Assembly (NCBI RefSeq): GCF_024138715.1
Contig: NZ_CP092074.1
Span: forward strand, 3,348,001-3,412,000
Source: Emticicia sp. 21SJ11W-3
Lineage (GTDB): Bacteria; Bacteroidota; Bacteroidia; Cytophagales; Spirosomataceae
DNA length: 64,000 nt
Direction of reading: 5' to 3'
Made by a program: the position numbers and the translations under genes. Position 1 is the stretch's first letter, and the number at the start of each line of letters is the position of its first letter. Under the pieces are notes generated by a model. It was not told where the DNA came from. It ran no database searches and saw only the letters and a program-made list of their open reading frames with translations. Shown piece by piece: positions 1-64,000 of this stretch.

Positions 1-2
1 GT

Positions 3-344
3 GAGGCCCGCGCCGAATACCGCAAAGCCAACCTGAAAATAACCCAGCAAACCTGGGAAAACCGCCTGCTTTTTACCGAGCAGCAAAACAAGGTAAACCA
101 ATATTATAACGATGCCGTGCAGCTACAACGCCAGACGGCCATCTACCAGCAGACGGTTATCAATTACCGACGTATGTACGATGCCGAACTGACCCGCTTC
201 AACAACGGCGAAAGCAGCCTGTTTCTGGTAAACAGCCGCGAAAACAAGTTGTTTGAAGCCCAGCAAAAACTGATATCGCTACAAGCCAAAGCCGCCAAAG
301 CCATCATCGCCGTTGATTACGCCACCGGTAGATTAGGCTTTTAA
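3..344 (+). CDS. TolC-family outer membrane efflux protein, C-terminal fragment
   Basis: The reading frame is open from the left edge, so only the last 113 residues are present. They form long amphipathic helices rich in Gln, Asn and Ala, with phrases such as YRRMYDAELTRFNNGESSLF and LVNSRENKLFEAQQKLISLQ. This is the pattern of the second helical hairpin of TolC/OEP-type outer membrane factors, which form the periplasmic tunnel and outer membrane exit duct of RND or ABC efflux systems. The substrate cannot be told from this fragment. A weak inverted repeat (347-353 with 384-390) follows the stop codon. Other efflux components, if linked, would lie to the left of the window. Confidence 0.8.
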   Translation, partial: EARAEYRKANLKITQQTWENRLLFTEQQNKVNQYYNDAVQLQRQTAIYQQTVINYRRMYDAELTRFNNGESSLFLVNSRENKLFEAQQKLISLQAKAAKAIIAVDYATGRLGF

Positions 345-406
345 ACACCGTGCGACGTTTATACTCGGTTAGATAAGGGCGTGGCACGGTTAATACATCT
401 GCAAAC

Positions 407-446
407 TTGGTAGAGCCGCACTGCGTGCGGCTTCGGGGGCATATAA
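407..446. repeat. GTAGAGCC-type dispersed palindrome, copy 1
   Basis: The core AGCCGCA (414-420) and TGCGGCT (426-432) form a perfect 7-bp hairpin with a 5-base loop, preceded by TTGGTAG and followed by TCGGGGGCATATA. Related copies occur at 12461-12498 and around 62085-62482. Confidence 0.75.
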
Positions 447-511
447 GCTCCATAAATTATGTTTGAGTTTTGATTTTAAATATTTGAATCAAACCTTTCA
501 TCCCAGCTCGG

Positions 512-555
512 CTGAATCTTCATTCAGTCGCCGTGTCAGCCGTTCTTTGAACGGC
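512..555. repeat. Two adjacent short hairpins
   Basis: CTGAAT-cttc-ATTCAG (512-527) and GCCGTTC-ttt-GAACGGC (539-555) are both perfect inverted repeats lying side by side, about 80 bases upstream of a small ORF at 632. The second resembles GTTCTTT...GAACG hairpins in the duplicated element near 62.3-62.6 kb. They may be a transcript leader or part of a dispersed element. Confidence 0.6.
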
Positions 556-631
556 ATTCCGAAAATATGAGCACACCCTATCTTTATTTTCAGGCACATT
601 CGCTATCTTCACAAAAAAACAAACACAAACC

Positions 632-745
632 ATGAAACCCCAACACATCATATACCAACCACCGGAAGACCTTATAACCAAATATCTGATTGCAGTCTTC
701 AGGTTAGTAAAGAAACACATCCTGCAACTCTTCAAAAAGCCATAA
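632..745 (+). CDS. Possible 37-residue cationic small protein
   Basis: ATG at 632 opens 37 codons ending in TAA at 743-745. The peptide starts MKPQHIIYQPPEDL and ends in a basic amphipathic helix (VFRLVKKHILQLFKKP). A near-perfect intrinsic terminator begins 3 bases after the stop codon, so this is a discrete transcription unit, which is the main argument that it is real. Weak -7-like boxes (TATCTTTA at 579, TATCTTCA at 604) lie upstream. No family was recognised. It could be a membrane-active small protein, a leader peptide, or part of a small RNA. Confidence 0.4.
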   Translation: MKPQHIIYQPPEDLITKYLIAVFRLVKKHILQLFKKP

Positions 746-747
746 CG

Positions 748-780
748 AAAGCCCAATTATGAAACTTTGGGCTTTGTTTT
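748..780 (+). terminator. Intrinsic terminator after the small ORF
   Basis: AAAGCCCAA (748-756) pairs with TTGGGCTTT (767-775), a 9-bp stem with a 10-base loop, followed by GTTTTT. It sits directly behind the stop codon at 745. Confidence 0.8.
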
Positions 781-1126
781 TCAGGCTGCTAAAGACCGCC
801 GGCATGGCATGTCTAAAAAAGCGTTGATACCATTGCTACCGCCAGATAAATTCAACGCAAATAAAGGCAACGCCAGGTTGATTTCCTATCCGCTGCCAAC
901 GGGCTTTTGCCTTGGCTTTTTGTTAATCCTCTTCCAACTCCTTTCTGCTCAGCCATTTAAAGCAACGCCCGCATCTGGCTGCGTATATACACTCCGTTAT
1001 GGTACCGAAAGATAATTTTAATAAAAAAAATACTTATTTACCGTAGCCAAAGCAATAGTGGCAGATTTATTTCTTGTATCAAATGAGTATATTTACTCAA
1101 CATTGTACTTTAATCTGCCAGACCCA
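781..1126. other. Intergenic stretch without a supported gene
   Basis: An open frame of about 80 codons crosses this stretch on the plus strand, but it begins inside the terminator hairpin, has no recognisable family and has an unconvincing composition. TACTTTAA near 1107 could act as a -7 box for the lipoprotein gene at 1127. Nothing else was seen. Confidence 0.4.
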
Positions 1127-2107
1127 ATGAAAAAAATGCTGTTTTTCATAACTGCTGTTATGATTCTGACTTCATGTGACGACGACGCCAAAGTAACCAT
1201 TGACCTCGACGAATATGACACCAATCTGAAGAAAGCTTTCGAAAGTAAGTTTACGCTTCAAAACGAGAAAATTATTTTTCACTACACCAATAAACCCTAC
1301 ACCGGGAATATTGAGTTTATTTCCAAAATCAACACCAATAGTGTGGTTCGCGTAGAGGATGGCAATATTATCAGCCTGACCGACAAAACGCCAAAAGGTG
1401 ATGTTTCGGGTCTTATTACGGTTCTGAACGGCCAGGCCAATATGAAAATCGACCTCGACACCCTGCTGCAATTGCATTGTACTTTTTATGCCGTAAAAAA
1501 CAGCCTCATTATTGAGCAGAAATTCGGTAATTACAGCGAACACGACTGCGATTGCCTGGTGGAGTATCCGAACCAGAAAAAGATGGCCAGAATTAAAACC
1601 TCTACCGACAGCCGCAGTGGCATTATGTTCAGTGAGTCTAAAACTACCTCTACCACCACCGGGCAGATTGTGGAAAAAGTAAAGAATTACATTAAAAAAC
1701 AACCTGACGGCACTACCCTGCGCGTTACCCTAACCGACAATTACGATGGTTCAGGCTCTAATATGCTGGTGTATGCCGAAGACCTGTCGGTACAAAAAGA
1801 TGATAAAAAAGTTGGTTTTTCGTTCAGATACACGTATGACAAAAACGTGTTTCTGCACGGCGAAATAGAGAACTTTAATGAAAAACACTGCCAGGAAATA
1901 GACAGGCTGCGAATGGCCGAATCTTCTTTATTGGGGCAACCGGCACAAGACCGCTCCGGCTGCGTTTCTGAGGTATTGAATTTGGTGAGCCAGGCTTTCA
2001 AGCGGCCGTTTACCCGCGAAGAGCTGATGGCGCGCCTGCAGTCGAAAATCAACAACAACCAGTTTCTGGTTAGTGGGTCGTCAGACGTACAAACCTACTT
2101 CGAATAA
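1127..2107 (+). CDS. Hypothetical lipoprotein (326 aa)
   Basis: The chosen start, ATG at 1127, gives MKKMLFFITAVMILTSC, a short type II signal peptide with a lipobox-like LTSC and Cys near residue 17, followed by acidic DDD. The frame is open further upstream, but that extension is not signal-like. The mature part is mainly polar beta-type sequence with a Cys-containing EHDCDCLVEY segment and closes with a helical domain containing a conserved-looking REELMARLQSK. No family was recognised. It is predicted to be membrane-anchored in the periplasm or on the outer membrane. It faces the DUF6265 gene tail to tail with a hairpin between them. Confidence 0.7.
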   Translation: MKKMLFFITAVMILTSCDDDAKVTIDLDEYDTNLKKAFESKFTLQNEKIIFHYTNKPYTGNIEFISKINTNSVVRVEDGNIISLTDKTPKGDVSGLITVLNGQANMKIDLDTLLQLHCTFYAVKNSLIIEQKFGNYSEHDCDCLVEYPNQKKMARIKTSTDSRSGIMFSESKTTSTTTGQIVEKVKNYIKKQPDGTTLRVTLTDNYDGSGSNMLVYAEDLSVQKDDKKVGFSFRYTYDKNVFLHGEIENFNEKHCQEIDRLRMAESSLLGQPAQDRSGCVSEVLNLVSQAFKRPFTREELMARLQSKINNNQFLVSGSSDVQTYFE

Positions 2108-2114
2108 ATTCTGC

Positions 2115-2156
2115 ACCCAGTGCACCTGTAACCGGTTACGTTCAGGTGCGCCGGGT
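2115..2156. terminator. Shared hairpin between convergent genes
   Basis: ACCC...GGGT and GCACCTG (2122-2128) / CAGGTGC (2143-2149) form an interrupted long stem enclosing a self-complementary TAACCGGTTA. It lies between two convergent genes and probably terminates transcription from either side. Confidence 0.6.
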
Positions 2157-2175
2157 TATAAAAAATAATGTTTGC

Positions 2176-2619
2176 CTACTGTTTCAGTATTTTGTACTCA
2201 AAACCTTTGTCGCCATCGCCCAGCACGCGCACCTGAATGGTTCTGCCGTCAACGGGCCGATACTGAATCTTCTTCGGGAAATCATGCGCCGGGTTTTCAA
2301 ATGAAAAAACACCAGCCGTAGCCTTGTTGAGCTCAAATGCTATGGTCTGGTTATTGTTCTGGTCAGGTACGGTGGCCTCATAAGTGGCTATGCCGTTAAT
2401 AATCCGTATCCTGAGGCGCTCGGTTACCACTTTGGCGCCATCTTTAATTTTATACCCCTGCCCTTCCAGCGTGCCATCGGGCATTTGCTTCCATGTCTCA
2501 TAAACTTCCTTGTTTTCAGTTTTCCAGGTTCCTTCCAGAAAATACAGTTCACTCAGGCCGTCGGCTTTTATAAAAGACACAAGCATCAATATTAAACAGG
2601 TTTTTGCAAGGGTTTTCAT
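2176..2619 (-). CDS. DUF6265-like secreted protein
   Basis: About 147 residues. A hydrophobic N-terminus (MKTLAKTCLILMLVSFIKAD) suggests export. A compact lipocalin-like domain follows, with the motif LYFLEGTWKTENKEVYETW, then GTLEGQGYKIKDG and FENPAHDFPKKIQYRP. This is characteristic of the DUF6265 family, whose function is unknown. ATG at 2619 was chosen over an in-frame ATG four codons upstream because it gives a cleaner signal sequence. It lies about 95 bases downstream of the AraC-type regulator gene on the same strand and may be co-transcribed with it. Confidence 0.75.
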   Translation of the reverse strand: MKTLAKTCLILMLVSFIKADGLSELYFLEGTWKTENKEVYETWKQMPDGTLEGQGYKIKDGAKVVTERLRIRIINGIATYEATVPDQNNNQTIAFELNKATAGVFSFENPAHDFPKKIQYRPVDGRTIQVRVLGDGDKGFEYKILKQ

Positions 2620-2713
2620 TGGTTTTTGCATTTATGGTTTACAATTAATGTTTCATTACGCCCTCAAAACTATACCACTTTTAATGGCAATAATTGTATA
2701 AATGCGACAAACC

Positions 2714-3553
2714 CTACCCAACGCCGGAAAACAAGGCCGACAGCCTCAGATGCCCTCCGTAAAACTGCTTGGGGCTCATGCCCGTAAACGACCTGAAATC
2801 TCTAATAAAATGGGCCTGGTCATAATAATTACCCGCATGTGCCACGGCCGTAAGCGTACCCGGCTGCTGCCCGGCCAGCATCTTCAGCGTTGCCTGAAGC
2901 CGCACCATTCTCGACAGTTGTTTTACACTTAAACCAGTATTTTTCATAAACTTGCGCTCCAGTTGCCGCCGGTTCACGTGCAGGCTATCGGTCAGTTCAC
3001 CAACAGAAACCTGCCCGTTCAGTTGCATAATCAGTTCAATACTTGAGCGTATCAGTGTACTTACTGACTCCTCAGTTATCAGTTTTTCAATCAGAAAATC
3101 TTCCACCAGCCTGATACGCGCTTCCGTTTGCCCGGCGTTTAAAACAGCAGTGGCCAGCAGGCTGCCGTCTGCGCCAAACAGCTCGTCAAGCGGCACGGCG
3201 CGGTTTTCCATATTACTTACAGGCATGGTGGCAAAAGCAGCAAACCCTTCCGGCTGAAACCTTACTGAAAAAATACCCGTTGCACCGGTAGGCTCAATGG
3301 CCAGCGGCCGGGTTACCTGCCCAAACACAAAGCACAAAGGCTGCACCAGACTGCTGCCATCTGGCATATACTGCCTGAAAGCATCGCCATAATGAAAAAT
3401 CATTTCCATGCAGCCGTCTGGCACAATGTGCTGTTTTTCAGCACTCACCTGCGCAGGCGCCTCCAGTGTCCAGTAGCAATTAACCACCCCGGTTAGTTTC
3501 GGGGCAGGCGTGTAAGTCCGGTAATCCATAGGCATCTGTTTATAGATACTCAA
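2714..3553 (-). CDS. AraC-family transcriptional regulator
   Basis: 279 residues. The N-terminal ~150 residues (YTPAPKLTGVVNCYWTLEAP, then HIVPDGCMEMIFHYG) match the DUF6597 sensing domain often found in Bacteroidota AraC proteins. The C-terminal ~100 residues form the two-helix-turn-helix DNA-binding domain, with LTDSLHVNRRQLERKF as the first HTH and the family signature NYYDQAHFIRDFRSFTGMSP at the second. The ligand is unknown. An ATG eight codons further in (MDYRTYTP) is a possible alternative start. It is divergent from the deacetylase gene at 3695 and upstream of the DUF6265 gene, so either could be a target. Confidence 0.9.
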   Translation of the reverse strand: MSIYKQMPMDYRTYTPAPKLTGVVNCYWTLEAPAQVSAEKQHIVPDGCMEMIFHYGDAFRQYMPDGSSLVQPLCFVFGQVTRPLAIEPTGATGIFSVRFQPEGFAAFATMPVSNMENRAVPLDELFGADGSLLATAVLNAGQTEARIRLVEDFLIEKLITEESVSTLIRSSIELIMQLNGQVSVGELTDSLHVNRRQLERKFMKNTGLSVKQLSRMVRLQATLKMLAGQQPGTLTAVAHAGNYYDQAHFIRDFRSFTGMSPKQFYGGHLRLSALFSGVG

Positions 3554-3694
3554 ATTATTAAATTACTGCATCATTTGGCAATTTGGGTATATTTTGTAAA
3601 GTTAAACCACAATTTAGCTTTATTTTAATAAGACTTTAAACAGATTTTAACCAAAGTATGCCATTTTTGCAAAGCAAAGGCAAAAACCTGTATC

Positions 3695-4540
3695 ATGAAA
3701 ACACTCGTATTAGTAAGCTTGCTGCTGCCACTGGCATTGTGCGCACAGCCGCCCAAAGGGCCAAATGCAAAGCTGAAAGCAAAACTACAGCCTTACTACA
3801 CCCCAGATTACCTGTGGTTTAAGAACCAGATAATGGGCGAATTTCATAACGCCACACCGGGGCGCTTTGGCGTGGTTATTAAAGATGTTTTTGAAGATGT
3901 GGCCGACGCCAACAAGGTAATTGCCTTTACTTTTGATGCCTGTATAGGTAAAAGCAATGATTACAACGCGCCCCTGATAGCTTACCTAAAAAAAGAGCAT
4001 ATACCTGCTACCCTGTTTGTGAGCGGCCTCTGGATTGACGACAACCTGGCTACCTTCAGGCAGTTGGCGGCTGATTCTCTTTTTGAAATCGGTAATCATG
4101 GGCTGCTGCACCGGCTTTGCTCGGTTGACGGCGAAACAAAATATGGCATTGCTGCCACCCAAAATGTTGGGGAGGTGATAGACGAAATGGAGCTCAATTC
4201 GCGCAAAATAGAAAAACTCACTGGCAAAAGGCCCCGGTTTTTCAGGTCGGCTACGGCCTATACCGACGAAACCTGCGCCCGGATTGCCAATCAGCTGGGT
4301 ATGCAGGTAGTTGCCTTTGATGTACTCAGCGGCGACGCCGTTCCGTTTGCGGCTCCGGAGCTTATCAGCCAGACCATCATCAGCCAGGCACGGCCGGGGG
4401 CCATTGTAATTATGCACTTCAACCACCCGCAATGGCACGAGTTACAGGCATTGCAGATGGCCATACCCGTACTACGCGCCAAAGGATATAAATTTGTAAA
4501 ACTTACCAACGAAAAGCTGGTATCGCAACGCGGCCAATAG
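3695..4540 (+). CDS. Secreted polysaccharide deacetylase family protein
   Basis: 281 residues with a signal peptide ending ALC-AQ. The NodB-type core begins with VIAFTFDACIGKSNDY, where TFDAC replaces the more usual TFDDG of carbohydrate esterase family 4 but keeps the metal-binding Asp. It continues with ATLFVSGLW, IGNHGLLHR (zinc-binding His region), RFFRSATAYTD and PGAIVIMHFNHP. This is the variant of the family seen in many Gram-negative secreted deacetylases. Probable role: removal of acetyl groups from an envelope or environmental polysaccharide in the periplasm. It ends only 5 bases before the convergent nhaA gene. Confidence 0.85.
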   Translation: MKTLVLVSLLLPLALCAQPPKGPNAKLKAKLQPYYTPDYLWFKNQIMGEFHNATPGRFGVVIKDVFEDVADANKVIAFTFDACIGKSNDYNAPLIAYLKKEHIPATLFVSGLWIDDNLATFRQLAADSLFEIGNHGLLHRLCSVDGETKYGIAATQNVGEVIDEMELNSRKIEKLTGKRPRFFRSATAYTDETCARIANQLGMQVVAFDVLSGDAVPFAAPELISQTIISQARPGAIVIMHFNHPQWHELQALQMAIPVLRAKGYKFVKLTNEKLVSQRGQ

Positions 4541-4545
4541 CAACG

Positions 4546-5691
4546 TTATTCAGTAACGCGGTCTTTCAGCACCAATTTCAGAAAGAAATAACCAATAGCC
4601 CCTGCCACCAGCGACGACAGCAGTATCACAAACTTGGCTTCGTTAATAATGGTGATATCATTAAAGGCAAGCAGGGTTATGAAGATAGACATCGTAAAAC
4701 CTATGCCCCCCAGAAAACCCACGCCACCAATCGACTTCCAGCTGAGGTCGTCGGGCAGGCGGCAGATTTTCAGCTTGACAGATAAAAACACCAGCAGAAA
4801 AATCCCCAGCGGTTTACCAATAACAAGCCCTGCGGCTATGCCCAGGCTGTAAGCCTGGGTAAGCATTTCGCCCAGGTTGCCGCCCAGACTAATGGCTGTA
4901 TTGGCCAGCGCAAACACCGGAAGAATAACAAATGCTACCGGTTTGTGTAGAAAATGTTGCAGCAAATAAGAGGTTGACTTCTCGTCGCCGTTGCCGAAAG
5001 GCAGCGCAAATGCTACCAGTACGCCAGTAATAGTGGCATGCACGCCCGAGTGCAGCATAAAATACCACATGGCTACGGCGCCAATCAGGTACGGTATCAG
5101 GTTTCTTACTTTCAGGCGGTTCATAATAAATAAAACAGCCAGTATGCCCAGGGCAATAAGCAGGTTACCCCACATCAGGGTTTTGGTATAGAAAATAGCA
5201 ATAACCAGTATCGCGCCGAGGTCGTCAATAACAGCCAGGGCCGTCAGGAAAATCTTGAGTGATGCCGGTACACGATCATTCAATAAAGATAAAATACCCA
5301 GTGCAAAGGCAATGTCGGTAGCCATCGGGATACCCGCCCCGGCCTGCGCACTGCCACCGAAATTAAAAGCCAGGTACAAACCCGCCGGCACCAGCATACC
5401 GCCAATGGCGCCAAAAATAGGTAGCATGGCATTTTTTATGTCCGACAATTCGCCCAGATAAATTTCACGCTCAAGTTCAAGGCCTATCAGCAAAAAAAAG
5501 ATGGTCATCAGCCCGTCGTTAATCCAGTATTCCAGCGGCTGCCCACCTATCTGGCTATGCCAAAGGTGCTGATAGCCCTCTGCCATACCCGAATTAGCCA
5601 GTATGAGCGAAACCACCGTACAGGCTATCAGCACAAGGCCGCCTGCTTTTTCGCTTTCAAAAAAATCCTTAAATAAAGCCGTTAATTTCAT
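4546..5691 (-). CDS. nhaA: Na+/H+ antiporter NhaA
   Basis: 381 residues, about 11-12 membrane segments. The NhaA signatures are present: GGLVLIACTVVSLILANS near the N-terminus, GLMTIFFLLIGLELEREIYL, GIPMATDIAFALGILSLL with the discontinuous-helix Asp residues, LTALAVIDDLGAILVIAIFY containing the paired Asp of the ion site, and GGIGFTMSIFI near the end. It exchanges external protons for internal sodium in the inner membrane. The start ATG at 5691 gives MKLTALFKDFFESEKAGG, the usual cytoplasmic N-terminus. It is monocistronic and convergent with the deacetylase gene. Confidence 0.95.
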   Translation of the reverse strand: MKLTALFKDFFESEKAGGLVLIACTVVSLILANSGMAEGYQHLWHSQIGGQPLEYWINDGLMTIFFLLIGLELEREIYLGELSDIKNAMLPIFGAIGGMLVPAGLYLAFNFGGSAQAGAGIPMATDIAFALGILSLLNDRVPASLKIFLTALAVIDDLGAILVIAIFYTKTLMWGNLLIALGILAVLFIMNRLKVRNLIPYLIGAVAMWYFMLHSGVHATITGVLVAFALPFGNGDEKSTSYLLQHFLHKPVAFVILPVFALANTAISLGGNLGEMLTQAYSLGIAAGLVIGKPLGIFLLVFLSVKLKICRLPDDLSWKSIGGVGFLGGIGFTMSIFITLLAFNDITIINEAKFVILLSSLVAGAIGYFFLKLVLKDRVTE

Positions 5692-5736
5692 GCTTTCCCG
5701 TTTGTTGTGTGTACAAAGATACGCATTTATTGGGGA

Positions 5737-6070
5737 ATGAGTGAATTAGTGATTGAGCGGCCGGCGTTCCGGTGATTTAGTGAATTTGTGATTGAGAGGA
5801 TTTATTTACGAAAACCCCTTTTTTTTTATAAATGCGCTTGTAATCCAATAACCCACAAGGAAAATTCGCTAATTCACGATTATTCATTCACCGCAACGCC
5901 GCCCGCTCATTCGCTCAATCACCATTCACCGCAACGGCGGCCGCTAATTCACTAAATCACCGCAACGGCGCACGCTCATTCAGCGGAACGCCGCCCGCTC
6001 ATTCACTAAATCACTAATTCACTAAATCACTAATTCACTAAATCACTCAATCGCTCATTCACTCAATCGC
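5737..6070. repeat. 8-bp degenerate tandem array A (two facing blocks)
   Basis: 5868-6070 consists of units of the form C[AG]CT[AC]A[AT]T (for example CACTAAAT, CACTAATT, CGCTCATT), broken by GC-rich spacers such as ACCGCAACGCCGCCCGCTC. A block of the same units in the opposite orientation (GTGAATTA, GTGATTGA) occupies 5737-5806. The forward block runs into the stop codon of the membrane protein gene at 6063. No gene lies in 5692-6062. Confidence 0.85.
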
Positions 6071-6698
6071 TCTTCCTTCTCCACATCAATACCCCTGCCA
6101 GCACCAGCCAGCTTATCAGTCCGAAAACAAATATGCTGAAACCCCAAACACTGGTAAAGTTGAATTTCAGCAATAAACCGGCAAGTCCTGCGGCCAGAAT
6201 CAATAATCCATAATACCCAATCCATTTAGGCAAGGGGCTGGCTGTCAGAATAACCACCGACCATACCCCTACCGCAAAAGTGGTACCCCCAATAAACAGA
6301 TAAGCCATAGCGGCATTGATATAAAAGCCATAATGCACTATCATGTCCAGGGTTTCCCGGCTGGCTTTGGTTCCGTAGTAGTGTTCTACAAAATTGGGCA
6401 TAACAAAACCGTTAAATGCGGCTGCAATGATGCCCCCCATAAGCCCAATGCTGAAAACACAAAACCCCAGCATAGACAATCGGCCCGGCGTTTGCAGGTG
6501 CACCGATAGCCCCCATGCGCCAAAACCTATAAAAGGCATACAGGCAATAGCAAGGGCATGTGTAAACACAATAACTTTTTTTACATGTATGATATACTCC
6601 ATGCTGCCACCGGTGGGGTGGTGAATCATGGTAGCGGCGGCCAGAAAGGCCCCCATAAATAACATGAAAGCAGATGTTTGTCTGAATTGGTTGTTCAT
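6063..6698 (-). CDS. Polytopic membrane protein of unknown function
   Basis: About 211 residues from MNNQFRQTSAFML. Roughly six hydrophobic segments cover most of the length (FMLFMGAFLAAATMI, FTHALAIACMPFIGFGAWGL, LGFCVFSIGLMGGIIAAAF and others), so it is an inner membrane protein. A longer frame starts eight codons upstream but adds no membrane-like sequence. No family was named with confidence. The Crp/Fnr regulator gene lies just upstream on the same strand, and a perfect FNR-type palindrome sits about 55 bases before the start. This suggests control by that regulator. The last codons and stop codon are already part of repeat array A. Confidence 0.75.
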   Translation of the reverse strand: MNNQFRQTSAFMLFMGAFLAAATMIHHPTGGSMEYIIHVKKVIVFTHALAIACMPFIGFGAWGLSVHLQTPGRLSMLGFCVFSIGLMGGIIAAAFNGFVMPNFVEHYYGTKASRETLDMIVHYGFYINAAMAYLFIGGTTFAVGVWSVVILTASPLPKWIGYYGLLILAAGLAGLLLKFNFTSVWGFSIFVFGLISWLVLAGVLMWRRKSD

Positions 6699-6752
6699 AA
6701 TGATTTTTTTGAAGATGCGCACAAAATTGCAGCGATGTCAGCAAAACATCAC

Positions 6753-6766
6753 TTGATTCAAATCAA
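6753..6766. promoter_or_regulatory. FNR/CRP-type operator
   Basis: TTGATTCAAATCAA matches TTGAT-N4-ATCAA exactly and extends to a perfect 7-2-7 inverted repeat (6752-6767). It lies between the Crp/Fnr gene and the membrane protein gene, about 55 bases upstream of the latter's start. Confidence 0.65.
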
Positions 6767-6779
6767 GAAAAACAATGGG

Positions 6780-7370
6780 CTAATAAATACTTCTCACCCT
6801 GCTGAGTGTTTCGGGTGTCATTTTCAGGTAAGAGGCTATCATTTTGAGCGGAAACTGCTGCAACAATTGAGGCCTTGTGCTGAGCAGATGATTATATTTT
6901 TGCAGCGGTGTAAGGGTGTTATCAAAATAATGATTGCGGGCCAGGGCCTGCTCAAGCACCTTACCGAGTTGGAAGAAAACCGGCGACATACCGATTAATT
7001 CATGCGCTGCGTGAATAGACATCTCAAGCACCTCGCAGTCGGTGTGAGCTTTTATACAAGTGGCTGATGGTTTCTGCCCTACAAAGCTGGTGTAGTTCAT
7101 CACCCAGTCGTTTGCCATATACAGGTCAATGATGTTTTCGTCAATATCATTCAAAGTAAACTGATAAGCCGCCCCCGACACCACCAATGAAATACTTCGG
7201 CAAATGATACCCTCCGCCAAAAGCCACTGGTTTTTCTTATACTGACGGGCAACCATTTTTGAGGCAATAAATGCGGCCTCACTTTCAGTAAATCTGCCAA
7301 TTTTGTTTAAAACCTCAAAAAGCATCAGTTTTGTTATTGGTTTTGAAAGGTTCACCCCTGATATGGTCAA
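6780..7370 (-). CDS. Crp/Fnr-family transcriptional regulator
   Basis: 196 residues. A cyclic-nucleotide-binding-type beta-roll spans roughly residues 15-125 (KKNQWLLAEGIICRSISLVV, then CEVLEMSI), and a C-terminal helix-turn-helix occupies about 150-195 (LLQQFPLKMIASYLKMTPET). No N-terminal cluster of four cysteines is present, so it is not a classical [4Fe-4S] FNR; the input signal is unknown. This short, CNMP-domain type is abundant in Bacteroidota. It is followed on the same strand by a membrane protein gene with an FNR-like box in the intergenic gap. Confidence 0.85.
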   Translation of the reverse strand: MTISGVNLSKPITKLMLFEVLNKIGRFTESEAAFIASKMVARQYKKNQWLLAEGIICRSISLVVSGAAYQFTLNDIDENIIDLYMANDWVMNYTSFVGQKPSATCIKAHTDCEVLEMSIHAAHELIGMSPVFFQLGKVLEQALARNHYFDNTLTPLQKYNHLLSTRPQLLQQFPLKMIASYLKMTPETLSRVRSIY

Positions 7371-7508
7371 ATCAGAAAACTTCTTTTATGGCGTAGCCTA
7401 TATTTCAGTACGAAACGAATAATTGCGCCTGCAAATAAACCTGAATTTTTATAAAGCCGTAATCTACCAAGCCAAAAACATTAAATCTAATTTACCAAAA
7501 CAACGGCA
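7371..7508. other. Short intergenic stretch upstream of the Crp/Fnr gene
   Basis: AT-rich DNA with no gene, which probably holds the promoter of the Crp/Fnr gene. No clear -7 box or operator was recognised. Confidence 0.4.
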
Positions 7509-7740
7509 CACTCATTGACCGCAACGCCAGCCGCTAATTCACCCATTCACTAAATCACCATTCACTAAATCGTTCATTCACCGGAACGCCAGCCACTCAA
7601 TCACTAATTCGCTCAATCACTCATTCACCATTCACTCATTCACTAATTCACCATTCACTAATTCAGCGGAACGCCGCCCGCTCATTCACTAATTCAGCGG
7701 AACGCCGCCCGCTCATTCACTCATTCACTAATCGTTCTCA
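7509..7740. repeat. 8-bp degenerate tandem array B
   Basis: Units C[AG]CT[AC]A[AT]T with interspersed GC-rich spacers (GCGGAACGCCGCCCGCTC appears twice, at about 7664 and 7694). It begins at the TGA stop codon of the cation diffusion facilitator gene (7738-7740) and extends 230 bases beyond it. Confidence 0.85.
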
Positions 7741-8601
7741 TTCATGCGGTTCTACGTGTATCAGAATCTGGTCAAGCTCCGGCATTTCGGCTTGCAGATA
7801 ATCTTTCAGTCGGTGTGCCACGGCGTGTCCTTCTCGCACGGTCATGTGGGCATCTACAATAACGTGCAGGTCTACATGATACTTCATACCCGCCTTGCGA
7901 ACATAACATTTTTCGGTTTCAATAACCCCGTCTACCTCCATCGATTTCAATCTGATAGCCGCAATTACATCATCATACAGGTTTTCGTCCATTATTTCAC
8001 CCAGCGCAGGTCTTACAATCAGGTAGCAGTTATACAAAATGAATCCAGATGCAAAAAGTGCCGCCCAATCATCTGCCGACTCATAGCCCTTACCCATAAT
8101 CAGTGCAACAGTAATACCAATAAAAGCCGCAATAGAAGTAATGGCGTCGCTTCGGTGGTGCCAGGCATCAGCCCTTAACGACGAGCTGTTGGTCTCGCGG
8201 CTTTTTTTCATCACAATCTGGTAAGATAACTCTTTCCATAAAATAATTACCCCAAGCACTATCAGTGTCCAGGCTTTAGGCAAATGATGAGGCGTTCTGA
8301 TATTGTTGATACTCTCATGGGCTATCAACGTGGCCGACATAATCAGAAAACCCACCACCAGAAACGTAACCAGCGGTTCTATGCGCCCATGCCCGTACGG
8401 GTGATTATCGTCGGCAGGTCTGCTGGCATATTTTATACCCATCAGCACCAGAATAGACGCAAAAATATCGGTTGTCGACTCAATAGCATCTGCAATTAGG
8501 GCATAAGAATTGCCGAAAAATCCGGCCAGCCATTTAATAATTGCCAGGGCTATATTGCCAAAAATACTGAAATACGTGGCCCTGATGGCTTTTTCTTTCA
8601 T
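7738..8601 (-). CDS. Cation diffusion facilitator family transporter
   Basis: 287 residues. The CDF fold is clear: six membrane segments, with the metal-site residues ALIADAIESTTD in segment 2 and ADAWHHRSDAITS in segment 5, the HPYGHGRIEPL loop between segments 2 and 3, and a cytoplasmic C-terminal domain ending in ILIHVEP. Such proteins export Zn2+, Co2+, Fe2+, Cd2+ or Mn2+ in exchange for protons. The HHxxD rather than HxxxD arrangement leaves the metal specificity open. Monocistronic; its stop codon abuts repeat array B. Confidence 0.92.
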   Translation of the reverse strand: MKEKAIRATYFSIFGNIALAIIKWLAGFFGNSYALIADAIESTTDIFASILVLMGIKYASRPADDNHPYGHGRIEPLVTFLVVGFLIMSATLIAHESINNIRTPHHLPKAWTLIVLGVIILWKELSYQIVMKKSRETNSSSLRADAWHHRSDAITSIAAFIGITVALIMGKGYESADDWAALFASGFILYNCYLIVRPALGEIMDENLYDDVIAAIRLKSMEVDGVIETEKCYVRKAGMKYHVDLHVIVDAHMTVREGHAVAHRLKDYLQAEMPELDQILIHVEPHE

Positions 8602-9138
8602 GATATACTGCCTTCAAAAAAAATTAATAATAAAGCCCGAAACACACGCTGCAAGCAACTTTTTGCAAATGTAGAGCAAAACCCCGAATGTGGCGGTTAT
8701 TTTTTACCCATTTGCTGATATTAATACATAAAAGGCAACAAAAACCGTTATAAATACAAATGCAGTGTCGCGGGGCAGGTGCAAGGTGCATCGCCAACAC
8801 TATTTTACTCATAAACCGAAATTATTTAACAGATTTTTGTGCTTTCATTAAAACATTGTTAAAAAAAGCACATAAATGCTTGCTTTAATAAAATTTGATT
8901 CTAATTTGTAGCAGAATACTAAATCAGCAACACAAAGTCAATCTTAGTATAGTCAAACCGGCTGCCTGTTTTGCCTATTGTTATAATACCACAACAGACC
9001 TTCAAAAAAGAGATAGTGGCTAAATCACTAAAATTCAGTTTTATCTGAAATTACCCTTGGTTATTGGTTTAGAGTACCTCAGGCCGAGTTTTAAAAATTT
9101 CCCGTAAGTACCATTTTCATTACTTAATTAAAAAAAGG
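8602..9138. other. 537-base intergenic region, no gene seen
   Basis: AT-rich, without a convincing ORF on either strand. It separates the divergently oriented transporter and receiver genes and should hold both promoters. No perfect TAnnTTTG box was located. Confidence 0.5.
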
Positions 9139-9558
9139 ATGCACGTTTCATTAAATGTTATTCTGGCCGAAGACGATAAGGATTATCAGGATATTTTCAA
9201 TAACGCACTGGAAGAAGTGAATATACCCACCACACTCACCGTGGTAAGTGACGGCTACGAATTAATGAAAACGTTGAGGTCGCCCGATGCCCCCAACTAT
9301 AATATTGTGATTCTGGACATTAACATGCCCAAAAAGAACGGCATTGAGTGCCTGAAAGAAATCAGGAAAGACCAGACCCTCAGCAACACTTATTCGGTGA
9401 TACTCACCAGCAGCCAGGACCCCATCATTAAAGAAAGCGCCTACCAGGCAGGGGCCAATCTGTTTCTTACCAAGCCCATTAACTTTCATGAATACGTAGA
9501 AACCGTAAGAACAATTCTGACCTCCGACTGGCGGATGAACCTGCCGATATTTTTTTGA
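9139..9558 (+). CDS. Single-domain response regulator (CheY-like)
   Basis: 139 residues making up one receiver domain and nothing else. The acidic pair is in ILAEDDKDYQ, the phosphoacceptor Asp in VILDINMPKKNG, the conserved Ser/Thr in VILTSSQD, and the Lys in LFLTKPINF. It probably acts as a phosphorylation-dependent partner of a sensor kinase; no kinase lies next to it, although a hybrid-free multi-PAS kinase is encoded at 18356-21070. Stand-alone receivers of this type are common in Cytophagales. Confidence 0.9.
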   Translation: MHVSLNVILAEDDKDYQDIFNNALEEVNIPTTLTVVSDGYELMKTLRSPDAPNYNIVILDINMPKKNGIECLKEIRKDQTLSNTYSVILTSSQDPIIKESAYQAGANLFLTKPINFHEYVETVRTILTSDWRMNLPIFF

Positions 9559-9898
9559 AACCCATTACACCTCGTAAATCTGAGGCTGTATAGCTATGCC
9601 CAAAAACCACCTGATGGTATTACATTTCGCCCAATTCTAATTGCCACAATGTTCACAAAAAAGACACTATGTAACACAATTCTAACCCCTCGTCTTCTAT
9701 TTGCTCAATAGTTTTCCATTTGACCATCCGAAATTGAAAATCGACAATTCTCTAAATCATCCCCATTCCTGACATTTCTCATATTCCTGCTAAACAATCA
9801 TCCCTATTTTTGGTGTTATATAGGCAATAGTGCGTTGTTTTCTTCTCTTCAAGACAAGCAGATGCGTTGCGCTTGCCTTCTTAAACAGATTTACTCCC
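9559..9898. other. Intergenic region upstream of copA
   Basis: No gene was recognised. It must carry the copper ATPase promoter. No CsoR- or CueR-like palindrome was identified by eye. Confidence 0.4.
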
Positions 9899-12427
9899 TT
9901 GACACATACTTACTTTATACAGGGCATGTCATGCGACGGCTGCCGCACAAAGGTAGAGAAAACCCTCAATAGCCTTGAAGGCGTACAGGCAACGGTGAGT
10001 CTTGACCCACCCCAGGCCGTAATCAGTATGCAAAAGCATATTGCTTTGCCAGTGCTTCAGGCGGCATTATCAAAAGCAGGTAAATACACCATCAGCACCG
10101 AAAACACCCCTCAAAACACGAAGGTGCATGGGGGGCATTCAGCCAATCATCAGCATGCTGCACATCATAGTCCGGCTAGCTCTACTCCTCTGACGCCTAG
10201 CAGCAAAGGCACTTATTACTGCCCTATGCACTGCGAGGGCGACAAAGCCTATAACGCACCCGGCAACTGCCCGGTTTGCGGCATGAATCTGGAAAAACTG
10301 CCCGAACTGGCCGTCCCCAGCCAATATACCTGCCCTATGCACCCGGAGGTGTTCAGCAACACCCCCGGTGCCTGCCCGAAGTGCGGCATGGACCTGGTGC
10401 CGCTAATGCCCTCAGAAACCAACGATAACGCGGTGTATCATGACCTGCGCAAAAAAATGATAGTGGCTACCGCCTTTACGCTGCCCATTTTTCTGATAGC
10501 CATGATTGAGATGATACCCCATAACCCACTGCTGCAACTGATGGACGCCCGGTACTGGAACTGGCTGCAAATGGGGCTGTCGCTTCCGGTTATTTTTTAT
10601 GCCGGATGGCTGTTTTTTGAAAGAGGCTGGCGGTCTGTTACATCAGGCAACCTGAATATGTTTACGCTCATTGCGCTGGGCACGGCGGTTGCCTTTGTGT
10701 TTAGTGTTACCGGGGTAATATCGCCTGGCATCTTCCCACCTGAATTCAGAACTGAACACGGGTCGGTGCCGCTTTATTTTGAGGCTGCCACCGTTATTCT
10801 GACGCTTGCGCTGCTGGGGCAGCTGATGGAAGCCAAAGCCCATACTCAAACCAGCTCGGCCGTTAAAGAATTACTGAAACTAAGCCCAACCGATGCCACG
10901 CTGGTGCGCAACGGCAAAGACGAAAAAGTATCGATACACGCCATTCAGCCCGGCGACTTGCTAAGAATTAAACCCGGCGACAAAATACCGGTCGACGGAA
11001 AAATAACAGAAGGCGAAAGCAGCATTGATGAGTCTATGATTACCGGAGAGCCGATTCCGGCAGATAAAAAAGAGGGCGATGCCGTTACATCCGGCACCAT
11101 TAACGGCAATAAATCTTTCATTATGGTAGCCGAAAAAGTGGGGTCTGAAACCCTGCTGGCACAAATAATTGCGATGGTAAACACGGCCAGCCGCTCTAAA
11201 GCCCCCATTCAGAAACTGGCCGATACCATATCCAGATACTTTGTACCAACGGTTATTCTGGCGGCGGTAATAACCTATTTTATGTGGCTCAAATGGGGCC
11301 CAGCGCCCGGGGCGGTTTATGGTTTTATTAATGCTGTGGCCGTGCTTATTATTGCCTGCCCCTGTGCATTAGGCCTGGCCACGCCCATGTCGGTTATGGT
11401 TGGTGTGGGCAAAGGCGCGCAGTCTGGTATATTAATTAAAAACGCCGAAGCCCTTGAGGCAATGGCGCGGGTAAATGTGCTGATTATAGATAAAACCGGC
11501 ACCATAACCGAGGGCAAACCATCAGTAGAACGCGTCTTTACTAAACAATTTGACGAAACCCAGGCATTAGCCTACATTGCCGCTCTAAACCAGAACAGCG
11601 AGCATCCCTTGGCACAGGCTGTAGTTAACTTTGCCAGAAATAAAAACGTTTCATGGCCGCAGGCTAAAGACTTTGAGGCCATAACGGGCAAAGGCGTAAC
11701 CGGAACCGTTGAGGGCAAAAAAATAGCATTAGGCAACAAAGCCTTGATGACGACCATAAGGGCGCAAATTCACCCTGACATAGAGCAGTCTATTATTGAA
11801 GAGCAAAAACAAGGCAAAACCGTTTCTTATATTGCTGTAGACGCTGTGGTAATAGGTTTTGTAAGCATTGCAGATGCCATAAAACCTGGTAGCAAAGCGG
11901 CTGTTGCCGAATTGATTGACGGTGGCATGGAAGTAATGATGCTTACCGGCGACAACGAAAACACCGCTGCTGCCGTAGCCCGAGAGTTGAACCTGACAAA
12001 TTTCAGGGCATCGTGCCTGCCGCAAGATAAACTGAATGAAATAAAACGGCTGCAACAATCAGGCAAAATAGTAGCTATGGCCGGCGACGGCATTAACGAT
12101 GCCCCCGCACTGGTACAAGCCAACATTGGTATTGCTATGGGCACAGGCACCGACGTAGCCATTGAAAGCGCCCGCATCACATTGGTAAAAGGGGATTTAC
12201 AAGGGATAGTGAAAGCCAAAAAACTGAGCCATGCCGTGATGAAAAACATCCGCCAGAACCTGTTTTTTGCCTTCTTTTACAATGCACTGGGTATCCCCGT
12301 GGCCGCCGGTTTGCTGTATCCGTTCTTCGGGGTGCTGTTATCGCCCATGATAGCCGCCGCCGCCATGAGCTTCAGCTCAGTATCAGTGATTACCAATTCG
12401 CTACGGTTGAGGAGTAAGAAGATTTAG
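9899..12427 (+). CDS. copA: Copper-translocating P-type ATPase
   Basis: 842 residues from a proposed TTG start that gives THTYFIQGMSCDGCR, the usual beginning of an HMA metal-binding domain; GTG at 9830 and ATG at 9926 are alternatives. Order: HMA domain with CDGC (residues ~1-65), a His-rich linker (HSANHQHAAHH), two heavy-metal-binding modules (YYCPMHCEGD and YTCPMHPEVF, each with a CPxCGM motif), then the ATPase core. The core has TGEPIPA in the actuator, CPC in the transport helix near residue 487, the phosphorylation site DKTGT near 531, SEHPLAQ, and GDGINDAPAL. It exports Cu+ across the inner membrane using ATP. Silver is also possible for this class. Confidence 0.93.
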   Translation: MTHTYFIQGMSCDGCRTKVEKTLNSLEGVQATVSLDPPQAVISMQKHIALPVLQAALSKAGKYTISTENTPQNTKVHGGHSANHQHAAHHSPASSTPLTPSSKGTYYCPMHCEGDKAYNAPGNCPVCGMNLEKLPELAVPSQYTCPMHPEVFSNTPGACPKCGMDLVPLMPSETNDNAVYHDLRKKMIVATAFTLPIFLIAMIEMIPHNPLLQLMDARYWNWLQMGLSLPVIFYAGWLFFERGWRSVTSGNLNMFTLIALGTAVAFVFSVTGVISPGIFPPEFRTEHGSVPLYFEAATVILTLALLGQLMEAKAHTQTSSAVKELLKLSPTDATLVRNGKDEKVSIHAIQPGDLLRIKPGDKIPVDGKITEGESSIDESMITGEPIPADKKEGDAVTSGTINGNKSFIMVAEKVGSETLLAQIIAMVNTASRSKAPIQKLADTISRYFVPTVILAAVITYFMWLKWGPAPGAVYGFINAVAVLIIACPCALGLATPMSVMVGVGKGAQSGILIKNAEALEAMARVNVLIIDKTGTITEGKPSVERVFTKQFDETQALAYIAALNQNSEHPLAQAVVNFARNKNVSWPQAKDFEAITGKGVTGTVEGKKIALGNKALMTTIRAQIHPDIEQSIIEEQKQGKTVSYIAVDAVVIGFVSIADAIKPGSKAAVAELIDGGMEVMMLTGDNENTAAAVARELNLTNFRASCLPQDKLNEIKRLQQSGKIVAMAGDGINDAPALVQANIGIAMGTGTDVAIESARITLVKGDLQGIVKAKKLSHAVMKNIRQNLFFAFFYNALGIPVAAGLLYPFFGVLLSPMIAAAAMSFSSVSVITNSLRLRSKKI

Positions 12428-12460
12428 GGAAATGCAGAATGGCGAATAATTAACAGTTTT

Positions 12461-12498
12461 TTGGTAGAGCCGAAATGCTTGCGGCTTCCGGGGAATAT
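12461..12498. repeat. GTAGAGCC-type dispersed palindrome, copy 2
   Basis: TTGGTAGAGCCGAAATGCTTGCGGCTTCCGGGGAATAT resembles the element at 407-446. The stem is imperfect (AGCCG...CGGCT). Confidence 0.65.
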
Positions 12499-12739
12499 GC
12501 GCACCAAGTAAAACTTCTCTGAATGATTTAATTTATATAACCAGTCTTCTTAGCCATTAGAATTGACAATAATTCAAACCGTAGTGCATTTGGAATCGGA
12601 GAATATAAGCTGCCAATAAATATTCTAAAGGTTTTGATTGAAACATTCAGTTCAACATCTTCAAGTCTTTTGATTCAGAAATGAATCTGCACTTGTTTGG
12701 GATTGCTTTTAGATTGGTTCTGCGTTTTTTGGAAGATTG

Positions 12740-12906
12740 GGTATCCCGTAGGGATGGTATATCGGTAGAAAATATTGCTCATACACGTATAAAGTCCCAT
12801 CGGGACGATATATTATCTACTCAACAATAAATATATTATCCCTGACGGGATACGCAGCTATAAGCCAAATCTACCTCTACTGATATACCATCCCTACGGG
12901 ATTCCG
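12740..12906. repeat. CCCGTAGGGA-type palindromic repeat cluster
   Basis: Four related units lie at about 12743-12770, 12792-12820, 12836-12853 and 12880-12904. The outer two are inverted copies of each other over about 21 bases (ATCCCGTAGGGATGGTATATC). The two inner ones are diverged (TCCCATCGGGACGATATATT and ATCCCTGACGGGATAC). The rest of 12428-13085 contains no supported gene. Confidence 0.75.
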
Positions 12907-13028
12907 TTTGAATGGAAGGTTAACTGATTAAATTCAACAATCTTTGATTAGTGCTAATTTGAGGTCTATTTGTGTATGCTTATTAAATGCACTACGAGTA
13001 ATAATTCAATGAATCAGATTTACCTCTG

Positions 13029-13057
13029 AAGAGGCACCGCAGTGCACCTCTACGAAA
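13029..13057. repeat. Possible diverged GTAGAGCC-type element
   Basis: AGAGG-CACcgcaGTG-CACCTCT followed by ACGAAA resembles the GGCTCTACGAAA end of the elements near 62.2 kb, in reverse orientation. A weak member of the family. Confidence 0.4.
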
Positions 13058-13085
13058 TGACTGAGCTAAATTATTTCAGCAAAAC

Positions 13086-13278
13086 TTCACTAATCCGCCA
13101 TTCACTAATCCGCCATTCACTAATTCGCCATTCACTAATCCGCTATTCACTAATCCGCTATTCACTAATTCGCCATTTACTAATCCGCTATTCACTAATT
13201 CGCCATTCACTAATTCGCCATTCACTAATTCGCCATTCACTAATCCGCCATTCACTAATTCGCCATTCACTAATCCGC
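13086..13278. repeat. 15-bp tandem array C (CACTAATYCGCYATT)
   Basis: About 12-13 copies of a 15-bp unit, related to the 8-bp arrays elsewhere by insertion of CGCC/CGCT. The TAG stop codon of the NUDIX-regulator gene (13270-13272) is itself inside a unit. Because 15 is a multiple of 3, both strands carry open repetitive frames (SLIRH on plus; VNGEL/VNGGL on minus), which are unlikely to be proteins. Confidence 0.9.
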
Positions 13279-14010
13279 GATTTTTTCAAGACTTTTAAAC
13301 CGATACAAATAAGGAGCCTTATTGGCTGCTCCGGTAAATTTCTTTTCCAGACGTTCCAGAATATCCAGGTCGAGAATCATTTTCTGGAAATTATTTCTCC
13401 GGAAAGGCCTGTCCAATATCGTTTCGTATAAATCCTGCACCTCTTTCATGGTAAACGTTTCAGGCAGCAGATTAAACCCTATCAGCTTGTAATTCAGCAT
13501 CAGGCGCAGGCTTTCAAGGGCTTTCATTATAATATCGGCGTGGTCAAATGCCAGCCGGGGCAGGTCTTTCATATCATACCACTGGCAGGTTTCGTCAAGC
13601 CCAGAGCAAAGAGGCACTACCCGATGAATATCTACCAGCGCATAGTATCCAATAGATATAAACCGGCGTTGCAGCCATTCCAAGTCTTCAGACAGCACTT
13701 CACCTTCTCCCAGACCCCCTTTTATGAGTTCTATTACCTGCCGCATCAGTTCCGGAGACGACCGCTCCAGGCTGCCAAACACACCAAACTGCTCCAGATA
13801 AATATCTTTTATTCCGGTTCGCTCTGCCAGAATCCGTAACGCTGCGCTGTCCAGACTTTCATTTTGCCTAACAAAACCACCCGGCACCATCCATATATCC
13901 ATATTTTTCAGCCGGGGCAACAATACCCTTAGCTGCCTGTCATAAAACCCAAAAATGACACAATCAACAGAAACCTGCTCTATAAATTCTCTCTTGTTAA
14001 ATAATTCCAT
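13270..14010 (-). CDS. NUDIX-domain transcriptional regulator (NrtR-like)
   Basis: 246 residues. A NUDIX-fold domain covers about residues 10-150 (VDCVIFGFYDRQLRVLLPRL, then MVPGGFVRQNESLDSAALRI and LAERTG). The NUDIX box is degenerate (AERTGI where hydrolases have REExxE), which argues for a ligand-sensing rather than a hydrolytic role. A winged-helix region follows (KEVQDLYETILDRPFRRNNF, LERLEKKFTG). Proteins of this architecture are NAD-metabolism (NrtR) or sugar-catabolism repressors in Bacteroidota. It is divergent from the ThuA/dehydrogenase gene, and a perfect 10-3-10 palindrome lies between the two. Confidence 0.85.
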   Translation of the reverse strand: MELFNKREFIEQVSVDCVIFGFYDRQLRVLLPRLKNMDIWMVPGGFVRQNESLDSAALRILAERTGIKDIYLEQFGVFGSLERSSPELMRQVIELIKGGLGEGEVLSEDLEWLQRRFISIGYYALVDIHRVVPLCSGLDETCQWYDMKDLPRLAFDHADIIMKALESLRLMLNYKLIGFNLLPETFTMKEVQDLYETILDRPFRRNNFQKMILDLDILERLEKKFTGAANKAPYLYRFKSLEKIAD

Positions 14011-14122
14011 GATTGCTGTGGGGGTTTATCTGCCCGTTAAAACTTTGTGCTTAGTTTTAACCACTTTTCTAAAACGCGTACTATTTATTCTGTTTTGGGT
14101 ACAATATTAGTCAAAATTTCAT

Positions 14123-14145
14123 TATTGTCTAAAAATTAGACAATA
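14123..14145. promoter_or_regulatory. Probable operator palindrome in a divergent promoter region
   Basis: TATTGTCTAA-AAA-TTAGACAATA is a perfect inverted repeat of two 10-base arms. It lies 113 bases upstream of the NUDIX-regulator start and 128 bases upstream of the ThuA-fusion start, the expected position for a site bound by that regulator to control both genes. Confidence 0.7.
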
Positions 14146-14272
14146 TTCTTGTTTTCTATTATTTAAGTACACACATTTGTATCCGGAAGAGTGCATTTAC
14201 GCCGCAACAGGCGCCTTGCGCTTCTGCCTCAAAGCCATTACTTTACACCCGTAAACAATTTATTTTACTTTG

Positions 14273-17200
14273 ATGAAATCTAACAAAACAATCAGCTTAT
14301 TGTTAACCCTGCTGCTGTCGTATGGTCTGGTACAGGCACAGGTAAAAAAGCCGCAACTGCTGGTATTCAGCAAAACAGCCTCTTTCAGGCACGCGTCTAT
14401 TGATGCAGGCAAAAAAGCACTGGCCAAAATGGCAGCCGAAAAAGGCTTTGCCGTAACTTTTACTGAAGACGCCGAGGCTTTTAATGAAACCGATATTAAA
14501 AAGTATAACGCCGTTTTGTTTCTGAACACCACCGGCGACGTACTGAACGACAAGCAACAAGCCACTTTTGAACGGTACATTCAGGCCGGTGGCGGTTATG
14601 TAGGTGTACACGCAGCTACCGACACCGAGTACGAATGGCCCTGGTATGGTAAACTGGCAGGCGCTTACTTTCTGGACCACCCCATGGTGCCCAGCAACGT
14701 ACAAAAAGGTAAATATACCGTTGTACAAAAAAACCACTGGGCTACCCAGGGCATGCCCGACGAGTTTGAAAGAAGCGACGAGTTTTACAGCTTCAAAAAT
14801 ATTTCGCCCAAAATCAACGTATTGCTGACCATTGACGAAAAAACGTATCAGGGAGGCAAAAACCCCGACTACCACCCGATGAGCTGGTATCAGGAGTTTG
14901 ACGGTGGCCGGTCGTTCTACACTGCCATGGGGCATACAGACGAAACCTACGCCGAGCCTCTGTTTCTTAATCACCTGTATGCAGGTATCAATTACGCTAT
15001 GGGAGGGCCAAACCCCAAGCCTTTAAATTACGCCAATGCACGCCCTGAAGAAAACCGCTTTACCAAAGTAGTGCTTGAAGAAAAATTGAACGAACCAATG
15101 GAGCTGAGCGTATTGAACGACGGCCGTGTGCTGTTCATTGAGCGCAAGGGAGACGTGAAACTGTATAACACTAAAACCAAACAACTGAAAACCATTGCTT
15201 CTATACCTGTAAGCATCAAGTACAAAAGCAAAGAAGGCAAGGAATCAATGGGTGAAGACGGGCTGATGGGCCTTAACAAAGACCCCAACTTTGCGCAAAA
15301 CCACTGGATTTACCTGTACTACTCAATACCGGAGGAATCGAAGAACATTCTGACCCGCTATGAGCTGAAAGGTGATGAGCTGGTGCTTTCGTCTAAAAAA
15401 GTATTGCTTGAAATACCCACCCAACGCGAAGAATGCTGCCACACCGGGGGTTCTATTGCCTGGGACAAAGCCGGAAACCTGTATCTTTCAACCGGCGACA
15501 ACACCAACCCGCATGGCTCGAACGGCTACAGCCCGAGCGACGAAAGACCGGGCAGGGAATCATGGGATGCGCAGAAATCATCGGCCAACACCAACGACCT
15601 GAGAGGTAAAATCATCAGAATAAAACCTACGCCTGAGGGTGGCTACACCATTCCGGAAGGCAACCTTTTCCCGAAAGGCACAGCCGGTACGCGCCCTGAA
15701 ATATATACCATGGGCCACCGTAACCCTTTCAGAATTTCGGTTGATAACAAAACCGGATTTGTTTACTGGGGCGAAGTAGGCCCCGATGCCGCTAAACCTG
15801 CCGACGACCGCGGCCCCGCAGGGCACGACGAAGTTGGCCAGGCACGCAAACCGGGTAACTTTGGCTGGCCACACTTTGTGGGCGACAACAAAGCTTACAA
15901 TAAGTATGACTTTGAAAACAAAAAATCATTAGAGAAATGGGACGTAAACGCCCCTACCAATACTTCACCCAGCAACACGGGTCTGAAAGTACTGCCTCCG
16001 GCGCAAAAGGCTTTCATCTGGTATCCTTATGGGGCTTCGCCAGAGTTTCCGCTGGTGGGTAGCGGTGGTAGAAACGCCATGGCCGGGCCGGTGTTTTATT
16101 CAGACAATTTCAAAACCGCTCAACGCGCGTTTCCTAAATATTATGATGGCAAATTGTTTATTTATGAATGGATGCGCGGCTGGATAATGGCCGTAACGAT
16201 GGACAAAGACGGCAATTATGTATCGATGGAGCGTTTTATGCCCAGCTATAAATTCAACAACCCGATGGACATGGAGTTTGCCGAAAACGGCGACTTATAC
16301 ATGCTTGAATACGGCTCGGGCTGGTTTACCGGTAATGATGACGCCCGCCTGATTCGCATTGAATACAACGGTGGCAACCGCAAACCGCAAATTGCCGTAG
16401 CTGCTAATCAGCTGGGTGGCGCGGTGCCTTTCAACCTGAAATTAAGCTCTAAAGGCTCAACCGATGCCGACGGCGACGCCCTGAAATACAGCTGGCAAAT
16501 TACTTCAAAAAATGGTTTCAATAAGGTTATCAGCACGCCAGATGCCGCATTGACGCTCACCAAGCCGGGCATTTATAAAGCCACCCTTACTGTTAATGAT
16601 GGCAAAGGCGGCACAAACGCGCAGTCGTTAGAAATCATAGCCGGTAACGAGCCTCCGGTATTGAGCTTCGATATGCAAAAAGGTAACAGGTCTTTCTATG
16701 TTGCCAATAAATCTTTCGACTACGACATCAAGGTAAAAGATAAAGAGGATGGCACGCTCGGCAAAGGCATTGATGCCGAAAACGTGGCCGTAAGCATTGA
16801 CTACCTGCCTGAAGGATTTGATAAAGTTGCCATTGCACAAGGCCACCGTTCGGCTGATGCCAGCGCGGCATTTGTAGCTGGTAAAAGACTGATAGAAGCC
16901 AGCGACTGTAAAGCCTGCCACAGTGTAGAGAAAAAATCTATCGGGCCAGCTTATCGCGACGTAGCTGCCAAGTATAAAGGCGACAAAGATGCAGCCGACC
17001 GCCTGGCCAAGAAGATTATCAGCGGTGGTGGTGGCGTGTGGGGCGAAACCCCAATGAGTGGCCACCCGCAGCTTTCAGCAGCCGATGCCGGAGAAATGGT
17101 GAAGTACATCCTGAACCTGGCCAACGAAAAACCAAAAGCAAAATCGTTGCCGCTGCAAGGCACTTACACAGCCAAACTACCTGCTAACGACAAAGGCAAA

Positions 17201-17704
17201 GGCGTGTATATTGTAAGAGCAGCCTACGAAGACCAGGGTGCCAACGGCTTGCCATCGTTAAAATCAGAGCAGACTTTTACGCTTAGAAATGCCACTTTGG
17301 GTGCGCACGATTTTGATAAATATGAAGACGTAAACAAGATGTCGTTCAGTGGGCGTAACCTGGCTATGCCTGCCAAGTCTGGCGCATACATGGTGCTTAA
17401 CAAAGTAGACCTGAGCGGCATTACCGAATTGCAGATTCAGGCAATGGCCCCTAAACCACAGGTTAACGCGTTGGGTGGCAAAGTTGAGTTACGTCTCGAC
17501 AGCCCCAAAGGCAAGCTGGTGGGTGAGTCGGCCTTCCTTGAGCCATCTGATCAAATGAGCATGACCCCTAACATTCTGAAAGTACCGATAAGCAAGGTAG
17601 AAGGCCTGCACGACATCTACGTGGTGTACGTAAACCCGAAATCTGAAAACGGCACCCTGATGATTGTAACCGGACTGGAATTTAAACTCAGCGAGCAAAA
17701 TTAA
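14273..17704 (+). CDS. ThuA / PQQ-type sugar dehydrogenase / PKD / cytochrome c fusion, secreted
   Basis: 1143 residues with a signal peptide (SKTISLLLTLLLSYGLVQAQ type; cleavage near AQA-Q). Visible modules in order: ThuA-like glutamine-amidotransferase fold (~25-245, LLVFSKTASFRHASID and GGGYVGVHAATDTEYEWPWY); soluble glucose/sorbosone dehydrogenase beta-propeller (~255-700, MGLNKDPNFAQNHWIYLYYS and YTMGHRNPFRISVD); PKD domain (~700-790, STDADGDALKYSWQI); class I cytochrome c with CKACH at 879-883; and a C-terminal CBM6-like beta-sandwich. The architecture suggests periplasmic oxidation of a sugar or cyclitol, with electrons passed to the fused haem domain. The substrate is unknown. The NUDIX regulator is divergent; a small secreted protein follows. 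Confidence 0.88.
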   Translation: MKSNKTISLLLTLLLSYGLVQAQVKKPQLLVFSKTASFRHASIDAGKKALAKMAAEKGFAVTFTEDAEAFNETDIKKYNAVLFLNTTGDVLNDKQQATFERYIQAGGGYVGVHAATDTEYEWPWYGKLAGAYFLDHPMVPSNVQKGKYTVVQKNHWATQGMPDEFERSDEFYSFKNISPKINVLLTIDEKTYQGGKNPDYHPMSWYQEFDGGRSFYTAMGHTDETYAEPLFLNHLYAGINYAMGGPNPKPLNYANARPEENRFTKVVLEEKLNEPMELSVLNDGRVLFIERKGDVKLYNTKTKQLKTIASIPVSIKYKSKEGKESMGEDGLMGLNKDPNFAQNHWIYLYYSIPEESKNILTRYELKGDELVLSSKKVLLEIPTQREECCHTGGSIAWDKAGNLYLSTGDNTNPHGSNGYSPSDERPGRESWDAQKSSANTNDLRGKIIRIKPTPEGGYTIPEGNLFPKGTAGTRPEIYTMGHRNPFRISVDNKTGFVYWGEVGPDAAKPADDRGPAGHDEVGQARKPGNFGWPHFVGDNKAYNKYDFENKKSLEKWDVNAPTNTSPSNTGLKVLPPAQKAFIWYPYGASPEFPLVGSGGRNAMAGPVFYSDNFKTAQRAFPKYYDGKLFIYEWMRGWIMAVTMDKDGNYVSMERFMPSYKFNNPMDMEFAENGDLYMLEYGSGWFTGNDDARLIRIEYNGGNRKPQIAVAANQLGGAVPFNLKLSSKGSTDADGDALKYSWQITSKNGFNKVISTPDAALTLTKPGIYKATLTVNDGKGGTNAQSLEIIAGNEPPVLSFDMQKGNRSFYVANKSFDYDIKVKDKEDGTLGKGIDAENVAVSIDYLPEGFDKVAIAQGHRSADASAAFVAGKRLIEASDCKACHSVEKKSIGPAYRDVAAKYKGDKDAADRLAKKIISGGGGVWGETPMSGHPQLSAADAGEMVKYILNLANEKPKAKSLPLQGTYTAKLPANDKGKGVYIVRAAYEDQGANGLPSLKSEQTFTLRNATLGAHDFDKYEDVNKMSFSGRNLAMPAKSGAYMVLNKVDLSGITELQIQAMAPKPQVNALGGKVELRLDSPKGKLVGESAFLEPSDQMSMTPNILKVPISKVEGLHDIYVVYVNPKSENGTLMIVTGLEFKLSEQN

Positions 17705-17912
17705 TTAGTGAATGAGTGTATTAGTGAATTAGAGAATGAGCGGGCGGCGTTCCGCTAATTCACTGCAACGGCGCCCCATCAATCAAAAATTCATTCACTA
17801 ATTCACTAATTCACTAAATCGCTCATTCACTCACTCAATCACTAATTCACTAATTCACTAATTCACTAATTCACTAAATCGCTCATTCACTCACTAATTC
17901 ACTAATTCCCTA
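17705..17912. repeat. 8-bp degenerate tandem array D (two facing blocks)
   Basis: It starts immediately after the TAA stop at 17702-17704 with TTAGTGAATGAGTG. After about 50 bases and a GC-rich spacer the orientation inverts to CACTAATT units, which continue almost to the next start codon at 17921. It fills the whole gap between the two genes. Confidence 0.9.
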
Positions 17913-17920
17913 TTTACCCT

Positions 17921-18286
17921 ATGAAATCTATTCTAACATTTGTTTTATTAATAGCCGCGGTATCGCTGGCTAATGCGCAGGCACCTGCAACAACCAATTT
18001 CTTTACAGGCAACTGGGAAGTACTTGTAAAAGGCACCCCACAGGGCGACGTGAAACTGCCAATGAGTTTTGAGGTAGTAGACGGCAAAATTATTGGCAAA
18101 GTTACCAACCCTGAAACCAAAGAAGTAGCCAACATGACCTCAGTTGAAATAAAAGGTGAAGAGTTGTTTGCAGCCTTTTCGGCAGGTGGATATGACCTGA
18201 CAATGGTTATCACCAAAAAAGACGACGATCACTTTGTAGGCAAACTGATGGATATGATAGAGGTTGAAGGTACAAGATTGAAGTAA
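17921..18286 (+). CDS. Small secreted protein of unknown function
   Basis: 121 residues with a clear signal peptide (FVLLIAAVSLANAQ-A). The mature part is a short beta-rich domain: FFTGNWEVLVKGTPQGDVKL, MSFEVVDGKIIGKVTNPETK, and a C-terminal VGKLMDMIEVEGTRLK. This looks like a small lipocalin- or calycin-type barrel. Similar short proteins follow ThuA/dehydrogenase genes in related genomes, from memory of such clusters, so a link with the upstream fusion enzyme is plausible but unproven. It ends at a large perfect palindrome shared with the convergent kinase gene. Confidence 0.75.
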   Translation: MKSILTFVLLIAAVSLANAQAPATTNFFTGNWEVLVKGTPQGDVKLPMSFEVVDGKIIGKVTNPETKEVANMTSVEIKGEELFAAFSAGGYDLTMVITKKDDDHFVGKLMDMIEVEGTRLK

Positions 18287-18294
18287 ACAGCGTT

Positions 18295-18351
18295 TCTGAA
18301 CTTTGATTTAGCAATCAGCCGCGGCGGCTTACCGCTAAATCAAAGTTCAGA
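18295..18351. terminator. Long perfect palindrome, bidirectional terminator
   Basis: TCTGAACTTTGATTTAGC (18295-18312) and GCTAAATCAAAGTTCAGA (18334-18351) are exact 18-base inverted arms, with an inner AGCCG-cgg-CGGCT hairpin. It sits between two convergent genes. Partial relatives occur at about 35552-35580 and 35783-35806. Confidence 0.75.
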
Positions 18352-18355
18352 ATTA

Positions 18356-21070
18356 TTACTCCCCTACCGGAAAATACATATCAAACCGGGCGCCTTTACC
18401 CAACTCGCCGCTGGCGGTTATAAACCCGGAGTGGTTTTCTACAATTTTTTTAACTATCGCCAGTCCGATTCCCGTTCCGGGGTACTCATCTTTACCGTGC
18501 AGGCGTTTAAATACCTGAAAAATGGCCTCGTTATATTCAGGCTCAAAGCCAATGCCGTTGTCGGTTATTGAAAAATGATAATAGCTCTGTTGAGGGTCTA
18601 TACCCGAAATACTGATTCCGCGGCCCGGTAGTACCTCACAGGTAATACTTATGCGGGGTTGTTCATCAGTTTTAGAAAACTTAAGGGCGTTGGTAAATAA
18701 ATTGGTAAAAAGCTGCTCAAACTGATACCTCACCACGTTCATATTTGGCATATTTAGCACCTCTACTACCGCATTCTTTTGTTGAATGGTGTCTTTCAGC
18801 TGTTCAAGTATGCCATCAGTAAGTGAGGCCAGTTCAACAGGCTCATAATGCCTTGCAGCCGTATTGGCCCTTGAGTAAGCCAGCAGGTCGAGTATCAGTT
18901 GCTGCATACGTCTGGAGGCATTCTGCAGGCGCATAAAGTAATCCTTGCCTTTGTCAGACAGCCTGTCTTTTTCGATTTCCTGTATCCGCGCCGAAAACGT
19001 CTGTATTTTTCTGAGGGGCTCCTGCAAATCATGGCTGGCTACATAGGCAAACTGCGCCAGTTCGTTATTCAGCTTGCTTAGTTCTTCATTCGATTCCTGC
19101 AGCTCTTTTGTTCTTTGTTTTACCTGCTCTTCCAGTTGGTCGGTAAAAACCTTCCAGTCGTGCACGTCGGTACTGGTACCTACCCACATCACTATATTAC
19201 CATCTTCGTCTTTCTGTGGCAGCGCGCGGCTCAGCTGCCAGCGGTACTGGCCGTCATGCCTTCTGAAACGGTGTTCCATTTTAAACAGCTCTCCTTCTTT
19301 TACGGCTTGCAGCCATAGCTGGCGGTTGGTTTCTTTTTCCTCAGCACACAAAAGCCCCAGCCAGCCTTGCAGGCCCAGTTGGTCTTTGGTCATACCCGAG
19401 AAGTCGTACATGGCCTGGTTAAAATAATTCATGTTGCCTTCGGGGTCGCTCGTCCAGATATGCTGTGGCATAGAGTCGGCCAGTAAACTAAACTTCTGCT
19501 CTCTGGTTTCCAGTTCGCGGCGGTAGTTCATTTCAGTGGTCATGTCTCTGATGGTCCCCAGCATTTTATAAGGTTCGTTCGCCTCATTATACAGCACCGT
19601 GCCGCGGGCCTCAAACCAACGGATGCTTTTATCGGTACGTATCAGCCTCGAAACATAATGCAACACACCAGTTTCAGTAGCTGTTTTAAAGGCCTTTTCT
19701 CTTACAGGCAAATCATCCGGGTAAAGGTGTTTGATAAAGTCTTCATGCATCAAATCGCCGGCAGACTCATACCCGAAAATCTGCAGGTATCTTTCAGAAG
19801 CCCAGATCTCACCCGTGTTCAGGTTCAGTTCCCAGGTGCCCAGTTCACTGGCTTTCAATACTATCTTTAAACGCTCTTCGTTTTCAGACACCAGCCTTTT
19901 GGTGCTCTTCTGGTTGGTTATGTCGCGGGCAATTTTAGAGGCCCCGATAATTTCTCCGCGTGTATTTTTTACGGGCGATATCGTAAGCGAAATATCTATT
20001 TTCCGGCCGTCTTTTCTGATACGCTCGGTTTCAAAATGTTCTATCCGCTCGCCTTTTTTCAATCGGCTGATAATCTCGTCTTCTTCCTGCAGGCGGTTGG
20101 CTGGTATCAGTTTCGACACATGCTGGCCTATCATTTCTTCAGCCTTATAACCCATAATGCGCTCACCGGCGGCATTCCAGCTCGTAACAATGCCATCAAG
20201 ACCCTTGCTGAGAATCAAATCTTCCGACGACTCCACAATGGCTGCCAGGGTTGCCATTTTTTCTTCTGCCACCCGGCTTTCTGTAATGTCTTTCAGAGTA
20301 CCCAGCATTCTTACAGGCTGGCCCCCGTCATTATAAAACACCTTGGCCGTTGTCTGTATCCACTTCTGCTCGCCGCTGTTCATTCTCATTCTGAACTGGT
20401 AGTCAAACTGGCCTGTTTCAAGCGCTTTGCCAAACATTTCTTTCAGCTTCAGCATATCGGCCTCGTCAATCATTTCGGCGTATCCCTTTGGGGGCATCCC
20501 CGGGTTAATACCAAATATTTTATTCATGATGTCAGACGACACCACCTCTTTTGTCAGTATATTATAATCATAAATACCAATATTGCTTATATCAACTGCC
20601 AGGCGCATGCGTTCTTCCAGTTCTTCCACTTTCAGGCGCGCCAATATCTGCTCTGTTACCTCATAACCGGAAATGATGATTCCTATCACTTCTTCATTCA
20701 CGTTCTGAAGCGGCTGAAACGTTAAATTGGCAAAGGCCTCTTTTGGCTCACGGCCGGGCTGGCTGAATAGAAAGCGCATTGCAGCATCAGTATGCGTTAC
20801 ACCGGTTGAATACACTTTATTGAGAACGCTCTCAAAAACTTCTTTCGTTAATTCGGGCATTACCACGCCCAGCTTTTTGCCTATCACTTCGCGCTGACCA
20901 AAAAACCGTAAAAAAGAAGGATTTGCCAGTTCAAATACGTAATCTGTGCCTTTAAGCACACAAAAAATACCAGATGCCTGCATGAAAAAGTTGTTAACAG
21001 TCTGTTGGAAATCAAGCTGAACAGATAAATTTGAATCATCGGATGCGTTCGGAGATGACTTATTGCCCAT
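18356..21070 (-). CDS. Multi-PAS sensor histidine kinase
   Basis: 904 residues with no membrane segments, so cytoplasmic. Five consecutive PAS domains span about residues 15-655 (recognisable by NRLQEEDEIISRLKKGERIE, the PAC-type MLGTLKDIT and MLGTIRDMT ends, and MPQHIWTSDPEGNMNYF). A coiled coil (QLEEQVKQRTKELQESNEEL) leads into a HisKA domain with the phosphoacceptor in VASHDLQEPLRKI, and a HATPase domain follows with TDNGIGFEPEY (N/G1 box) and YPGTGIGLAIVKKI. It would autophosphorylate in response to an internal or diffusible signal. No response regulator is adjacent; the receiver at 9139 is one possible partner. Confidence 0.92.
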   Translation of the reverse strand: MGNKSSPNASDDSNLSVQLDFQQTVNNFFMQASGIFCVLKGTDYVFELANPSFLRFFGQREVIGKKLGVVMPELTKEVFESVLNKVYSTGVTHTDAAMRFLFSQPGREPKEAFANLTFQPLQNVNEEVIGIIISGYEVTEQILARLKVEELEERMRLAVDISNIGIYDYNILTKEVVSSDIMNKIFGINPGMPPKGYAEMIDEADMLKLKEMFGKALETGQFDYQFRMRMNSGEQKWIQTTAKVFYNDGGQPVRMLGTLKDITESRVAEEKMATLAAIVESSEDLILSKGLDGIVTSWNAAGERIMGYKAEEMIGQHVSKLIPANRLQEEDEIISRLKKGERIEHFETERIRKDGRKIDISLTISPVKNTRGEIIGASKIARDITNQKSTKRLVSENEERLKIVLKASELGTWELNLNTGEIWASERYLQIFGYESAGDLMHEDFIKHLYPDDLPVREKAFKTATETGVLHYVSRLIRTDKSIRWFEARGTVLYNEANEPYKMLGTIRDMTTEMNYRRELETREQKFSLLADSMPQHIWTSDPEGNMNYFNQAMYDFSGMTKDQLGLQGWLGLLCAEEKETNRQLWLQAVKEGELFKMEHRFRRHDGQYRWQLSRALPQKDEDGNIVMWVGTSTDVHDWKVFTDQLEEQVKQRTKELQESNEELSKLNNELAQFAYVASHDLQEPLRKIQTFSARIQEIEKDRLSDKGKDYFMRLQNASRRMQQLILDLLAYSRANTAARHYEPVELASLTDGILEQLKDTIQQKNAVVEVLNMPNMNVVRYQFEQLFTNLFTNALKFSKTDEQPRISITCEVLPGRGISISGIDPQQSYYHFSITDNGIGFEPEYNEAIFQVFKRLHGKDEYPGTGIGLAIVKKIVENHSGFITASGELGKGARFDMYFPVGE

Positions 21071-21157
21071 AGCTATATTTCAGATTAGATGTCAGATTTG
21101 TATGAATAGTACAGAGAGATAATCATCCGGCAACAAATATATACAATATCTGTGCAA

Positions 21158-21859
21158 TTATTCTTTTTCCATAATCTCATAATCGTTCACTACCCATTGG
21201 CCACCATCCTTTTTTATCAGGTTGATGGCCAGATCGGCATTTTCTTTTTGTCCATAAACCTTTAATTCAATAGTCAGTTCTGTCTGTCCGTTGCGTTTTC
21301 TGAAGTTAAAATCAGGTACTTTGCTTAGTTTAACCACCTCGCCTGTTTTTTGGCGGATGGCCTGATTACCATAAATAAAGGCTTCAGCCACGATGTACTC
21401 CTGCCTCTGGCGTATGTAATACCCAACCAGGTTCCGCAACTGCAAAAACACCAGCATTAAAACAATAAATACACCGGCCAGCAACTCTGTAAATTTGTTA
21501 AAGCTACTGGTTTCGTCGGCTACCACGTTGGTTTTAAATAGTACGTCGCCCAGGCGTTTACCGTATATCAGAAACGCCAGTGCTTCAATTGGTAAGGCAA
21601 TCAGGGTAATGTTCCGGCAGACGCGCCTCAGTGCAGATGCGCCATTGCTGATTTCAAGCCCCAGAAAATACTTGCCGGGGCTGCGCCCAAAGGGCAGGTC
21701 TTTCAGAAAAAGCAGCAAGGCAGCCAACGCCAGCGAACCATAAAAGGCGGGCAGAAAATCTTGCCGGAGCATAAAAACGCTCAGCACCATCAACAGTGTT
21801 GATGGCACCGCAATAACCAGCAAATCAATCAGAAAAGCGTAGATTCTTTTTTGTTTCAT
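21158..21859 (-). CDS. RDD family membrane protein
   Basis: 233 residues. The N-terminal RDD motif is KRIYAFLIDLLVI, and the second signature GRSPGKYFLGLEI follows two hydrophobic segments. A third membrane segment (LAGVFIVLMLVFLQLRNLVG) precedes a soluble C-terminal domain of about 90 residues (KLSKVPDFNFRKRNGQTELT and so on), which resembles a small DUF4864- or NTF2-like fold but was not firmly assigned. RDD proteins have been implicated in transport in some bacteria; function here is unknown. It lies 87 bases upstream of the kinase gene on the same strand. Confidence 0.85.
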   Translation of the reverse strand: MKQKRIYAFLIDLLVIAVPSTLLMVLSVFMLRQDFLPAFYGSLALAALLLFLKDLPFGRSPGKYFLGLEISNGASALRRVCRNITLIALPIEALAFLIYGKRLGDVLFKTNVVADETSSFNKFTELLAGVFIVLMLVFLQLRNLVGYYIRQRQEYIVAEAFIYGNQAIRQKTGEVVKLSKVPDFNFRKRNGQTELTIELKVYGQKENADLAINLIKKDGGQWVVNDYEIMEKE

Positions 21860-22045
21860 TATTTATCAGACCGCAGAATCAGTAGGTTTTAGCCAAATAT
21901 AAATCAAATCGTTTATTATAGAAAATACCTCAATTAATTATTTGAATCGGTTTCTTAAACATTTATACCCATTTGGTATGAAACCGCAATTCATCAGGCA
22001 AAACCATTTCCTGATATTTTACCAACATTTCTGCCAAAAAAATCA

Positions 22046-22053
22046 TACTTTTG
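22046..22053 (+). promoter_or_regulatory. Bacteroidota -7 box for argS
   Basis: TACTTTTG matches TAnnTTTG and lies 53 bases before the argS start. No clear -33 TTTG was found at the usual distance. Confidence 0.55.
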
Positions 22054-22105
22054 CGGTTCCGTAACCAGCGCACTGTCGCATGGCTGAACCATCCAAGTAC
22101 AATTT

Positions 22106-23881
22106 ATGAATATCGAATCATCATTAAAAACTGCTATTGCGCAGGCATTATCTGCATTGTTTCAGGTTGAAGAAGAAGTAACGCTGCAACCCACCAAGGC
22201 CGACTTTGAGGGCAATTACACTTACGTGGTTTTTCCGTTAGTGAAACAACTGCGCAAAAGCCCTGCTGATATTGCCAACGCCCTGGGAGAATACCTGAAA
22301 ACAAGTACCAATTATATAAAAGCCTATAATGTTGTACAGGGATACCTGAATCTGGTATTGGCCGACGACGTATGGTTTGACACCCTGAACGCCATACTGG
22401 CCGACAGCACCTTTGGCGTGTTACCCCAAAACAATCAGTCGGTCATGGTTGAGTACTCGTCGCCCAATACCAACAAACCGCTGCATCTGGGGCATTTAAG
22501 AAACAATTTTCTGGGCTACTCGGTCTCTAAAATTCTGGAAGCCAACGGTTATAATGTAGTAAAAACCTGCCTGGTAAACGACCGCGGCGTGCATATATGC
22601 AAATCTATGTGGGCGTATCAGCAGTTTGGCAACGGCGAAACGCCGGAGTCGGCAGGATTAAAAGGCGACCACCTGGCGGGCAAGTATTATGTCATTTTCG
22701 ACAAACACTACAAATCTGAAATTGAGACCCTTGTTCAACAGGGCATGACAGAGGAAGAAGCCAAGAAAAACGCACCGGCAATAAAAGCCGTGCAGGAGAT
22801 GCTCATTAAATGGGAAGAAGGCGATGAAGAAACCCTGGCCCTGTGGCGAAAAATGAACGACTGGGTTTTTGCGGGCTTCAACGAAACGTATCAGAAAATT
22901 GGGGTGTCGTTTGACAAAACCTATTATGAGTCTAACACCTACCTGCTGGGTAAAGATATAGTAGAAGAAGGGCTGGCTAAGGGCATTTTCTTCAAAAAAG
23001 AAAACGGTAGCGTATGGATTGACCTGAAAGAAGAAGGGCTCGACGAAAAACTGGTGCTGCGTGCAGATGGTACTTCTGTGTACATTACGCAGGATTTAGG
23101 CACCACCGACCTGAAGTTTCAGGACTACAGCAACAATAAGTCGATATGGGTGGTGGGTAACGAGCAAGACTACCACTTTCAGGTGTTGTTTGCCATCATG
23201 AAAAAACTGGGCCGCAGCTATGCCGATGGCTGTTATCACCTGAGTTACGGCATGGTTGACCTGCCATCGGGCAAGATGAAGTCTCGTGAAGGAACGGTGG
23301 TAGATGCCGATGATCTGGTGGCTGAAATGATTGCCACCGCCGAGGTTACCACGCGCGAACGTGGCAAGATTGATGATTTCAGCAAAGAAGAGGCCGACAG
23401 CCTGTTCAGCATGATTGCCCTGGGCGCTTTGAAATACTTTTTGCTGAAAGTAGAGCCCAAGAAAAAAATGCTTTTTAACCCGGCCGAATCTATCGATTTT
23501 CAGGGTAACACAGGGCCGTTTATTCAGTACACCCACGCGCGTATCTGCTCTATTTTGCGCAAGGCGGCATCGCAGGGTATAACCGTGGGCAACAGCGTAA
23601 AAAATGTGGCCATAGAAAAGGCCGAAGCCGACCTGATTTTTGTACTGAACGAATACCCGGCAGCATTGCAAAAGGCTGGTAATGAGTATTCGCCGTCGGT
23701 TATAGCCAGCTATACCTACGACCTGGCCAAGACATTCAACCACTTTTATGCGGGTATATCTATCATGAACGAACCCGACACCGACAAACAGCTTTTCAGG
23801 CTGGCATTAATAAAAGCAGTTTCAGAAACAATTCGTAAGGCAACTGCGTTATTAGGCATAGAAGTACCCAACAGAATGTAA
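22106..23881 (+). CDS. argS: Arginyl-tRNA synthetase
   Basis: 591 residues, full length for a class I ArgS. The N-terminal Add1 domain (~1-100) precedes the HIGH-type signature in SSPNTNKPLHLGHLRNN. The KMSKS counterpart is GKMKSREGT. The C-terminal DALR anticodon-binding domain includes GNTGPFIQYTHARICSILRK and ends YAGISIMNEPDTDKQLFRL. It charges tRNA-Arg with arginine in the cytoplasm. Preceded by a Bacteroidota-type -7 box; a glutathione peroxidase gene follows after 34 bases and may be co-transcribed. Confidence 0.97.
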   Translation: MNIESSLKTAIAQALSALFQVEEEVTLQPTKADFEGNYTYVVFPLVKQLRKSPADIANALGEYLKTSTNYIKAYNVVQGYLNLVLADDVWFDTLNAILADSTFGVLPQNNQSVMVEYSSPNTNKPLHLGHLRNNFLGYSVSKILEANGYNVVKTCLVNDRGVHICKSMWAYQQFGNGETPESAGLKGDHLAGKYYVIFDKHYKSEIETLVQQGMTEEEAKKNAPAIKAVQEMLIKWEEGDEETLALWRKMNDWVFAGFNETYQKIGVSFDKTYYESNTYLLGKDIVEEGLAKGIFFKKENGSVWIDLKEEGLDEKLVLRADGTSVYITQDLGTTDLKFQDYSNNKSIWVVGNEQDYHFQVLFAIMKKLGRSYADGCYHLSYGMVDLPSGKMKSREGTVVDADDLVAEMIATAEVTTRERGKIDDFSKEEADSLFSMIALGALKYFLLKVEPKKKMLFNPAESIDFQGNTGPFIQYTHARICSILRKAASQGITVGNSVKNVAIEKAEADLIFVLNEYPAALQKAGNEYSPSVIASYTYDLAKTFNHFYAGISIMNEPDTDKQLFRLALIKAVSETIRKATALLGIEVPNRM

Positions 23882-23915
23882 TACCTGAAACTTTCAATCA
23901 AACCAATCAATTAAA

Positions 23916-24518
23916 ATGAAAAAGACCCTCATTTTAGCCGCAGCAGCAGTGGTTACCCTTATAGGTGCCATGAGTTTTGTTGCTGTAAACAATGTTCTAT
24001 CTGAAACAGAATTAAGCCGCCCTGCATCGGCAGTAGCCAAAGGTTCGTTCTATGATTACACGTTGAAATCGCTTGACGGCAAAAAAACTATTGATTTCAG
24101 CCGTTACAAAGGCAAAAAAGTAGTCGTGTTAAATGTGGCCTCTAAATGTGGTTTTACCCCACAGTATGCCGACTGGCAGGCGTTCCACAAAAAATATGGC
24201 GATAAAATCGTGGTATTGGGTATCCCGGCCAATAATTTCCGTTCGCAAGAGCCAGGCACAAGCGAAGAAATTGCCGAGTTCTGTCAGAAAAACTACGGCG
24301 TTACTTTCCAGATGTTAGAGAAAGTGAGCGTAGTAGGTGAAGACCAACACCCGCTTTACCAGTGGTTGAGCCACAAAGACCTGAACGGCTGGAACGACAG
24401 CGCGCCAACCTGGAATTTCTGCAAGTATGTAGTAAATGAAAAAGGCGAATTGACCAACTTCTTCAACTCAAAAGTTACTCCGGATAACGAAGAGTTCAAA
24501 AAAGCAGTTGGGATTTGA
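23916..24518 (+). CDS. Glutathione peroxidase family protein, exported
   Basis: 200 residues. The N-terminal 25 residues (KKTLILAAAAVVTLIGAMSF) form a signal peptide or membrane anchor, so the enzyme works in the periplasm, unlike most cytoplasmic homologues. The thioredoxin fold has the peroxidatic Cys in VVLNVASKCGFTPQ, the Gln in NNFRSQEPGT and the Trp in PTWNFCKYVV, which form the usual Cys-Gln-Trp site. It uses Cys rather than selenocysteine, so thioredoxin is the likely reductant. It reduces hydroperoxides. Confidence 0.92.
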   Translation: MKKTLILAAAAVVTLIGAMSFVAVNNVLSETELSRPASAVAKGSFYDYTLKSLDGKKTIDFSRYKGKKVVVLNVASKCGFTPQYADWQAFHKKYGDKIVVLGIPANNFRSQEPGTSEEIAEFCQKNYGVTFQMLEKVSVVGEDQHPLYQWLSHKDLNGWNDSAPTWNFCKYVVNEKGELTNFFNSKVTPDNEEFKKAVGI

Positions 24519-24545
24519 TTCAGAGAATAATCTTCTGTTAATGTA

Positions 24546-24640
24546 AATCCCGTAGGGATGATATATTAGTAGAATAACATAGATATTTGCGTTGAAAGTC
24601 CCGTAGGGACGGTATATTAGTATATCGTCCCTACGGGACT
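24546..24640. repeat. CCCGTAGGGA-type palindromic repeats
   Basis: A single unit at 24546-24573 is followed by a nearly perfect hairpin at 24597-24640 (AGTCCCGTAGGGACGGTATA, TTAG loop, then its complement with one G-T pair). Same family as 12740-12906. The hairpin could also end transcription from the upstream gene. Confidence 0.8.
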
Positions 24641-24767
24641 TCTTTAATTTAACCGACAAACCTAATTCTACTGACAGATTATCGCTCTGGGATACCTGAT
24701 TCTGTCGACTTGATTCACCATTCATGAATTTATACTAAATATTGCATAATTCTGAACTCGGATTATG

Positions 24768-24775
24768 TAATTTTG
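24768..24775 (+). promoter_or_regulatory. Bacteroidota -7 box for menA
   Basis: TAATTTTG matches TAnnTTTG and lies 48 bases before the menA start. Its position rules out the in-frame start at 24742. Confidence 0.55.
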
Positions 24776-24822
24776 CAATTAATCGAACACATTACTCAAT
24801 TGTTACTGAATATCGCCCGAAT

Positions 24823-25704
24823 ATGAAAAACTGGCTTTCGGCTGCCCGCCCCCGTACCTTACCGTTGTCGTTATCTAGTATCCTGATGGGCAGTTTTCTG
24901 GCCGTATCAGCCAGGCAATTCAACTGGCTTATTTTTGCCTTTTGCTGCCTTACCACCATTGCCCTGCAGGTGTTGTCTAACTTTGCCAACGACTACGGCG
25001 ACACCCAGAACGGCGCCGACCTGGCCGGGCGTGTGGGGCCGCAAAGAGCGGTACAGTCGGGCGCCATTACACCACAGCAGATGTTCAGGGGTATTATATT
25101 GCTAGCCGTTATCTGCCTTGTTTTTGGCGTTTCATTACTTTATTTTGCTTTCAGAGATGCCGAGGCCAACGAGTTCTGGGGTTTTCTGGGGCTGGGTTTG
25201 TTGTGTATGCTGGCTGCTTATACCTACACAGCCGGTAAAAAACCTTATGGCTATGCCGGCCTGGGCGATGTATCGGTGCTGATATTCTTTGGCCTGGTGG
25301 GTGTGCTGGGCAGTAATTATTTATACACTAAAACATTCGACTGGCTCAATCTGCTCCCTGCCCTCAGCTGCGGTTTCTTTGCTACGGGGGTGTTGAACAT
25401 CAACAACATCAGAGACATAGATTCTGACACCCGTGCGGGTAAGAAGACTATCCCCGCTCGCCTGGGGCGCGAAACCGCCATCAGATACCACTGGTTTTTG
25501 CTTTTAGCAGGAATGCTGAGCATACTGGCCTACAGCCTGCTGAAAGAACAATACATGATTATCTACGTGCTATGCTTCCCGTTGTTTTTCATCAACGGCA
25601 TTAAGGTATCCAGACTCCCCAACCCCGACCCCATGCTGAAACAGATGTCGCTCTCAACACTGGCATTTGTGTTGCTGTTTGGTATCGGGCAGTTGTTGTT
25701 GTAG
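24823..25704 (+). CDS. menA: 1,4-dihydroxy-2-naphthoate prenyltransferase
   Basis: 293 residues from ATG at 24823 (MKNWLSAARPRTLPLSLS, the typical MenA N-terminus). The frame is open upstream to 24742, but that extension crosses the promoter. About nine membrane segments are visible. The UbiA-family Asp-rich motifs are NFANDYGDTQNGAD and NNIRDIDSDTRAGKKTIPAR. It attaches the polyprenyl chain to dihydroxynaphthoate in the inner membrane, a late step in menaquinone synthesis. The other men genes are not in the window. Confidence 0.94.
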   Translation: MKNWLSAARPRTLPLSLSSILMGSFLAVSARQFNWLIFAFCCLTTIALQVLSNFANDYGDTQNGADLAGRVGPQRAVQSGAITPQQMFRGIILLAVICLVFGVSLLYFAFRDAEANEFWGFLGLGLLCMLAAYTYTAGKKPYGYAGLGDVSVLIFFGLVGVLGSNYLYTKTFDWLNLLPALSCGFFATGVLNINNIRDIDSDTRAGKKTIPARLGRETAIRYHWFLLLAGMLSILAYSLLKEQYMIIYVLCFPLFFINGIKVSRLPNPDPMLKQMSLSTLAFVLLFGIGQLLL

Positions 25705-25870
25705 AACCGATTCTTGTAGAGATACTATTTTTATTTGCGTAGAGACAATGGCACTGCCTTGTCTCTTTTTTTATTACCTCAATGCACAAAAAAAGAGCAA
25801 CACACCGCTGCTCTTTCTTTTATTGCCACAATGTACCCAAATGACACAATGTTTCACAAATGATAGTTTC

Positions 25871-25945
25871 CCAATCACTCATTCACTCATTCATCATTCG
25901 CTCATTCACCATTCACTCATTCACCATTCGCTCATTCACTCATTA
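25871..25945. repeat. 8-bp degenerate tandem array E
   Basis: Units such as CACTCATT, CGCTCATT and CACCATT. It begins at the TAA stop codon (25943-25945) of the OmpA-like gene. On that gene's strand the stop is followed by TGAGTGAATGAGCGAATGG. The remainder of 25705-25942 shows no gene. Confidence 0.8.
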
Positions 25946-26548
25946 TTTCCCCGCCGCCACTGACGACTTGGCCTCCAGGAATTTCTTCTCATTGGCTCTG
26001 ATTTTTACCACAACCCGGCGGTTTTTACGGCGGCCTTCCGGTGTGGCATTGCTTTCAACGGGTCTGGTAGCGCCATAACCTGCAATGGCCATTCTTTCGG
26101 CCAGCACCCCATTACCTTTCAGATACAAAGCCACGGCTTTGGCCCGGTTTTCAGACAATATCTTGTTTTTCATCTGGTTGCCACTGCTATCGGCATGGCC
26201 TTCTATAAATATTTCAGTGTAGGGGTATTCGTTCAGCACACCAGATATGCTTCCTAAAACTCCTTTGGCATTACTGGTAAGATTTTCTGAGCTTGACTCA
26301 AAGTAAAAATCAGGTTGAAACGCAATGTTAATGCCGTCGGCGGTACGCACAATGTCTGCACTGCCTTTGGTGGCGTTTATCAGGGCGGTTGCCAGTTTGT
26401 CAAGCATAATTCCGATTCTTACAGCAGCCTCGGCAGCTACAGGGTCTTTTTTCCGACCGGATTCCTGAGAAGATTTTTTTGATGATTTGCACGCTGCAAC
26501 AAGCATTATACCCAATGCCGCCACCGCCAGAAGCCGATGTAGTTTCAT
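25943..26548 (-). CDS. OmpA-family lipoprotein
   Basis: 201 residues. A lipoprotein signal (LAVAALGIMLVAAC, Cys about residue 20) is followed by a Lys/Ser-rich linker. The C-terminal OmpA domain begins near residue 80 and includes YPYTEIFIEGHADSSGNQMK, LSENRAKAVALYL, and GYGATRPVESNATPEGRRKN with the two peptidoglycan-contacting residues (Asp in GHADSS, Arg in EGRRKNRR). It probably tethers the outer membrane to peptidoglycan. Monocistronic; the stop codon abuts repeat array E. Confidence 0.9.
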   Translation of the reverse strand: MKLHRLLAVAALGIMLVAACKSSKKSSQESGRKKDPVAAEAAVRIGIMLDKLATALINATKGSADIVRTADGINIAFQPDFYFESSSENLTSNAKGVLGSISGVLNEYPYTEIFIEGHADSSGNQMKNKILSENRAKAVALYLKGNGVLAERMAIAGYGATRPVESNATPEGRRKNRRVVVKIRANEKKFLEAKSSVAAGK

Positions 26549-26737
26549 GTTTTTTAAGTGTTAAAAGCTACGTAAGTAAGAGGACTTAGTTTTTAAAAAA
26601 GTATTTAAACCGGGCAAAGTTCCTAAAAAACATTTAAAGATTGCAAGTTTTTTGACGAATAATTATATAAGCCCCTCACTTATAGAAATTTAATAAAATC
26701 TTTTTCTGAAATAACTTGAGTAAATAGCCAATACTTT

Positions 26738-26745
26738 TATCTTTG
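26738..26745 (+). promoter_or_regulatory. Bacteroidota promoter for the TPR protein gene
   Basis: TATCTTTG matches the -7 consensus. CTTG at 26715-26718 lies 19 bases upstream, a plausible -33 element. The start codon is 62 bases downstream. Confidence 0.55.
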
Positions 26746-26807
26746 CTAAAGTATAATTCCAAAGAAAATCACTTACTTTCTTACTTACACCTACCCAAAA
26801 TTTTAGC

Positions 26808-28154
26808 ATGAATAACCGTTTTATCCTGGTCTGTTTTCTGATTACAGCATTGGGGGTAATGCAATTATGTGCCCAACAAACTGCGTCTGATTACTTTGAT
26901 ATCGGTGTCTTGAAAAGCAAAGCCGGCGACTTTGTAGGGGCCTCACAAGCCTACAGCACTGCTATATCGATGAATCCGGACAACCCCAGCAGCTATTTCA
27001 ACCGCGGCCTAGCCAAGCAACAACTGAAAGACCACCGCGGGGCCATTATGGACTTTGACAAAACCATTGACCTGGACCCCAAAAATGCGCTGGCGTATTT
27101 GTTCAGAGGTAAAAGCAAAAGCGAGCAGGACGATTACCGATCGGCCCTGCAAGACTACAACCGCACCATTGATTTAAGCGCCGACGACGCCCTGGCGTAT
27201 TTGTACAGAGGCACAGCCCGCGCCAAGTTGTTTGATTACACCCGTGCCATACAAGACTTTACCAAAGTGCTGGAACTGAACACAGAAGAGGTGAACAAGT
27301 TTCAGGCTTATTTTTCGCGCGGTTTGTGTAAATCCCGACTTGAAGATTTTCAGGGTAGTATTGCCGATTTTACAAAAGCCATTGATTTGAACCCGAAACG
27401 CTCGCAGACTTTTGCCAGCAGGGGGTTCAGCAGGCTCAGAATAAACGATTTCACGGGCGCTATAAAAGACTTTGACGAGGCCATTAAGCTAAACCCGGAA
27501 GATGGCGAATCTTTATATAACAGGGGTTTCAGCAAAACCAAAATTGATGATTACCGGGGCGCCATCAGCGACTTCGACAAAGCCATTGCCTTAGACAACC
27601 AGCACATAAAGGCCTATTACGGCCGCGGTTTTTGTTACAGCAGGCTTAATAACCAGAAAAGCGCCTTAAATGACCTTACCAAAGCCATTGAAATCAATAA
27701 CCCAAATATTGAATCGAAAGTGGTGTATAATGGGCGAATAACCCGGAATATTCTGGACGAACTCCGGAACCAGGTGCAGGAAAAAAGCAAAATCAACGAG
27801 TTTTCTGATGACCGCTCAGAAGGCTACTATAGCCGCAGCATTGTAAAATTCAAAAACGGAGATGCCAAAGATGCTATTATTGACCTGAACAAGGCCATTG
27901 AGCTAAACCCGATATCGGCAGAGGCCTATTTTTTCCGTGGTTTTGTACGCTCATCTATGAATGCCCAGAAAGAAGCCCTGCAAGACTGCAACAATGCCAT
28001 TAAGCTGAACCCAAAATATGCCGAAGCCTACTACGTAAGAGGCATTATTAAACACGCCCTGGGCGACGAAAACGGTGGCTGCTACGACCTGAGCCACGCC
28101 GGAGAACTGGGCTACTCAGCCGCCTACAACGTAATACGCGAATATTGTAACTAA
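26808..28154 (+). CDS. Secreted tetratricopeptide-repeat protein
   Basis: 448 residues with a signal peptide (LVCFLITALGVMQLCAQ-Q). The rest is about eleven TPR units of 34 residues, of the type AISDFDKAIALDNQHIKAYY, with the repeated AxxDxxKAIxLNP pattern. A break around residues 300-340 (NNPNIESKVVYNGRITRNIL) interrupts the solenoid. The protein presumably serves as a periplasmic or envelope scaffold; no enzymatic domain is present. A Bacteroidota promoter precedes it and an intrinsic terminator follows, so it is a single-gene unit. Confidence 0.9.
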   Translation: MNNRFILVCFLITALGVMQLCAQQTASDYFDIGVLKSKAGDFVGASQAYSTAISMNPDNPSSYFNRGLAKQQLKDHRGAIMDFDKTIDLDPKNALAYLFRGKSKSEQDDYRSALQDYNRTIDLSADDALAYLYRGTARAKLFDYTRAIQDFTKVLELNTEEVNKFQAYFSRGLCKSRLEDFQGSIADFTKAIDLNPKRSQTFASRGFSRLRINDFTGAIKDFDEAIKLNPEDGESLYNRGFSKTKIDDYRGAISDFDKAIALDNQHIKAYYGRGFCYSRLNNQKSALNDLTKAIEINNPNIESKVVYNGRITRNILDELRNQVQEKSKINEFSDDRSEGYYSRSIVKFKNGDAKDAIIDLNKAIELNPISAEAYFFRGFVRSSMNAQKEALQDCNNAIKLNPKYAEAYYVRGIIKHALGDENGGCYDLSHAGELGYSAAYNVIREYCN

Positions 28155-28178
28155 GCATTGCTACTTAATATATTACCC

Positions 28179-28205
28179 AAGCCCTGCCTGATGGCGGGGC
28201 TTTTG
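28179..28205 (+). terminator. Intrinsic terminator after the TPR gene
   Basis: AAGCCCTGCC (28179-28188) pairs with GGCGGGGCTT (28193-28202) with one T-G pair and a TGAT loop, followed by TTTT. Confidence 0.8.
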
Positions 28206-28432
28206 TATTGTTTAGACCATACTTTAAGTTTCTAATTATTCAAATGTCAATTAATTATTTGATATATATCCCAAATAAATCTGTATTAGGTTTATATCTT
28301 GGATTTTTATACTTTGTATATGCAAAGAATTAAAAGTACTGATGCAATTTCAGCAGTGAGTCGTGTATAAAGCTATTGACTAGGTTTATTCAATTTCATT
28401 GATATATTGTATTTCATATTTCCAAAAAATAT

Positions 28433-29602
28433 ATGACTGTGACAAAAAGAAAGGTTTCTCTTTTTATAATAATAGGATTCGCCCTCCTCTCAACTATTGA
28501 TAGCTTCAGCCAACAGCAGATAACAGGTGTAATTATTGATAGTCTTTCTAAACAACCTATTTCAGGTGCGGGAGTATTAGAAGCCACTTCTAAAAATGGA
28601 ACGATTACAAATGAAAATGGTGAATTTAAGATAACGGTTGAAAAATTGCCAGCGACACTGAAATTTAGCCATGTAAGCTATCAACAAAAACAAAAAGAGG
28701 TTAATAATACAGACTTTCTGGAGATTCAACTACCAGTTGCTATTATTCAATTGGCTGAAGTTAAAACGGGAAATCCGGCCATATCGATTATAAACAATAC
28801 GATAAGGAAGGCCTTGGGTGATACTTTAAAAAGACACTATTTCAAAGCATTCTACCAAAAAGTTTCTACTTTTAATGGGAAGTACACCAAACTTCAGGAA
28901 ATGTTCCTAAACGCCTCCTGGGGACAATTCGGAGTAGATAAATGGCAGCCCACTAATGTGAGATATGCTCAAATGGAAATTCAGAAAGTTATTGTTCCTA
29001 ATATATCAGTGCTAAGTTTTTTACATTCAAGTACTATATTCAAAAAGCCATTTTTCCCTCTAAATGTAGTAGACATTACCGAAACCTATATATTTAAGCT
29101 TAAGCACTATATTAATCCTGGTAGTGAACATGAAATTGCAGTAATTCACTGTAAACCAAAAGTTAAAGAATCTGCATACCCTCAATTTGAAGGAGAAATA
29201 TTCATCCGGACCTCAAAAGATAATTTATGCCGCATATTAGGAGAGTATAATTATCCAAAATCAAGAAATGTATATCGCACCATTGCATTAGATATTAATT
29301 ACAAAGAAGACTGCAATGGATTTTCGTTGTTTGACAATCTTTATCTCTCGGAAAAGGTCGGAAAAAAGTTTTCAAGCGAACAGAATATTGAAAAAGTTTG
29401 GTTCTTTTTTTATGAAGAAATTGAAGGCTTAAGTAAAGAAACTATTTACCCTGCTTTTGTAGAAAATGATATGAAAATAATAAAAGAGTCACCGTACAAT
29501 GCTACATTTTGGGAGAAAAATATACCTTTAAAACATACAAAGCATGAAGAGGAAATCATTAAATATTTTGAGAAAAAACAACAATTTACCAGTAACTTTT
29601 AA
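28433..29602 (+). CDS. CarboxypepD_reg-like-domain secreted protein, AT-rich
   Basis: 389 residues. After a signal peptide (VSLFIIIGFALLSTIDSFSQ), residues ~28-95 form the carboxypeptidase-regulatory-like beta-sandwich seen at the N-terminus of SusC proteins (QQITGVIIDSLSKQPISGAG, then NGTITNENGEFKI). No TonB plug or barrel follows. Instead there is a ~290-residue region of unknown fold (HYFKAFYQKVSTFNGKYTKL and so on), as in several Bacteroidota DUF-type proteins. Base composition and codon use are clearly more AT-rich than in the flanking genes, suggesting later acquisition. No neighbour shares its transcription unit. Confidence 0.75.
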   Translation: MTVTKRKVSLFIIIGFALLSTIDSFSQQQITGVIIDSLSKQPISGAGVLEATSKNGTITNENGEFKITVEKLPATLKFSHVSYQQKQKEVNNTDFLEIQLPVAIIQLAEVKTGNPAISIINNTIRKALGDTLKRHYFKAFYQKVSTFNGKYTKLQEMFLNASWGQFGVDKWQPTNVRYAQMEIQKVIVPNISVLSFLHSSTIFKKPFFPLNVVDITETYIFKLKHYINPGSEHEIAVIHCKPKVKESAYPQFEGEIFIRTSKDNLCRILGEYNYPKSRNVYRTIALDINYKEDCNGFSLFDNLYLSEKVGKKFSSEQNIEKVWFFFYEEIEGLSKETIYPAFVENDMKIIKESPYNATFWEKNIPLKHTKHEEEIIKYFEKKQQFTSNF

Positions 29603-29719
29603 TTGAACAAAGTTTAAGACTTTTTTAAATAGATTATTAAATAGTATGTTCATAATACAAAAAAACTCCCATTCATACAGAACAGAAGTTTATATAAACA
29701 TTAAAAATAGTATTTCTTC

Positions 29720-31489
29720 CTACAACTCAACCAGCGTTTCAGCATCACACTGATAAATAAATTGAACAGTTTCGGCCAGTTCGGCTTCTGAGAGCTTTTT
29801 CATCTGGGTATCGAAACTTCCGGCATATTTGGCTGTAATATCTTTGGCCTTGTCAATGATTTCGGCAATGAAAGGATGTTTGGGCTTACCGATTGACTGC
29901 CCGAAGTCCATGATATCGGCCTTGAACATCAGGTTCATTGGTATCTTATACATCTGCCCGTTTTTGGCAGCACACACCGGCACGGGTTCATACACCGGCG
30001 AAGCCGAAAACTCCCCGATTTTCTTCTGCGCTCTTTTATACAGTTCGTCAGACTCCCCGAAAATCACAGCCACTTTTTTGCGGTGGCTGGCTCTGCGCTC
30101 GTCTATCATGCCATCCAGTTTGTCGAGCAACTGGCGCAAACTTACGGTATTCTTACCGCTTCTGATACGCTCACGGATCGACTGGCGGATAAAATAAGTA
30201 ATTGACTGCGTAACGGTAAGCCCGATTTCAGCCATTTGCTTGAATATCAATGACGACGGCGACATACCCGGTATGGTGTTCGGGTCATGCAGCAGCACGC
30301 GCCCGTCTGGCGTTAAAAAGCCATCTATGCGGGTTACTACACAAAAACCCAGTGTGTTGAAGGTCTTCAACAGGCTCTCATGTATTTTATGCAGATTCTC
30401 CATGCTGGTTTCCACCGGAATCCGCTTCTTGGTTACATTCGATTTATATTTCGATTTAAAATCAAAAGTCTGTATTTCGCCGTAAATTTCTGTTGGTGGC
30501 AGGGCAATGGCTTTGCCGTCATCATTTTGTATTACGCCGCAGCTAAACTCCTGCCCGTGTACAAACTCTTCTATCATCACATAATCTTCGGCATGAACAG
30601 ACACCACCGTGGCGGTATCGGCCGTAAACAAAACGGCATCCAGCTCTTCCATCAGGTCGGCAGGGTGCGCCAGTATTTTACCGTTTACCATTACCGGGAA
30701 ACCAATGCCCTCGTCCAGGTTAGAGGTTTTCTCCATAATGTGGCGTTTCTGGCGTTCGGTCAGTTTCTCCCAGTCGCTCTTCTTGAAAATCGCCTCAAAG
30801 AAACACTGGTTAACGGCCTTGGTAAACTCTTCCAGACTTCTTTTTCTGACAATGGCCACCCCTATTGATGAGCCCTGATGCGGTGCTTTTACCACAAACG
30901 GAAAACCGATTGAGTTAATGAGGTCGGTGAAAAGTTTTGAGCGGTCGGCCGATGCCCATTCTTCGCGGGTAAAGGTAATGGTCTTTTTCTGCTGGCCGGT
31001 AACAAGCGATATCAGCTTGTTTTGCATGGGTTTGTCTATACCCACAGCAGAGCCCATGAGCCCCGGGCCCATATAAGGTATGCCATACCACTCAAGCAAA
31101 CCCTGCAAACTACCGTCTTCAGCCTGTGGGCCGTGCATAATGGTAAAGGCAAAGTCCATTATTTCCGGAAAATCGGCCGGATGAATCTGTTTACCTACTT
31201 TATAAATTAGTTTGTATAGCTGTGTTTCGTTGAGTTCTCCTAACGATTCTATATATACCCTGAAACCGCGGTTGAGGTTTTTAGAAGGAAAAAAATCACG
31301 GATGGATTCTTCGTAGAGTAGTTCAGGGTTAATCTGAATAAAATGACCTAAGCTGTCAACAAATATCGGTATTGGCTCAAACAAGGCTTTGTCAATATGC
31401 TCAAAAGCTGTCTTACCGCCAAGGTACGATATTTCCCTTTCTCTGGCTTGTCCGCCAAAGAAAACCCCTACTCTGATTTTGGTTGCCAT
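29720..31489 (-). CDS. D-alanine--D-alanine ligase-like protein, extended
   Basis: 589 residues, well above the ~300-370 of ordinary Ddl. It begins with the Ddl N-terminal domain (KIRVGVFFGGQAREREISYL), has FTIMHGPQAEDGSLQG and GIPYMGPGLMGSAVGIDKP, and an ATP-grasp core (FVVKAPHQGSSIGVAIVRKR; LHDPNTIPGMSPSSLIF with the metal-binding Asp and Asn). The core contains an insertion of about 60 residues around FKKSDWEKLTERQKRHIMEK. After the core, from about residue 470, comes an extra ~120-residue segment (KKVAVIFGESDELYKRAQKK) that resembles the start of a second Ddl N-terminal domain. It may make D-Ala-D-Ala or ligate another dipeptide. Confidence 0.82.
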   Translation of the reverse strand: MATKIRVGVFFGGQAREREISYLGGKTAFEHIDKALFEPIPIFVDSLGHFIQINPELLYEESIRDFFPSKNLNRGFRVYIESLGELNETQLYKLIYKVGKQIHPADFPEIMDFAFTIMHGPQAEDGSLQGLLEWYGIPYMGPGLMGSAVGIDKPMQNKLISLVTGQQKKTITFTREEWASADRSKLFTDLINSIGFPFVVKAPHQGSSIGVAIVRKRSLEEFTKAVNQCFFEAIFKKSDWEKLTERQKRHIMEKTSNLDEGIGFPVMVNGKILAHPADLMEELDAVLFTADTATVVSVHAEDYVMIEEFVHGQEFSCGVIQNDDGKAIALPPTEIYGEIQTFDFKSKYKSNVTKKRIPVETSMENLHKIHESLLKTFNTLGFCVVTRIDGFLTPDGRVLLHDPNTIPGMSPSSLIFKQMAEIGLTVTQSITYFIRQSIRERIRSGKNTVSLRQLLDKLDGMIDERRASHRKKVAVIFGESDELYKRAQKKIGEFSASPVYEPVPVCAAKNGQMYKIPMNLMFKADIMDFGQSIGKPKHPFIAEIIDKAKDITAKYAGSFDTQMKKLSEAELAETVQFIYQCDAETLVEL

Positions 31490-31561
31490 TTTATAACCTA
31501 AAGCTGATTATTTGATTAGCGCAGTGTCTGCAAATGAAAAGTGTTTGCAAGATAATAAAAA

Positions 31562-31585
31562 AGCCACTTGCAAACACAAGTGGCT
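31562..31585 (-). terminator. Intrinsic terminator behind the NifU-like gene
   Basis: AGCCACTTG and CAAGTGGCT form a perfect 9-bp stem with a 6-base loop. On the minus strand it is followed by a TTTTTT run. It lies 36 bases after the NifU-like stop codon and separates that gene from the ligase gene. Confidence 0.8.
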
Positions 31586-31620
31586 GTATATTTTTAGCTT
31601 AACCAAGCCCTGAAACCGTA

Positions 31621-31869
31621 TTAAAACGCCGGTGTCAGGTTTAGCGCTTCTACTTTTCGTATCTCTGGCACAGCTTTCAGAATTGCCTCTTCAAGCCCTG
31701 CTTTAAAAGTCATTGACGACATCGGACACGACCCGCAAGCCCCAATCAGTTCCAGTTTTACTGTGTAATCGTCAGTAATTTCAACCACTTTCACGTTTCC
31801 GCCATCGGTTTGTAAATAAGGTCTTACTGAGTTTAAGGCAGTTTCTACTCTTTCTATTAAATTTTCCAT
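31621..31869 (-). CDS. NifU-like scaffold domain protein (NfuA type)
   Basis: 82 residues, a single NifU C-terminal domain. The Fe-S-binding motif is CGSCPMSSMT (CxxC), preceded by VRPYLQTDGGNVKVVEITDD and followed by KAGLEEAILKAVPEI. It carries an iron-sulfur cluster at a dimer interface and delivers it to client proteins. It stands alone with its own terminator; the rest of a SUF system is not here. Confidence 0.93.
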   Translation of the reverse strand: MENLIERVETALNSVRPYLQTDGGNVKVVEITDDYTVKLELIGACGSCPMSSMTFKAGLEEAILKAVPEIRKVEALNLTPAF

Positions 31870-31973
31870 ATACCTTTCAATCGGAGTATTTGTCTATTAC
31901 AAAAGTAAAAAAATATTGAAAAAGTTCAAAATCGGAGCTAGAAAGATGACACCAACTAACCTTTAAGGCGTTT

Positions 31974-32207
31974 TCAATCTGGTTTATTCTTTTTACTGAT
32001 GTTAGCAACTTCAGCAAAATCAATACCGGCCATCTTTAAGATACTTTTATAGGTACCCAATTTTAAATCTTTATTACTGTGTATCGGAACCGGCAGTGTT
32101 TGTCTGGTGTCTTCATTAAAAAAAATATGATGGCTCCCGTTTACTCTCACTAACACCCAACCTCTTTGAGTAAGTAATTTAACCAGAGACTTCGGTGATA
32201 AATCCAT
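31974..32207 (-). CDS. hicA: HicA-family mRNA interferase toxin
   Basis: 77 residues. The HicA double-stranded-RNA-binding-like fold is shown by SPKSLVKLLTQRGWVLVRVN, the catalytic His in GSHHIFF, and PVPIHSNKDLKLGTYKSILK. HicA toxins cleave mRNA. The ATG overlaps the stop codon of the upstream antitoxin gene (ATGA), so the two are translationally coupled in the antitoxin-first order. Confidence 0.9.
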   Translation of the reverse strand: MDLSPKSLVKLLTQRGWVLVRVNGSHHIFFNEDTRQTLPVPIHSNKDLKLGTYKSILKMAGIDFAEVANISKKNKPD

Positions 32208-32473
32208 CAGGCTGATACAAGATTTGATAAACGATTTTTAGAAGAAGATTCAGAAATAGTAATGGATGCCTCAATAACATCATTATCGTCCGGTATAGGC
32301 AATCCTTTTTCTTCCATAACCATCAACACACCCTCTAAGGCCTCCCTTACGTGTTCAATTGCTTCTTCAATGGTTTCCCCAAACGAAAAACAATGCTGCA
32401 GCGAAGGTATATTAGCCATGTAGCCTCCATCCTCCTGCTTTGTAATATGCACTTTATAATTTCTGCTTTTCAT
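32207..32473 (-). CDS. hicB: HicB-family antitoxin
   Basis: 88 residues from MKSRNYKVHI; an ATG three codons earlier is also possible. The partial RNase-H-like HicB fold is visible in YKVHITKQEDGGYMANIPSL, CFSFGETIEEAIEHVREALE and GLPIPDDNDVIEASI. There is no added HTH or ribbon-helix-helix domain, so autoregulation, if any, would need another surface. It precedes hicA with a 1-base overlap and neutralises it. No mobile element flanks the pair. Confidence 0.88.
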   Translation of the reverse strand: MKSRNYKVHITKQEDGGYMANIPSLQHCFSFGETIEEAIEHVREALEGVLMVMEEKGLPIPDDNDVIEASITISESSSKNRLSNLVSA

Positions 32474-32591
32474 TTCATGCATTCTTAAATTTTACCAAAT
32501 ATAATTAAACTCGGTATCAAAAGCAATTGTATAATTAATAATGCAACCAAAACTATTACATTCAAATCCAAACAATTATTCCTCTCTTTAC

Positions 32592-32599
32592 TATCTTTA
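32592..32599 (+). promoter_or_regulatory. Possible -7 box for the CocE-type hydrolase gene
   Basis: TATCTTTA differs from TAnnTTTG only at the last base and lies 51 bases before the start codon. Confidence 0.35.
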
Positions 32600-32649
32600 C
32601 AACCTCCAATTCAATCAATATCCAAACTGTAAATTTTTATCAACCAACT

Positions 32650-34512
32650 ATGCGAAGCTTTATCTTAGTGCTTATGTTTTTCTGCACTGTGGCGGTGTCT
32701 GCCCAAACGCCAGACCCCTCCTACGTACAGAATAATTACCTGAAACGTGAGGTCTATATTACCATGCGCGACGGCGTGCGCCTGTTTACCTCTATCTACC
32801 TGCCTAAAGACTCAACAAAAAAATACCCTGTCATGATGCAGCGCACCCCCTATTCGGTGGCTCCGTATGGTGAAGGGAAACTAAAAACTCAGGTAGGCCC
32901 AAGCGCCGAACTGATGCAGGACGGCTTCATTTTTGTGTATCAGGATGTACGCGGACGCTGGATGTCGGAGGGTGAATTTATTGAAATGCGCCCCCACCAG
33001 GACACCAAAAGCGGCAAAGCCTTTGATGAATCGACAGATACTTATGACACCATTGAATGGCTGATGAAAAACCTGAACTACCACAACGGCAAGGTGGGTA
33101 TGTGGGGTATCAGCTATCCGGGTTTTTATGCTTCTGCCGGGCTTATGGCCAACCACCCTGCGCTGGTGGCGTCGTCGCCTCAGGCACCCATGGCCGACTT
33201 GTGGCGCGGCGACGACAGCTATCATAACGGTGCTTTTATGTTGCCCCATAACTTTGGGTTTTATCCGTCGTTCACCAACCGGACAGACGGCAAACCTACA
33301 CAAACGCCCGGTAAACGTTTTGACTTCGGCACACCAGACGGCTACCAGTTTTATCTGAATCTGGGCCCGATAAAAAACTCTTTAAAATATGCCGAAACCC
33401 TGGGCAAAGACCCTTACTGGCGTGCGAATCTGGAACACCCGAATTATGATGAGTTCTGGAAAAGCCGCAATATTCTGAATCACCACAACGGTATCAGGCA
33501 CGCCGTAATGGTAGTGGGTGGCTGGTATGACGCCGAAGACCTGTACGGTACTTTTAAAACCTACCAGTCTGTTGAACAAAAAAACCCCGGTATAGTTAAT
33601 ATTTTTGTGATTGGCCCCTGGGTACATGGCGGCTGGGCCAGAGGCGACGGCGACATATTGGGTAATGTGAATTTCGGACAAAAAACGGGTATTTATTACC
33701 GCCAGAATATAGAGCGTAAATTTTTTAATTATTACCTGAAAGGCATCGGCGACAATAATTTTAATGAAGCCACCATGTACGAAACCGGCAGCAACCAATG
33801 GAGAACTTTTACCGAATGGCCACCCAAAGCAGCTAAAGAACGTAATCTGTACTTTGGTGCCAACGGTAAACTTTCGTTTGATGCCCCGGCTGCAGCCCAA
33901 AGCGCAAGCCAGTACACCTCAGACCCCGCCAAACCGGTGCCGTCGTCAGACTATATCACCTCTGGTATGCCGCGCGAATACATGGTTGACGACCAACGCC
34001 ACGCCAGCCGCCGCCCGGATGTGCTTACGTTCCAGACTGACGTGCTGGACAAAGACATTACCCTTGCCGGCAATATCTGGGCTGACCTGAAGGTATCAAC
34101 CACAGGTACTGATGCCGACTTTGTTGTAAAAGTGATAGATGTGTATCCCGACGACGCCAAAGACAACCCCAACACAGCCAAACATATCCGAATGGCAGGT
34201 TATCAGCAAATGGTAAGAAGTGAGGCCATGCGCGGTAAATTCCGGAAGAGTTTTGATACCCCCGTGCCATTTAAGCCGGGTAAGGTAGAAGAGATAAATT
34301 TTGAGTTGCAGGATGTGCTGCACACATTTAAGAAAGGCCACCGCATTATGGTACAGGTGCAAAGCACGTTTTTCCCTATCATAGACCGCAACCCGCAGAA
34401 GTTTCTGCCCAATATTCATTATGCCGACGCGTCAGACTTCCAATCGGCCACGCATAAGGTGTATCACGACAAAACCAACGCCAGCCACCTGAAAGTGCGC
34501 GTGTTAGAATAA
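32650..34512 (+). CDS. CocE/NonD-family alpha/beta hydrolase (acyl-peptidase or esterase), exported
   Basis: 620 residues with a signal peptide (SFILVLMFFCTVAVSAQ-T). The X-Pro dipeptidyl-peptidase S15-type alpha/beta hydrolase domain covers about residues 35-340: VYITMRDGVRLFTSIYLPKD, oxyanion-region YQDVRGRWMSEGEF, and nucleophile Ser in KVGMWGISYPGFYA. The C-terminal jelly roll (~370-620) is shown by ITLAGNIWADLKVSTTGTDA and LHTFKKGHRIMVQVQSTFFP. The family includes cocaine esterase, glutaryl-7-ACA acylase and alpha-amino-acid ester hydrolase, so it likely acts on peptides or esters in the periplasm. Substrate unknown. Confidence 0.9.
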   Translation: MRSFILVLMFFCTVAVSAQTPDPSYVQNNYLKREVYITMRDGVRLFTSIYLPKDSTKKYPVMMQRTPYSVAPYGEGKLKTQVGPSAELMQDGFIFVYQDVRGRWMSEGEFIEMRPHQDTKSGKAFDESTDTYDTIEWLMKNLNYHNGKVGMWGISYPGFYASAGLMANHPALVASSPQAPMADLWRGDDSYHNGAFMLPHNFGFYPSFTNRTDGKPTQTPGKRFDFGTPDGYQFYLNLGPIKNSLKYAETLGKDPYWRANLEHPNYDEFWKSRNILNHHNGIRHAVMVVGGWYDAEDLYGTFKTYQSVEQKNPGIVNIFVIGPWVHGGWARGDGDILGNVNFGQKTGIYYRQNIERKFFNYYLKGIGDNNFNEATMYETGSNQWRTFTEWPPKAAKERNLYFGANGKLSFDAPAAAQSASQYTSDPAKPVPSSDYITSGMPREYMVDDQRHASRRPDVLTFQTDVLDKDITLAGNIWADLKVSTTGTDADFVVKVIDVYPDDAKDNPNTAKHIRMAGYQQMVRSEAMRGKFRKSFDTPVPFKPGKVEEINFELQDVLHTFKKGHRIMVQVQSTFFPIIDRNPQKFLPNIHYADASDFQSATHKVYHDKTNASHLKVRVLE

Positions 34513-34558
34513 AACACAGGCTTGTATAAAACGGCCATAAAAAAGGCCTGCGGTGCGT

Positions 34559-35545
34559 TTACAGCTCGCCGTAGGTCTTTTTCTTTTTCAGAAAATAAGC
34601 CAGTACAATGCTTTTCGGATAGACATCTTTCAATACTTTGGGCGATTTCCGTTCCAGATTCCGCATCATGCCATAAAAAGCAAAATGCGCTTTAATAATA
34701 GCCCATACATCTTTAAAAGACCCACCCAGAAATAACTTTATACCAGACACCCCGTCGAGTATCAATCTTAAAAAAATAGTAGAAAATAACTGACCCGGCG
34801 GCAGATTCTTGTACATCATGGCCAGCCCGTTGCGGTAGTTAAGAAAAGTTTTGCGCGGGTTTGATTTATGCAGCGTACCGCCCCCCACATGATAAACCGT
34901 TGAGGCTGCTGAATAATAAACCTTATAGCCTGCGTTCTTCATGCGCCAGCAAAGGTCTATCTCTTCCATGTGGGCAAAGAATGAGGTATCAAAGCCACCC
35001 AGCTCATGAAAAACCGACGCCCGCACAAACATACAGGCACCCGTAGCCCAGAACACCTCTCGGGTATCGTCATACTGCCCGTTGTCGGCTTCGCAGGTAT
35101 CAAAAATTCTTCCTCTGCAAAACGGATACCCCAGCCAGTCAATGTACCCTCCGGCTGCCCCGGCATATTCAAATTGTTGCCTATTGTTATAATCTTTTAG
35201 TTTGGGCTGGCAGGCGGCTATAGCGGGGTTGGCATCCATCAGTTCAACCAGCGGAGCCACCCAGTTGGGCGTAACCTCTACGTCTGAGTTCAGCAACACA
35301 TAATATTCGGCCTCTATTTGCGCCAACGCCTCATTGTATCCGCCAGCAAATCCGGTATTGACAGGCAGGCTGATTAACCTGATTTGCGGATAATTATGCC
35401 GCATAAACACAAGAGAATTGTCGGTAGAGGCGTTGTCGGCCACTACAATTTCATATCCCTCAGCGTGTTTAATCACAGAAGGCAGAAATTCCCTGAGAAA
35501 CCCCTGCCCATTATAATTAAGTATAACTATTGCTACTTTTGACAT
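34559..35545 (-). CDS. Glycosyltransferase family 2
   Basis: 328 residues. The GT-A fold begins VAIVILNYNGQGFLREFLPS, then VVADNASTDNSL, NTGFAGGYNEAL and the DxD-type metal site YVLLNSDVEV. The acceptor-side motif is FFAHMEEIDLCWRMKNAGYK. This subclass often transfers rhamnose or another deoxysugar onto polysaccharide precursors. A C-terminal amphipathic segment (FSTIFLRLILDGVSGIKLFL) may associate with the membrane. No polysaccharide cluster surrounds it. Confidence 0.9.
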   Translation of the reverse strand: MSKVAIVILNYNGQGFLREFLPSVIKHAEGYEIVVADNASTDNSLVFMRHNYPQIRLISLPVNTGFAGGYNEALAQIEAEYYVLLNSDVEVTPNWVAPLVELMDANPAIAACQPKLKDYNNRQQFEYAGAAGGYIDWLGYPFCRGRIFDTCEADNGQYDDTREVFWATGACMFVRASVFHELGGFDTSFFAHMEEIDLCWRMKNAGYKVYYSAASTVYHVGGGTLHKSNPRKTFLNYRNGLAMMYKNLPPGQLFSTIFLRLILDGVSGIKLFLGGSFKDVWAIIKAHFAFYGMMRNLERKSPKVLKDVYPKSIVLAYFLKKKKTYGEL

Positions 35546-35551
35546 GCAGAA

Positions 35552-35806
35552 TCAATTGGAACTTTGATTGTTTTGAACTTTGCCGCGGCGTACAGTTTTA
35601 ACTGATTAAATGATTTTTATGATTAAATTTATTGAGCCATTTAATATGAAAATTGTGTAACTTAGTGTAATCATAGAGTACATTGTGGCAATAAAATATT
35701 TGTACTAAGTAATTGCCACAATGTGTACAAAGTACTCAAAGTTGCACAATTTCTCACTAATCAGTGAAATCACAAAAGTTAGCCGCTGCTGACCGCTAAA
35801 TCAAAG
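35552..35806. repeat. Intergenic region with partial AACTTTGATTTAGC-type repeats
   Basis: GGAACTTTGATTGTTTTGAACTTTGCCGCGGCG near 35560 and GCCGCTGCTGACCGCTAAATCAAAGTTT at about 35781-35808 are relatives of the palindrome at 18295-18351. The second one ends at the stop codon of the YbaB gene. GCCACAATGT-type direct repeats also occur between them. No gene was seen. Confidence 0.5.
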
Positions 35807-35807
35807 T

Positions 35808-36152
35808 TTAAGACTTGAACATACTTCCCAAATCCATACCGGGTATGTTCGGTATCAGGCCTTCGGTACTTTTCTTCAATTCTTCTTTGGCTTTTTCTTC
35901 TACCTTCTCCAGCGCCTTGTTGGTGGCCGCCACAATCAGATCCTGCAATATTTCTTTATCATTGCCTTTCAGCAGTTCATCATCTATCTCAATTTTCAGA
36001 ATCTGTTTTTTACCGTTTACGGTTGCCTGCACCATGCCGGCCCCTGCTTCACCGGTTTCGGTTATTTTGCCCAGGTTTTCCTGTGCTTCCTGCATACGGG
36101 CCTGCATTTCTTTCATTTTACCAGCCAGCCCGAAAATATCTCCCATGTTCAT
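35808..36152 (-). CDS. YbaB/EbfC family nucleoid-associated protein
   Basis: 114 residues from MNMGDIFGLAGKMKEMQARM; the frame extends 26 codons upstream, but that part is not family-like. The YbaB core follows: GEAGAGMVQATVNGKKQILK and KEILQDLIVAATNKALEKVE. The family forms small DNA-binding dimers that coat the chromosome. In many bacteria it lies beside dnaX and recR; here it is downstream of a CrtA-like gene instead. Confidence 0.92.
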   Translation of the reverse strand: MNMGDIFGLAGKMKEMQARMQEAQENLGKITETGEAGAGMVQATVNGKKQILKIEIDDELLKGNDKEILQDLIVAATNKALEKVEEKAKEELKKSTEGLIPNIPGMDLGSMFKS

Positions 36153-36287
36153 GATTATATCAGAATTTAATGTTTCTTTTTCCAACACAAAACTACAAAA
36201 AAAGGCCGTCGGTTCAGACAGCCCACCCAAATATGATTTGCATTACCCTAAACGCCGACTTCAACTTTCATTAAAAACAAAGCGCCA

Positions 36288-37025
36288 TCATAAGAGGTAA
36301 CGCTGCCCGTTTAAAGAGCCAAAGGTTTTAAGCGGTATAAAACGGGCAAACAATTCTTCCGAATACCAGCCTTCATCGCGGGTTTTTCTTACAACATCCG
36401 CATGTGTTCGCTGTTTGTAGGCAAACTGCTTCACGTCGTTCAGGCTCTCCCAGATAGAAAAAGTAGCCTGCCTTACAAACGGCATCTCGCCTACCCCTAC
36501 CGAAGTAACAAAACCCGCGGCCTCTTTAATGCCTGCCGCAACCGGCGGTACATTGGCCCAGAAACCACGCAACTTGGACGGACGGATGCTGGCACGGGTA
36601 AGCACCGCTATTTTGCCCTGATAATCTTTACTGACCGCGCTTTTGCTGAACGGCTCCTTGCCGTCCCATTTACCGTGCGCCTCGCAAGGCTGGCACAATA
36701 TGGTCCATTGCTCATGGCAAAGGGTTTTCCACCATCGCTGAAGAAACGAATGTTGTCTGAAGTTTTCAAAATCAGCCTCGGTTTCCCAAACGGCCAGCAG
36801 CCCCCATTGTTTCAGGTCGGGTTCTATATCAAAAGTACCGTTTTTACCACAACCCAGCAATTTCCAGAAGGTCAACCCTTTAGTAAACAAAAGCGGTAAC
36901 CTGAACACCGCCATAGAAATAAAGGCCAGCGGAACCGCCCAGCCCGGATAACGCACAATAGTAAGCGACATGAACATAGACAGACGGTTGATTTTATTAC
37001 GGCTTTTAAACACAGCCGAAGGCAT
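36288..37025 (-). CDS. CrtA-like (spheroidene monooxygenase family) protein
   Basis: 245 residues. It matches the CrtA-type family, with the conserved GFWANVPPVAAGIKEAAGF region and a C-terminal EMPFVRQATFSIWES followed by FAYKQRTHADVVRKT and WYSEELFARF. CrtA enzymes are haem-containing oxygenases that oxidise carotenoids; non-photosynthetic bacteria carry homologues of uncertain substrate. No other carotenoid gene is in the window. It lies 135 bases upstream of ybaB on the same strand. Confidence 0.8.
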   Translation of the reverse strand: MPSAVFKSRNKINRLSMFMSLTIVRYPGWAVPLAFISMAVFRLPLLFTKGLTFWKLLGCGKNGTFDIEPDLKQWGLLAVWETEADFENFRQHSFLQRWWKTLCHEQWTILCQPCEAHGKWDGKEPFSKSAVSKDYQGKIAVLTRASIRPSKLRGFWANVPPVAAGIKEAAGFVTSVGVGEMPFVRQATFSIWESLNDVKQFAYKQRTHADVVRKTRDEGWYSEELFARFIPLKTFGSLNGQRYLL

Positions 37026-37229
37026 AATTATGCAAAGTAATTTATTTTGATGATTAATAAGAAGCCTGTCTCAGAAACACACTTTTATTCTACAATGAAA
37101 ACAATTGAGCGCATTCATTGTTTCAGATTCCATTCAAATAAACAATCTGGATATACCCACTTTGGGTTAATAATTGATTAAAACCCTAACCTTTCACGCC
37201 CAAAGCATCGCTTTACCACAAATACCCCT

Positions 37230-37237
37230 TACCTTTG
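37230..37237 (+). promoter_or_regulatory. Bacteroidota -7 box for the RNA methyltransferase gene
   Basis: TACCTTTG matches TAnnTTTG. It lies only 15 bases before ATG 37253, which excludes the in-frame start codon at 37235 that overlaps the box itself. Confidence 0.55.
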
Positions 37238-37252
37238 CAAAAAAATGTGGAT

Positions 37253-37789
37253 ATGAGAAAACTGCAGATGGAAGAACTGAACCGGCTGACGGTTGAGGAG
37301 TTTCAGGAAGTGGAAAAGAAAAATTTTTGTCTGATTCTGGACGACGTCAGAAGCCTGAACAACGTTGGGTCGGCGTTCAGAACGGCTGATGCCTTTCTGG
37401 TTGAGAAAATATATCTGTGCGGCATTACCGGCACCCCGCCCCACCGCGAAATTGAAAAAACAGCTTTGGGGTCAACAGAATCGGTAGCCTGGGAACACCG
37501 CAGCAGCATTACAGACCTGATTGCCGAGCTGAAAGGCAATGGCTATACCGTGCTGGCCATTGAGCAGGTTGAAAACAGCATGAAACTACCGGATTTCAGA
37601 CCCGAGGCCAGTCAAAAATATGCTTTTATATTTGGCAACGAGGTTTTCGGGGTTAATGATACGGCTATTGCCGCTGCCGATGGCTGCCTTGAAATACCCC
37701 AGTTTGGCACCAAGCACTCGCTCAATATCTCGGTTACTGTGGGTATTATCTGCTGGGACTACGTTTCAAAACTGATAGCCATTCATTGA
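37253..37789 (+). CDS. TrmH/SpoU-family RNA 2'-O-methyltransferase
   Basis: 178 residues. The SPOUT fold has the characteristic motif 1 (LILDDVRSLNNVGSAFRTAD), motif 2 (FIFGNEVFGVND) and motif 3 (LEIPQFGTKHSLNISVTVGI), with the conserved catalytic Arg and Ser/Asn residues. It methylates the 2'-OH of a ribose in tRNA or rRNA using S-adenosylmethionine. There is no N-terminal RNA-binding extension, which fits small tRNA-targeting members, but the exact nucleotide is not predictable. Confidence 0.9.
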   Translation: MRKLQMEELNRLTVEEFQEVEKKNFCLILDDVRSLNNVGSAFRTADAFLVEKIYLCGITGTPPHREIEKTALGSTESVAWEHRSSITDLIAELKGNGYTVLAIEQVENSMKLPDFRPEASQKYAFIFGNEVFGVNDTAIAAADGCLEIPQFGTKHSLNISVTVGIICWDYVSKLIAIH

Positions 37790-37860
37790 ACAACGCGCCA
37801 TGCAATTTTTTTGGCGTTTGTTTCGTCTATATTCATAATTACCCCACTAAAAACCAGAAA

Positions 37861-39111
37861 ATGCGTCTATCGGCATTCATTTCTTTTTTTCTACTGGCAT
37901 TTTGCAACTTGTTTGCGCAGCAATCAATGCCTGCCGTGCCGGTTGTATGCCATTATATTGAAGAAAACAGTTTTACCGAGATTCTGCCTGAAAGATTGTT
38001 TTCTGCCAATGCCAGACCTGCCACTACTGCCACCATTGAAGTTACTTATGTAGATTTCCCTGAAACTGCCAAAGCGGCCTACGAAAAAGCCATGAGCATC
38101 TGGGCCGGGTATCTGTACTCAAGCCAGCCCATACGCATTAAAGCCACATGGACAGCCCTCAATACCGGTGTGCTGGCTGTAACGGGTTCAACCCGCATCT
38201 ATAAAAATTTTACCGGCGCACCTTATACCAACCTATGGTATCCGGTGGCAATGGCAGAGGCTATATCAGGGCGAAATCTGAACGACGACGAATTTGAAAT
38301 AGAAATGAAGCTGAATAATGGTGTAAACTGGTCGTTCAATACCGACGGAAGGGCATCAGCAGGGCGATTTGACTTTACCACCGTGGTGCTGCACGAAATT
38401 GCACATGGCCTTGGGTTTTCGTCTTCCATGAAAATTACCAACACCACTCAGGGGCAATACGGGCAGTCGGGCAGTAATTACATTTACGATACTTTTCTGC
38501 AGGATTCCGGCCGTATCAAACTGACAGATGCCACGGTTTATGGCAATCCGTCGACCGACTTAAAAACCGCGCTCACCAGCAATGCCTTGTATTTCGGACT
38601 AAAAAATACTGCTTTCGCTAACAGCCTGCCCAGAATTTATGCGCCTACTACATTTAGTGAGGGGTCGAGCATTTCTCATTTTGACGAAAACACCTATCCT
38701 GCCGGTAGCGATAATTCGCTGATGTCACCCAGTGTAAGAACCGCCGAGGTGAACCATAAACCCGGCGAACTGCTGCTACGGGCCCTACAGGAAATGGGCT
38801 GGTATATTATAGACCCGGACGGCTATATTATTAATTCTGTTGAGCCAGGTCAACAACTAAATGTATTGATTTTTCCGAATCCGGTGGCAGATGTAATTAC
38901 CATAGCGTTTCCGCTCAGCAATTCAGCCCGCGACGTAAGCGCCGAACTGACAGATTCAAAAGGAGTATTGATTAATAAGATAGAAGGGAAATCGATTATT
39001 TCAGAGACCTACACACTAGACCTGACCAACCTGCCTGATGGCTTGTATCTATTAAAAATTAAAGACGCCAACCGGCTAATTACCAAAAAACTCATCAAAC
39101 GCGGCACATAA
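37861..39111 (+). CDS. Secreted zinc metalloprotease with type IX sorting domain
   Basis: 416 residues from ATG 37861, with a signal peptide (RLSAFISFFLLAFCNLFAQ-Q). A zinc-binding motif HEIAHGLGF lies near residue 177, followed by SSMKITNTTQGQYGQSG. This suggests a metzincin-like peptidase, although the usual third ligand (HExxHxxGxxH) is not in the standard place. The last ~75 residues are a type A C-terminal sorting domain of the type IX secretion system (VLIFPNPVADVITI, then LDLTNLPDGLYLLKIKD and a terminal KKLIKR), so it is exported to the cell surface or outside. Confidence 0.87.
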   Translation: MRLSAFISFFLLAFCNLFAQQSMPAVPVVCHYIEENSFTEILPERLFSANARPATTATIEVTYVDFPETAKAAYEKAMSIWAGYLYSSQPIRIKATWTALNTGVLAVTGSTRIYKNFTGAPYTNLWYPVAMAEAISGRNLNDDEFEIEMKLNNGVNWSFNTDGRASAGRFDFTTVVLHEIAHGLGFSSSMKITNTTQGQYGQSGSNYIYDTFLQDSGRIKLTDATVYGNPSTDLKTALTSNALYFGLKNTAFANSLPRIYAPTTFSEGSSISHFDENTYPAGSDNSLMSPSVRTAEVNHKPGELLLRALQEMGWYIIDPDGYIINSVEPGQQLNVLIFPNPVADVITIAFPLSNSARDVSAELTDSKGVLINKIEGKSIISETYTLDLTNLPDGLYLLKIKDANRLITKKLIKRGT

Positions 39112-39164
39112 CCCCCAGAACACCCCGATATTTATTAAGCCATCGAAACAATAATGCCCCAAAA

Positions 39165-39545
39165 CAGCAGCCGCTCAATCACTAATTCGCTCAATCCCCG
39201 CAACAGCAGCCGCTAAATCACTAATTCACTAATTCGCTCATTCACTCATCCCCCACAACAACAGCCACTTAATCACTAATTCGCCATTCCCCACAGCGGC
39301 GGCCACTCAATCACTAATTCGCCATTCCCCACAACGGAGGCCACTCAATCACTCATTCGCTCATTCACTAATTCACTAATTCACTAATTCGCTCAATCCC
39401 CGCAACAGCAGCCGCTCATTCACTAATTCGCTCAATCACTCATTCACTATTTCACTCATTCACTAATTCACTCATTCCCCGCAACGGCGGCCGCTCATTC
39501 ACTAATTCACTCAATCACTAATTCGCTCATTCACTAATTCCCTCA
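39165..39545. repeat. 8-bp degenerate tandem array F (longest)
   Basis: About 380 bases of C[AG]CT[AC]A[AT]T units interrupted by CCCCGCAACAGCAGCCGCT- and CCCCACAACGGAGGCCACT-type spacers. It ends exactly at the TGA stop codon of the acyltransferase gene (39543-39545). It fills almost all of the gap between two convergent genes. Confidence 0.9.
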
Positions 39546-40637
39546 ATACCCAAACTTATCTTTCCATTGATTAATTGGTTTTTCGATCAGGAACCATGAC
39601 ACCGTAGCCGCAGCAACCGTAACAGCATACAGAAAAATGAACTTAAGCGGCAGATGATGCGCTATAAAAGGCAGTTTGTCAAGCACCCTGACAGTAGGAT
39701 GCAAAGGCCCCGAGTGATAGTAGTTATATATAAAATTATGGTAAATATAAATGCCGTAGCTGATACGCCCCAGATACACCGCCACTTTGTTTTCGAGCAC
39801 AAACCTGGCTATACCCCCAAAATTATAGGCCGCGTTACCCACCAGAAACAAAGCAAGCAGCGACTCGAACAGCCTTAAAAATACAATAGTTATGATGTTT
39901 TGCTCTTCAGATATCATTTTGCTGATACCCACTACCCCTGCATAAACCACAATGCTTAGCACCAGCCACAGTTTATTGGTTATAAAAGCCTTTACTTTTT
40001 CATTTTTATGATAGAAAAAATAAGCCAGCAGCCCACCCATACCAAAGGCATCAAGGCAGGTAGGCATCAGCACATAAGAGGCCATCCAGGCAACGTTGTT
40101 CAGGAAAAGCACAAACCTGAGCGCAACCGAAAGAATAATAAAACCATATAATACCCGCACCAGATAACGCGAAGGAATAAAAAACACCACAAAAGGGAAA
40201 AACAGGTAAAACTGCTCTTCAACTGCCAGCGACCACAGGTGGTCTATAACACCCAGCCACGATTGATGAATGGCAATATAAATATTGGTAGAGTACGTAA
40301 GGCACCAGATTATTTTCTCTCTCACAGGGGGCACGTTCAGCACATACAGCACCAATATAGAAAGGTAATAAACAGGAAAGATACGAATGGTACGGCGGAT
40401 GTAAAACTGCTTGAGCGAGAATCCGTGAGAACGGCCAAGGGCCTCGTCTTTGTCTTTGGCATTGAGCAGAATACGCGTGATCAGAAAACCGCTCAGCACA
40501 AAAAAGATGCAAACACCCAGAAACCCGAACGGAATTTTAAGCCTGTCGTCAGACCAGTGGTCAATCAATACCAACGATACGGCTATGAAACGAATGCCAT
40601 CGAGTTGCTTTAAATAAGAAGTGTTTTTTGCCGACAT
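39543..40637 (-). CDS. Acyltransferase 3 family membrane protein
   Basis: 364 residues, about ten membrane helices. The family signature is near the N-terminus: QLDGIRFIAVSLVLIDHWSD with the catalytic His, then GVCIFFVLSGFLITRIL and FYIRRTIRIFPVYYLSI. Such enzymes (OafA/YrhL type) transfer acetyl or other acyl groups to surface polysaccharides from the inner membrane. It is the last gene of a three-gene unit, 24 bases after the polytopic protein gene, which suggests modification of an envelope glycan made by that unit. Confidence 0.92.
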   Translation of the reverse strand: MSAKNTSYLKQLDGIRFIAVSLVLIDHWSDDRLKIPFGFLGVCIFFVLSGFLITRILLNAKDKDEALGRSHGFSLKQFYIRRTIRIFPVYYLSILVLYVLNVPPVREKIIWCLTYSTNIYIAIHQSWLGVIDHLWSLAVEEQFYLFFPFVVFFIPSRYLVRVLYGFIILSVALRFVLFLNNVAWMASYVLMPTCLDAFGMGGLLAYFFYHKNEKVKAFITNKLWLVLSIVVYAGVVGISKMISEEQNIITIVFLRLFESLLALFLVGNAAYNFGGIARFVLENKVAVYLGRISYGIYIYHNFIYNYYHSGPLHPTVRVLDKLPFIAHHLPLKFIFLYAVTVAAATVSWFLIEKPINQWKDKFGY

Positions 40638-40661
40638 CAGAAATTGGATTCTTACAGAAAA

Positions 40662-42359
40662 TTACCAGTTTTGTTTGATTTCTTGTTTCTTCAGTGCCTT
40701 AATGAGAATAAACCGGCTGGTCCATGTCACTTTCGCCGTACCATTCTCAACCCGCACCATACCCAGCTGATAATTACCCGACTGGATGTAAAATCTCAAA
40801 AACTCTGTTACAAAACTACTGGTCTTTAACTGATTTCCGAAAAGAAAACCAAAATTAAGATAATCTTTCACGGGCCGGGTGGCTGGCGTAGCTACTCTTG
40901 ATGCAAACAGATAGACTGCCTTTGCCGACCGTAATACAAAATACTGGCCGGCGTCAGGCGCACTAACATTTAAGATACCCGCCGAGTTATCGGTAATAAT
41001 ATAGGTTGTTTCTGTTTCCAGCACCCCCGGTTTTATACTGGCAGAGTCTCCACCTGCCACCAGTTGCGGCAACAGAGCATCGTAGAATGCAGGTGCCGGG
41101 TGCTGAAGTTGGGCATAGATACCGCTTGTGGGCATCAGCTTGTCGCTATGCTGAATTTTAAACTGGTCGGCAATGCGTTCGCGGTGCAGGAAACTGATAT
41201 TCTGGTATTCGGCCAGATAAGTATAAAAATGAAAAACAATGGTTCCGGCTATCATTAACCTTATAAACTGCGTTCGGGTGGCTTCGTTTACCGAGTTTAA
41301 CAGAATAAGGTACGCAAGGCACAAAAGAAGTATCGAATTTATCTTGTATTTGCTGGTAAGCAGCACCTCAATACCATAAGACAACCGCCCGGCCACTATA
41401 CCCGCACAGGTAATACCCAGAAATGCCACACAGGCCAGCAGAAATAAATCATTGTTCCGCTGATTGATATTATATTTCCTGAACAGCACCTGCAACGTAA
41501 AAAGCCCAATAATAACCAGCAGCAATACTCCGGTTGTCATGGGTACATCCAGACGTTTGCCGGGTGCAATAAAAGACACATCCAGCCCGCTGCCCAGCAC
41601 CGCCATCAAACCTTTAAACAAGGTACCGGGCGCCGAAAAATCAATACCGGCGTTGTTACCAGGCGGCTTGGTATAATTAAAGAAATACATAAACAAAAAC
41701 ACAACCGCAGCCCCGGCCCAAATACCCAGCTCACGGTATCTTTTCTGAAACGCCAGCAGGCCAATACCAATAATGGGAATCAATATACCATTGCTGCTGG
41801 TAAAAACACCCAGAAAACACAGCACAATGGCCAATGTCAGATACCCCGGGTTTGATTTACCATAAGAAAACACCAGAAAATAAAAAGACAGAAACGCCAG
41901 CAGAATAACCCAGAAGTTTTGCACCGAGGCCATACCCCAGAAAACGTTTTCATATAAGCTGCTCAGAAACAACAGGAATGACACAGGCACCAAAGCCCAC
42001 AAAGAAAGTTTATAGCGCACACTAACCTTATAGAAAACCAGCAGCAAGCCTGCCAATGCCAGATTCCCCAGCACCATCAACCATTTCAGCTGCAGTGTGC
42101 CCGTCAGCTGATACACCAGTAGCGCAAAAACACGGGTCAGAAAAATCCGGTGTTCGTTATGTTGTGCAAAAAGCACCTTGAATTTTTCGGCAAGGCTATC
42201 GGTGCTCAGGAAACTAACCAGCGAATTTCGCACGGCCAGGTCGTCCCAATGGGGTATATTAAGGGCATATTTCTGAAATATGAACCCAAAAATCAGCATA
42301 GGCAACAATACAAGACAAAGAGCAGCCGCCTTCTGTGCAGGTGTTTTTTTTACAGGCAT
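40662..42359 (-). CDS. Polytopic inner membrane protein, possible GT-C glycosyltransferase
   Basis: 565 residues. About 10-12 membrane segments occupy residues 10-400, with a long periplasmic loop after the first (YALNIPHWDDLAVRNSLVSF, an acidic loop such as GT-C glycosyltransferases carry). A soluble C-terminal domain of about 150 residues follows. No conserved family was assigned; the Asp-Asp pair in the first loop is the only hint of a lipid-sugar-dependent transferase. It starts 3 bases after the stop of the OmpA/PD40 gene and is followed by an acyltransferase, so the three are almost certainly one operon. Confidence 0.75.
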   Translation of the reverse strand: MPVKKTPAQKAAALCLVLLPMLIFGFIFQKYALNIPHWDDLAVRNSLVSFLSTDSLAEKFKVLFAQHNEHRIFLTRVFALLVYQLTGTLQLKWLMVLGNLALAGLLLVFYKVSVRYKLSLWALVPVSFLLFLSSLYENVFWGMASVQNFWVILLAFLSFYFLVFSYGKSNPGYLTLAIVLCFLGVFTSSNGILIPIIGIGLLAFQKRYRELGIWAGAAVVFLFMYFFNYTKPPGNNAGIDFSAPGTLFKGLMAVLGSGLDVSFIAPGKRLDVPMTTGVLLLVIIGLFTLQVLFRKYNINQRNNDLFLLACVAFLGITCAGIVAGRLSYGIEVLLTSKYKINSILLLCLAYLILLNSVNEATRTQFIRLMIAGTIVFHFYTYLAEYQNISFLHRERIADQFKIQHSDKLMPTSGIYAQLQHPAPAFYDALLPQLVAGGDSASIKPGVLETETTYIITDNSAGILNVSAPDAGQYFVLRSAKAVYLFASRVATPATRPVKDYLNFGFLFGNQLKTSSFVTEFLRFYIQSGNYQLGMVRVENGTAKVTWTSRFILIKALKKQEIKQNW

Positions 42360-42362
42360 AGA

Positions 42363-44450
42363 TTACAGTTTCAAAATCGAAAATTCTACCCTACGGTTTT
42401 TCTTTCTGGTTTCTTCAATGGCATTACTGGCAATGGGTCTCGACGGCCCCCAGCCTTTAGTCTGAATACGCGCCGGGTTTATGCCACCTTTTTCAACCAG
42501 ATACTTTTTTACTTCATTGGCCCTGTCTTGCGACAGCTTCACGTTCAGCATCAGGTTATCGTCGGCACCGTCGGTGTGGCCTTCAATCAGCACTTCCATA
42601 GTGGGGTATTCTTTCATCAGGTCAATAATCCGTGCCAGCTCAGGGAACGACGGCGCAAGAATATCAAACTTACTCTGATTGAAAAACAGGTTGTTCAACA
42701 CAATTTTTTCGCCTTCCTTAATGGGTATCAGGCTGATGGTTCTTCTGATTTCGCGGTAACGGTTATCTTTGCTTAAATCTATGGTTTCACTTACCGAAAG
42801 AAAACCTTTTTTAGAGGCGCTCAGGCCGTAACTTTTCTTTAAAGGTACCACAAATTTGAACTCGCCTGTGGAGGGGTCAAATTCCGACAAAATTTTGTCT
42901 TTACTGTCATGCGATGTGGTGTCCATAATAACCTCCATTAATACATCTGCGGCCAGTGGCTTTTTATCATTCGCGTTTATTACCACGCCTGATATTATAG
43001 CTACAGGGTCTGGCTTAATAGAAGGAAACAACTTAAGCCGAAAGATATCCTCAGAGCCAAAAGATTTTTCTACTGAACTCAGATAGGCGTATTCGCCGGA
43101 AGCCGGAATAGTAAAGAATGCATCCCATTTGGGAGTATTAATTAAAGGGCCAATGTTTTCAGGCTCGCTCCAGTGGGTCCAGGTGCTGTCAAGCCTGCGG
43201 CTCATAAAAATATCATTATTGCCAAAGCCCGGTAATCCCTCGGTTGAAAAGTAAATCGTTCTGGAGTCGGCCGCTATAAAAGGGGCAATTTCATCTTCTA
43301 CGGTGTTTAAATCAGCGCCTATATTCAATGGCTTTGACCAGCTATCATTATCATTCCTGAAAGAAACATATAAATCTTTTCCGCCTCTGGTATCTTTGCG
43401 CTTAGAGGCAATTACCAATACTCTATTATTGGGTGCAAGGGTAAACTCCGAAAATTCGCCAAGCGTATAATAATCATCTATTTTTACTTCTTTCGGAAAC
43501 TCCCACCCAAGTTGTGTCTTTTTTGAGGTCGACAAGCCCTGGAACATTAAACCATCGGGCCTGTAAATATTAAGCAGGTAAAGGAGTTTTCCATCAGAAG
43601 ACACCGAGGCAACCGCATTATGCTGCTCGTTGTTGATGGGGGCCCTTAAGTTTTCTGCCTCTCCCCAGGTGCCGTCAGGCTGTATTTTAGAAACCCACAC
43701 ATCCTGGCTTTTCATTTTACCTATGTTGGCATCATGGCCTTCACGGGTAAAATAGAGCGACTTCCCGTCAGGTGCAACTATGGGGGCTAGTTCTTTGTAT
43801 CTGGTATTTACCCCACGCCCCAAATTCTCTTTTACAATTTCTTTTGGTATATTTTTGGCTACATTAATTTTGGGCTCATAAGGCGTACCTACCTCAGATA
43901 CCCCCACGGCATCAATCTCATTATAGCCACGCACCAATGAGGGTGTCATAACCAGTTTGATAGCATACACCTTAAACGATGTCTGTGGAATAACCACGTT
44001 CCACATGCGCCCCGGTACTGTTGGGGCAGCTCCTATGTTTTCATGAATCAAGTGTTCTTTATTGGCAGAATCAGCAGCAAAAATGCGTATAATGGCTCCG
44101 GGATTATGGTTTTCGGCCACACAAACCAGCCTTATTTTCATGGGTCGTTCAAAACCTACTTTTATCCACTCGTCGCCGTTGGTATCTGCTCCGGCCGGAG
44201 ACCAGGCCGCCCTTGAACTACCCGTTTGTGGTAATTTGCTGGGTTTACCCAATATCTGCACGGCCTTATATTGCGGACCGTCTTCGGTTGGGTCGCTGCG
44301 TTCAGACGACACCCCCAACACTTTACCTGCCCACTGCACCTGCTGGGCCGAAACCTGAAAAGACATTAAAAAAAACACCCCAAAGCAGCAAAAGCAGTTT
44401 AACAGATACAGCATTGCTCTACCTTTTTTCAGGGTAAGTAATACATTCAT
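42363..44450 (-). CDS. OmpA-family protein with PD40 beta-propeller
   Basis: About 695 residues from ATG 44450; ATG 44414 is an alternative, and the frame is open to 44507. After a signal sequence ending QVSAQ, a discoidin-like beta domain (VQWAGKVLGVSSERSDPTED to ~165) precedes WD40-like PD40 repeats (YKELAPIVAPDGKSLYFTRE; RTIYFSTEGLPGFGNNDIFM), a carboxypeptidase-regulatory-like domain (ISGVVINANDKKPLAADVLM) and a C-terminal OmpA domain (VLIEGHTDGADDNLMLNVKL, GWGPSRPIASNAIEETRKKN). It is predicted to sit at the outer membrane bound to peptidoglycan. The order resembles PorE-type T9SS-associated proteins, but the N-terminal domain differs, so that link is only a possibility. Confidence 0.85.
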   Translation of the reverse strand: MNVLLTLKKGRAMLYLLNCFCCFGVFFLMSFQVSAQQVQWAGKVLGVSSERSDPTEDGPQYKAVQILGKPSKLPQTGSSRAAWSPAGADTNGDEWIKVGFERPMKIRLVCVAENHNPGAIIRIFAADSANKEHLIHENIGAAPTVPGRMWNVVIPQTSFKVYAIKLVMTPSLVRGYNEIDAVGVSEVGTPYEPKINVAKNIPKEIVKENLGRGVNTRYKELAPIVAPDGKSLYFTREGHDANIGKMKSQDVWVSKIQPDGTWGEAENLRAPINNEQHNAVASVSSDGKLLYLLNIYRPDGLMFQGLSTSKKTQLGWEFPKEVKIDDYYTLGEFSEFTLAPNNRVLVIASKRKDTRGGKDLYVSFRNDNDSWSKPLNIGADLNTVEDEIAPFIAADSRTIYFSTEGLPGFGNNDIFMSRRLDSTWTHWSEPENIGPLINTPKWDAFFTIPASGEYAYLSSVEKSFGSEDIFRLKLFPSIKPDPVAIISGVVINANDKKPLAADVLMEVIMDTTSHDSKDKILSEFDPSTGEFKFVVPLKKSYGLSASKKGFLSVSETIDLSKDNRYREIRRTISLIPIKEGEKIVLNNLFFNQSKFDILAPSFPELARIIDLMKEYPTMEVLIEGHTDGADDNLMLNVKLSQDRANEVKKYLVEKGGINPARIQTKGWGPSRPIASNAIEETRKKNRRVEFSILKL

Positions 44451-44707
44451 ACAATTCATAAATTTGGGTAAGCCCGGGTAGCCGGCAATGCAACGAAAGT
44501 AAAGCAAAAACTGTAAACTATCAAGAAAATGCCTCTTTCTGACAGCTCCTGAATGGTTTTTACATTTCAGTTAACCTATTTAACGTTTCGTTAACAAATT
44601 AGTACATTAAAAATTCAACAAATTCTTTCTTCCTAACGTTTTGTTTACGTATTTAGCGGAAAAGTTTTCCGCTCCGACTTAAGTATTATTTAATTATCAG
44701 ATTAACA

Positions 44708-45028
44708 ATGAAAAAAACATTCCTGACCGTTGCCGTTGTGCTTGGCATAGCTTCTGTTTCAAAGGCTCAAACCAAAATACCACCGGATATTGAGAAATTA
44801 TTACAAAAAAATACTTGTCTGGCTTGTCATAAAGTAGATACACGTTTAGTAGGCCCGGCCTATAAAGACGTAATGAAAAAGAAAAAATACAAGGCAGAAC
44901 AAATTGTAGAATTAATCTACAAACCTAACCCTGCAAACTGGGAAGGTTACCCTCCGATGGCTCCGATGACTCAGGTTCCAAAAGATGAGGCATTGAAAAT
45001 AGCCAAATGGATTACTACTTTAAAGTAA
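44708..45028 (+). CDS. Class I cytochrome c
   Basis: 106 residues: signal peptide (TFLTVAVVLGIASVSKAQ) and a short cytochrome c domain. The haem motif CLACH is at residues 37-41 (NTCLACHKVDTRLVGPAYKD), and the axial Met is in YPPMAPMTQVPKDEALKIAK. The sequence resembles the cytochrome domain fused in the ThuA/dehydrogenase protein (both have IGPAY- or VGPAY-type segments). It is a periplasmic electron carrier. A strong terminator follows, so it is transcribed alone. Confidence 0.92.
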   Translation: MKKTFLTVAVVLGIASVSKAQTKIPPDIEKLLQKNTCLACHKVDTRLVGPAYKDVMKKKKYKAEQIVELIYKPNPANWEGYPPMAPMTQVPKDEALKIAKWITTLK

Positions 45029-45045
45029 TATCCTTTATATATCAG

Positions 45046-45083
45046 AAACCCCTCTGCCGGATTCACCAGCAGAGGGGTTTTTG
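45046..45083 (+). terminator. Intrinsic terminator after the cytochrome c gene
   Basis: AAACCCCTCTGC (45046-45057) pairs perfectly with GCAGAGGGGTTT (45069-45080), followed by TTG. Confidence 0.85.
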
Positions 45084-45120
45084 TTTGTGGCAATGGTAGC
45101 CGGGATTACCTGATTTCTAC

Positions 45121-45128
45121 TATCTTTG
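45121..45128 (+). promoter_or_regulatory. Bacteroidota -7 box for coaE
   Basis: TATCTTTG, an exact TAnnTTTG match, 24 bases before the GTG start of coaE. Confidence 0.6.
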
Positions 45129-45151
45129 CAAACAACCAAACGTTTACAACT

Positions 45152-45757
45152 GTGCTTAAAATAGGCATTACAGGTGGCATTGGGTCGGGGAAATCCATTG
45201 TCTGCCGCATGTTCGAAATCCTGGGGGTGCCGGTATACTATGCCGACGAACGCGCCAAATGGCTCACTAATAATGACCTCCAACTGCGCAAGGAAATAAA
45301 AGAATTACTGGGCAGAAATGCCTTTGATGCCAACGGACAATACAACCGCCAATGGGTGGCTGCTCAGGTTTTTGATAACCCGGCGCTGCTGAAAATGCTG
45401 AACGGGCTGATTCACCCAAGGGTTTTTGCTGATACCGACCAATGGTTTTTGCAACACCGGCAGGAAGCCTACACCCTGCGAGAAGCCGCGTTGATGAACG
45501 CCGCCGGAGATAACAATGATTTTGATGCCGTAATAGTGGTAAGCGCTCCTATAGAATTAAGAATTGCGCGCACCCTGAAAAGAGACCCGCAAAGAACAAC
45601 TGAAGATATAAAAACGATAATGGCCCGCCAGAAAACCGACGAGCAGTTTGCGGCCATAGCCAACTACACCATTATAAATGATGATAAACACCTGCTGATA
45701 CCGCAGGTGCTGCAACTACACCAAAGCCTGAGCCGGGGCGTATTACTTACCGAATAG
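45152..45757 (+). CDS. coaE: Dephospho-CoA kinase
   Basis: 201 residues from a GTG start that gives LKIGITGGIGSGKSIVCRMF, the P-loop at the expected N-terminal position. Other family motifs are VPVYYADERAKWL, LIHPRVFADTDQW and APIELRIARTLKRDPQRTTE. The enzyme phosphorylates dephospho-CoA in the last step of coenzyme A synthesis. Its last 15 bases overlap the end of dnaA on the opposite strand. Confidence 0.93.
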   Translation: MLKIGITGGIGSGKSIVCRMFEILGVPVYYADERAKWLTNNDLQLRKEIKELLGRNAFDANGQYNRQWVAAQVFDNPALLKMLNGLIHPRVFADTDQWFLQHRQEAYTLREAALMNAAGDNNDFDAVIVVSAPIELRIARTLKRDPQRTTEDIKTIMARQKTDEQFAAIANYTIINDDKHLLIPQVLQLHQSLSRGVLLTE

Positions 45758-47200
45758 TTTTTTGAGTTTATTAACCGCCGAATTGATTTCCTTGTCGGTA
45801 TCCATCAGGTCGTTCACAGTCTGAATGGCATGGATAACCGTGCTGTGGTCGCGCCCGCCGAAATGATACCCGATAGATTTTAACGAAAGGTTGGTCATTT
45901 CTTTTGCCAGATACATAGCAACCTGCCTTGGCAATACAATATCTCTCAGGCGGCTTTTGCCTTTCAGGTCTGGTATGCGCACTTTGTAGTGTTCAGTAAC
46001 GGCTTCAATGATGGTATCAATCGTTACTTCTTTTTCAGTATCTTTTACCAGATGGCGTAAAGTGGCTTTTGCTAAATCTACATCAATTTCCCGGCGGGTT
46101 AATGATGCCTGCGCCAGTAAAGATATCATTACGCCTTCCAGTTCGCGTACGTTGGTATCAATGCTATGGGCCAGGTATTCAATCACCTCGTAGTCAAGAG
46201 AAATACCCTCGGCCTGCGCTTTTTTCTGAATAATGGCAATACGGGTTTCAAAGTCAGGCGTTTGCAGGTCTGCGGTAAGCCCCCATTTAAAACGAGACAA
46301 CAGGCGGTCTTCTACCCCTTCCAACTCACGCGGTGGGCGGTCAGACGTCATCACTATCTGTTTGCCCGACTGGTGCAGGTGGTTAAATATATGGAAGAAA
46401 GTCTCCTGGGTTTTTTCTTTACCAGATAAAAACTGAACGTCGTCAATAATCAGAATATCCACCTGCATGTAGAAATTCATAAAGTCTTGCAGGCTGTTAT
46501 TTTTAATGGCATTGATAAACTGGCTGGTAAATTTCTCTGACGAAACATACAGCACAAATTTATTCATGGCCTTGCTCTTCATAAAATTGCCAATGGCCTG
46601 CACCAGGTGCGTTTTACCCAGCCCTACCCCACCGTATATCATCAATGGGTTGAACGACGTAACGCCGGGCTTAGATGCCACCGCAAAACCTGCAGCACGC
46701 GCCAGCCGGTTACAGTCTCCCTCTACAAAGTTATCAAAAGTATAATTGGGGTTCAGGTAAGAGTCAACGTTCGGCAGGTCAAGATCTTTCATCATGAAAG
46801 GGCTTCGTACCATGTCGTTACCATGCACGGGGTCTTGCTGCCGATTGCTATGATGCTGATACCCCCCGCTGTTTTGTGGCATATTTACCGCAATGGGCGG
46901 TTCGTTCTTTTTCTGGTTGCCACTATCTACTATAATAGAATACTCAAGCATACCGTCTCTGCCAATGGCATAGTCAAGCGCTTTTCTCAGCAACTGCACA
47001 TAGTTTTCCTCCAGCCATTCGTAAAAGAACTGGCTTGGCACCTGTATGATTAACTTCTTGCCGTCTAACTTACCGGGTACAATAGGCTCAAACCAGGTTT
47101 TATAACTCTGTTCAGAGATATTCTCACGGATGATTTTCAGGCAGTTATTCCATACTAAATCTACCTCTCGCTGTATCTTTGGTGTTTCTAAAATAGTCAT
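45743..47200 (-). CDS. dnaA: Chromosomal replication initiator DnaA
   Basis: About 485 residues from MTILETPKIQREVDLVWNNC; an ATG three codons upstream is possible. Domain I is WNNCLKIIRENISEQSYKTW. The AAA+ domain has Walker A in YGGVGLGKTHLVQAIGNF and Walker B in VDILIIDDVQFLSGKEKTQE. Domain IV carries the DnaA-box recognition helix in GYHFGGRDHSTVIHAIQTVN. It binds and opens the replication origin. No cluster of TTATCCACA boxes was seen in the flanking gaps, so the origin is not obviously next to the gene. A -7 box (TATCTTTG, minus strand, 47232-47239) precedes it. Confidence 0.97.
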   Translation of the reverse strand: MTILETPKIQREVDLVWNNCLKIIRENISEQSYKTWFEPIVPGKLDGKKLIIQVPSQFFYEWLEENYVQLLRKALDYAIGRDGMLEYSIIVDSGNQKKNEPPIAVNMPQNSGGYQHHSNRQQDPVHGNDMVRSPFMMKDLDLPNVDSYLNPNYTFDNFVEGDCNRLARAAGFAVASKPGVTSFNPLMIYGGVGLGKTHLVQAIGNFMKSKAMNKFVLYVSSEKFTSQFINAIKNNSLQDFMNFYMQVDILIIDDVQFLSGKEKTQETFFHIFNHLHQSGKQIVMTSDRPPRELEGVEDRLLSRFKWGLTADLQTPDFETRIAIIQKKAQAEGISLDYEVIEYLAHSIDTNVRELEGVMISLLAQASLTRREIDVDLAKATLRHLVKDTEKEVTIDTIIEAVTEHYKVRIPDLKGKSRLRDIVLPRQVAMYLAKEMTNLSLKSIGYHFGGRDHSTVIHAIQTVNDLMDTDKEINSAVNKLKKLFGK

Positions 47201-47231
47201 AATGGCCACACATAGGGATTCTAAAGGGGTG

Positions 47232-47239
47232 CAAAGATA
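47232..47239 (-). promoter_or_regulatory. Bacteroidota -7 box for dnaA
   Basis: TATCTTTG on the minus strand, 31 bases upstream of the chosen dnaA start. Confidence 0.6.
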
Positions 47240-47408
47240 CTAAAATTAGTTTTGCAACCAAGAAGTGAATTTTGAGATTTTAAATGTATTTTCAAAGTAA
47301 AACCAAAACATTATTTTGCCAAATTAGATTTGCCTCATAAAAATACAAAATGTACCTTTACATTTACTTTGAAAATCAGGTTTTTTCACCAAAAAATACA
47401 ATTTGGTT

Positions 47409-48776
47409 ATGACGAAAAAATTCTTTGATGAATTTCAGGCATCAACAAAAAAAGATTGGGAGGCGCAGGCAATAAAAGACCTGAAAGGAAAAAACTTTGA
47501 GCAAACCCTGGTCTGGAACACCCCCGAGGGTTTTCAGGTGCAGCCCTATTATGCAGCAGAAGACCTGGCCGCCGTACCCGTAAGCGCCATACAGCAGGCG
47601 CAGGCTTCAAAAAAAAACCCGGGCTGGCAAAACCGCTCTTCAATAAGCTTTGTAAACGAAAAACAGGCCAACAAAGCCATTATAGAGGCCTTGCAAAACG
47701 GAGTACATGCGGTAGCCATTGACCTGAGCCATGCAGAGGTATCCGGGGTTGATATTCCCCGGCTTCTCGACAAAATAAAACTGAGCGACACACCCGTATA
47801 TTTTAAAACCAATAACCATACCGCCCTGCTGGCTGCCCTTAAGAAATACGTGGCGTATCAGCCCAAAGGTGGCTTAATCTTCGATTCGTTAGGTGATTTC
47901 TTCACAGGCAGAGCACCTGCCGACCCCGCAACTTGGAAAAGTGCAAAAAACCTGATTACTGATACAGCCACCAGCCCTGCGTTTTATGTGCTTGCGGTGC
48001 AGTCTGAAACTTTTCATAACGCCGGCGCCAATACAGTGCAGGAACTGGCCTTTACACTGGCCTCCGCCGTTACGTATCTTGACAAACTGACGGACGAAGG
48101 ACTGACGGCCGCACAGGTGGCTTCAAAGATTGAGTTCTCGATGGCCATCGGTACCAATTATTTTATGGAAATAGCCAAGATACGCAGCCTGCGCTATTTA
48201 TGGAGCCGTGTACTGAGTGCCTACGGGCTTACAGATACCAGCTGCCGTATTCATTGCCACACCTCTTATTTTTATGATGCCGTGCCAGACGCCCACACCA
48301 ATATGCTGCGCGCTACCACCGAGGCCATGGCCGCCGTTATCGGTGGCTGCGACTCGCTCGGTATTCATGGGTATGATGACGTATTTACTACCGAACCCAA
48401 TGAAACCAGCAACAGAATAGCCCGTAACATAGCTAATCTGCTGAGCGACGAAAGCTACATGGGCAAAAGCCGTGACGTTGCCGCCGGGTCTTATTACCTG
48501 GAAAGCCTGACGAACGATTTATCAACCGCTGCCTGGAACCTGTTTCTGGCAGTTGAGCAAAAAGGAGGCATTCTGGCTGCTTTTGAAGAAGAATTTGTGC
48601 AGACCGAAATTGAAAAGGCGTATCAGGAAAAAGTGGCGCAGCTACAAAACGGAAAAGTGATGGTGGGTGTCAATCGCTTCAAGTCTCCGTTTGATACGCC
48701 GCAGGCCCTACCCACACAGCCGGATGTAGACAAACATTTTTTACCTGTCAGAAGACTATCAACCAGTTTTGAATGA
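47409..48776 (+). CDS. mutA: Methylmalonyl-CoA mutase small (beta) subunit
   Basis: 455 residues starting MTKKFFDEFQASTKKDWEAQ. The TIM-barrel of the mutase family is recognisable in FSMAIGTNYFMEIAKIRSLR, CRIHCHTSYF and SLGIHGYDDVFTTEPNETSN. The cobalamin-binding domain is absent, as expected for the non-catalytic subunit. It would pair with MutB to interconvert methylmalonyl-CoA and succinyl-CoA, but MutB is not in this window. The stop codon overlaps the start of glycerate kinase by 4 bases (ATGA), so the two are translationally coupled. Confidence 0.88.
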   Translation: MTKKFFDEFQASTKKDWEAQAIKDLKGKNFEQTLVWNTPEGFQVQPYYAAEDLAAVPVSAIQQAQASKKNPGWQNRSSISFVNEKQANKAIIEALQNGVHAVAIDLSHAEVSGVDIPRLLDKIKLSDTPVYFKTNNHTALLAALKKYVAYQPKGGLIFDSLGDFFTGRAPADPATWKSAKNLITDTATSPAFYVLAVQSETFHNAGANTVQELAFTLASAVTYLDKLTDEGLTAAQVASKIEFSMAIGTNYFMEIAKIRSLRYLWSRVLSAYGLTDTSCRIHCHTSYFYDAVPDAHTNMLRATTEAMAAVIGGCDSLGIHGYDDVFTTEPNETSNRIARNIANLLSDESYMGKSRDVAAGSYYLESLTNDLSTAAWNLFLAVEQKGGILAAFEEEFVQTEIEKAYQEKVAQLQNGKVMVGVNRFKSPFDTPQALPTQPDVDKHFLPVRRLSTSFE

Positions 48777-49882
48777 AAATACTCCTGGCCCCCGATAAAT
48801 TCAGAGGTTCGCTTGATGCCCCGCAGGTGTGCGAGGCCATGACAGAAGGCATTCGCATGGTATCGGCCGATATTGAAACCGTAAGCCTGCCTATGGCTGA
48901 TGGCGGCGAGGGCACGCTTGACCTGTTGCTCTGGTATGCAGGCGGACAAAAGAAAACAGCTCAGGTGCAAGACCCCCTGGGCAGAATCATCAATGCCGAG
49001 TATGGTATATCGGCCGACGGCAAAACAGCTTTTATTGAAATGGCCACAGCATCGGGCCTGAGTCTGCTGAAAACCGAAGAAAGAAATCCACTTCAAACCA
49101 GCACTTACGGCACAGGCGAACTGATAAAACTGGTAATGGAAGCCGGTGTAAAAGAAGTGATACTGGGCATTGGTGGCAGTGCCACTACTGATGCAGGCAT
49201 TGGCATGGCCAAAGCATTAGGCTGGCGGTTTCTGGATACCGCCGGGCAGGAAGTAGAAGCCATTGGAGGCAATCTGTCGGCCATAAAAAAAATTATCCAG
49301 TCTCCGCTTGCCGCTCAACTGCCAAAGTTTCAGACAGCCTGCGATGTTACTGCGCCTCTCTATGGCCCCAGCGGAGCCGCTCATGTTTACGGCCCGCAAA
49401 AAGGAGCCGATGCCCACGCCGTTGAAATACTTGACAAAGGTTTGCAGGATTTTACTGCCATAACAGGCCTTTCTCGCGACACTTTCGATAGCCCCGGCTA
49501 TGGCGCTGCGGGTGGACTGGGTTTCGGAACGGTCTTTTTTCTGAATGCTACTTTGAAAGAAGGCGTAAAACTGTTGATGGATTTCTGTGATTTCGACAAA
49601 CATTTGTCTGGTGTTGATTTAATCATCACCGGCGAGGGTAAAATTGATAACCAGACCCTGCAAGGGAAACTAATAAAAGGTATCACCGGCAAAGCAGGCG
49701 CAATACCCGTAGCTGCCCTATGCGGTACCTTAGATGCCACCCCGCAACAAATGAAAGAAATGGGCATCAGCTACGCGGCTTCTGTGCTTAACCGCCCACA
49801 AACTTTAAACGAAGCCCTGCAATCTGGCTACGCCGGGGTAAGAGACGCCGCGTTTTATCTGGTGAATATGTTATATAAATAA
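48773..49882 (+). CDS. Glycerate kinase (GarK type)
   Basis: 369 residues with the class II glycerate kinase signatures: KILLAPDKFRGSLDAPQVCE at the N-terminus, LPMADGGEGTLDLLLW, GIGGSATTDAGIGMAKALGW, and LIITGEGKIDNQTLQGKLIK with the catalytic region. It phosphorylates D-glycerate to 2- or 3-phosphoglycerate, feeding glycolysis. It overlaps mutA by 4 bases. Together they could handle photorespiratory-like or propionate-derived carbon, but no other enzyme of such a route is nearby. Confidence 0.92.
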   Translation: MKILLAPDKFRGSLDAPQVCEAMTEGIRMVSADIETVSLPMADGGEGTLDLLLWYAGGQKKTAQVQDPLGRIINAEYGISADGKTAFIEMATASGLSLLKTEERNPLQTSTYGTGELIKLVMEAGVKEVILGIGGSATTDAGIGMAKALGWRFLDTAGQEVEAIGGNLSAIKKIIQSPLAAQLPKFQTACDVTAPLYGPSGAAHVYGPQKGADAHAVEILDKGLQDFTAITGLSRDTFDSPGYGAAGGLGFGTVFFLNATLKEGVKLLMDFCDFDKHLSGVDLIITGEGKIDNQTLQGKLIKGITGKAGAIPVAALCGTLDATPQQMKEMGISYAASVLNRPQTLNEALQSGYAGVRDAAFYLVNMLYK

Positions 49883-49940
49883 TGAAAGGGCAGGAAATAA
49901 TCTTCCCACCCTTACAAGCATAAATTTTACAACTAAACAA

Positions 49941-50084
49941 CTACTGCTTTGTAAATACGCCATTCTGATAAATCCATTTCATGTTAAAAAACTTGCTATC
50001 TACAATAATATCTTTGTCAACATCGCAAATTCGCAGCCAGCTAATCCAGAACCAACCATGCCCAGGTAGTTTAGTGTTTAAATG
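49941..50084 (-). pseudogene. Possible C-terminal gene remnant
   Basis: On the minus strand an open frame of 47 codons ends at TAG (49941-49943) and reads LPGHGWFWISWLRICDVDKD followed by VDSKFFNMKWIYQ. The Trp-rich, protein-like composition and the lack of a start codon upstream (stop at 50085-50087) suggest the decayed end of a gene. No family was recognised. Confidence 0.25.
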
Positions 50085-50353
50085 TCAGGCTCATAAATAC
50101 ATATTTGTTTTAATTTCTGTATCATAAGGGCATCAGCCTGAAAAAAAATTCTGTAACCGAAAACATTCTTGCCCATTGGCAGGTTTTATGCTTTGTCTGC
50201 AATTACATTTCATCAATTTTTATTAGTATTTATTAAGCCTGTTAGGCAGCCAGGGTACATCTGCTCAGTGCGCAGCAGTTGCCTTTTTGCATCTTAATTT
50301 GCACAACAAGTCTATATTTTATATAAAAAATATGTTCATTGGGGCATAAAGCC
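50085..50353. other. Intergenic region upstream of the ATP synthase operon
   Basis: AT-rich; no gene seen. Its right end leads into the operon promoter. Confidence 0.5.
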
Positions 50354-50361
50354 TAGTTTTG
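50354..50361 (+). promoter_or_regulatory. Bacteroidota -7 box for the atp operon
   Basis: TAGTTTTG matches TAnnTTTG and lies 20 bases before the first gene of the ATP synthase cluster. Confidence 0.55.
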
Positions 50362-50380
50362 CAAAAAAATACGTAAACCA

Positions 50381-50596
50381 ATGCAGGAAGACAACAACAG
50401 CAACAACAGCCGCACCTGGTTAAAGTTTACCCAGATTGGTCTTCAGATGATACTCACCATTGGCCTTGGCACCTGGTTTGGCTATTGGCTCGACAACCGC
50501 TCGGACAGCAAAACTCCTGTCTATACCCTCATTTTATCGCTTACCTCTATCGGCGTCTCGCTTTATAACGTTATCAGGCAGTTGCCTAAACAATAA
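50381..50596 (+). CDS. atpZ: AtpZ/AtpI-family ATP synthase accessory protein
   Basis: 71 residues with two membrane segments (IGLQMILTIGLGTWFGYWLD and VYTLILSLTSIGVSLYNVIR) and the conserved GxWLD-type loop between them. In other bacteria AtpZ/AtpI proteins help assemble the c-ring or supply Mg2+ or Ca2+. It is the first gene of the F0 cluster. Confidence 0.85.
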   Translation: MQEDNNSNNSRTWLKFTQIGLQMILTIGLGTWFGYWLDNRSDSKTPVYTLILSLTSIGVSLYNVIRQLPKQ

Positions 50597-50629
50597 TCAG
50601 GTACCTATTGCAGCTTATTTCATTATTAT

Positions 50630-50998
50630 ATGGCAAAAACACTTATACTCACCGGCGTATTGATAATTGTATTTTTTTTAGCTGGAGCCATTGGCCTTGG
50701 CCATCTGCTGCATCCGCAAAAATGGATAATTCTGGGCTTTTTTGTGGCCTATTCATTTCTTTTTAACAGAGTAATGGAATTGGCTTTCCGCGAAAAAAAT
50801 AAAAACTTTATCCAGTTTTATCTCGCAACAATTGCTTTACGTCTTATTCTTAGCCTCATTTTTATCGGCATAGAATTATACCTCGGCCTAAAGCAGCAGG
50901 AATTGTTCGTGGCCAACTTTTTTGTATTATATTTATTTTACACCATATTTGAAATTTGGAATTTAAATGCTAACTTGCGCCGAAATTCAGAAAAGTGA
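50630..50998 (+). CDS. Four-helix membrane protein, AtpI position
   Basis: 122 residues, four hydrophobic segments (LTGVLIIVFFLAGAIGLGHL; KWIILGFFVAYSFLFNRV; FYLATIALRLILSLIFIGIE; LFVANFFVLYLFYTIFEIW). Its place between atpZ and atpB and its size fit the ATP synthase protein I-like family, which is poorly conserved. Function as a ring-assembly factor is inferred from position only. Confidence 0.7.
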   Translation: MAKTLILTGVLIIVFFLAGAIGLGHLLHPQKWIILGFFVAYSFLFNRVMELAFREKNKNFIQFYLATIALRLILSLIFIGIELYLGLKQQELFVANFFVLYLFYTIFEIWNLNANLRRNSEK

Positions 50999-51036
50999 AT
51001 TCCTGAAAAGTTGAATGACCGAATAAATTAAACAAC

Positions 51037-52101
51037 ATGTTGCGTTTACTTACAAATAGAATCTTATTAATAGCCTCATTATCAATCTTTTCTCTAACTT
51101 TTGCAATAGCCCAGGAGGCACATGACAGCCATCATGAAGCCAAAGAAAGCACTGCTCACGAGGACGAAAACTTTGATATTGGTAAAATGATTATGCACCA
51201 CATTCAGGATTCTCACGAGTGGGAATTCTCTCATGGTGCCGTCATCCCGCTTCCTGTTATTCTTTATTCTGAAGACCGCGGCGTTGAGGTATTCTCATCG
51301 GCCCGCTTCAAAGAAGGTAACGGTATTTACAACGATTACAAAAATGAACACGAGCACATTCACAGAGTGAAGGCCGATGGCTCGGTTGATGAAAGCGTTC
51401 ATGTATGGGATTTATCTATCACCAAAAATGTGGCATCGCTTATTCTGAGTGCCGTTATTCTGATCGTGGTGATGTCTTCAGTTGCCAAAAGTTTCAATAC
51501 CAACAGAGGCAAAGCGCCAAAGGGTTTGCAGTCTTTTATGGAGCCGATTATCTTCTTCATCAGAGACGAAGTAGTTAAACCCAACATCGGGCCTAAGTAC
51601 GCCAAATATCTGCCTTATTTGCTTACCCTGTTTTTCTTTGTGCTTATCAACAACCTGCTTGGTTTGTTGCCGGGTGGCGCTAATGTAACAGGCAATATAG
51701 CCATTACCATGATTCTGGCCGTTATTACGTTTTTCATTACGCACATCAACGCCAACAAACACTACTGGTTGCACCTGGTTAAGCCAGAGGGCGTACCTGT
51801 GGTTATGCTGCCTCTTATGTGGGTGGTTGAGATTGCCGGTGTGTTTATGAAACCGATGTCGCTAATGATACGTTTGTTTGCCAACATTACGGCTGGCCAC
51901 ATCATTATCCTTAGTTTGCTGGGTCTTATCTTTATTTTCAAAAACTTTGCCATTGGCGGTGTGGTAACCTTGTTTACCCTGTTCATGAACACCATTGAGC
52001 TGCTGGTAGCATTCTTGCAGGCGTTTATTTTCACGCTGCTTTCATCAATGTATATTGGTAGTGCCATTGAAGAGCATCATGATGCAGACCACGGCCACTG
52101 A
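51037..52101 (+). CDS. atpB: ATP synthase F0 subunit a
   Basis: 354 residues, longer than the ~270 of E. coli because of a Bacteroidota-type N-terminal signal peptide (LLIASLSIFSLTFAIAQ) and a His/Glu-rich soluble stretch of about 100 residues. The a-subunit core includes the proton-channel Arg in PMSLMIRLFANITAGHIIIL and the final helices FLQAFIFTLLSSMYIGSAIE. It forms the half-channels that carry protons to and from the c-ring. A 48-base gap leads to atpE. Confidence 0.95.
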   Translation: MLRLLTNRILLIASLSIFSLTFAIAQEAHDSHHEAKESTAHEDENFDIGKMIMHHIQDSHEWEFSHGAVIPLPVILYSEDRGVEVFSSARFKEGNGIYNDYKNEHEHIHRVKADGSVDESVHVWDLSITKNVASLILSAVILIVVMSSVAKSFNTNRGKAPKGLQSFMEPIIFFIRDEVVKPNIGPKYAKYLPYLLTLFFFVLINNLLGLLPGGANVTGNIAITMILAVITFFITHINANKHYWLHLVKPEGVPVVMLPLMWVVEIAGVFMKPMSLMIRLFANITAGHIIILSLLGLIFIFKNFAIGGVVTLFTLFMNTIELLVAFLQAFIFTLLSSMYIGSAIEEHHDADHGH

Positions 52102-52149
52102 TAATTAATTAAGTATTTATTTTTTCATTAATATATAAATTGTTTAATC

Positions 52150-52419
52150 ATGTCTTTATTACAAACTCTTTTACAAGCAGGTGCTGATTCAACTCGTGGT
52201 CTTGCAGTATTTGGCGCCGCTTTAGGTGCTGGTCTAGCCGCTATCGGTGCAGGTCTAGGTCTTGGTAAAATCGGTGGTAGCGCGCTTGAAGGTGTTGCAC
52301 GTCAACCAGAAGCTGCTAACAAAATCCAGACTATGATGATCATCATCGCTGCCCTTGTAGAAGCCGTAGCTCTTTTTGCAGCTGTAATCTGTCTTTTGAT
52401 CTCTTTCAAATTAGTTTAA
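52150..52419 (+). CDS. atpE: ATP synthase F0 subunit c
   Basis: 89 residues, two transmembrane helices joined by the polar loop GVARQPEAANK. The ion-binding carboxylate is Glu in IIAALVEAVALFAAVI. The residues expected for Na+ coordination (Gln in helix 1, ES/ET in helix 2) are absent, so a proton-driven ring is likely. Codon use is strongly biased to GGT, CTT and GCT compared with its neighbours, a sign of high expression. Confidence 0.96.
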   Translation: MSLLQTLLQAGADSTRGLAVFGAALGAGLAAIGAGLGLGKIGGSALEGVARQPEAANKIQTMMIIIAALVEAVALFAAVICLLISFKLV

Positions 52420-52448
52420 GAATCAAAAGTAAACGATCTGATTCAGGC

Positions 52449-52484
52449 ATCCTGTACTATTCGCATTAGGCGTTAGTGCAGGAT
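52449..52484 (+). promoter_or_regulatory. Hairpin between atpE and atpF
   Basis: ATCCTGTACTA (52449-52459) pairs with TAGTGCAGGAT (52474-52484) with one G-T pair; an inner CGC-attag-GCG helix caps it. It lies in an unusually long 175-base gap, without a U-run, and could stabilise the upstream atpE mRNA or attenuate transcription so that c outnumbers b. Confidence 0.6.
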
Positions 52485-52594
52485 TCCTATAAGTCTCGGT
52501 CATCGTTCAATGTAAAGTAGTTTATAATAAAATAGTTGTTGTAAACACCAGGTCTTTACCAATCAAATAATTAAATAAAAATTTTAAAACTGAT

Positions 52595-53089
52595 ATGGAA
52601 TTACTAACCCCCAGCCCCGGATTGATTTTCTGGATGCTCTTGGTTTTTGGTATTTTAGTTTTTGTTCTTGCTAAATTTGCATGGAAGCCAATTTTGAGCG
52701 CCGTTAAAGAACGTGAAGATTCAATTGAGTCGGCACTCAGAATGGCAGAAGAAACCCGTGCAGAAATGGCCAAGTTAAAGGCCGATAACGACAGAATTAT
52801 TGCTGAAGCACGTATTGAGCGCGACAAGATTATCCGTGAAGCAAAAATCGCCTCAGATAATATGCTGGCTGAAGCCAAAGACAAAGCAGTTGCTGAAGGT
52901 ACCAAAATTATTGCTGATGCACGTGAGGCTATTCAGCAGGAAAAAGTTGCCCTGGTTGCCCAAATGAAAAAAGATGTGGCTGCGTTCTCTATCGAAATCG
53001 CTGAAAAAGTATTGCGTAAAGAGCTGGCCGACAAAAAAGCACAGGAATCGCTGGTTTCAGATTTGATTTCAGAAGCTAAGTTGAACTGA
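52595..53089 (+). CDS. atpF: ATP synthase F0 subunit b
   Basis: 164 residues: one N-terminal membrane helix (GLIFWMLLVFGILVFVLAKF) then a long charged coiled coil (MAEETRAEMAKLKADNDRII and onward) that forms the peripheral stalk. It holds the F1 head static against the rotating c-ring. It is followed by a 167-base gap that carries its own promoter for atpH. Confidence 0.95.
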   Translation: MELLTPSPGLIFWMLLVFGILVFVLAKFAWKPILSAVKEREDSIESALRMAEETRAEMAKLKADNDRIIAEARIERDKIIREAKIASDNMLAEAKDKAVAEGTKIIADAREAIQQEKVALVAQMKKDVAAFSIEIAEKVLRKELADKKAQESLVSDLISEAKLN

Positions 53090-53177
53090 TTCTGATACAA
53101 AATCAGGTTGGTACTAAAGTAAAAAACTTATTATTGCAAATTTATTGTTATGCTTTTGCAAAATAAGTCTTACAAAA

Positions 53178-53210
53178 TTTGTTTTTTTGATAGAGTCGGT
53201 TGTATTTTTG
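53178..53210 (+). promoter_or_regulatory. Complete Bacteroidota promoter upstream of atpH
   Basis: TTTG (53178-53181), a 21-base spacer, then TATTTTTG (53203-53210) match the -33/-7 consensus. It lies 46 bases before atpH inside the atp cluster and suggests separate expression of subunit delta. Confidence 0.6.
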
Positions 53211-53256
53211 TCTAAATATATGTTGCAACCGAGAATTTAGTTCTTTATAGAAAAAA

Positions 53257-53790
53257 ATGGCAGATTCAATAGTTGCATACAGATACGCCAAGTCATTATT
53301 TGACCTGGCTACCGAAAAAAATGTTGTAGAAGAAGTGAGCAGTGACATGGTCCTGTTTCAGCAGATTTGCGACGAAAACAGACAGTTTTTGGTAGTGATG
53401 AATAATCCGATTGTTCGTCACGACAAAAAATTAGGAATATTGAAAAATATTTTCGAAAATCGCGTAAGCGATGTGACTTTTTCGATTTTCAATGTTTTAA
53501 CCAAGAAACACAGAGAAAATTTGATATACTCAATTGCCGAAGAGTTTGAGAAACTCTACAACGCTAAAAAAGGTATTCAAAAAGCTACTGTAACTACCGT
53601 TACTCCTCTAACAGATGCCCAACGTCAGGAAATTACCGCGTTGGTTGCCAAATCTACCGGCAAAGAAGTATTGCTGGAGGAAAAAACAAACGAAGCACTG
53701 ATTGGTGGTTATGTTTTAAAACTGGACGACAAACAGTTTGATACCTCTATCAGAAAGAAATTAAATGACTTGAAAATAACATTGGCATAA
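53257..53790 (+). CDS. atpH: ATP synthase F1 subunit delta
   Basis: 177 residues. The N-terminal helical domain is MADSIVAYRYAKSLFDLATE and NNPIVRHDKKLGILKNIFEN; the C-terminal domain has VTTVTPLTDAQRQEITALVA and IGGYVLKLDDKQFDTSIRKK. It links the b-subunit stalk to the top of F1. A strong terminator follows within 60 bases, and neither atpA nor atpG comes next, unlike the usual order. Confidence 0.95.
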   Translation: MADSIVAYRYAKSLFDLATEKNVVEEVSSDMVLFQQICDENRQFLVVMNNPIVRHDKKLGILKNIFENRVSDVTFSIFNVLTKKHRENLIYSIAEEFEKLYNAKKGIQKATVTTVTPLTDAQRQEITALVAKSTGKEVLLEEKTNEALIGGYVLKLDDKQFDTSIRKKLNDLKITLA

Positions 53791-53846
53791 TAAAAATGAA
53801 AATGTTATAAAAAATATTAGTTTTCATGGCTATAAAGTTGAGAAAT

Positions 53847-53870
53847 ACCCCCGAACTTCGGGGGTTTTTT
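53847..53870 (+). terminator. Intrinsic terminator ending the atp gene cluster
   Basis: ACCCCCG-aactt-CGGGGGT (53847-53865) followed by TTTTT. Confidence 0.85.
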
Positions 53871-53887
53871 CTTTATGGGCGGTCTGC

Positions 53888-54217
53888 TTATAATAACTCT
53901 GTTGAGGGGTTCCAGAAAAGAGCAGCATAATCAACCACTTTGTCATTTACCACCTTAATTCCTTCGGCTTCCAGTAGCTCTTGCATGCGGTTGCCGCCAA
54001 AATGCGCTTTGCCACTTAATACGCCATTCCGGTTTACTACCCGGTGGGCAGGTACGTCAGGCAGGCCGTGGCAGGCATTCATGGCCCAACCCACCAGCCG
54101 CGCCCCCGATTTTGAACCGATATACTGAGCTATGGCGCCATAACTGGTTACCCTACCCTTGGGTATGAGGCGCACTACCTGGTATATAACATCATAAATG
54201 TTGTCAGACTGTGCCAT
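53888..54217 (-). CDS. Alkyltransferase-like protein (Ada/MGMT fold without the active Cys)
   Basis: 109 residues covering only the C-terminal DNA-binding domain of O6-alkylguanine-DNA alkyltransferase. The helix-turn-helix and base-flipping region is PKGRVTSYGAIAQYIGSKSG. The active-site motif PCHRV is replaced by PAHRV, so the acceptor Cys is lost. Such ATL proteins bind alkylated guanines and hand them to nucleotide excision repair instead of repairing them directly. It is transcribed towards the atp terminator, downstream of a membrane protein gene on the same strand. Confidence 0.85.
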   Translation of the reverse strand: MAQSDNIYDVIYQVVRLIPKGRVTSYGAIAQYIGSKSGARLVGWAMNACHGLPDVPAHRVVNRNGVLSGKAHFGGNRMQELLEAEGIKVVNDKVVDYAALFWNPSTELL

Positions 54218-54225
54218 TTACCAAA

Positions 54226-55059
54226 CTAGCGATTTTTTTTGTTGCTACGGCCACGATACAAAACAAGCAGCTGATTTAAGCTTTTAGCGTCAGTATCAAA
54301 ATCTTCAATCTGTAAATGCTCGCTTCCGTTCGGATGGTCATAAACCAGATAGAAATGAGATTTTTTACCAGACCCCTCACTTACTACTTCTTCATTGCTG
54401 ATTTGCTGCCAGCTGTAAAACTCTGTAGATACGGTTCTGATTCCTTCTTCATTCAAAATAATTTGTGGCTCGGTATTGGTTGCCTCCTTGTATTCTCTAA
54501 AACTGTAGTAGGCACCTCCCAGTAGCATAACAGAGCCAATGATATAACTATCTGTTTTAAGAAGTACATAAACACCACCTGCCGAGCAAAGTAGCATAAG
54601 TATCATTTGCAGGTAGTTTTTACTTTTCGAATAATAAATAATGGTCTCATTTGGAATTGTCAGGTCGTCAAGGAATAAATCATCATGCCTGAATTTCACC
54701 TGCAATTCAGCCCATTTAAGTTTGTCTGCCGCACTTCTGATTTCCGTCTTTTCAAATATGCTGTTATCAGGCCATATCAGTTTTTCTCTGATAGCACGTT
54801 TTTTTAGTTCATGTACGTTCCTTACGTTCTCAAATGCCCACAGCCGCCATTTAGTAACCATGAAGCTCCACCATAACCAAGATAAAACGAAGGTAGCGAC
54901 AAACCCGGCTACCATACCCCACCCAGGTATAAGATTATGCGCAGACAGGTAAACGGTAATCCCAAAACCGGCCAGCATAAAAACCACTGCAGGTAAATTG
55001 AGTACCCGATGGCCTTTTGCTATTGCTTCATCTACTGATACATTTCCATTCATATCCAT
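54226..55059 (-). CDS. Hypothetical membrane protein (277 aa)
   Basis: Four hydrophobic segments in two pairs (VVFMLAGFGITVYLS; VAGFVATFVLSWLWWSFMV; NYLQMILMLLCSAGGVYVLL; YIIGSVMLLGGAYYSF) separated by a charged cytoplasmic stretch. The C-terminal ~80 residues are soluble (QIILNEEGIRTVSTEFYSWQ) and resemble a PH-like domain. No family was named. Its stop codon is 8 bases before the start of the alkyltransferase-like gene, so they probably share a transcript. Confidence 0.75.
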   Translation of the reverse strand: MDMNGNVSVDEAIAKGHRVLNLPAVVFMLAGFGITVYLSAHNLIPGWGMVAGFVATFVLSWLWWSFMVTKWRLWAFENVRNVHELKKRAIREKLIWPDNSIFEKTEIRSAADKLKWAELQVKFRHDDLFLDDLTIPNETIIYYSKSKNYLQMILMLLCSAGGVYVLLKTDSYIIGSVMLLGGAYYSFREYKEATNTEPQIILNEEGIRTVSTEFYSWQQISNEEVVSEGSGKKSHFYLVYDHPNGSEHLQIEDFDTDAKSLNQLLVLYRGRSNKKNR

Positions 55060-55325
55060 TTAACATTTTGAATTACTTTCAATGAATTTCAGTTCATCTG
55101 TATCCTTGAAGGTAGATGAAACTGTGAGAGGTAAATAATGATTTCAGTACCGAATATAAACAATTTTCAACAGCCCATATACATAAGTAAAGAAATAAAT
55201 TAACCGCTTGGCAAAACCCGGTAATCTGGTGATACATGCTGCTTAAATTAAGGCAGTATCAACAAAAACTGATGCCAAAACCGGAAGATATTCAGGTAAC
55301 AGCGAATAGAGAACTACCCGCATCC

Positions 55326-55895
55326 TTATGGTTCCAGATTCTTTATCTCTTTCTCTAATGTATTAAACCAGCTTTCGCCATATTGCCGTATCAGGGGTTC
55401 TTTTAAAAACTGATAAACAGGCACGCCCAGTTTATCGCCCAGCTCGCAGGCGTCGCTGCAGATAGACCAGCGGTCATAATTAACGGCGTGGAAACTCTCG
55501 TATTTAGTAATTCGTATCGGGTACAAATGGCAGGATATAGGCTTTTTCCAGGTTATCTTCCCGTCCAGGTAAGCCTGTTCAATACCGCATTTCAGAATGC
55601 CCTTATCGTCATATACGGCGTAGGCGCATTCGCGGTCTTCAATGGTTGGGGTAGAGAAGTCGCCCTCCCAGTCTTTTATGTATTTTCCCTGTTCTTCTAT
55701 GGCTTTTATACCATCGGGTGTCAGATAAGGTTTTACGTGTTCGTATATCTCTTCCAGTACAGGCAGTTCCGACTCCTCCAGAGGTGCGCCCAGGTCGCCT
55801 TCCACGCAACAGGCTCCCTTACATTTATCGAGGTTACAAACAAAAAATTTGTCAGCTACATCATCGCTGACACAGGTATTCTCAATCAATATCAT
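55326..55895 (-). CDS. DUF3109 family protein
   Basis: 189 residues, cytoplasmic. It matches the DUF3109 family conserved across Bacteroidota, with a Cys-rich pattern: [20 protein letters not shown] near the N-terminus, [40 protein letters not shown] and [20 protein letters not shown]. The eight or so conserved Cys residues suggest a metal or Fe-S site. Function is unknown. Monocistronic; nothing was recognised in the 266-base gap on its 3' side (55060-55325). Confidence 0.88.
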
Positions 55896-55985
55896 TGTAT
55901 ATAAAAATTACTGGGTAGTGTTCAATAAGGCTTGTTTTAGGTATCAGACATCTGCACTGCGTAAACCAAAGCATCTTTTTATTAC

Positions 55986-56023
55986 AAAGCCCCTCTACCG
56001 TGTTTAAAAGGCAAAGGGGCTTT
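55986..56023 (-). terminator. Intrinsic terminator after the LysM transglycosylase gene
   Basis: AAAGCCCCT (55986-55994) and AGGGGCTTT (56015-56023) form a 9-bp stem with a 20-base loop. On the minus strand the tail is GTAATAAAAAG. Confidence 0.7.
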
Positions 56024-56076
56024 ACTCTATACAACCCGTATGCATTGAAGCCTGAAGGCATACATGCGCCGGGCCA

Positions 56077-58224
56077 CTATATTTTTCTGATAAGCAGCTT
56101 CTGCCCTATTTTAACATCACGGCTGGTCATATTGTTCCATTCCTGAATCTGCTTCATGGTAACATCATATTTCTTTGAAATACTGAAAAGCGTTTCGCCC
56201 CTTACTACCTTATGCGATTTAACCACCGATGCTCTGGCTGGCTCAGTTTTCTCTTTAGCCGGGTTTTCTTTTACCGTTGTTTCTCTTGTTTCGTAGGCGG
56301 GGCTGTCTTTGTAGCCCACTATCAGTTGTTGCCCTGATTTTACTCTCTCCTTCACCGAAAAATTATTCCACTCGGCCAGGTCTCGCACTGAAACATTATA
56401 CTTGCGGGCTATACTGTATAAGTTCTGGCCCGGCGTTACTCTGTAATAAACCTTTTTAGGCGCTACGCTGGCTCTGGTGCTTTTGTCGGCCTCTGGTTCA
56501 CGCATAATCACTGTTTTAGGTGTAACAGATGGCTTGCCGGTTGATGTTGACGCCGTATACACAGGTTTTTCGTCTTCTATTTTAATAATCGGCACGGTGT
56601 CTGCCTCATCATCTGTCGACTGGCCCGGCAATGGTGTTACTTTGGTTTCTGCTGCCGCAGACGGCTCCGGCTGTTTAGTGGCTGGCCTTTTACTGGCGCG
56701 CTCTATTACTACGGTTTCAGAGGCTTGTGGTTCTCTTACCACTTCGCGTTCCGGGGCTTTGGTATTTTTGGCCAGTACTTCTGGTTTGGTGTTTGTTTTC
56801 TGGTCAAACTTCTCCATTAGCGGTAGTGGTTGGGCAGGCACTACTTCCTGCGGCTTAGGCTTAGGTTCTATACCGGTTTGCAGCGGCTGGTGTTTCGGCC
56901 GTTTTCTTTGCAGATATACTACCTGGCCTTCGCGTATTTCTGCCGGTTCGTTTAAGCGGTTGTATTTCAGCAGGCTATGCAGTTTTACACCATAGGCCTG
57001 AGAAAGCTCCCAGGTCGACTCCCCCGTTTTTAAATCTGCCTCTGCCACAGGCCCCCTGCTGTATTTACGTTGCAGGTAATATACTTTACCCGGCACAACC
57101 ACGTCGGCATCGGTCATGTCGTTATATAATAAAAAGTTCTTCACCGATACCCTGCCGGCTTTGGCCAGCGAGGCCACGTCGTCGCCGGTTTTGGCCAAAA
57201 TACCTTTCTTCTCGTTTATTTCATAAAAAACAGGGCCGTCATCATTTTTAGCGGGTTTGCCAGCGCGTACCAGCACGGGGTATCCGGCATGATTGGCCGT
57301 AGGTCTGGCTATTACAGGTGCAGGCGTTACGGTTTCTTTTTCGGCTGGTTTGGTGTTATTGGGCATCAGTGACGATTGCCCGATGGCCTTAATCTGAACC
57401 AGGTCCAGCCTGTTGGCAGGCACAAAAAGTGCCACAGAGTAATCGTCAGGTATGGTAGATGTCTGCAACCATGAATTATGTTTTTTGAGCTCAATAAGGT
57501 CTATTTCAAAAACGGCGGCTATTTCGGCCAGGGTTTTGCCTTTGCCCTGGCGGTACTCAAAAAAGGCCCATTCGTTTTGCTTCATCTGGCTTACGCGGTG
57601 TTCAAAAGCCAGACGTGCAGCTATTGTTTTAATCAGGTAGCGGTCGGTACGGGCATTAAAAGTTACAGAAGAAGCATTGACCCACTCAGACGGTACAATT
57701 TTGCTGATACCGGCAGCACCCAGCAGGTAAGAATATAAAGAGGAAATCCAGTTTTTGTAAATCTGGTTGCTGCGCTTCAGATACCTGGCCGCAGCTTTGG
57801 TAGAGGCATAGATATTTTTTCGTTCATCAATGACATTATCGACCCGCAGGCCCAGTTCCTGAGCCGTAGGGGCTTTCATTTGCCAGAAACCAACGGCGTT
57901 TGAACTGGAAACGGCATCAGGCAGCAATGAGCTTTCAACAACGGCCAGGTACTTGAAATCGTCAGGCACTTTTTCATCTGCCAGAATACGTTCTATAACC
58001 GGAAAATACCACTGAATACGCTGCAATTTATCCTGAACATATCTGTTTTCAGGAATCAACAAGGCAGATACTTCTTTTTCAACAAGTGCCTGGGCGTCGG
58101 CATCCAACTGCACTGAAACACCTGCAAACACTACCTTTTTGGGTACCTGCGGTAACGACGACTGCTGCGCCAGCACTGCCTGAAAACCTACCACAAAAAA
58201 CGAAAGCACAAAAATTCTTTTCAT
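56077..58224 (-). CDS. LysM-domain lytic transglycosylase
   Basis: 715 residues with a signal peptide (IFVLSFFVVGFQAVLAQ-Q). An SLT (MltD-like) domain spans about residues 60-215, with the catalytic Glu in YLAVVESSLLPDA and the helix GFWQMKAPTAQELGL; the later AAYNAG motif is altered to YSYLLGAAGISKI. Several LysM modules follow: weak ones near 220-270, 340-390 and 395-440, and two clear ones at ~605-650 (YYRVTPGQNLYSIARKYNVS) and ~670-715 (KVVRGETLFSISKKYDVT), separated by a Pro/Thr/Lys-rich linker. It likely cleaves peptidoglycan in the periplasm. Confidence 0.9.
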   Translation of the reverse strand: MKRIFVLSFFVVGFQAVLAQQSSLPQVPKKVVFAGVSVQLDADAQALVEKEVSALLIPENRYVQDKLQRIQWYFPVIERILADEKVPDDFKYLAVVESSLLPDAVSSSNAVGFWQMKAPTAQELGLRVDNVIDERKNIYASTKAAARYLKRSNQIYKNWISSLYSYLLGAAGISKIVPSEWVNASSVTFNARTDRYLIKTIAARLAFEHRVSQMKQNEWAFFEYRQGKGKTLAEIAAVFEIDLIELKKHNSWLQTSTIPDDYSVALFVPANRLDLVQIKAIGQSSLMPNNTKPAEKETVTPAPVIARPTANHAGYPVLVRAGKPAKNDDGPVFYEINEKKGILAKTGDDVASLAKAGRVSVKNFLLYNDMTDADVVVPGKVYYLQRKYSRGPVAEADLKTGESTWELSQAYGVKLHSLLKYNRLNEPAEIREGQVVYLQRKRPKHQPLQTGIEPKPKPQEVVPAQPLPLMEKFDQKTNTKPEVLAKNTKAPEREVVREPQASETVVIERASKRPATKQPEPSAAAETKVTPLPGQSTDDEADTVPIIKIEDEKPVYTASTSTGKPSVTPKTVIMREPEADKSTRASVAPKKVYYRVTPGQNLYSIARKYNVSVRDLAEWNNFSVKERVKSGQQLIVGYKDSPAYETRETTVKENPAKEKTEPARASVVKSHKVVRGETLFSISKKYDVTMKQIQEWNNMTSRDVKIGQKLLIRKI

Positions 58225-58434
58225 GAGCTAATGAGTTATTAGTAAAAGCACAAATTTTAGGAATGATGAGACGGTCTTTCAAAATCTGCCTGCAGGCAGC
58301 AAGAAATTGCATCTTTTTAAATACGGCTTAGCTTAATAAGCCGCATACTCAATTCTAAATTCAGCAAAAGAATATGGCAGCAGTTTGTTTCTCTTCAAAT
58401 GAGAATATCTGGTAAGTTTATTAAGAGTTATTAA

Positions 58435-59073
58435 TTATTTTTTTCTGAGTACCAGCAACCCATCACGAATGGGCAGCAGGATATTTTCTACGCGGTTATC
58501 GTTATGTATAGCATCATTAAACGCCCTGATGTTCAGGGTATCTTTATCTTTGGCAGCCGGGTTGCTTACTTTGCCGCTCCACAATACGTTGTCGGCTATG
58601 ATATAGCCCCCCGGGCGCACCTTATCGAAAACAATATCATAATACCGCTGGTAATTCAGTTTATCGGCATCAATAAAAACAAGGTCAAACGGACCTTCCA
58701 TTTCCGGAATAATCTCCAGTGCATTACCGATTCTGAAATCTATCTTGTGATGCAACGGCGATTGAGCAAAGAAATTTCTTACAAAATCTTCCAGCTCTTC
58801 GTTTACGTCAATTGTAATGATTTTTCCGTTTTGGGTAAGCCCTTCTGCCAGGCACAACGCCGAGTAACCGGTATAAGTACCGATTTCAAGAATCAGCCCG
58901 GGCTGAATCATCTGTGAAAGCATAGCCAGTAAACGCCCTTGCAAGTGGCCCGAAAGCATACGAGACTGCAAGACTTTTGCATGCGTTTCGCGGTTCAATT
59001 TGCTCAGCAGGTCATTTTCAGGCGTGGTATGATCCAGACAATATTGGTCAATATCAGCAGGAATAAACTCCAT
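58435..59073 (-). CDS. O-methyltransferase (class I SAM-dependent)
   Basis: 212 residues from MEFIPADIDQYCLDHTTPEN; the frame is open 17 codons upstream, but that part is hydrophobic and not family-like. SAM-binding motif I is ILEIGTYTGYSALCLAEGL, followed by IITIDVNEELEDFVR, FDLVFIDADKLNYQRYYDIV (metal-binding Asp) and GGYIIADNVLWSGKV. This is the caffeoyl-CoA O-methyltransferase-like family; bacterial members act on catechols or on tRNA (TrmR). The substrate here is not determined. Confidence 0.9.
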   Translation of the reverse strand: MEFIPADIDQYCLDHTTPENDLLSKLNRETHAKVLQSRMLSGHLQGRLLAMLSQMIQPGLILEIGTYTGYSALCLAEGLTQNGKIITIDVNEELEDFVRNFFAQSPLHHKIDFRIGNALEIIPEMEGPFDLVFIDADKLNYQRYYDIVFDKVRPGGYIIADNVLWSGKVSNPAAKDKDTLNIRAFNDAIHNDNRVENILLPIRDGLLVLRKK

Positions 59074-59120
59074 CAGGAAAGCATTTTTATACAAAAATAG
59101 AACATATTTCAAAAAAATGA

Positions 59121-59146
59121 ACAAAAAAGGGGCTTTTTTTGCCCCT
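59121..59146 (-). terminator. Intrinsic terminator after aroC
   Basis: AGGGGC and GCCCCT (59128-59146) with a 7-base loop; on the minus strand it is followed by TTTTTTG. Confidence 0.75.
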
Positions 59147-59179
59147 CAGATGTTTAAAAGTCATTTTGGTACCGTTTAA

Positions 59180-60259
59180 TTAGCGCTTGTTGCTTCTGCT
59201 GCGCAGGCTGAAATCGGCCAGCACCAGGGCTGCCATTGCCTCAACAATTGGCACCGCACGCGGCAGCACACATGGGTCATGACGGCCCTTGCCCGACACC
59301 ACAACGGTTTCGCCGGCTTCATTTACGCTCTCCTGGTCTTGCATGATTGTGGCCACCGGCTTAAAAGCCACTCTGAAATAGATATCTTCTCCGTTCGAAA
59401 TTCCGCCTTGTATACCGCCCGAATGATTGGTGCGGGTATGTACCTTTCCGTCTTCGCCAACGTAAAACTCGTCATTGTGTTGCGAGCCGAATAATGCTAC
59501 GCCATCAAAGCCGCTGCCATATTCAAAACCCTTTACGGCATTAATGCCCAGCATAGCCTTGCCTAACTCGGCATGAAGTTTATCAAACACGGGTTCGCCC
59601 CAGCCTACCGGCACACCTTTGATAACCCCTGTGATGATACCACCGATAGAATCGCCCTTTTTGCGGGTTTCGTCTATGAACTCAAACATTTTTTGCGCGG
59701 TGGCCTCGTCAGGGCAACGCACGGCGTTATCGTCGGTTTTGCTCAAATCCAGTTCGTAATATTCTTTATCCAGTTTAATATTCCCGACCTGCGACACATA
59801 GGCCTGCACCGTTATTTGCTGTTGCGCCAGCAGCATTTTGGCCAGTGCCCCGGCCGCTACGCGAGCGGCTGTCTCGCGGGCTGAGCTGCGCCCGCCTCCG
59901 CGGTAATCGCGAACACCATATTTGGCGGTATAGGTGTAGTCGGCATGCGATGGTCTGAACTGATGCGCTATGTGGCTGTAATCTTTAGAGCGTTGGTCTT
60001 CATTAAAAATAACCATAGCAATGGGTGTACCGGTTGTTTTGCCCTCAAAAATACCCGATAGTACCTGAAACTCGTCGGCCTCTTTGCGTTGGGTGGTAAT
60101 GCGCGACTGACCCGGTTTGCGGCGGTCTAGTTCGTGCTGAATGTAGGCTTCATCAAAATCTATTCCTGAGGGGCATCCGTCTATTACTACGCCGATGGCT
60201 TTGCCGTGTGATTCACCAAATGTTGAAATCTTAAAAATTGTTCCGTAAGTACTACTCAT
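59180..60259 (-). CDS. aroC: Chorismate synthase
   Basis: 359 residues. The three chorismate synthase signatures are present: [20 protein letters not shown] near the N-terminus, [20 protein letters not shown] in the middle, and [17 protein letters not shown] near the C-terminus. The enzyme converts EPSP to chorismate with reduced FMN, the last step of the shikimate pathway. The other aro genes are elsewhere. A terminator follows. Confidence 0.97.
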
Positions 60260-60263
60260 AAGA

Positions 60264-60522
60264 GAAAACCGAGTTTTGCTATATTTTAAAACGGGTGTAA
60301 AATTAAGATAAAATGTTGGTGTGTGGATGATATATTTTGAGTTTTGACTTCAAACTGCTGAGGCAACGGGCCAAAGCGACGAAAATAACTACCGAAGCCT
60401 GAACCCCGCATTAAGCTGAAAATACAATTATTAAAAAAATGTTAATTTTTCTAATTCTGAAAAAAAAATCAGATTTCAGCCCGCCTTTGGGCAAAACTAA
60501 GGCAATCCGGCCGACTATGGCA
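60264..60522. other. Intergenic region upstream of aroC
   Basis: No gene seen. It must contain the aroC promoter; no perfect -7 box was found. The stretch 60650-61000 likewise holds no convincing gene. Confidence 0.4.
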
Positions 60523-60563
60523 CAAAAAAAAACCGAGCTCAAAGCGGCCGGTTTTTATTCAAT
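60523..60563 (-). terminator. Terminator-like hairpin with flanking A/T runs
   Basis: AAAACCG (60529-60535) pairs with CGGTTTT (60549-60555); on the minus strand a run of nine T follows. A second GC-rich hairpin lies at 60608-60626. The 16-base sequence at 60548-60563 (CCGGTTTTTATTCAAT) recurs exactly at 60633-60648. It could end a transcript that starts near 61444. Confidence 0.45.
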
Positions 60564-61000
60564 AAACTAAACTAAACTGTATAAAATCTTTTTCTTTGCT
60601 AACAGTACCCGGCATGTAGCCCCGGGCTTTTACCGGTTTTTATTCAATTGACAAAAACACACTATCGGCAAAGTTTATATTTTCATTTTCCTGAAACCAA
60701 AAACAGATGTTTACAATGTCAGCCAATTTCAATAGATAATTCTGAGGCTGTAAAACTTTTCATCAGGCATCAGGTACTGATTTATTCCTATTTCTTTATC
60801 TGCTTGTCTATACAAATACTGGTTTGCCTAACATGCAGTTTTTTGCCTCTGCTGCTGTTTCTTTTCATCCTCCGGGCATTTCATTCCGCAAATTAAATAC
60901 CTAATTACTATACAAAGCAAACAGACCCAAACAACCCGTAGGGCTCATCAGCCCGAAATCGGCACTTTTTAAGTAAAAATACTTATCTGCACCACATACC

Positions 61001-61417
61001 TTACCCCCATTGCGGTTTAGAAAAAACTGCAACTGGCATAAACCCTGAAACCGGATTTTCGCTGGTTTGGGTATTACTAAGTATGGCGTTTGTTGGTAAA
61101 AGCACCGGAGCCACAGCCCACCCGGCAGGATAACCACCGGAAGCAGACGAAAGCGCTTTTGATGAAGGATACAGCTTTATGATGCTATACGTAACTAACA
61201 ACGTTGCCTGCGCGGCGTATGTTGCAAGGCTGGCAAAAAAAATTTTTGCTACAGACCACGTATGTACTGCATCAGACCACACCCCCATATAAGTACCCTG
61301 ATGACTAAACCCGCGATATGAAAAACGATTAAGATAAGATGCAGAACCCGCACCCATGCCCAATGCATAAGGCACACAGGCAACACCATGGCAGCCGTAG
61401 GTAAGTAGCTTTTTCAT
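61001..61417 (-). CDS. Doubtful ORF (138 aa), possibly part of a decayed gene
   Basis: From MKKLLTYGCHGVACVPYALG the frame runs 138 codons through TYAAQATLLVTYSIIKLYPS to FMPVAVFSKPQWG. The composition is odd and no family was recognised. A good -7 box (TATATTTG, minus strand, 61444-61451) lies 27 bases upstream. Right after the stop, another frame continues with GKVCGADKYFYLKSADFGLM, which looks protein-like and suggests a frameshift. It could be a pseudogene or a non-coding RNA ending at the hairpin near 60529. Confidence 0.3.
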   Translation of the reverse strand: MKKLLTYGCHGVACVPYALGMGAGSASYLNRFSYRGFSHQGTYMGVWSDAVHTWSVAKIFFASLATYAAQATLLVTYSIIKLYPSSKALSSASGGYPAGWAVAPVLLPTNAILSNTQTSENPVSGFMPVAVFSKPQWG

Positions 61418-61443
61418 TAAAATGCTTTTCATAATTAATGTTA

Positions 61444-61451
61444 CAAATATA
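61444..61451 (-). promoter_or_regulatory. Bacteroidota -7 box, minus strand
   Basis: TATATTTG on the minus strand matches TAnnTTTG and lies 27 bases before the doubtful ORF at 61417. Confidence 0.45.
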
Positions 61452-61630
61452 GGCAAAATTGCTTAGAAGTTGTTACCCCAATTGTGGTGATTTTTATGAA
61501 CGGAAAAAATTAATGATTAACGCACTTATCAAAAAAGTCTCATAGCAGCCCGACTGCCCTGGCACATTGCCTAAAAACACTCTGGCACACTTTTTTTGGG
61601 TATTGTTGAAAGATTTTTTTTAATAAGATT

Positions 61631-62071
61631 ATGGAGAACCTTGACGCAAAGCGCACACAACTTGAAAAATTTGTAGGAAAATGGACCACAGTGGGGCAAA
61701 TTTTACCCACTTCAAACAAGGCTGGCACTGATATCAGGGGGCATGAGAGCTATGAATGGTTGGAAGGTGAGTATTTTCTTCTACACAATTCTGAACTTGA
61801 AATGGGCGACCGCCATCAGAGAACACTGGAAGTATTTAGTTTTGAAGAACAGGAGAGCCATTTCATGACTCAGTTTTATGATAACATCGGTAATTCGGGG
61901 CAGTTTCAGGTAACGCTAATGGACGACCTGTGGATTTTCAGAGGTGAAACCCTGCTGTTTAAAGGTGGCTTCAGTGAAAATGATACCGTTTTCTCAGGCG
62001 TATGGGAGCAACTCAACCAGGAAAAAGTATGGGCGCCGTATATGCATATCAAATTGGTGAAGGAGGTATAG
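61631..62071 (+). CDS. DUF1579-like calycin-fold protein
   Basis: 146 residues without a signal peptide. It starts MENLDAKRTQLEKFVGKWTT, then GQILPTSNKAGTDIRGHESY, YEWLEGEYFLLHNSELEMGD and TLEVFSFEEQESHFMTQFYD. This is the pattern of DUF1579/lipocalin-like proteins, whose WLEGxFLLH-type motif is conserved. The family's function is unknown. Its start lies about 10 bases after a long T-run. Dispersed hairpin repeats follow the stop. Confidence 0.8.
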   Translation: MENLDAKRTQLEKFVGKWTTVGQILPTSNKAGTDIRGHESYEWLEGEYFLLHNSELEMGDRHQRTLEVFSFEEQESHFMTQFYDNIGNSGQFQVTLMDDLWIFRGETLLFKGGFSENDTVFSGVWEQLNQEKVWAPYMHIKLVKEV

Positions 62072-62084
62072 AGAAATAGCGTCC

Positions 62085-62611
62085 TAATTTGGTAGAGGCA
62101 TAATGCATTGTGGCTTATCGACGAATTTGCTTACCAAAAATTAAATCTCCTGATTGCAAAAACCATTAGAGCCGTATTGCAATTCGGCTCTACGAAAATT
62201 GTCTGTTTTGGTAGAGCCACATTGCATGTGGCTAAAGGCCTGTGTGTTTAGCGGATGATGTGAGGTGTTGGAATTTGATTACTGAAAATTTTTGAACTGT
62301 TCTTTTTTGTGTACTAAGAACACAATACACACCGACTAAATATATATTTAGCCGAATAGGAAATCAGTATTTACCCGTACATTGACCAATTCAAAATATT
62401 TGGGAGCGCTACTGCCCCAGCCGCAAGCATTGCGGCTCTACGAAAATTGGGTGCTTTGGTAGAGCCACATTGCATGTGGCTCAAGGCCTGTGCGTTCGGT
62501 GAGTGATGCGAAGTGGTGGTGATTTGATTACTGAAAATTTTTGAACTGTTCTTTTATGCGTTCAAAGAACGCAATCCACAACGACTAAATTTATATTTAG
62601 TTGAACGGAGG
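62085..62611. repeat. GTAGAGCC-type hairpins and a ~175-bp direct duplication
   Basis: Two imperfect direct copies lie at 62185-62360 and 62433-62611 (from CGGCTCTACGAAAATTG to CTAAATnTATATTTAG). Each is led by an inverted repeat (AGAGCCG/CGGCTCT at 62167-62190; AGCCGCA/TGCGGCT near 62419-62437), then AGAGCCACATTGCATGTGGCT, a GTTCTTT...AAGAAC hairpin and a CTAAATATATATTTAG hairpin. A diverged GTAGAGGCATAATGCATTGTGGCT sits at 62085-62108. No gene is present in 62072-62617. Confidence 0.75.
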
Positions 62612-62617
62612 ATGTAG

Positions 62618-63298
62618 TTATAATAAATCACTTGCAGACTTTAAATTTTTCTCCCCCTCTTTCATTTTTTGATATTCTTCATCCCTCAGTCTAGCATTTA
62701 CTTCCATATTGAAGATTTGCAACACTAAATTATATTTGTCTTTAAAATATGCAGAAAGTATTGTTACTCTCTTTTTCCCAACATTCCATCCGGCAATTAA
62801 ATAGTGTCCTTCGGTTGTATAATCGTTTCTCACAGGAAAATCATATTCCGGCTTTCCATATTTCTTTGTTAATTCCTTTACCAGAGATTCTTTTTGACTT
62901 TTAGTTTCATAAACATATTCGTAACGATTGTAGTTATATCCATTTATTTCAACTGACCAAAGTGAGTCTTGATAAAATTCAGGTGTAACTACAATAAATT
63001 TAAAATCTCCAATTCTATTATTATACATTATTACCGTTCCATCCAAAGAAGCTGAATAAGGTGTTTTTGTACTTTCTTTAAATTCTTCAAGTTTTTTATC
63101 AAAAACTTTCGGTGAAATACCGAAGTATATATTGCCGATAGCTCTATCTTGGTCAGCAATGGCAACACTATCTTTCCAGGCTTGTGCTTTTTTTGTGCTA
63201 TCCCTAACAGTTTCCATCCGAATTCTCTCCTTTTCCTTTTTGGATGTGCAACTTAAAATAGCAACAAAGCATATTGAAAGAAGTAGAACGTTTTTCAT
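62618..63298 (-). CDS. Hypothetical lipoprotein (226 aa)
   Basis: Signal peptide with lipobox (LLLSICFVAILSC, Cys 17) followed by a charged linker. The mature domain contains AIGNIYFGISPKVFDKKLEE, DFKFIVVTPEFYQDSLWSVE and ESLVKELTKKYGKPEYDFPV, a pattern seen in small periplasmic proteins in which an alpha-beta unit precedes KYGKP. No firm family. AT-rich compared with the rest of the window, like the next gene upstream. Confidence 0.7.
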   Translation of the reverse strand: MKNVLLLSICFVAILSCTSKKEKERIRMETVRDSTKKAQAWKDSVAIADQDRAIGNIYFGISPKVFDKKLEEFKESTKTPYSASLDGTVIMYNNRIGDFKFIVVTPEFYQDSLWSVEINGYNYNRYEYVYETKSQKESLVKELTKKYGKPEYDFPVRNDYTTEGHYLIAGWNVGKKRVTILSAYFKDKYNLVLQIFNMEVNARLRDEEYQKMKEGEKNLKSASDLL

Positions 63299-63411
63299 AC
63301 AATAGATTTATTTTAGTATAAGTTTAAATCTTATTACATTAATAGGTTCGTAGATTTTTTGGTTTCTTATGATGATAATGTTTTTTGTATTGTAAAAAGC
63401 AGAATTTAATT

Positions 63412-63951
63412 TTATTCTTCTTTTTTAATGCTGTCTTCGATATACCATTTGCGATTAAAGTCGTTGAAATCCTCCATTTGCTTATTAAGAACGCCTATTA
63501 ATCCACCTTCCCATTCGCCATATACGGCATTGCCCTCGGCATCAAGCAAATTCTCAGGCATGGTACGAAGCGTATACATTGGATTTTGGTCTCCAAACTC
63601 TTCTCCTAATTTTTGGAAGTAATCACCCTTGAGTATAAACTTTAAATTATTTCTGAATGATAATTCAACTTTATCAAAAGATTTATCTTTAAGTGCATTA
63701 GCAGTATGCAAAAGAACTCTGAATACATCAATAGGGGCTTTTTCATCTTTTACTTCTTCTAGGTTGAAGGTAAGTGTTTTTGATTGCGTATAATTTTTGT
63801 AGTGGACATCAATTTTTATGCCTTCATTACGAACATCACTATTCAATTTCTCTTTGACGGGTTTGATAATTGTGAAATAGTTGAAACAGTAGATCACTGC
63901 TGGAATAGTTATTACTACTAATACAGCAATAAGAAGAATTAGTTTTTTCAT
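63412..63951 (-). CDS. Hypothetical single-span membrane protein (179 aa)
   Basis: From MKKLILLIAVLVVITIPAVI, an N-terminal anchor, then about 155 periplasmic residues (PVKEKLNSDVRNEGIKIDVH; FKVLLH-type strands; DFNDFNRKWYIEDSIKKEE at the end). In-frame ATGs lie up to 14 codons upstream. No family was recognised. AT-rich; it lies 113 bases upstream of the lipoprotein gene on the same strand and the two may form a small unit. Confidence 0.65.
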   Translation of the reverse strand: MKKLILLIAVLVVITIPAVIYCFNYFTIIKPVKEKLNSDVRNEGIKIDVHYKNYTQSKTLTFNLEEVKDEKAPIDVFRVLLHTANALKDKSFDKVELSFRNNLKFILKGDYFQKLGEEFGDQNPMYTLRTMPENLLDAEGNAVYGEWEGGLIGVLNKQMEDFNDFNRKWYIEDSIKKEE

Positions 63952-64000
63952 TGGTTTAGGTAAAGGTTTTATTAAAAATGACATTATTGACAATTTGTGT

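Follow-up and report, generated by a model that had tools for sequence, protein, structure and literature searches.

In REP/RAYT systems, a Y1 nuclease gene lies between inverted copies of a repeat that is also scattered between genes without the nuclease gene, and repeat and protein are coupled; the GTAG/CGTC-tagged REPs reportedly represent one described REP group. Cyanobacterial STRR heptamers resemble the arrays reported here in being short tandem words between genes, and we know of no inverted arms and no linked gene among the STRRs.

The closest described relatives found are two other systems, and the initial annotation, which named no described repeat family of this kind, was nearly right. 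The first are the rRNA intervening sequences (IVSs), which PMC4990558 describes as an ORF of the PF05635 family bordered by terminal inverted repeats that pair into a stem (a 28-bp inverted repeat in Coxiella), and which are termed selfish there, with mobility suggested without proof. The same paper attributes no known function or activity to the S23/IVP family and considers that the Coxiella S23 protein is probably not made in vivo, which weighs against the reading proposed below. The second are the TAACTGA heptamer arrays of Beggiatoaceae, cyanobacteria and Bacteroidetes, according to PMC4679880 intergenic direct repeats near starts, with stops in all three frames, some of which extend over an upstream stop; the main genome of that study has one inverted repeat among its 170 sets, and the terms “four helix” and “intervening” are absent from the main text of that paper. 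While the TAACTGA arrays and STRRs are 7-bp direct repeats, the arrays reported here have an 8-bp (or 8+7) word and frequent inverted pairs. Compared to the IVSs of Coxiella and Leptospira, the likeness is a PF05635 ORF between inverted arms in the one full copy of the host genome, and the differences are that IVSs, which RNase III excises from the transcript, lie in 23S (or 16S) rRNA whereas the elements reported here lie in gaps between protein genes, hence “IVS-like”, and that the arms here are degenerate tandem 7-8-mers with dozens of gene-less arms in one genome. The arrays are best read as IVS-like elements in gaps between mostly co-directional genes, with a REP/RAYT-like organisation. 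Specifically, we propose, with a probability of about 0.65, that they belong, as copies without the gene (arms or hairpins), to a family of insertion elements in which a full copy consists of an arm, a PF05635/TIGR02436 four-helix-bundle gene and an inverted arm.

The window, which is the whole 64-kb stretch of Emticicia sp. 21SJ11W-3 DNA analyzed, contains all six intergenic 8-bp arrays at the places where they were initially reported; the 20-mer unit pattern has 35 matches in it and none in any of 100 dinucleotide shuffles. The unit consensus, A[AT]TC[AG]CT[AC], combines five near-fixed positions with three two-letter positions, and 27 of 29 interior units of the window arrays, which were not selected by the pattern, match it exactly. 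Array 1 has a left arm at 5735-5803 (minus strand), with octamer units and a GC-rich linker at 5756-5770, which, counted by exact units, is separated by 47 bp from the downstream ATG of an NhaA-like gene (4546-5691, minus), and a right arm at 5864-6072 (plus) with 16 units and GC-rich linkers, inside which the TGA stop of the gene at 6063-6722 (minus) is found. Array 4 is also two-armed; the first unit of its left arm (17703-17753, minus, with a GC-rich linker) starts 1 nt after the TAA of the gene at 14270-17704 (plus), and its right arm (17793-17912, plus, 13 units) is followed by the ATG of the gene at 17921-18286 (plus), 8 bp on by the tandem-repeat call and 16 bp on if only exact units are counted. 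The other four arrays are single-armed and on the plus strand. In array 2 (7509-7732, 16 units), 7 bp separate the final exact unit from the stop codon of a cation-efflux gene (7738-8601, minus), and array 3 (13086-13282), a 15-bp (8+7) variant with 17 units, enters the last codons of an NrtR-like gene (13270-14010, minus) and provides its TAG stop. Array 5 (25873-25944, 8 units) lies 1 nt from the stop of an OmpA-family gene (25943-26548, minus), ahead of a terminator-like hairpin, and array 6 (39177-39540), a single long arm of 27 units with GC-rich linkers, lies 6 bp from the stop of an acyltransferase gene (39543-40637, minus). None of the six arrays contains a PF05635 gene. Rfam 15 had no match in the window at the gathering score, and the repeat letters matched only an irrelevant human RNA in the literature.

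Arms often occur in inverted pairs that fold, and strong hairpins were predicted for all 17 two-armed arrays chosen (z -5.1 to -17). Arrays 1 and 4 invert partway and can fold (z -6.1 and -10.6), as initially proposed. These hairpins, together with near-invariant unit positions that suggest a bound sequence and with an intergenic location that is rarely between divergent genes (2/38 host loci, compared to 102/393 gaps measuring 100 bp or more; Fisher p 0.0025), could indicate that the arrays matter to mRNA ends, level or stability of neighboring genes. However, the genes flanking the window arrays belong to Pfam families unrelated to one another, the 20-mer pattern is absent from 2 of the 11 genus genomes, and no array is present within the 330 nt compared at the OmpA orthologues of the 10 remaining genus genomes (the gene end of one orthologue, L300 in G010, being judged by eye), which makes such a role improbable. 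Moreover, the array at the OmpA gene lies, by eye, between the stop and a separate hairpin with a T-run, which at this one gene contradicts the previously suggested function of the array hairpin as an intrinsic terminator. Blocking of readthrough, also suggested, is superfluous, since arms of the same kind occur upstream of start codons as well.

The placement of arms was further analyzed over 864 kb of host sequence. Of 40 host stretches, 25 were selected for arrays; the remaining 15 (300 kb) were fixed blind and contained one small array. Gene ends beyond the window were taken from simple ORF calls, in which stops are surer than starts. The ATTCACT 3' side faced the nearer gene edge in 43 of 50 host arms. 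Among the 49 arms used in the edge test (one in a gap of more than 2500 bp was left out), 42 were oriented outward (random mean 24.3) and 35 had their 3' side within 30 bp of the gene edge they faced (23 stops and 12 starts; random mean 9.3). The fixed orientation that had been described is thus real, but it applies to any gene edge and not to stops alone; 26 arms faced stops and 23 faced starts, even though a position within 30 bp was found for 23 of the 26 stop-facing arms and for 12 of the 23 start-facing arms. Similarly, at six genes of the window the stop codon is either contained in an arm or no more than 7 bp away from one, but the second arms of arrays 1 and 4 precede ATGs, so that not all arms are anchored at stops. 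The condition initially set for refutation, arms near starts just as often, thus largely applies as far as stop codons are concerned. As starts are flanked too and the distance between the first unit and the stop was spread over many values between -18 and +22, without a fixed phase (84 arms; range searched -20 to +24 nt), a mechanism that targets stop codons was rejected. What stands of the proposed 3'-flank family is a gene-flank family with fixed orientation, hairpin potential and many sites, which is not stop-specific. The same word and the same edge rule were found in other genera, in an analysis that used 145 of 180 arms; 10 arms located within ORFs and 25 that lacked two neighbors were left out.

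Arms that end at variable offsets from stops and starts are also what would be expected if 8-bp words grew by slippage in non-coding gaps until selection halted them at functional sequence, with the four-helix genes merely located in repeat-rich gaps; in addition, unit numbers vary between arrays and perfect 16-bp runs are present. We consider this local microsatellite expansion unlikely, because a single word, with two alternative letters at three positions, turns up at 39 loci of the host and again in other genera, and because slippage would not be expected to yield inverted pairing, outward orientation or repeats that frame one protein family. For the insertion-element family, copies may survive only where nothing breaks, that is, directly at stop codons, shortly ahead of ribosome-binding regions and immediately outside promoters. 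Palindromic insertion alone, though, leaves a single arm hugging a gene edge unexplained, which counts against our reading, as about 25 of the 39 host loci have one arm only.

The sole four-helix-bundle gene of the host genome (PF05635, 23S rRNA intervening-sequence protein; 44.9 bits compared to a cut-off of 33.8; PDB 2rld, E 5.2e-13) sits between 8-mer arms. Each of the 9 genus genomes that match the 20-mer pattern has a PF05635 gene with 8-mer arms, which are degenerate in one of them (L335 in G009), and neither of the two genomes without any pattern match has such a gene. In 17 other genomes, which were reached via octamer-bearing loci and are therefore not a random sample, the flanks of PF05635 homologues paired as inverted arms at all 30 loci tested (of 88 matches), mostly with short words other than the octamer. 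The at least 118 octamer loci, some of which are from non-Bacteroidota MAGs, were selected by a 3.5-unit pattern that favors consensus-obeying units, and the reversed-pattern control is not independent, as arrays of AATCACTA match it too. A locus passed the arm test if the pairing of its own left and right flanks scored better than 90% of mismatched pairs; 20 of 27 genus PF05635 loci passed and 7 failed (3 short loci of 30 were left out). Percentiles were used because the random-pairing maximum in the genus (27.4) exceeded the own mean (23.4), due to orthologous and neighboring loci in the set. Both sets of gene-bearing loci, like the folding two-armed arrays, thus resemble rRNA IVSs in their stem-forming terminal inverted repeats. 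By comparison, the test was passed by 5/46 other genes, 0/11 reverse transcriptase loci and 10/28 Y1-transposase loci, the latter with palindromes of their own. Gene-bearing loci lay between two ORFs of one direction in 54 of 57 cases, with the PF05635 gene in sense to both neighbors in 48. The four-helix genes of Tolypothrix and Brasilonema are, by eye, framed by STRR-style words, which may be STRRs.

Since the arrays are extragenic, hairpin-forming and linked to one gene, and Y1 transposases are found in all 11 genus genomes, the arrays might be REP elements mobilized by a Y1 (RAYT) transposase. This is very improbable, as, among the 28 of 57 Y1 matches whose loci were tested, none had more than one 8-mer unit within 250 bp, and several have other palindromes. 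The likeness to REP/RAYT systems lies in one protein gene framed by inverted repeat copies, gene-less intergenic copies and repeat-protein coupling, which is weak overall here (r 0.18), whereas a four-helix protein replaces the Y1 nuclease and tandem octamer arms replace a single 20-40-bp palindrome. Avd of diversity-generating retroelements (DGRs) resembles PF05635 according to PMC10053308. A reverse transcriptase partner as in DGRs is no general requirement, as RVT_1 is present in 6 of 11 genus genomes and has no match in the complete host genome, for which reason no engine for movement is seen; DGR-like adenine mutagenesis, considered as an idea only for the A/T, A/G and A/C positions, does not fit outcomes of two letters rather than four.

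In a tree of 58 PF05635 proteins (those below 95 aa, and so L082 and L243, were left out, and L329, L334 and L335 are not included), the 7 proteins with 8-mer arms clustered with 2 changes (shuffled mean 6.7; 0/500 shuffles), although L244, a long branch without 8-mer arms, falls within their clade. A PF05635 clade tied to one readable word provides a direct entry to a binding test, and thereby to the role of this widespread protein. Arm and protein similarity were correlated after removal of same-site pairs (r 0.18, 0/2000; n=47 or 57, as one of the two runs leaves out 10 of 57 loci with an arm score below 17), and coupling beyond the 8-mer word is weak (r 0.11-0.12 without 8-mer loci; 3 or 7 of 2000). 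Part of the coupling is plain inheritance, as several 8-mer-arm genes share an ancestral site (Emticicia and Dyadobacter L074) and L082, L088 and L170 occupy a second common site. The four-helix protein may recognize the arm word, as an RNA or DNA hairpin, and could help copies to spread or persist in trans in a REP/RAYT-like manner. More tentatively, and with rather low probability, the elements could represent a categorically new two-part selfish class in Bacteroidota and cyanobacteria, in which a non-enzymatic S23/Avd-like four-helix protein recognizes its own degenerate 7-8-bp word and propagates or protects arrays in transcribed gaps; this class would unite rRNA IVSs, STRRs, TAACTGA repeats and the arrays reported here, and, if general, separately described heptamer and octamer arrays would become one kind of element.

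One site was found with the PF05635 gene in one Mucilaginibacter locus and without it in another (L082/L088), with flanking proteins identical at 327/369 and 345/378 residues, and this gene-bearing and gene-less pair provides a model for the origin of the short repeats. The gap upstream of DedA is 465-503 bp where filled and 47-77 bp where empty. One host array pair adjoins tRNA sequences, in an apparent rRNA spacer.

The best interpretation of the octamer arrays in the window is as gene-less arms belonging to a family of elements resembling the intervening sequences (IVS) of 23S rRNA, in which two inverted arms, each a run of short (here 8-bp) units in one orientation, frame a gene for an S23/IVP four-helix-bundle protein (PF05635/TIGR02436). 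The architecture of these elements, a link of the octamer word to a protein clade, and both filled and empty sites were observed. All six arrays described in the initial annotation were recovered by tandem-repeat detection and are evident in the sequence itself; a 20-mer pattern (2.5 units) matched 35 times in the window, compared with 0 of 100 shuffles. The unit is A[AT]TC[AG]CT[AC]; a 7-bp form, ATTC[AG]CC, also occurs, as does a GC-rich linker. Of the 29 8-mers flanked by exact units in the window alone, 27 were themselves exact. Among 158 host 8-mers, each between two exact units and from loci partly selected by the pattern itself, positions 1, 3, 4, 6 and 7 were single-letter in 153 to 157, and the two-letter positions were divided as A66/T88 (position 2), A131/G23 (position 5) and A68/C90 (position 8), with 0 to 4 other letters each. 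The same five positions were single-letter in 295 to 317 of 319 such 8-mers, from loci selected in the same way, in other genera.

Placement was analyzed in 864 kb of the host genome (5.18 Mb, a single contig), comprising the window and 40 stretches of 20 kb, 25 of them picked for arrays and 15 not; this sample held 39 array loci, one of which was in the 15 stretches not picked for arrays. None of 50 arms of at least three units lay inside a called gene, and the 3’ side of ATTCACT, hereafter the pointing side, faced the nearer gene in 43. In gaps of up to 2.5 kb, the pointing side was within 30 bp of a gene in 35 of 49 arms (23 stops, 12 starts) and the other side in 3 of 49, where random placement gave means of 9.3 and 9.2, respectively, and none of 2000 placements reached 35. 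The arrays had been proposed to be anchored at stop codons in a fixed orientation; since arms lie close to both stops and starts, this rule holds for gene edges generally and not for stop codons alone. Arrays avoided gaps between divergent genes (2/38 array loci vs 102/393 gaps of at least 100 bp, p = 0.0025). Of 24 start-pointing arms, 11 ended no more than 17 bp from the ATG and the rest further away, some of them, by eye, outside a TAnnTTTG motif that we take to be a promoter-like box. Octamer arms also adjoin two tRNA-like sequences in an apparent rRNA spacer at G000:C1:111099-111290.

The 20-mer pattern was found in 9 of 11 genomes of the genus and 7 of 296 of the phylum, the host being counted in both. 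At least 118 array loci were found in named genomes, including Pontibacter, Dyadobacter, Larkinella, Mucilaginibacter, Rudanella and others, and some non-Bacteroidota MAGs. Among the loci listed from named genomes, the pointing side was nearer to its neighbor in 120 of 145 arms with two neighbors, the median gap on that side was 7 bp for stops and 17 bp for starts, compared with 97 bp and 113.5 bp on the other, and 10 of 180 arms lay inside ORFs. Compact hairpins (stop, arm, center of 20-100 bp, arm, start) were common in 29 two-armed stretches inspected, and all 17 chosen two-armed elements folded with z-scores of -5.1 to -17.

At a Mucilaginibacter locus, L082, a four-helix-bundle gene occupies the center, flanked by the two arms. 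The host carries a single such gene at E 0.001 (1084197-1084499; PF05635 and TIGR02436), also between 8-mer arms. Inspection of the flanks of all 41 TIGR02436 matches in 10 of the 11 genus genomes (the host, G000, and G001-G010) showed one gene framed by 8-mer arms in each of G000, G001, G002, G004, G006, G007, G008 and G010; in G009 the arms are degenerate. G003 had neither a TIGR02436 match nor the 20-mer pattern, and the six matches in G005 were framed by other words, with neither an 8-mer-arm gene nor the pattern. An 8-mer-arm gene, counting the degenerate form, was present in 9/9 genomes with the pattern vs 0/2 without it (Fisher 0.018, kinship ignored). Among titles and abstract openings listed from the open-licence PMC literature, none described a link between this protein family and tandem, inverted or intergenic repeats, either in searches for the two together or in one for octamer repeats in these genera; a search of that literature for the repeat strings themselves gave one, irrelevant, match.

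By eye, in the genus flanks and in the 19 of 30 other-genome loci inspected, most of the remaining four-helix genes likewise lie between inverted arms, built from different tandem words of 7-8 bp such as GAGTTCTGAGTTCTG, TTGTGCCTCTGTGCC, GACAAGAGACAAAAG and, in a cyanobacterium, GTCAATGGTCAATG. A flank score, which measures inverted pairing and not tandem make-up, placed a locus’s own left and right flanks above the 90th percentile of mismatched pairs at 20 of 27 genus loci and at all 30 loci tested (of 88 matches) in 17 of 19 searched genomes, themselves reached via octamer-bearing loci. Control loci passed in 5 of 46 cases for other genes (3 of the 5 with at least two octamer units nearby), 0 of 11 for reverse transcriptases and 10 of 28 for Y1 transposases, several of the last with palindromes of their own. 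None of the 28 Y1 loci had 8-mer arms, and the host genome had no RVT_1 match. Several genus Y1 genes (L340, L341, L343, L350, L351, L362 and others) are framed by their own REP-like palindromes. Across 57 loci the four-helix gene was sense to both neighbors in 48, antisense to both in 6 and mixed in 3. By eye, the arms of most word families appear to contain little G in the outward direction, so that on the sense strand the arm at the stop is rich in purines and the one at the start in pyrimidines.

Mapped onto a 58-protein tree, 8-mer arms, present for 7 of the proteins, required 2 changes (shuffled mean 6.7; 0/500 that low). These 7 formed a single group in 12% of bootstrap trees, and the long-branched L244, which lacks 8-mer arms, fell within their clade. 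Across all words, the coupling between arm and protein similarity was weak (r 0.18, same-site pairs excluded; 0/2000 permutations, whether run on the 47 loci that have arms or on all 57), came mostly from 12-15 pairs with protein similarity above 0.6, and fell to r 0.11-0.12 (3 or 7 of 2000 permutations) when 8-mer loci were excluded. Inheritance accounts for part of it, since one site is common to the copies in Emticicia and in Dyadobacter (L074), and another to L082, L088 and L170. Words also appear replaceable while site and gene remain, given that Belliella L251 and Pontibacter L254, by flanking sequence apparently at the same operon site downstream of a thiolase-like gene, have four-helix genes framed by completely different words.

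The four-helix protein may recognize the arm word, and it could spread or maintain copies in trans. The Coxiella S23 protein has been reported as probably not produced in vivo (PMC4990558), which calls for caution toward any protein-driven model. The IVS-like reading does not explain why single arms lie flush with a gene edge despite much remaining gap, the two-letter positions or the engine of movement.

Filled and empty sites were found upstream of a DedA gene: G000, G001, G003 and G006 have a gap of 47-77 bp there, and in G002, G005 and G009 a framed four-helix gene lies in a gap of 465-503 bp. The gap measures 109 bp in G010, 445 bp in G007 and 199 bp in G004, where by eye it contains another hairpin and, next to the ATG, a relic of the first word; no close DedA locus was found in G008. 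In Mucilaginibacter, the gene-bearing L082 and L088, the latter a gene-less 8-mer hairpin with a 17-bp center, occupy one and the same gap, between genes that we presume from their sequence to encode a phosphosugar mutase-like and a cysteine desulfurase-like protein (products 327/369 and 345/378 identical). In the window, the array starts 1 nt past the stop of an OmpA gene (187 aa; 185-190 aa in 9 of 10 orthologues) and is followed by a terminator-like hairpin, seen by eye likewise in G001 and G007, while the last codons and stop of an NrtR-like gene are supplied by its array.

Two neighboring host genes of similar size (881 and 893 aa; G000:C1:3294319-3301428) are each framed by arms, and the two centers resemble inverted copies of one another. 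Another dispersed repeat, GTACATTGTGGC / GCCACAATGTAC carrying ACACAATG tails, lies at 25827-25863 of the window and near host positions 799887, 1007640, 2822618, 3650128 and 3668184, by eye often in the center or behind an octamer arm.
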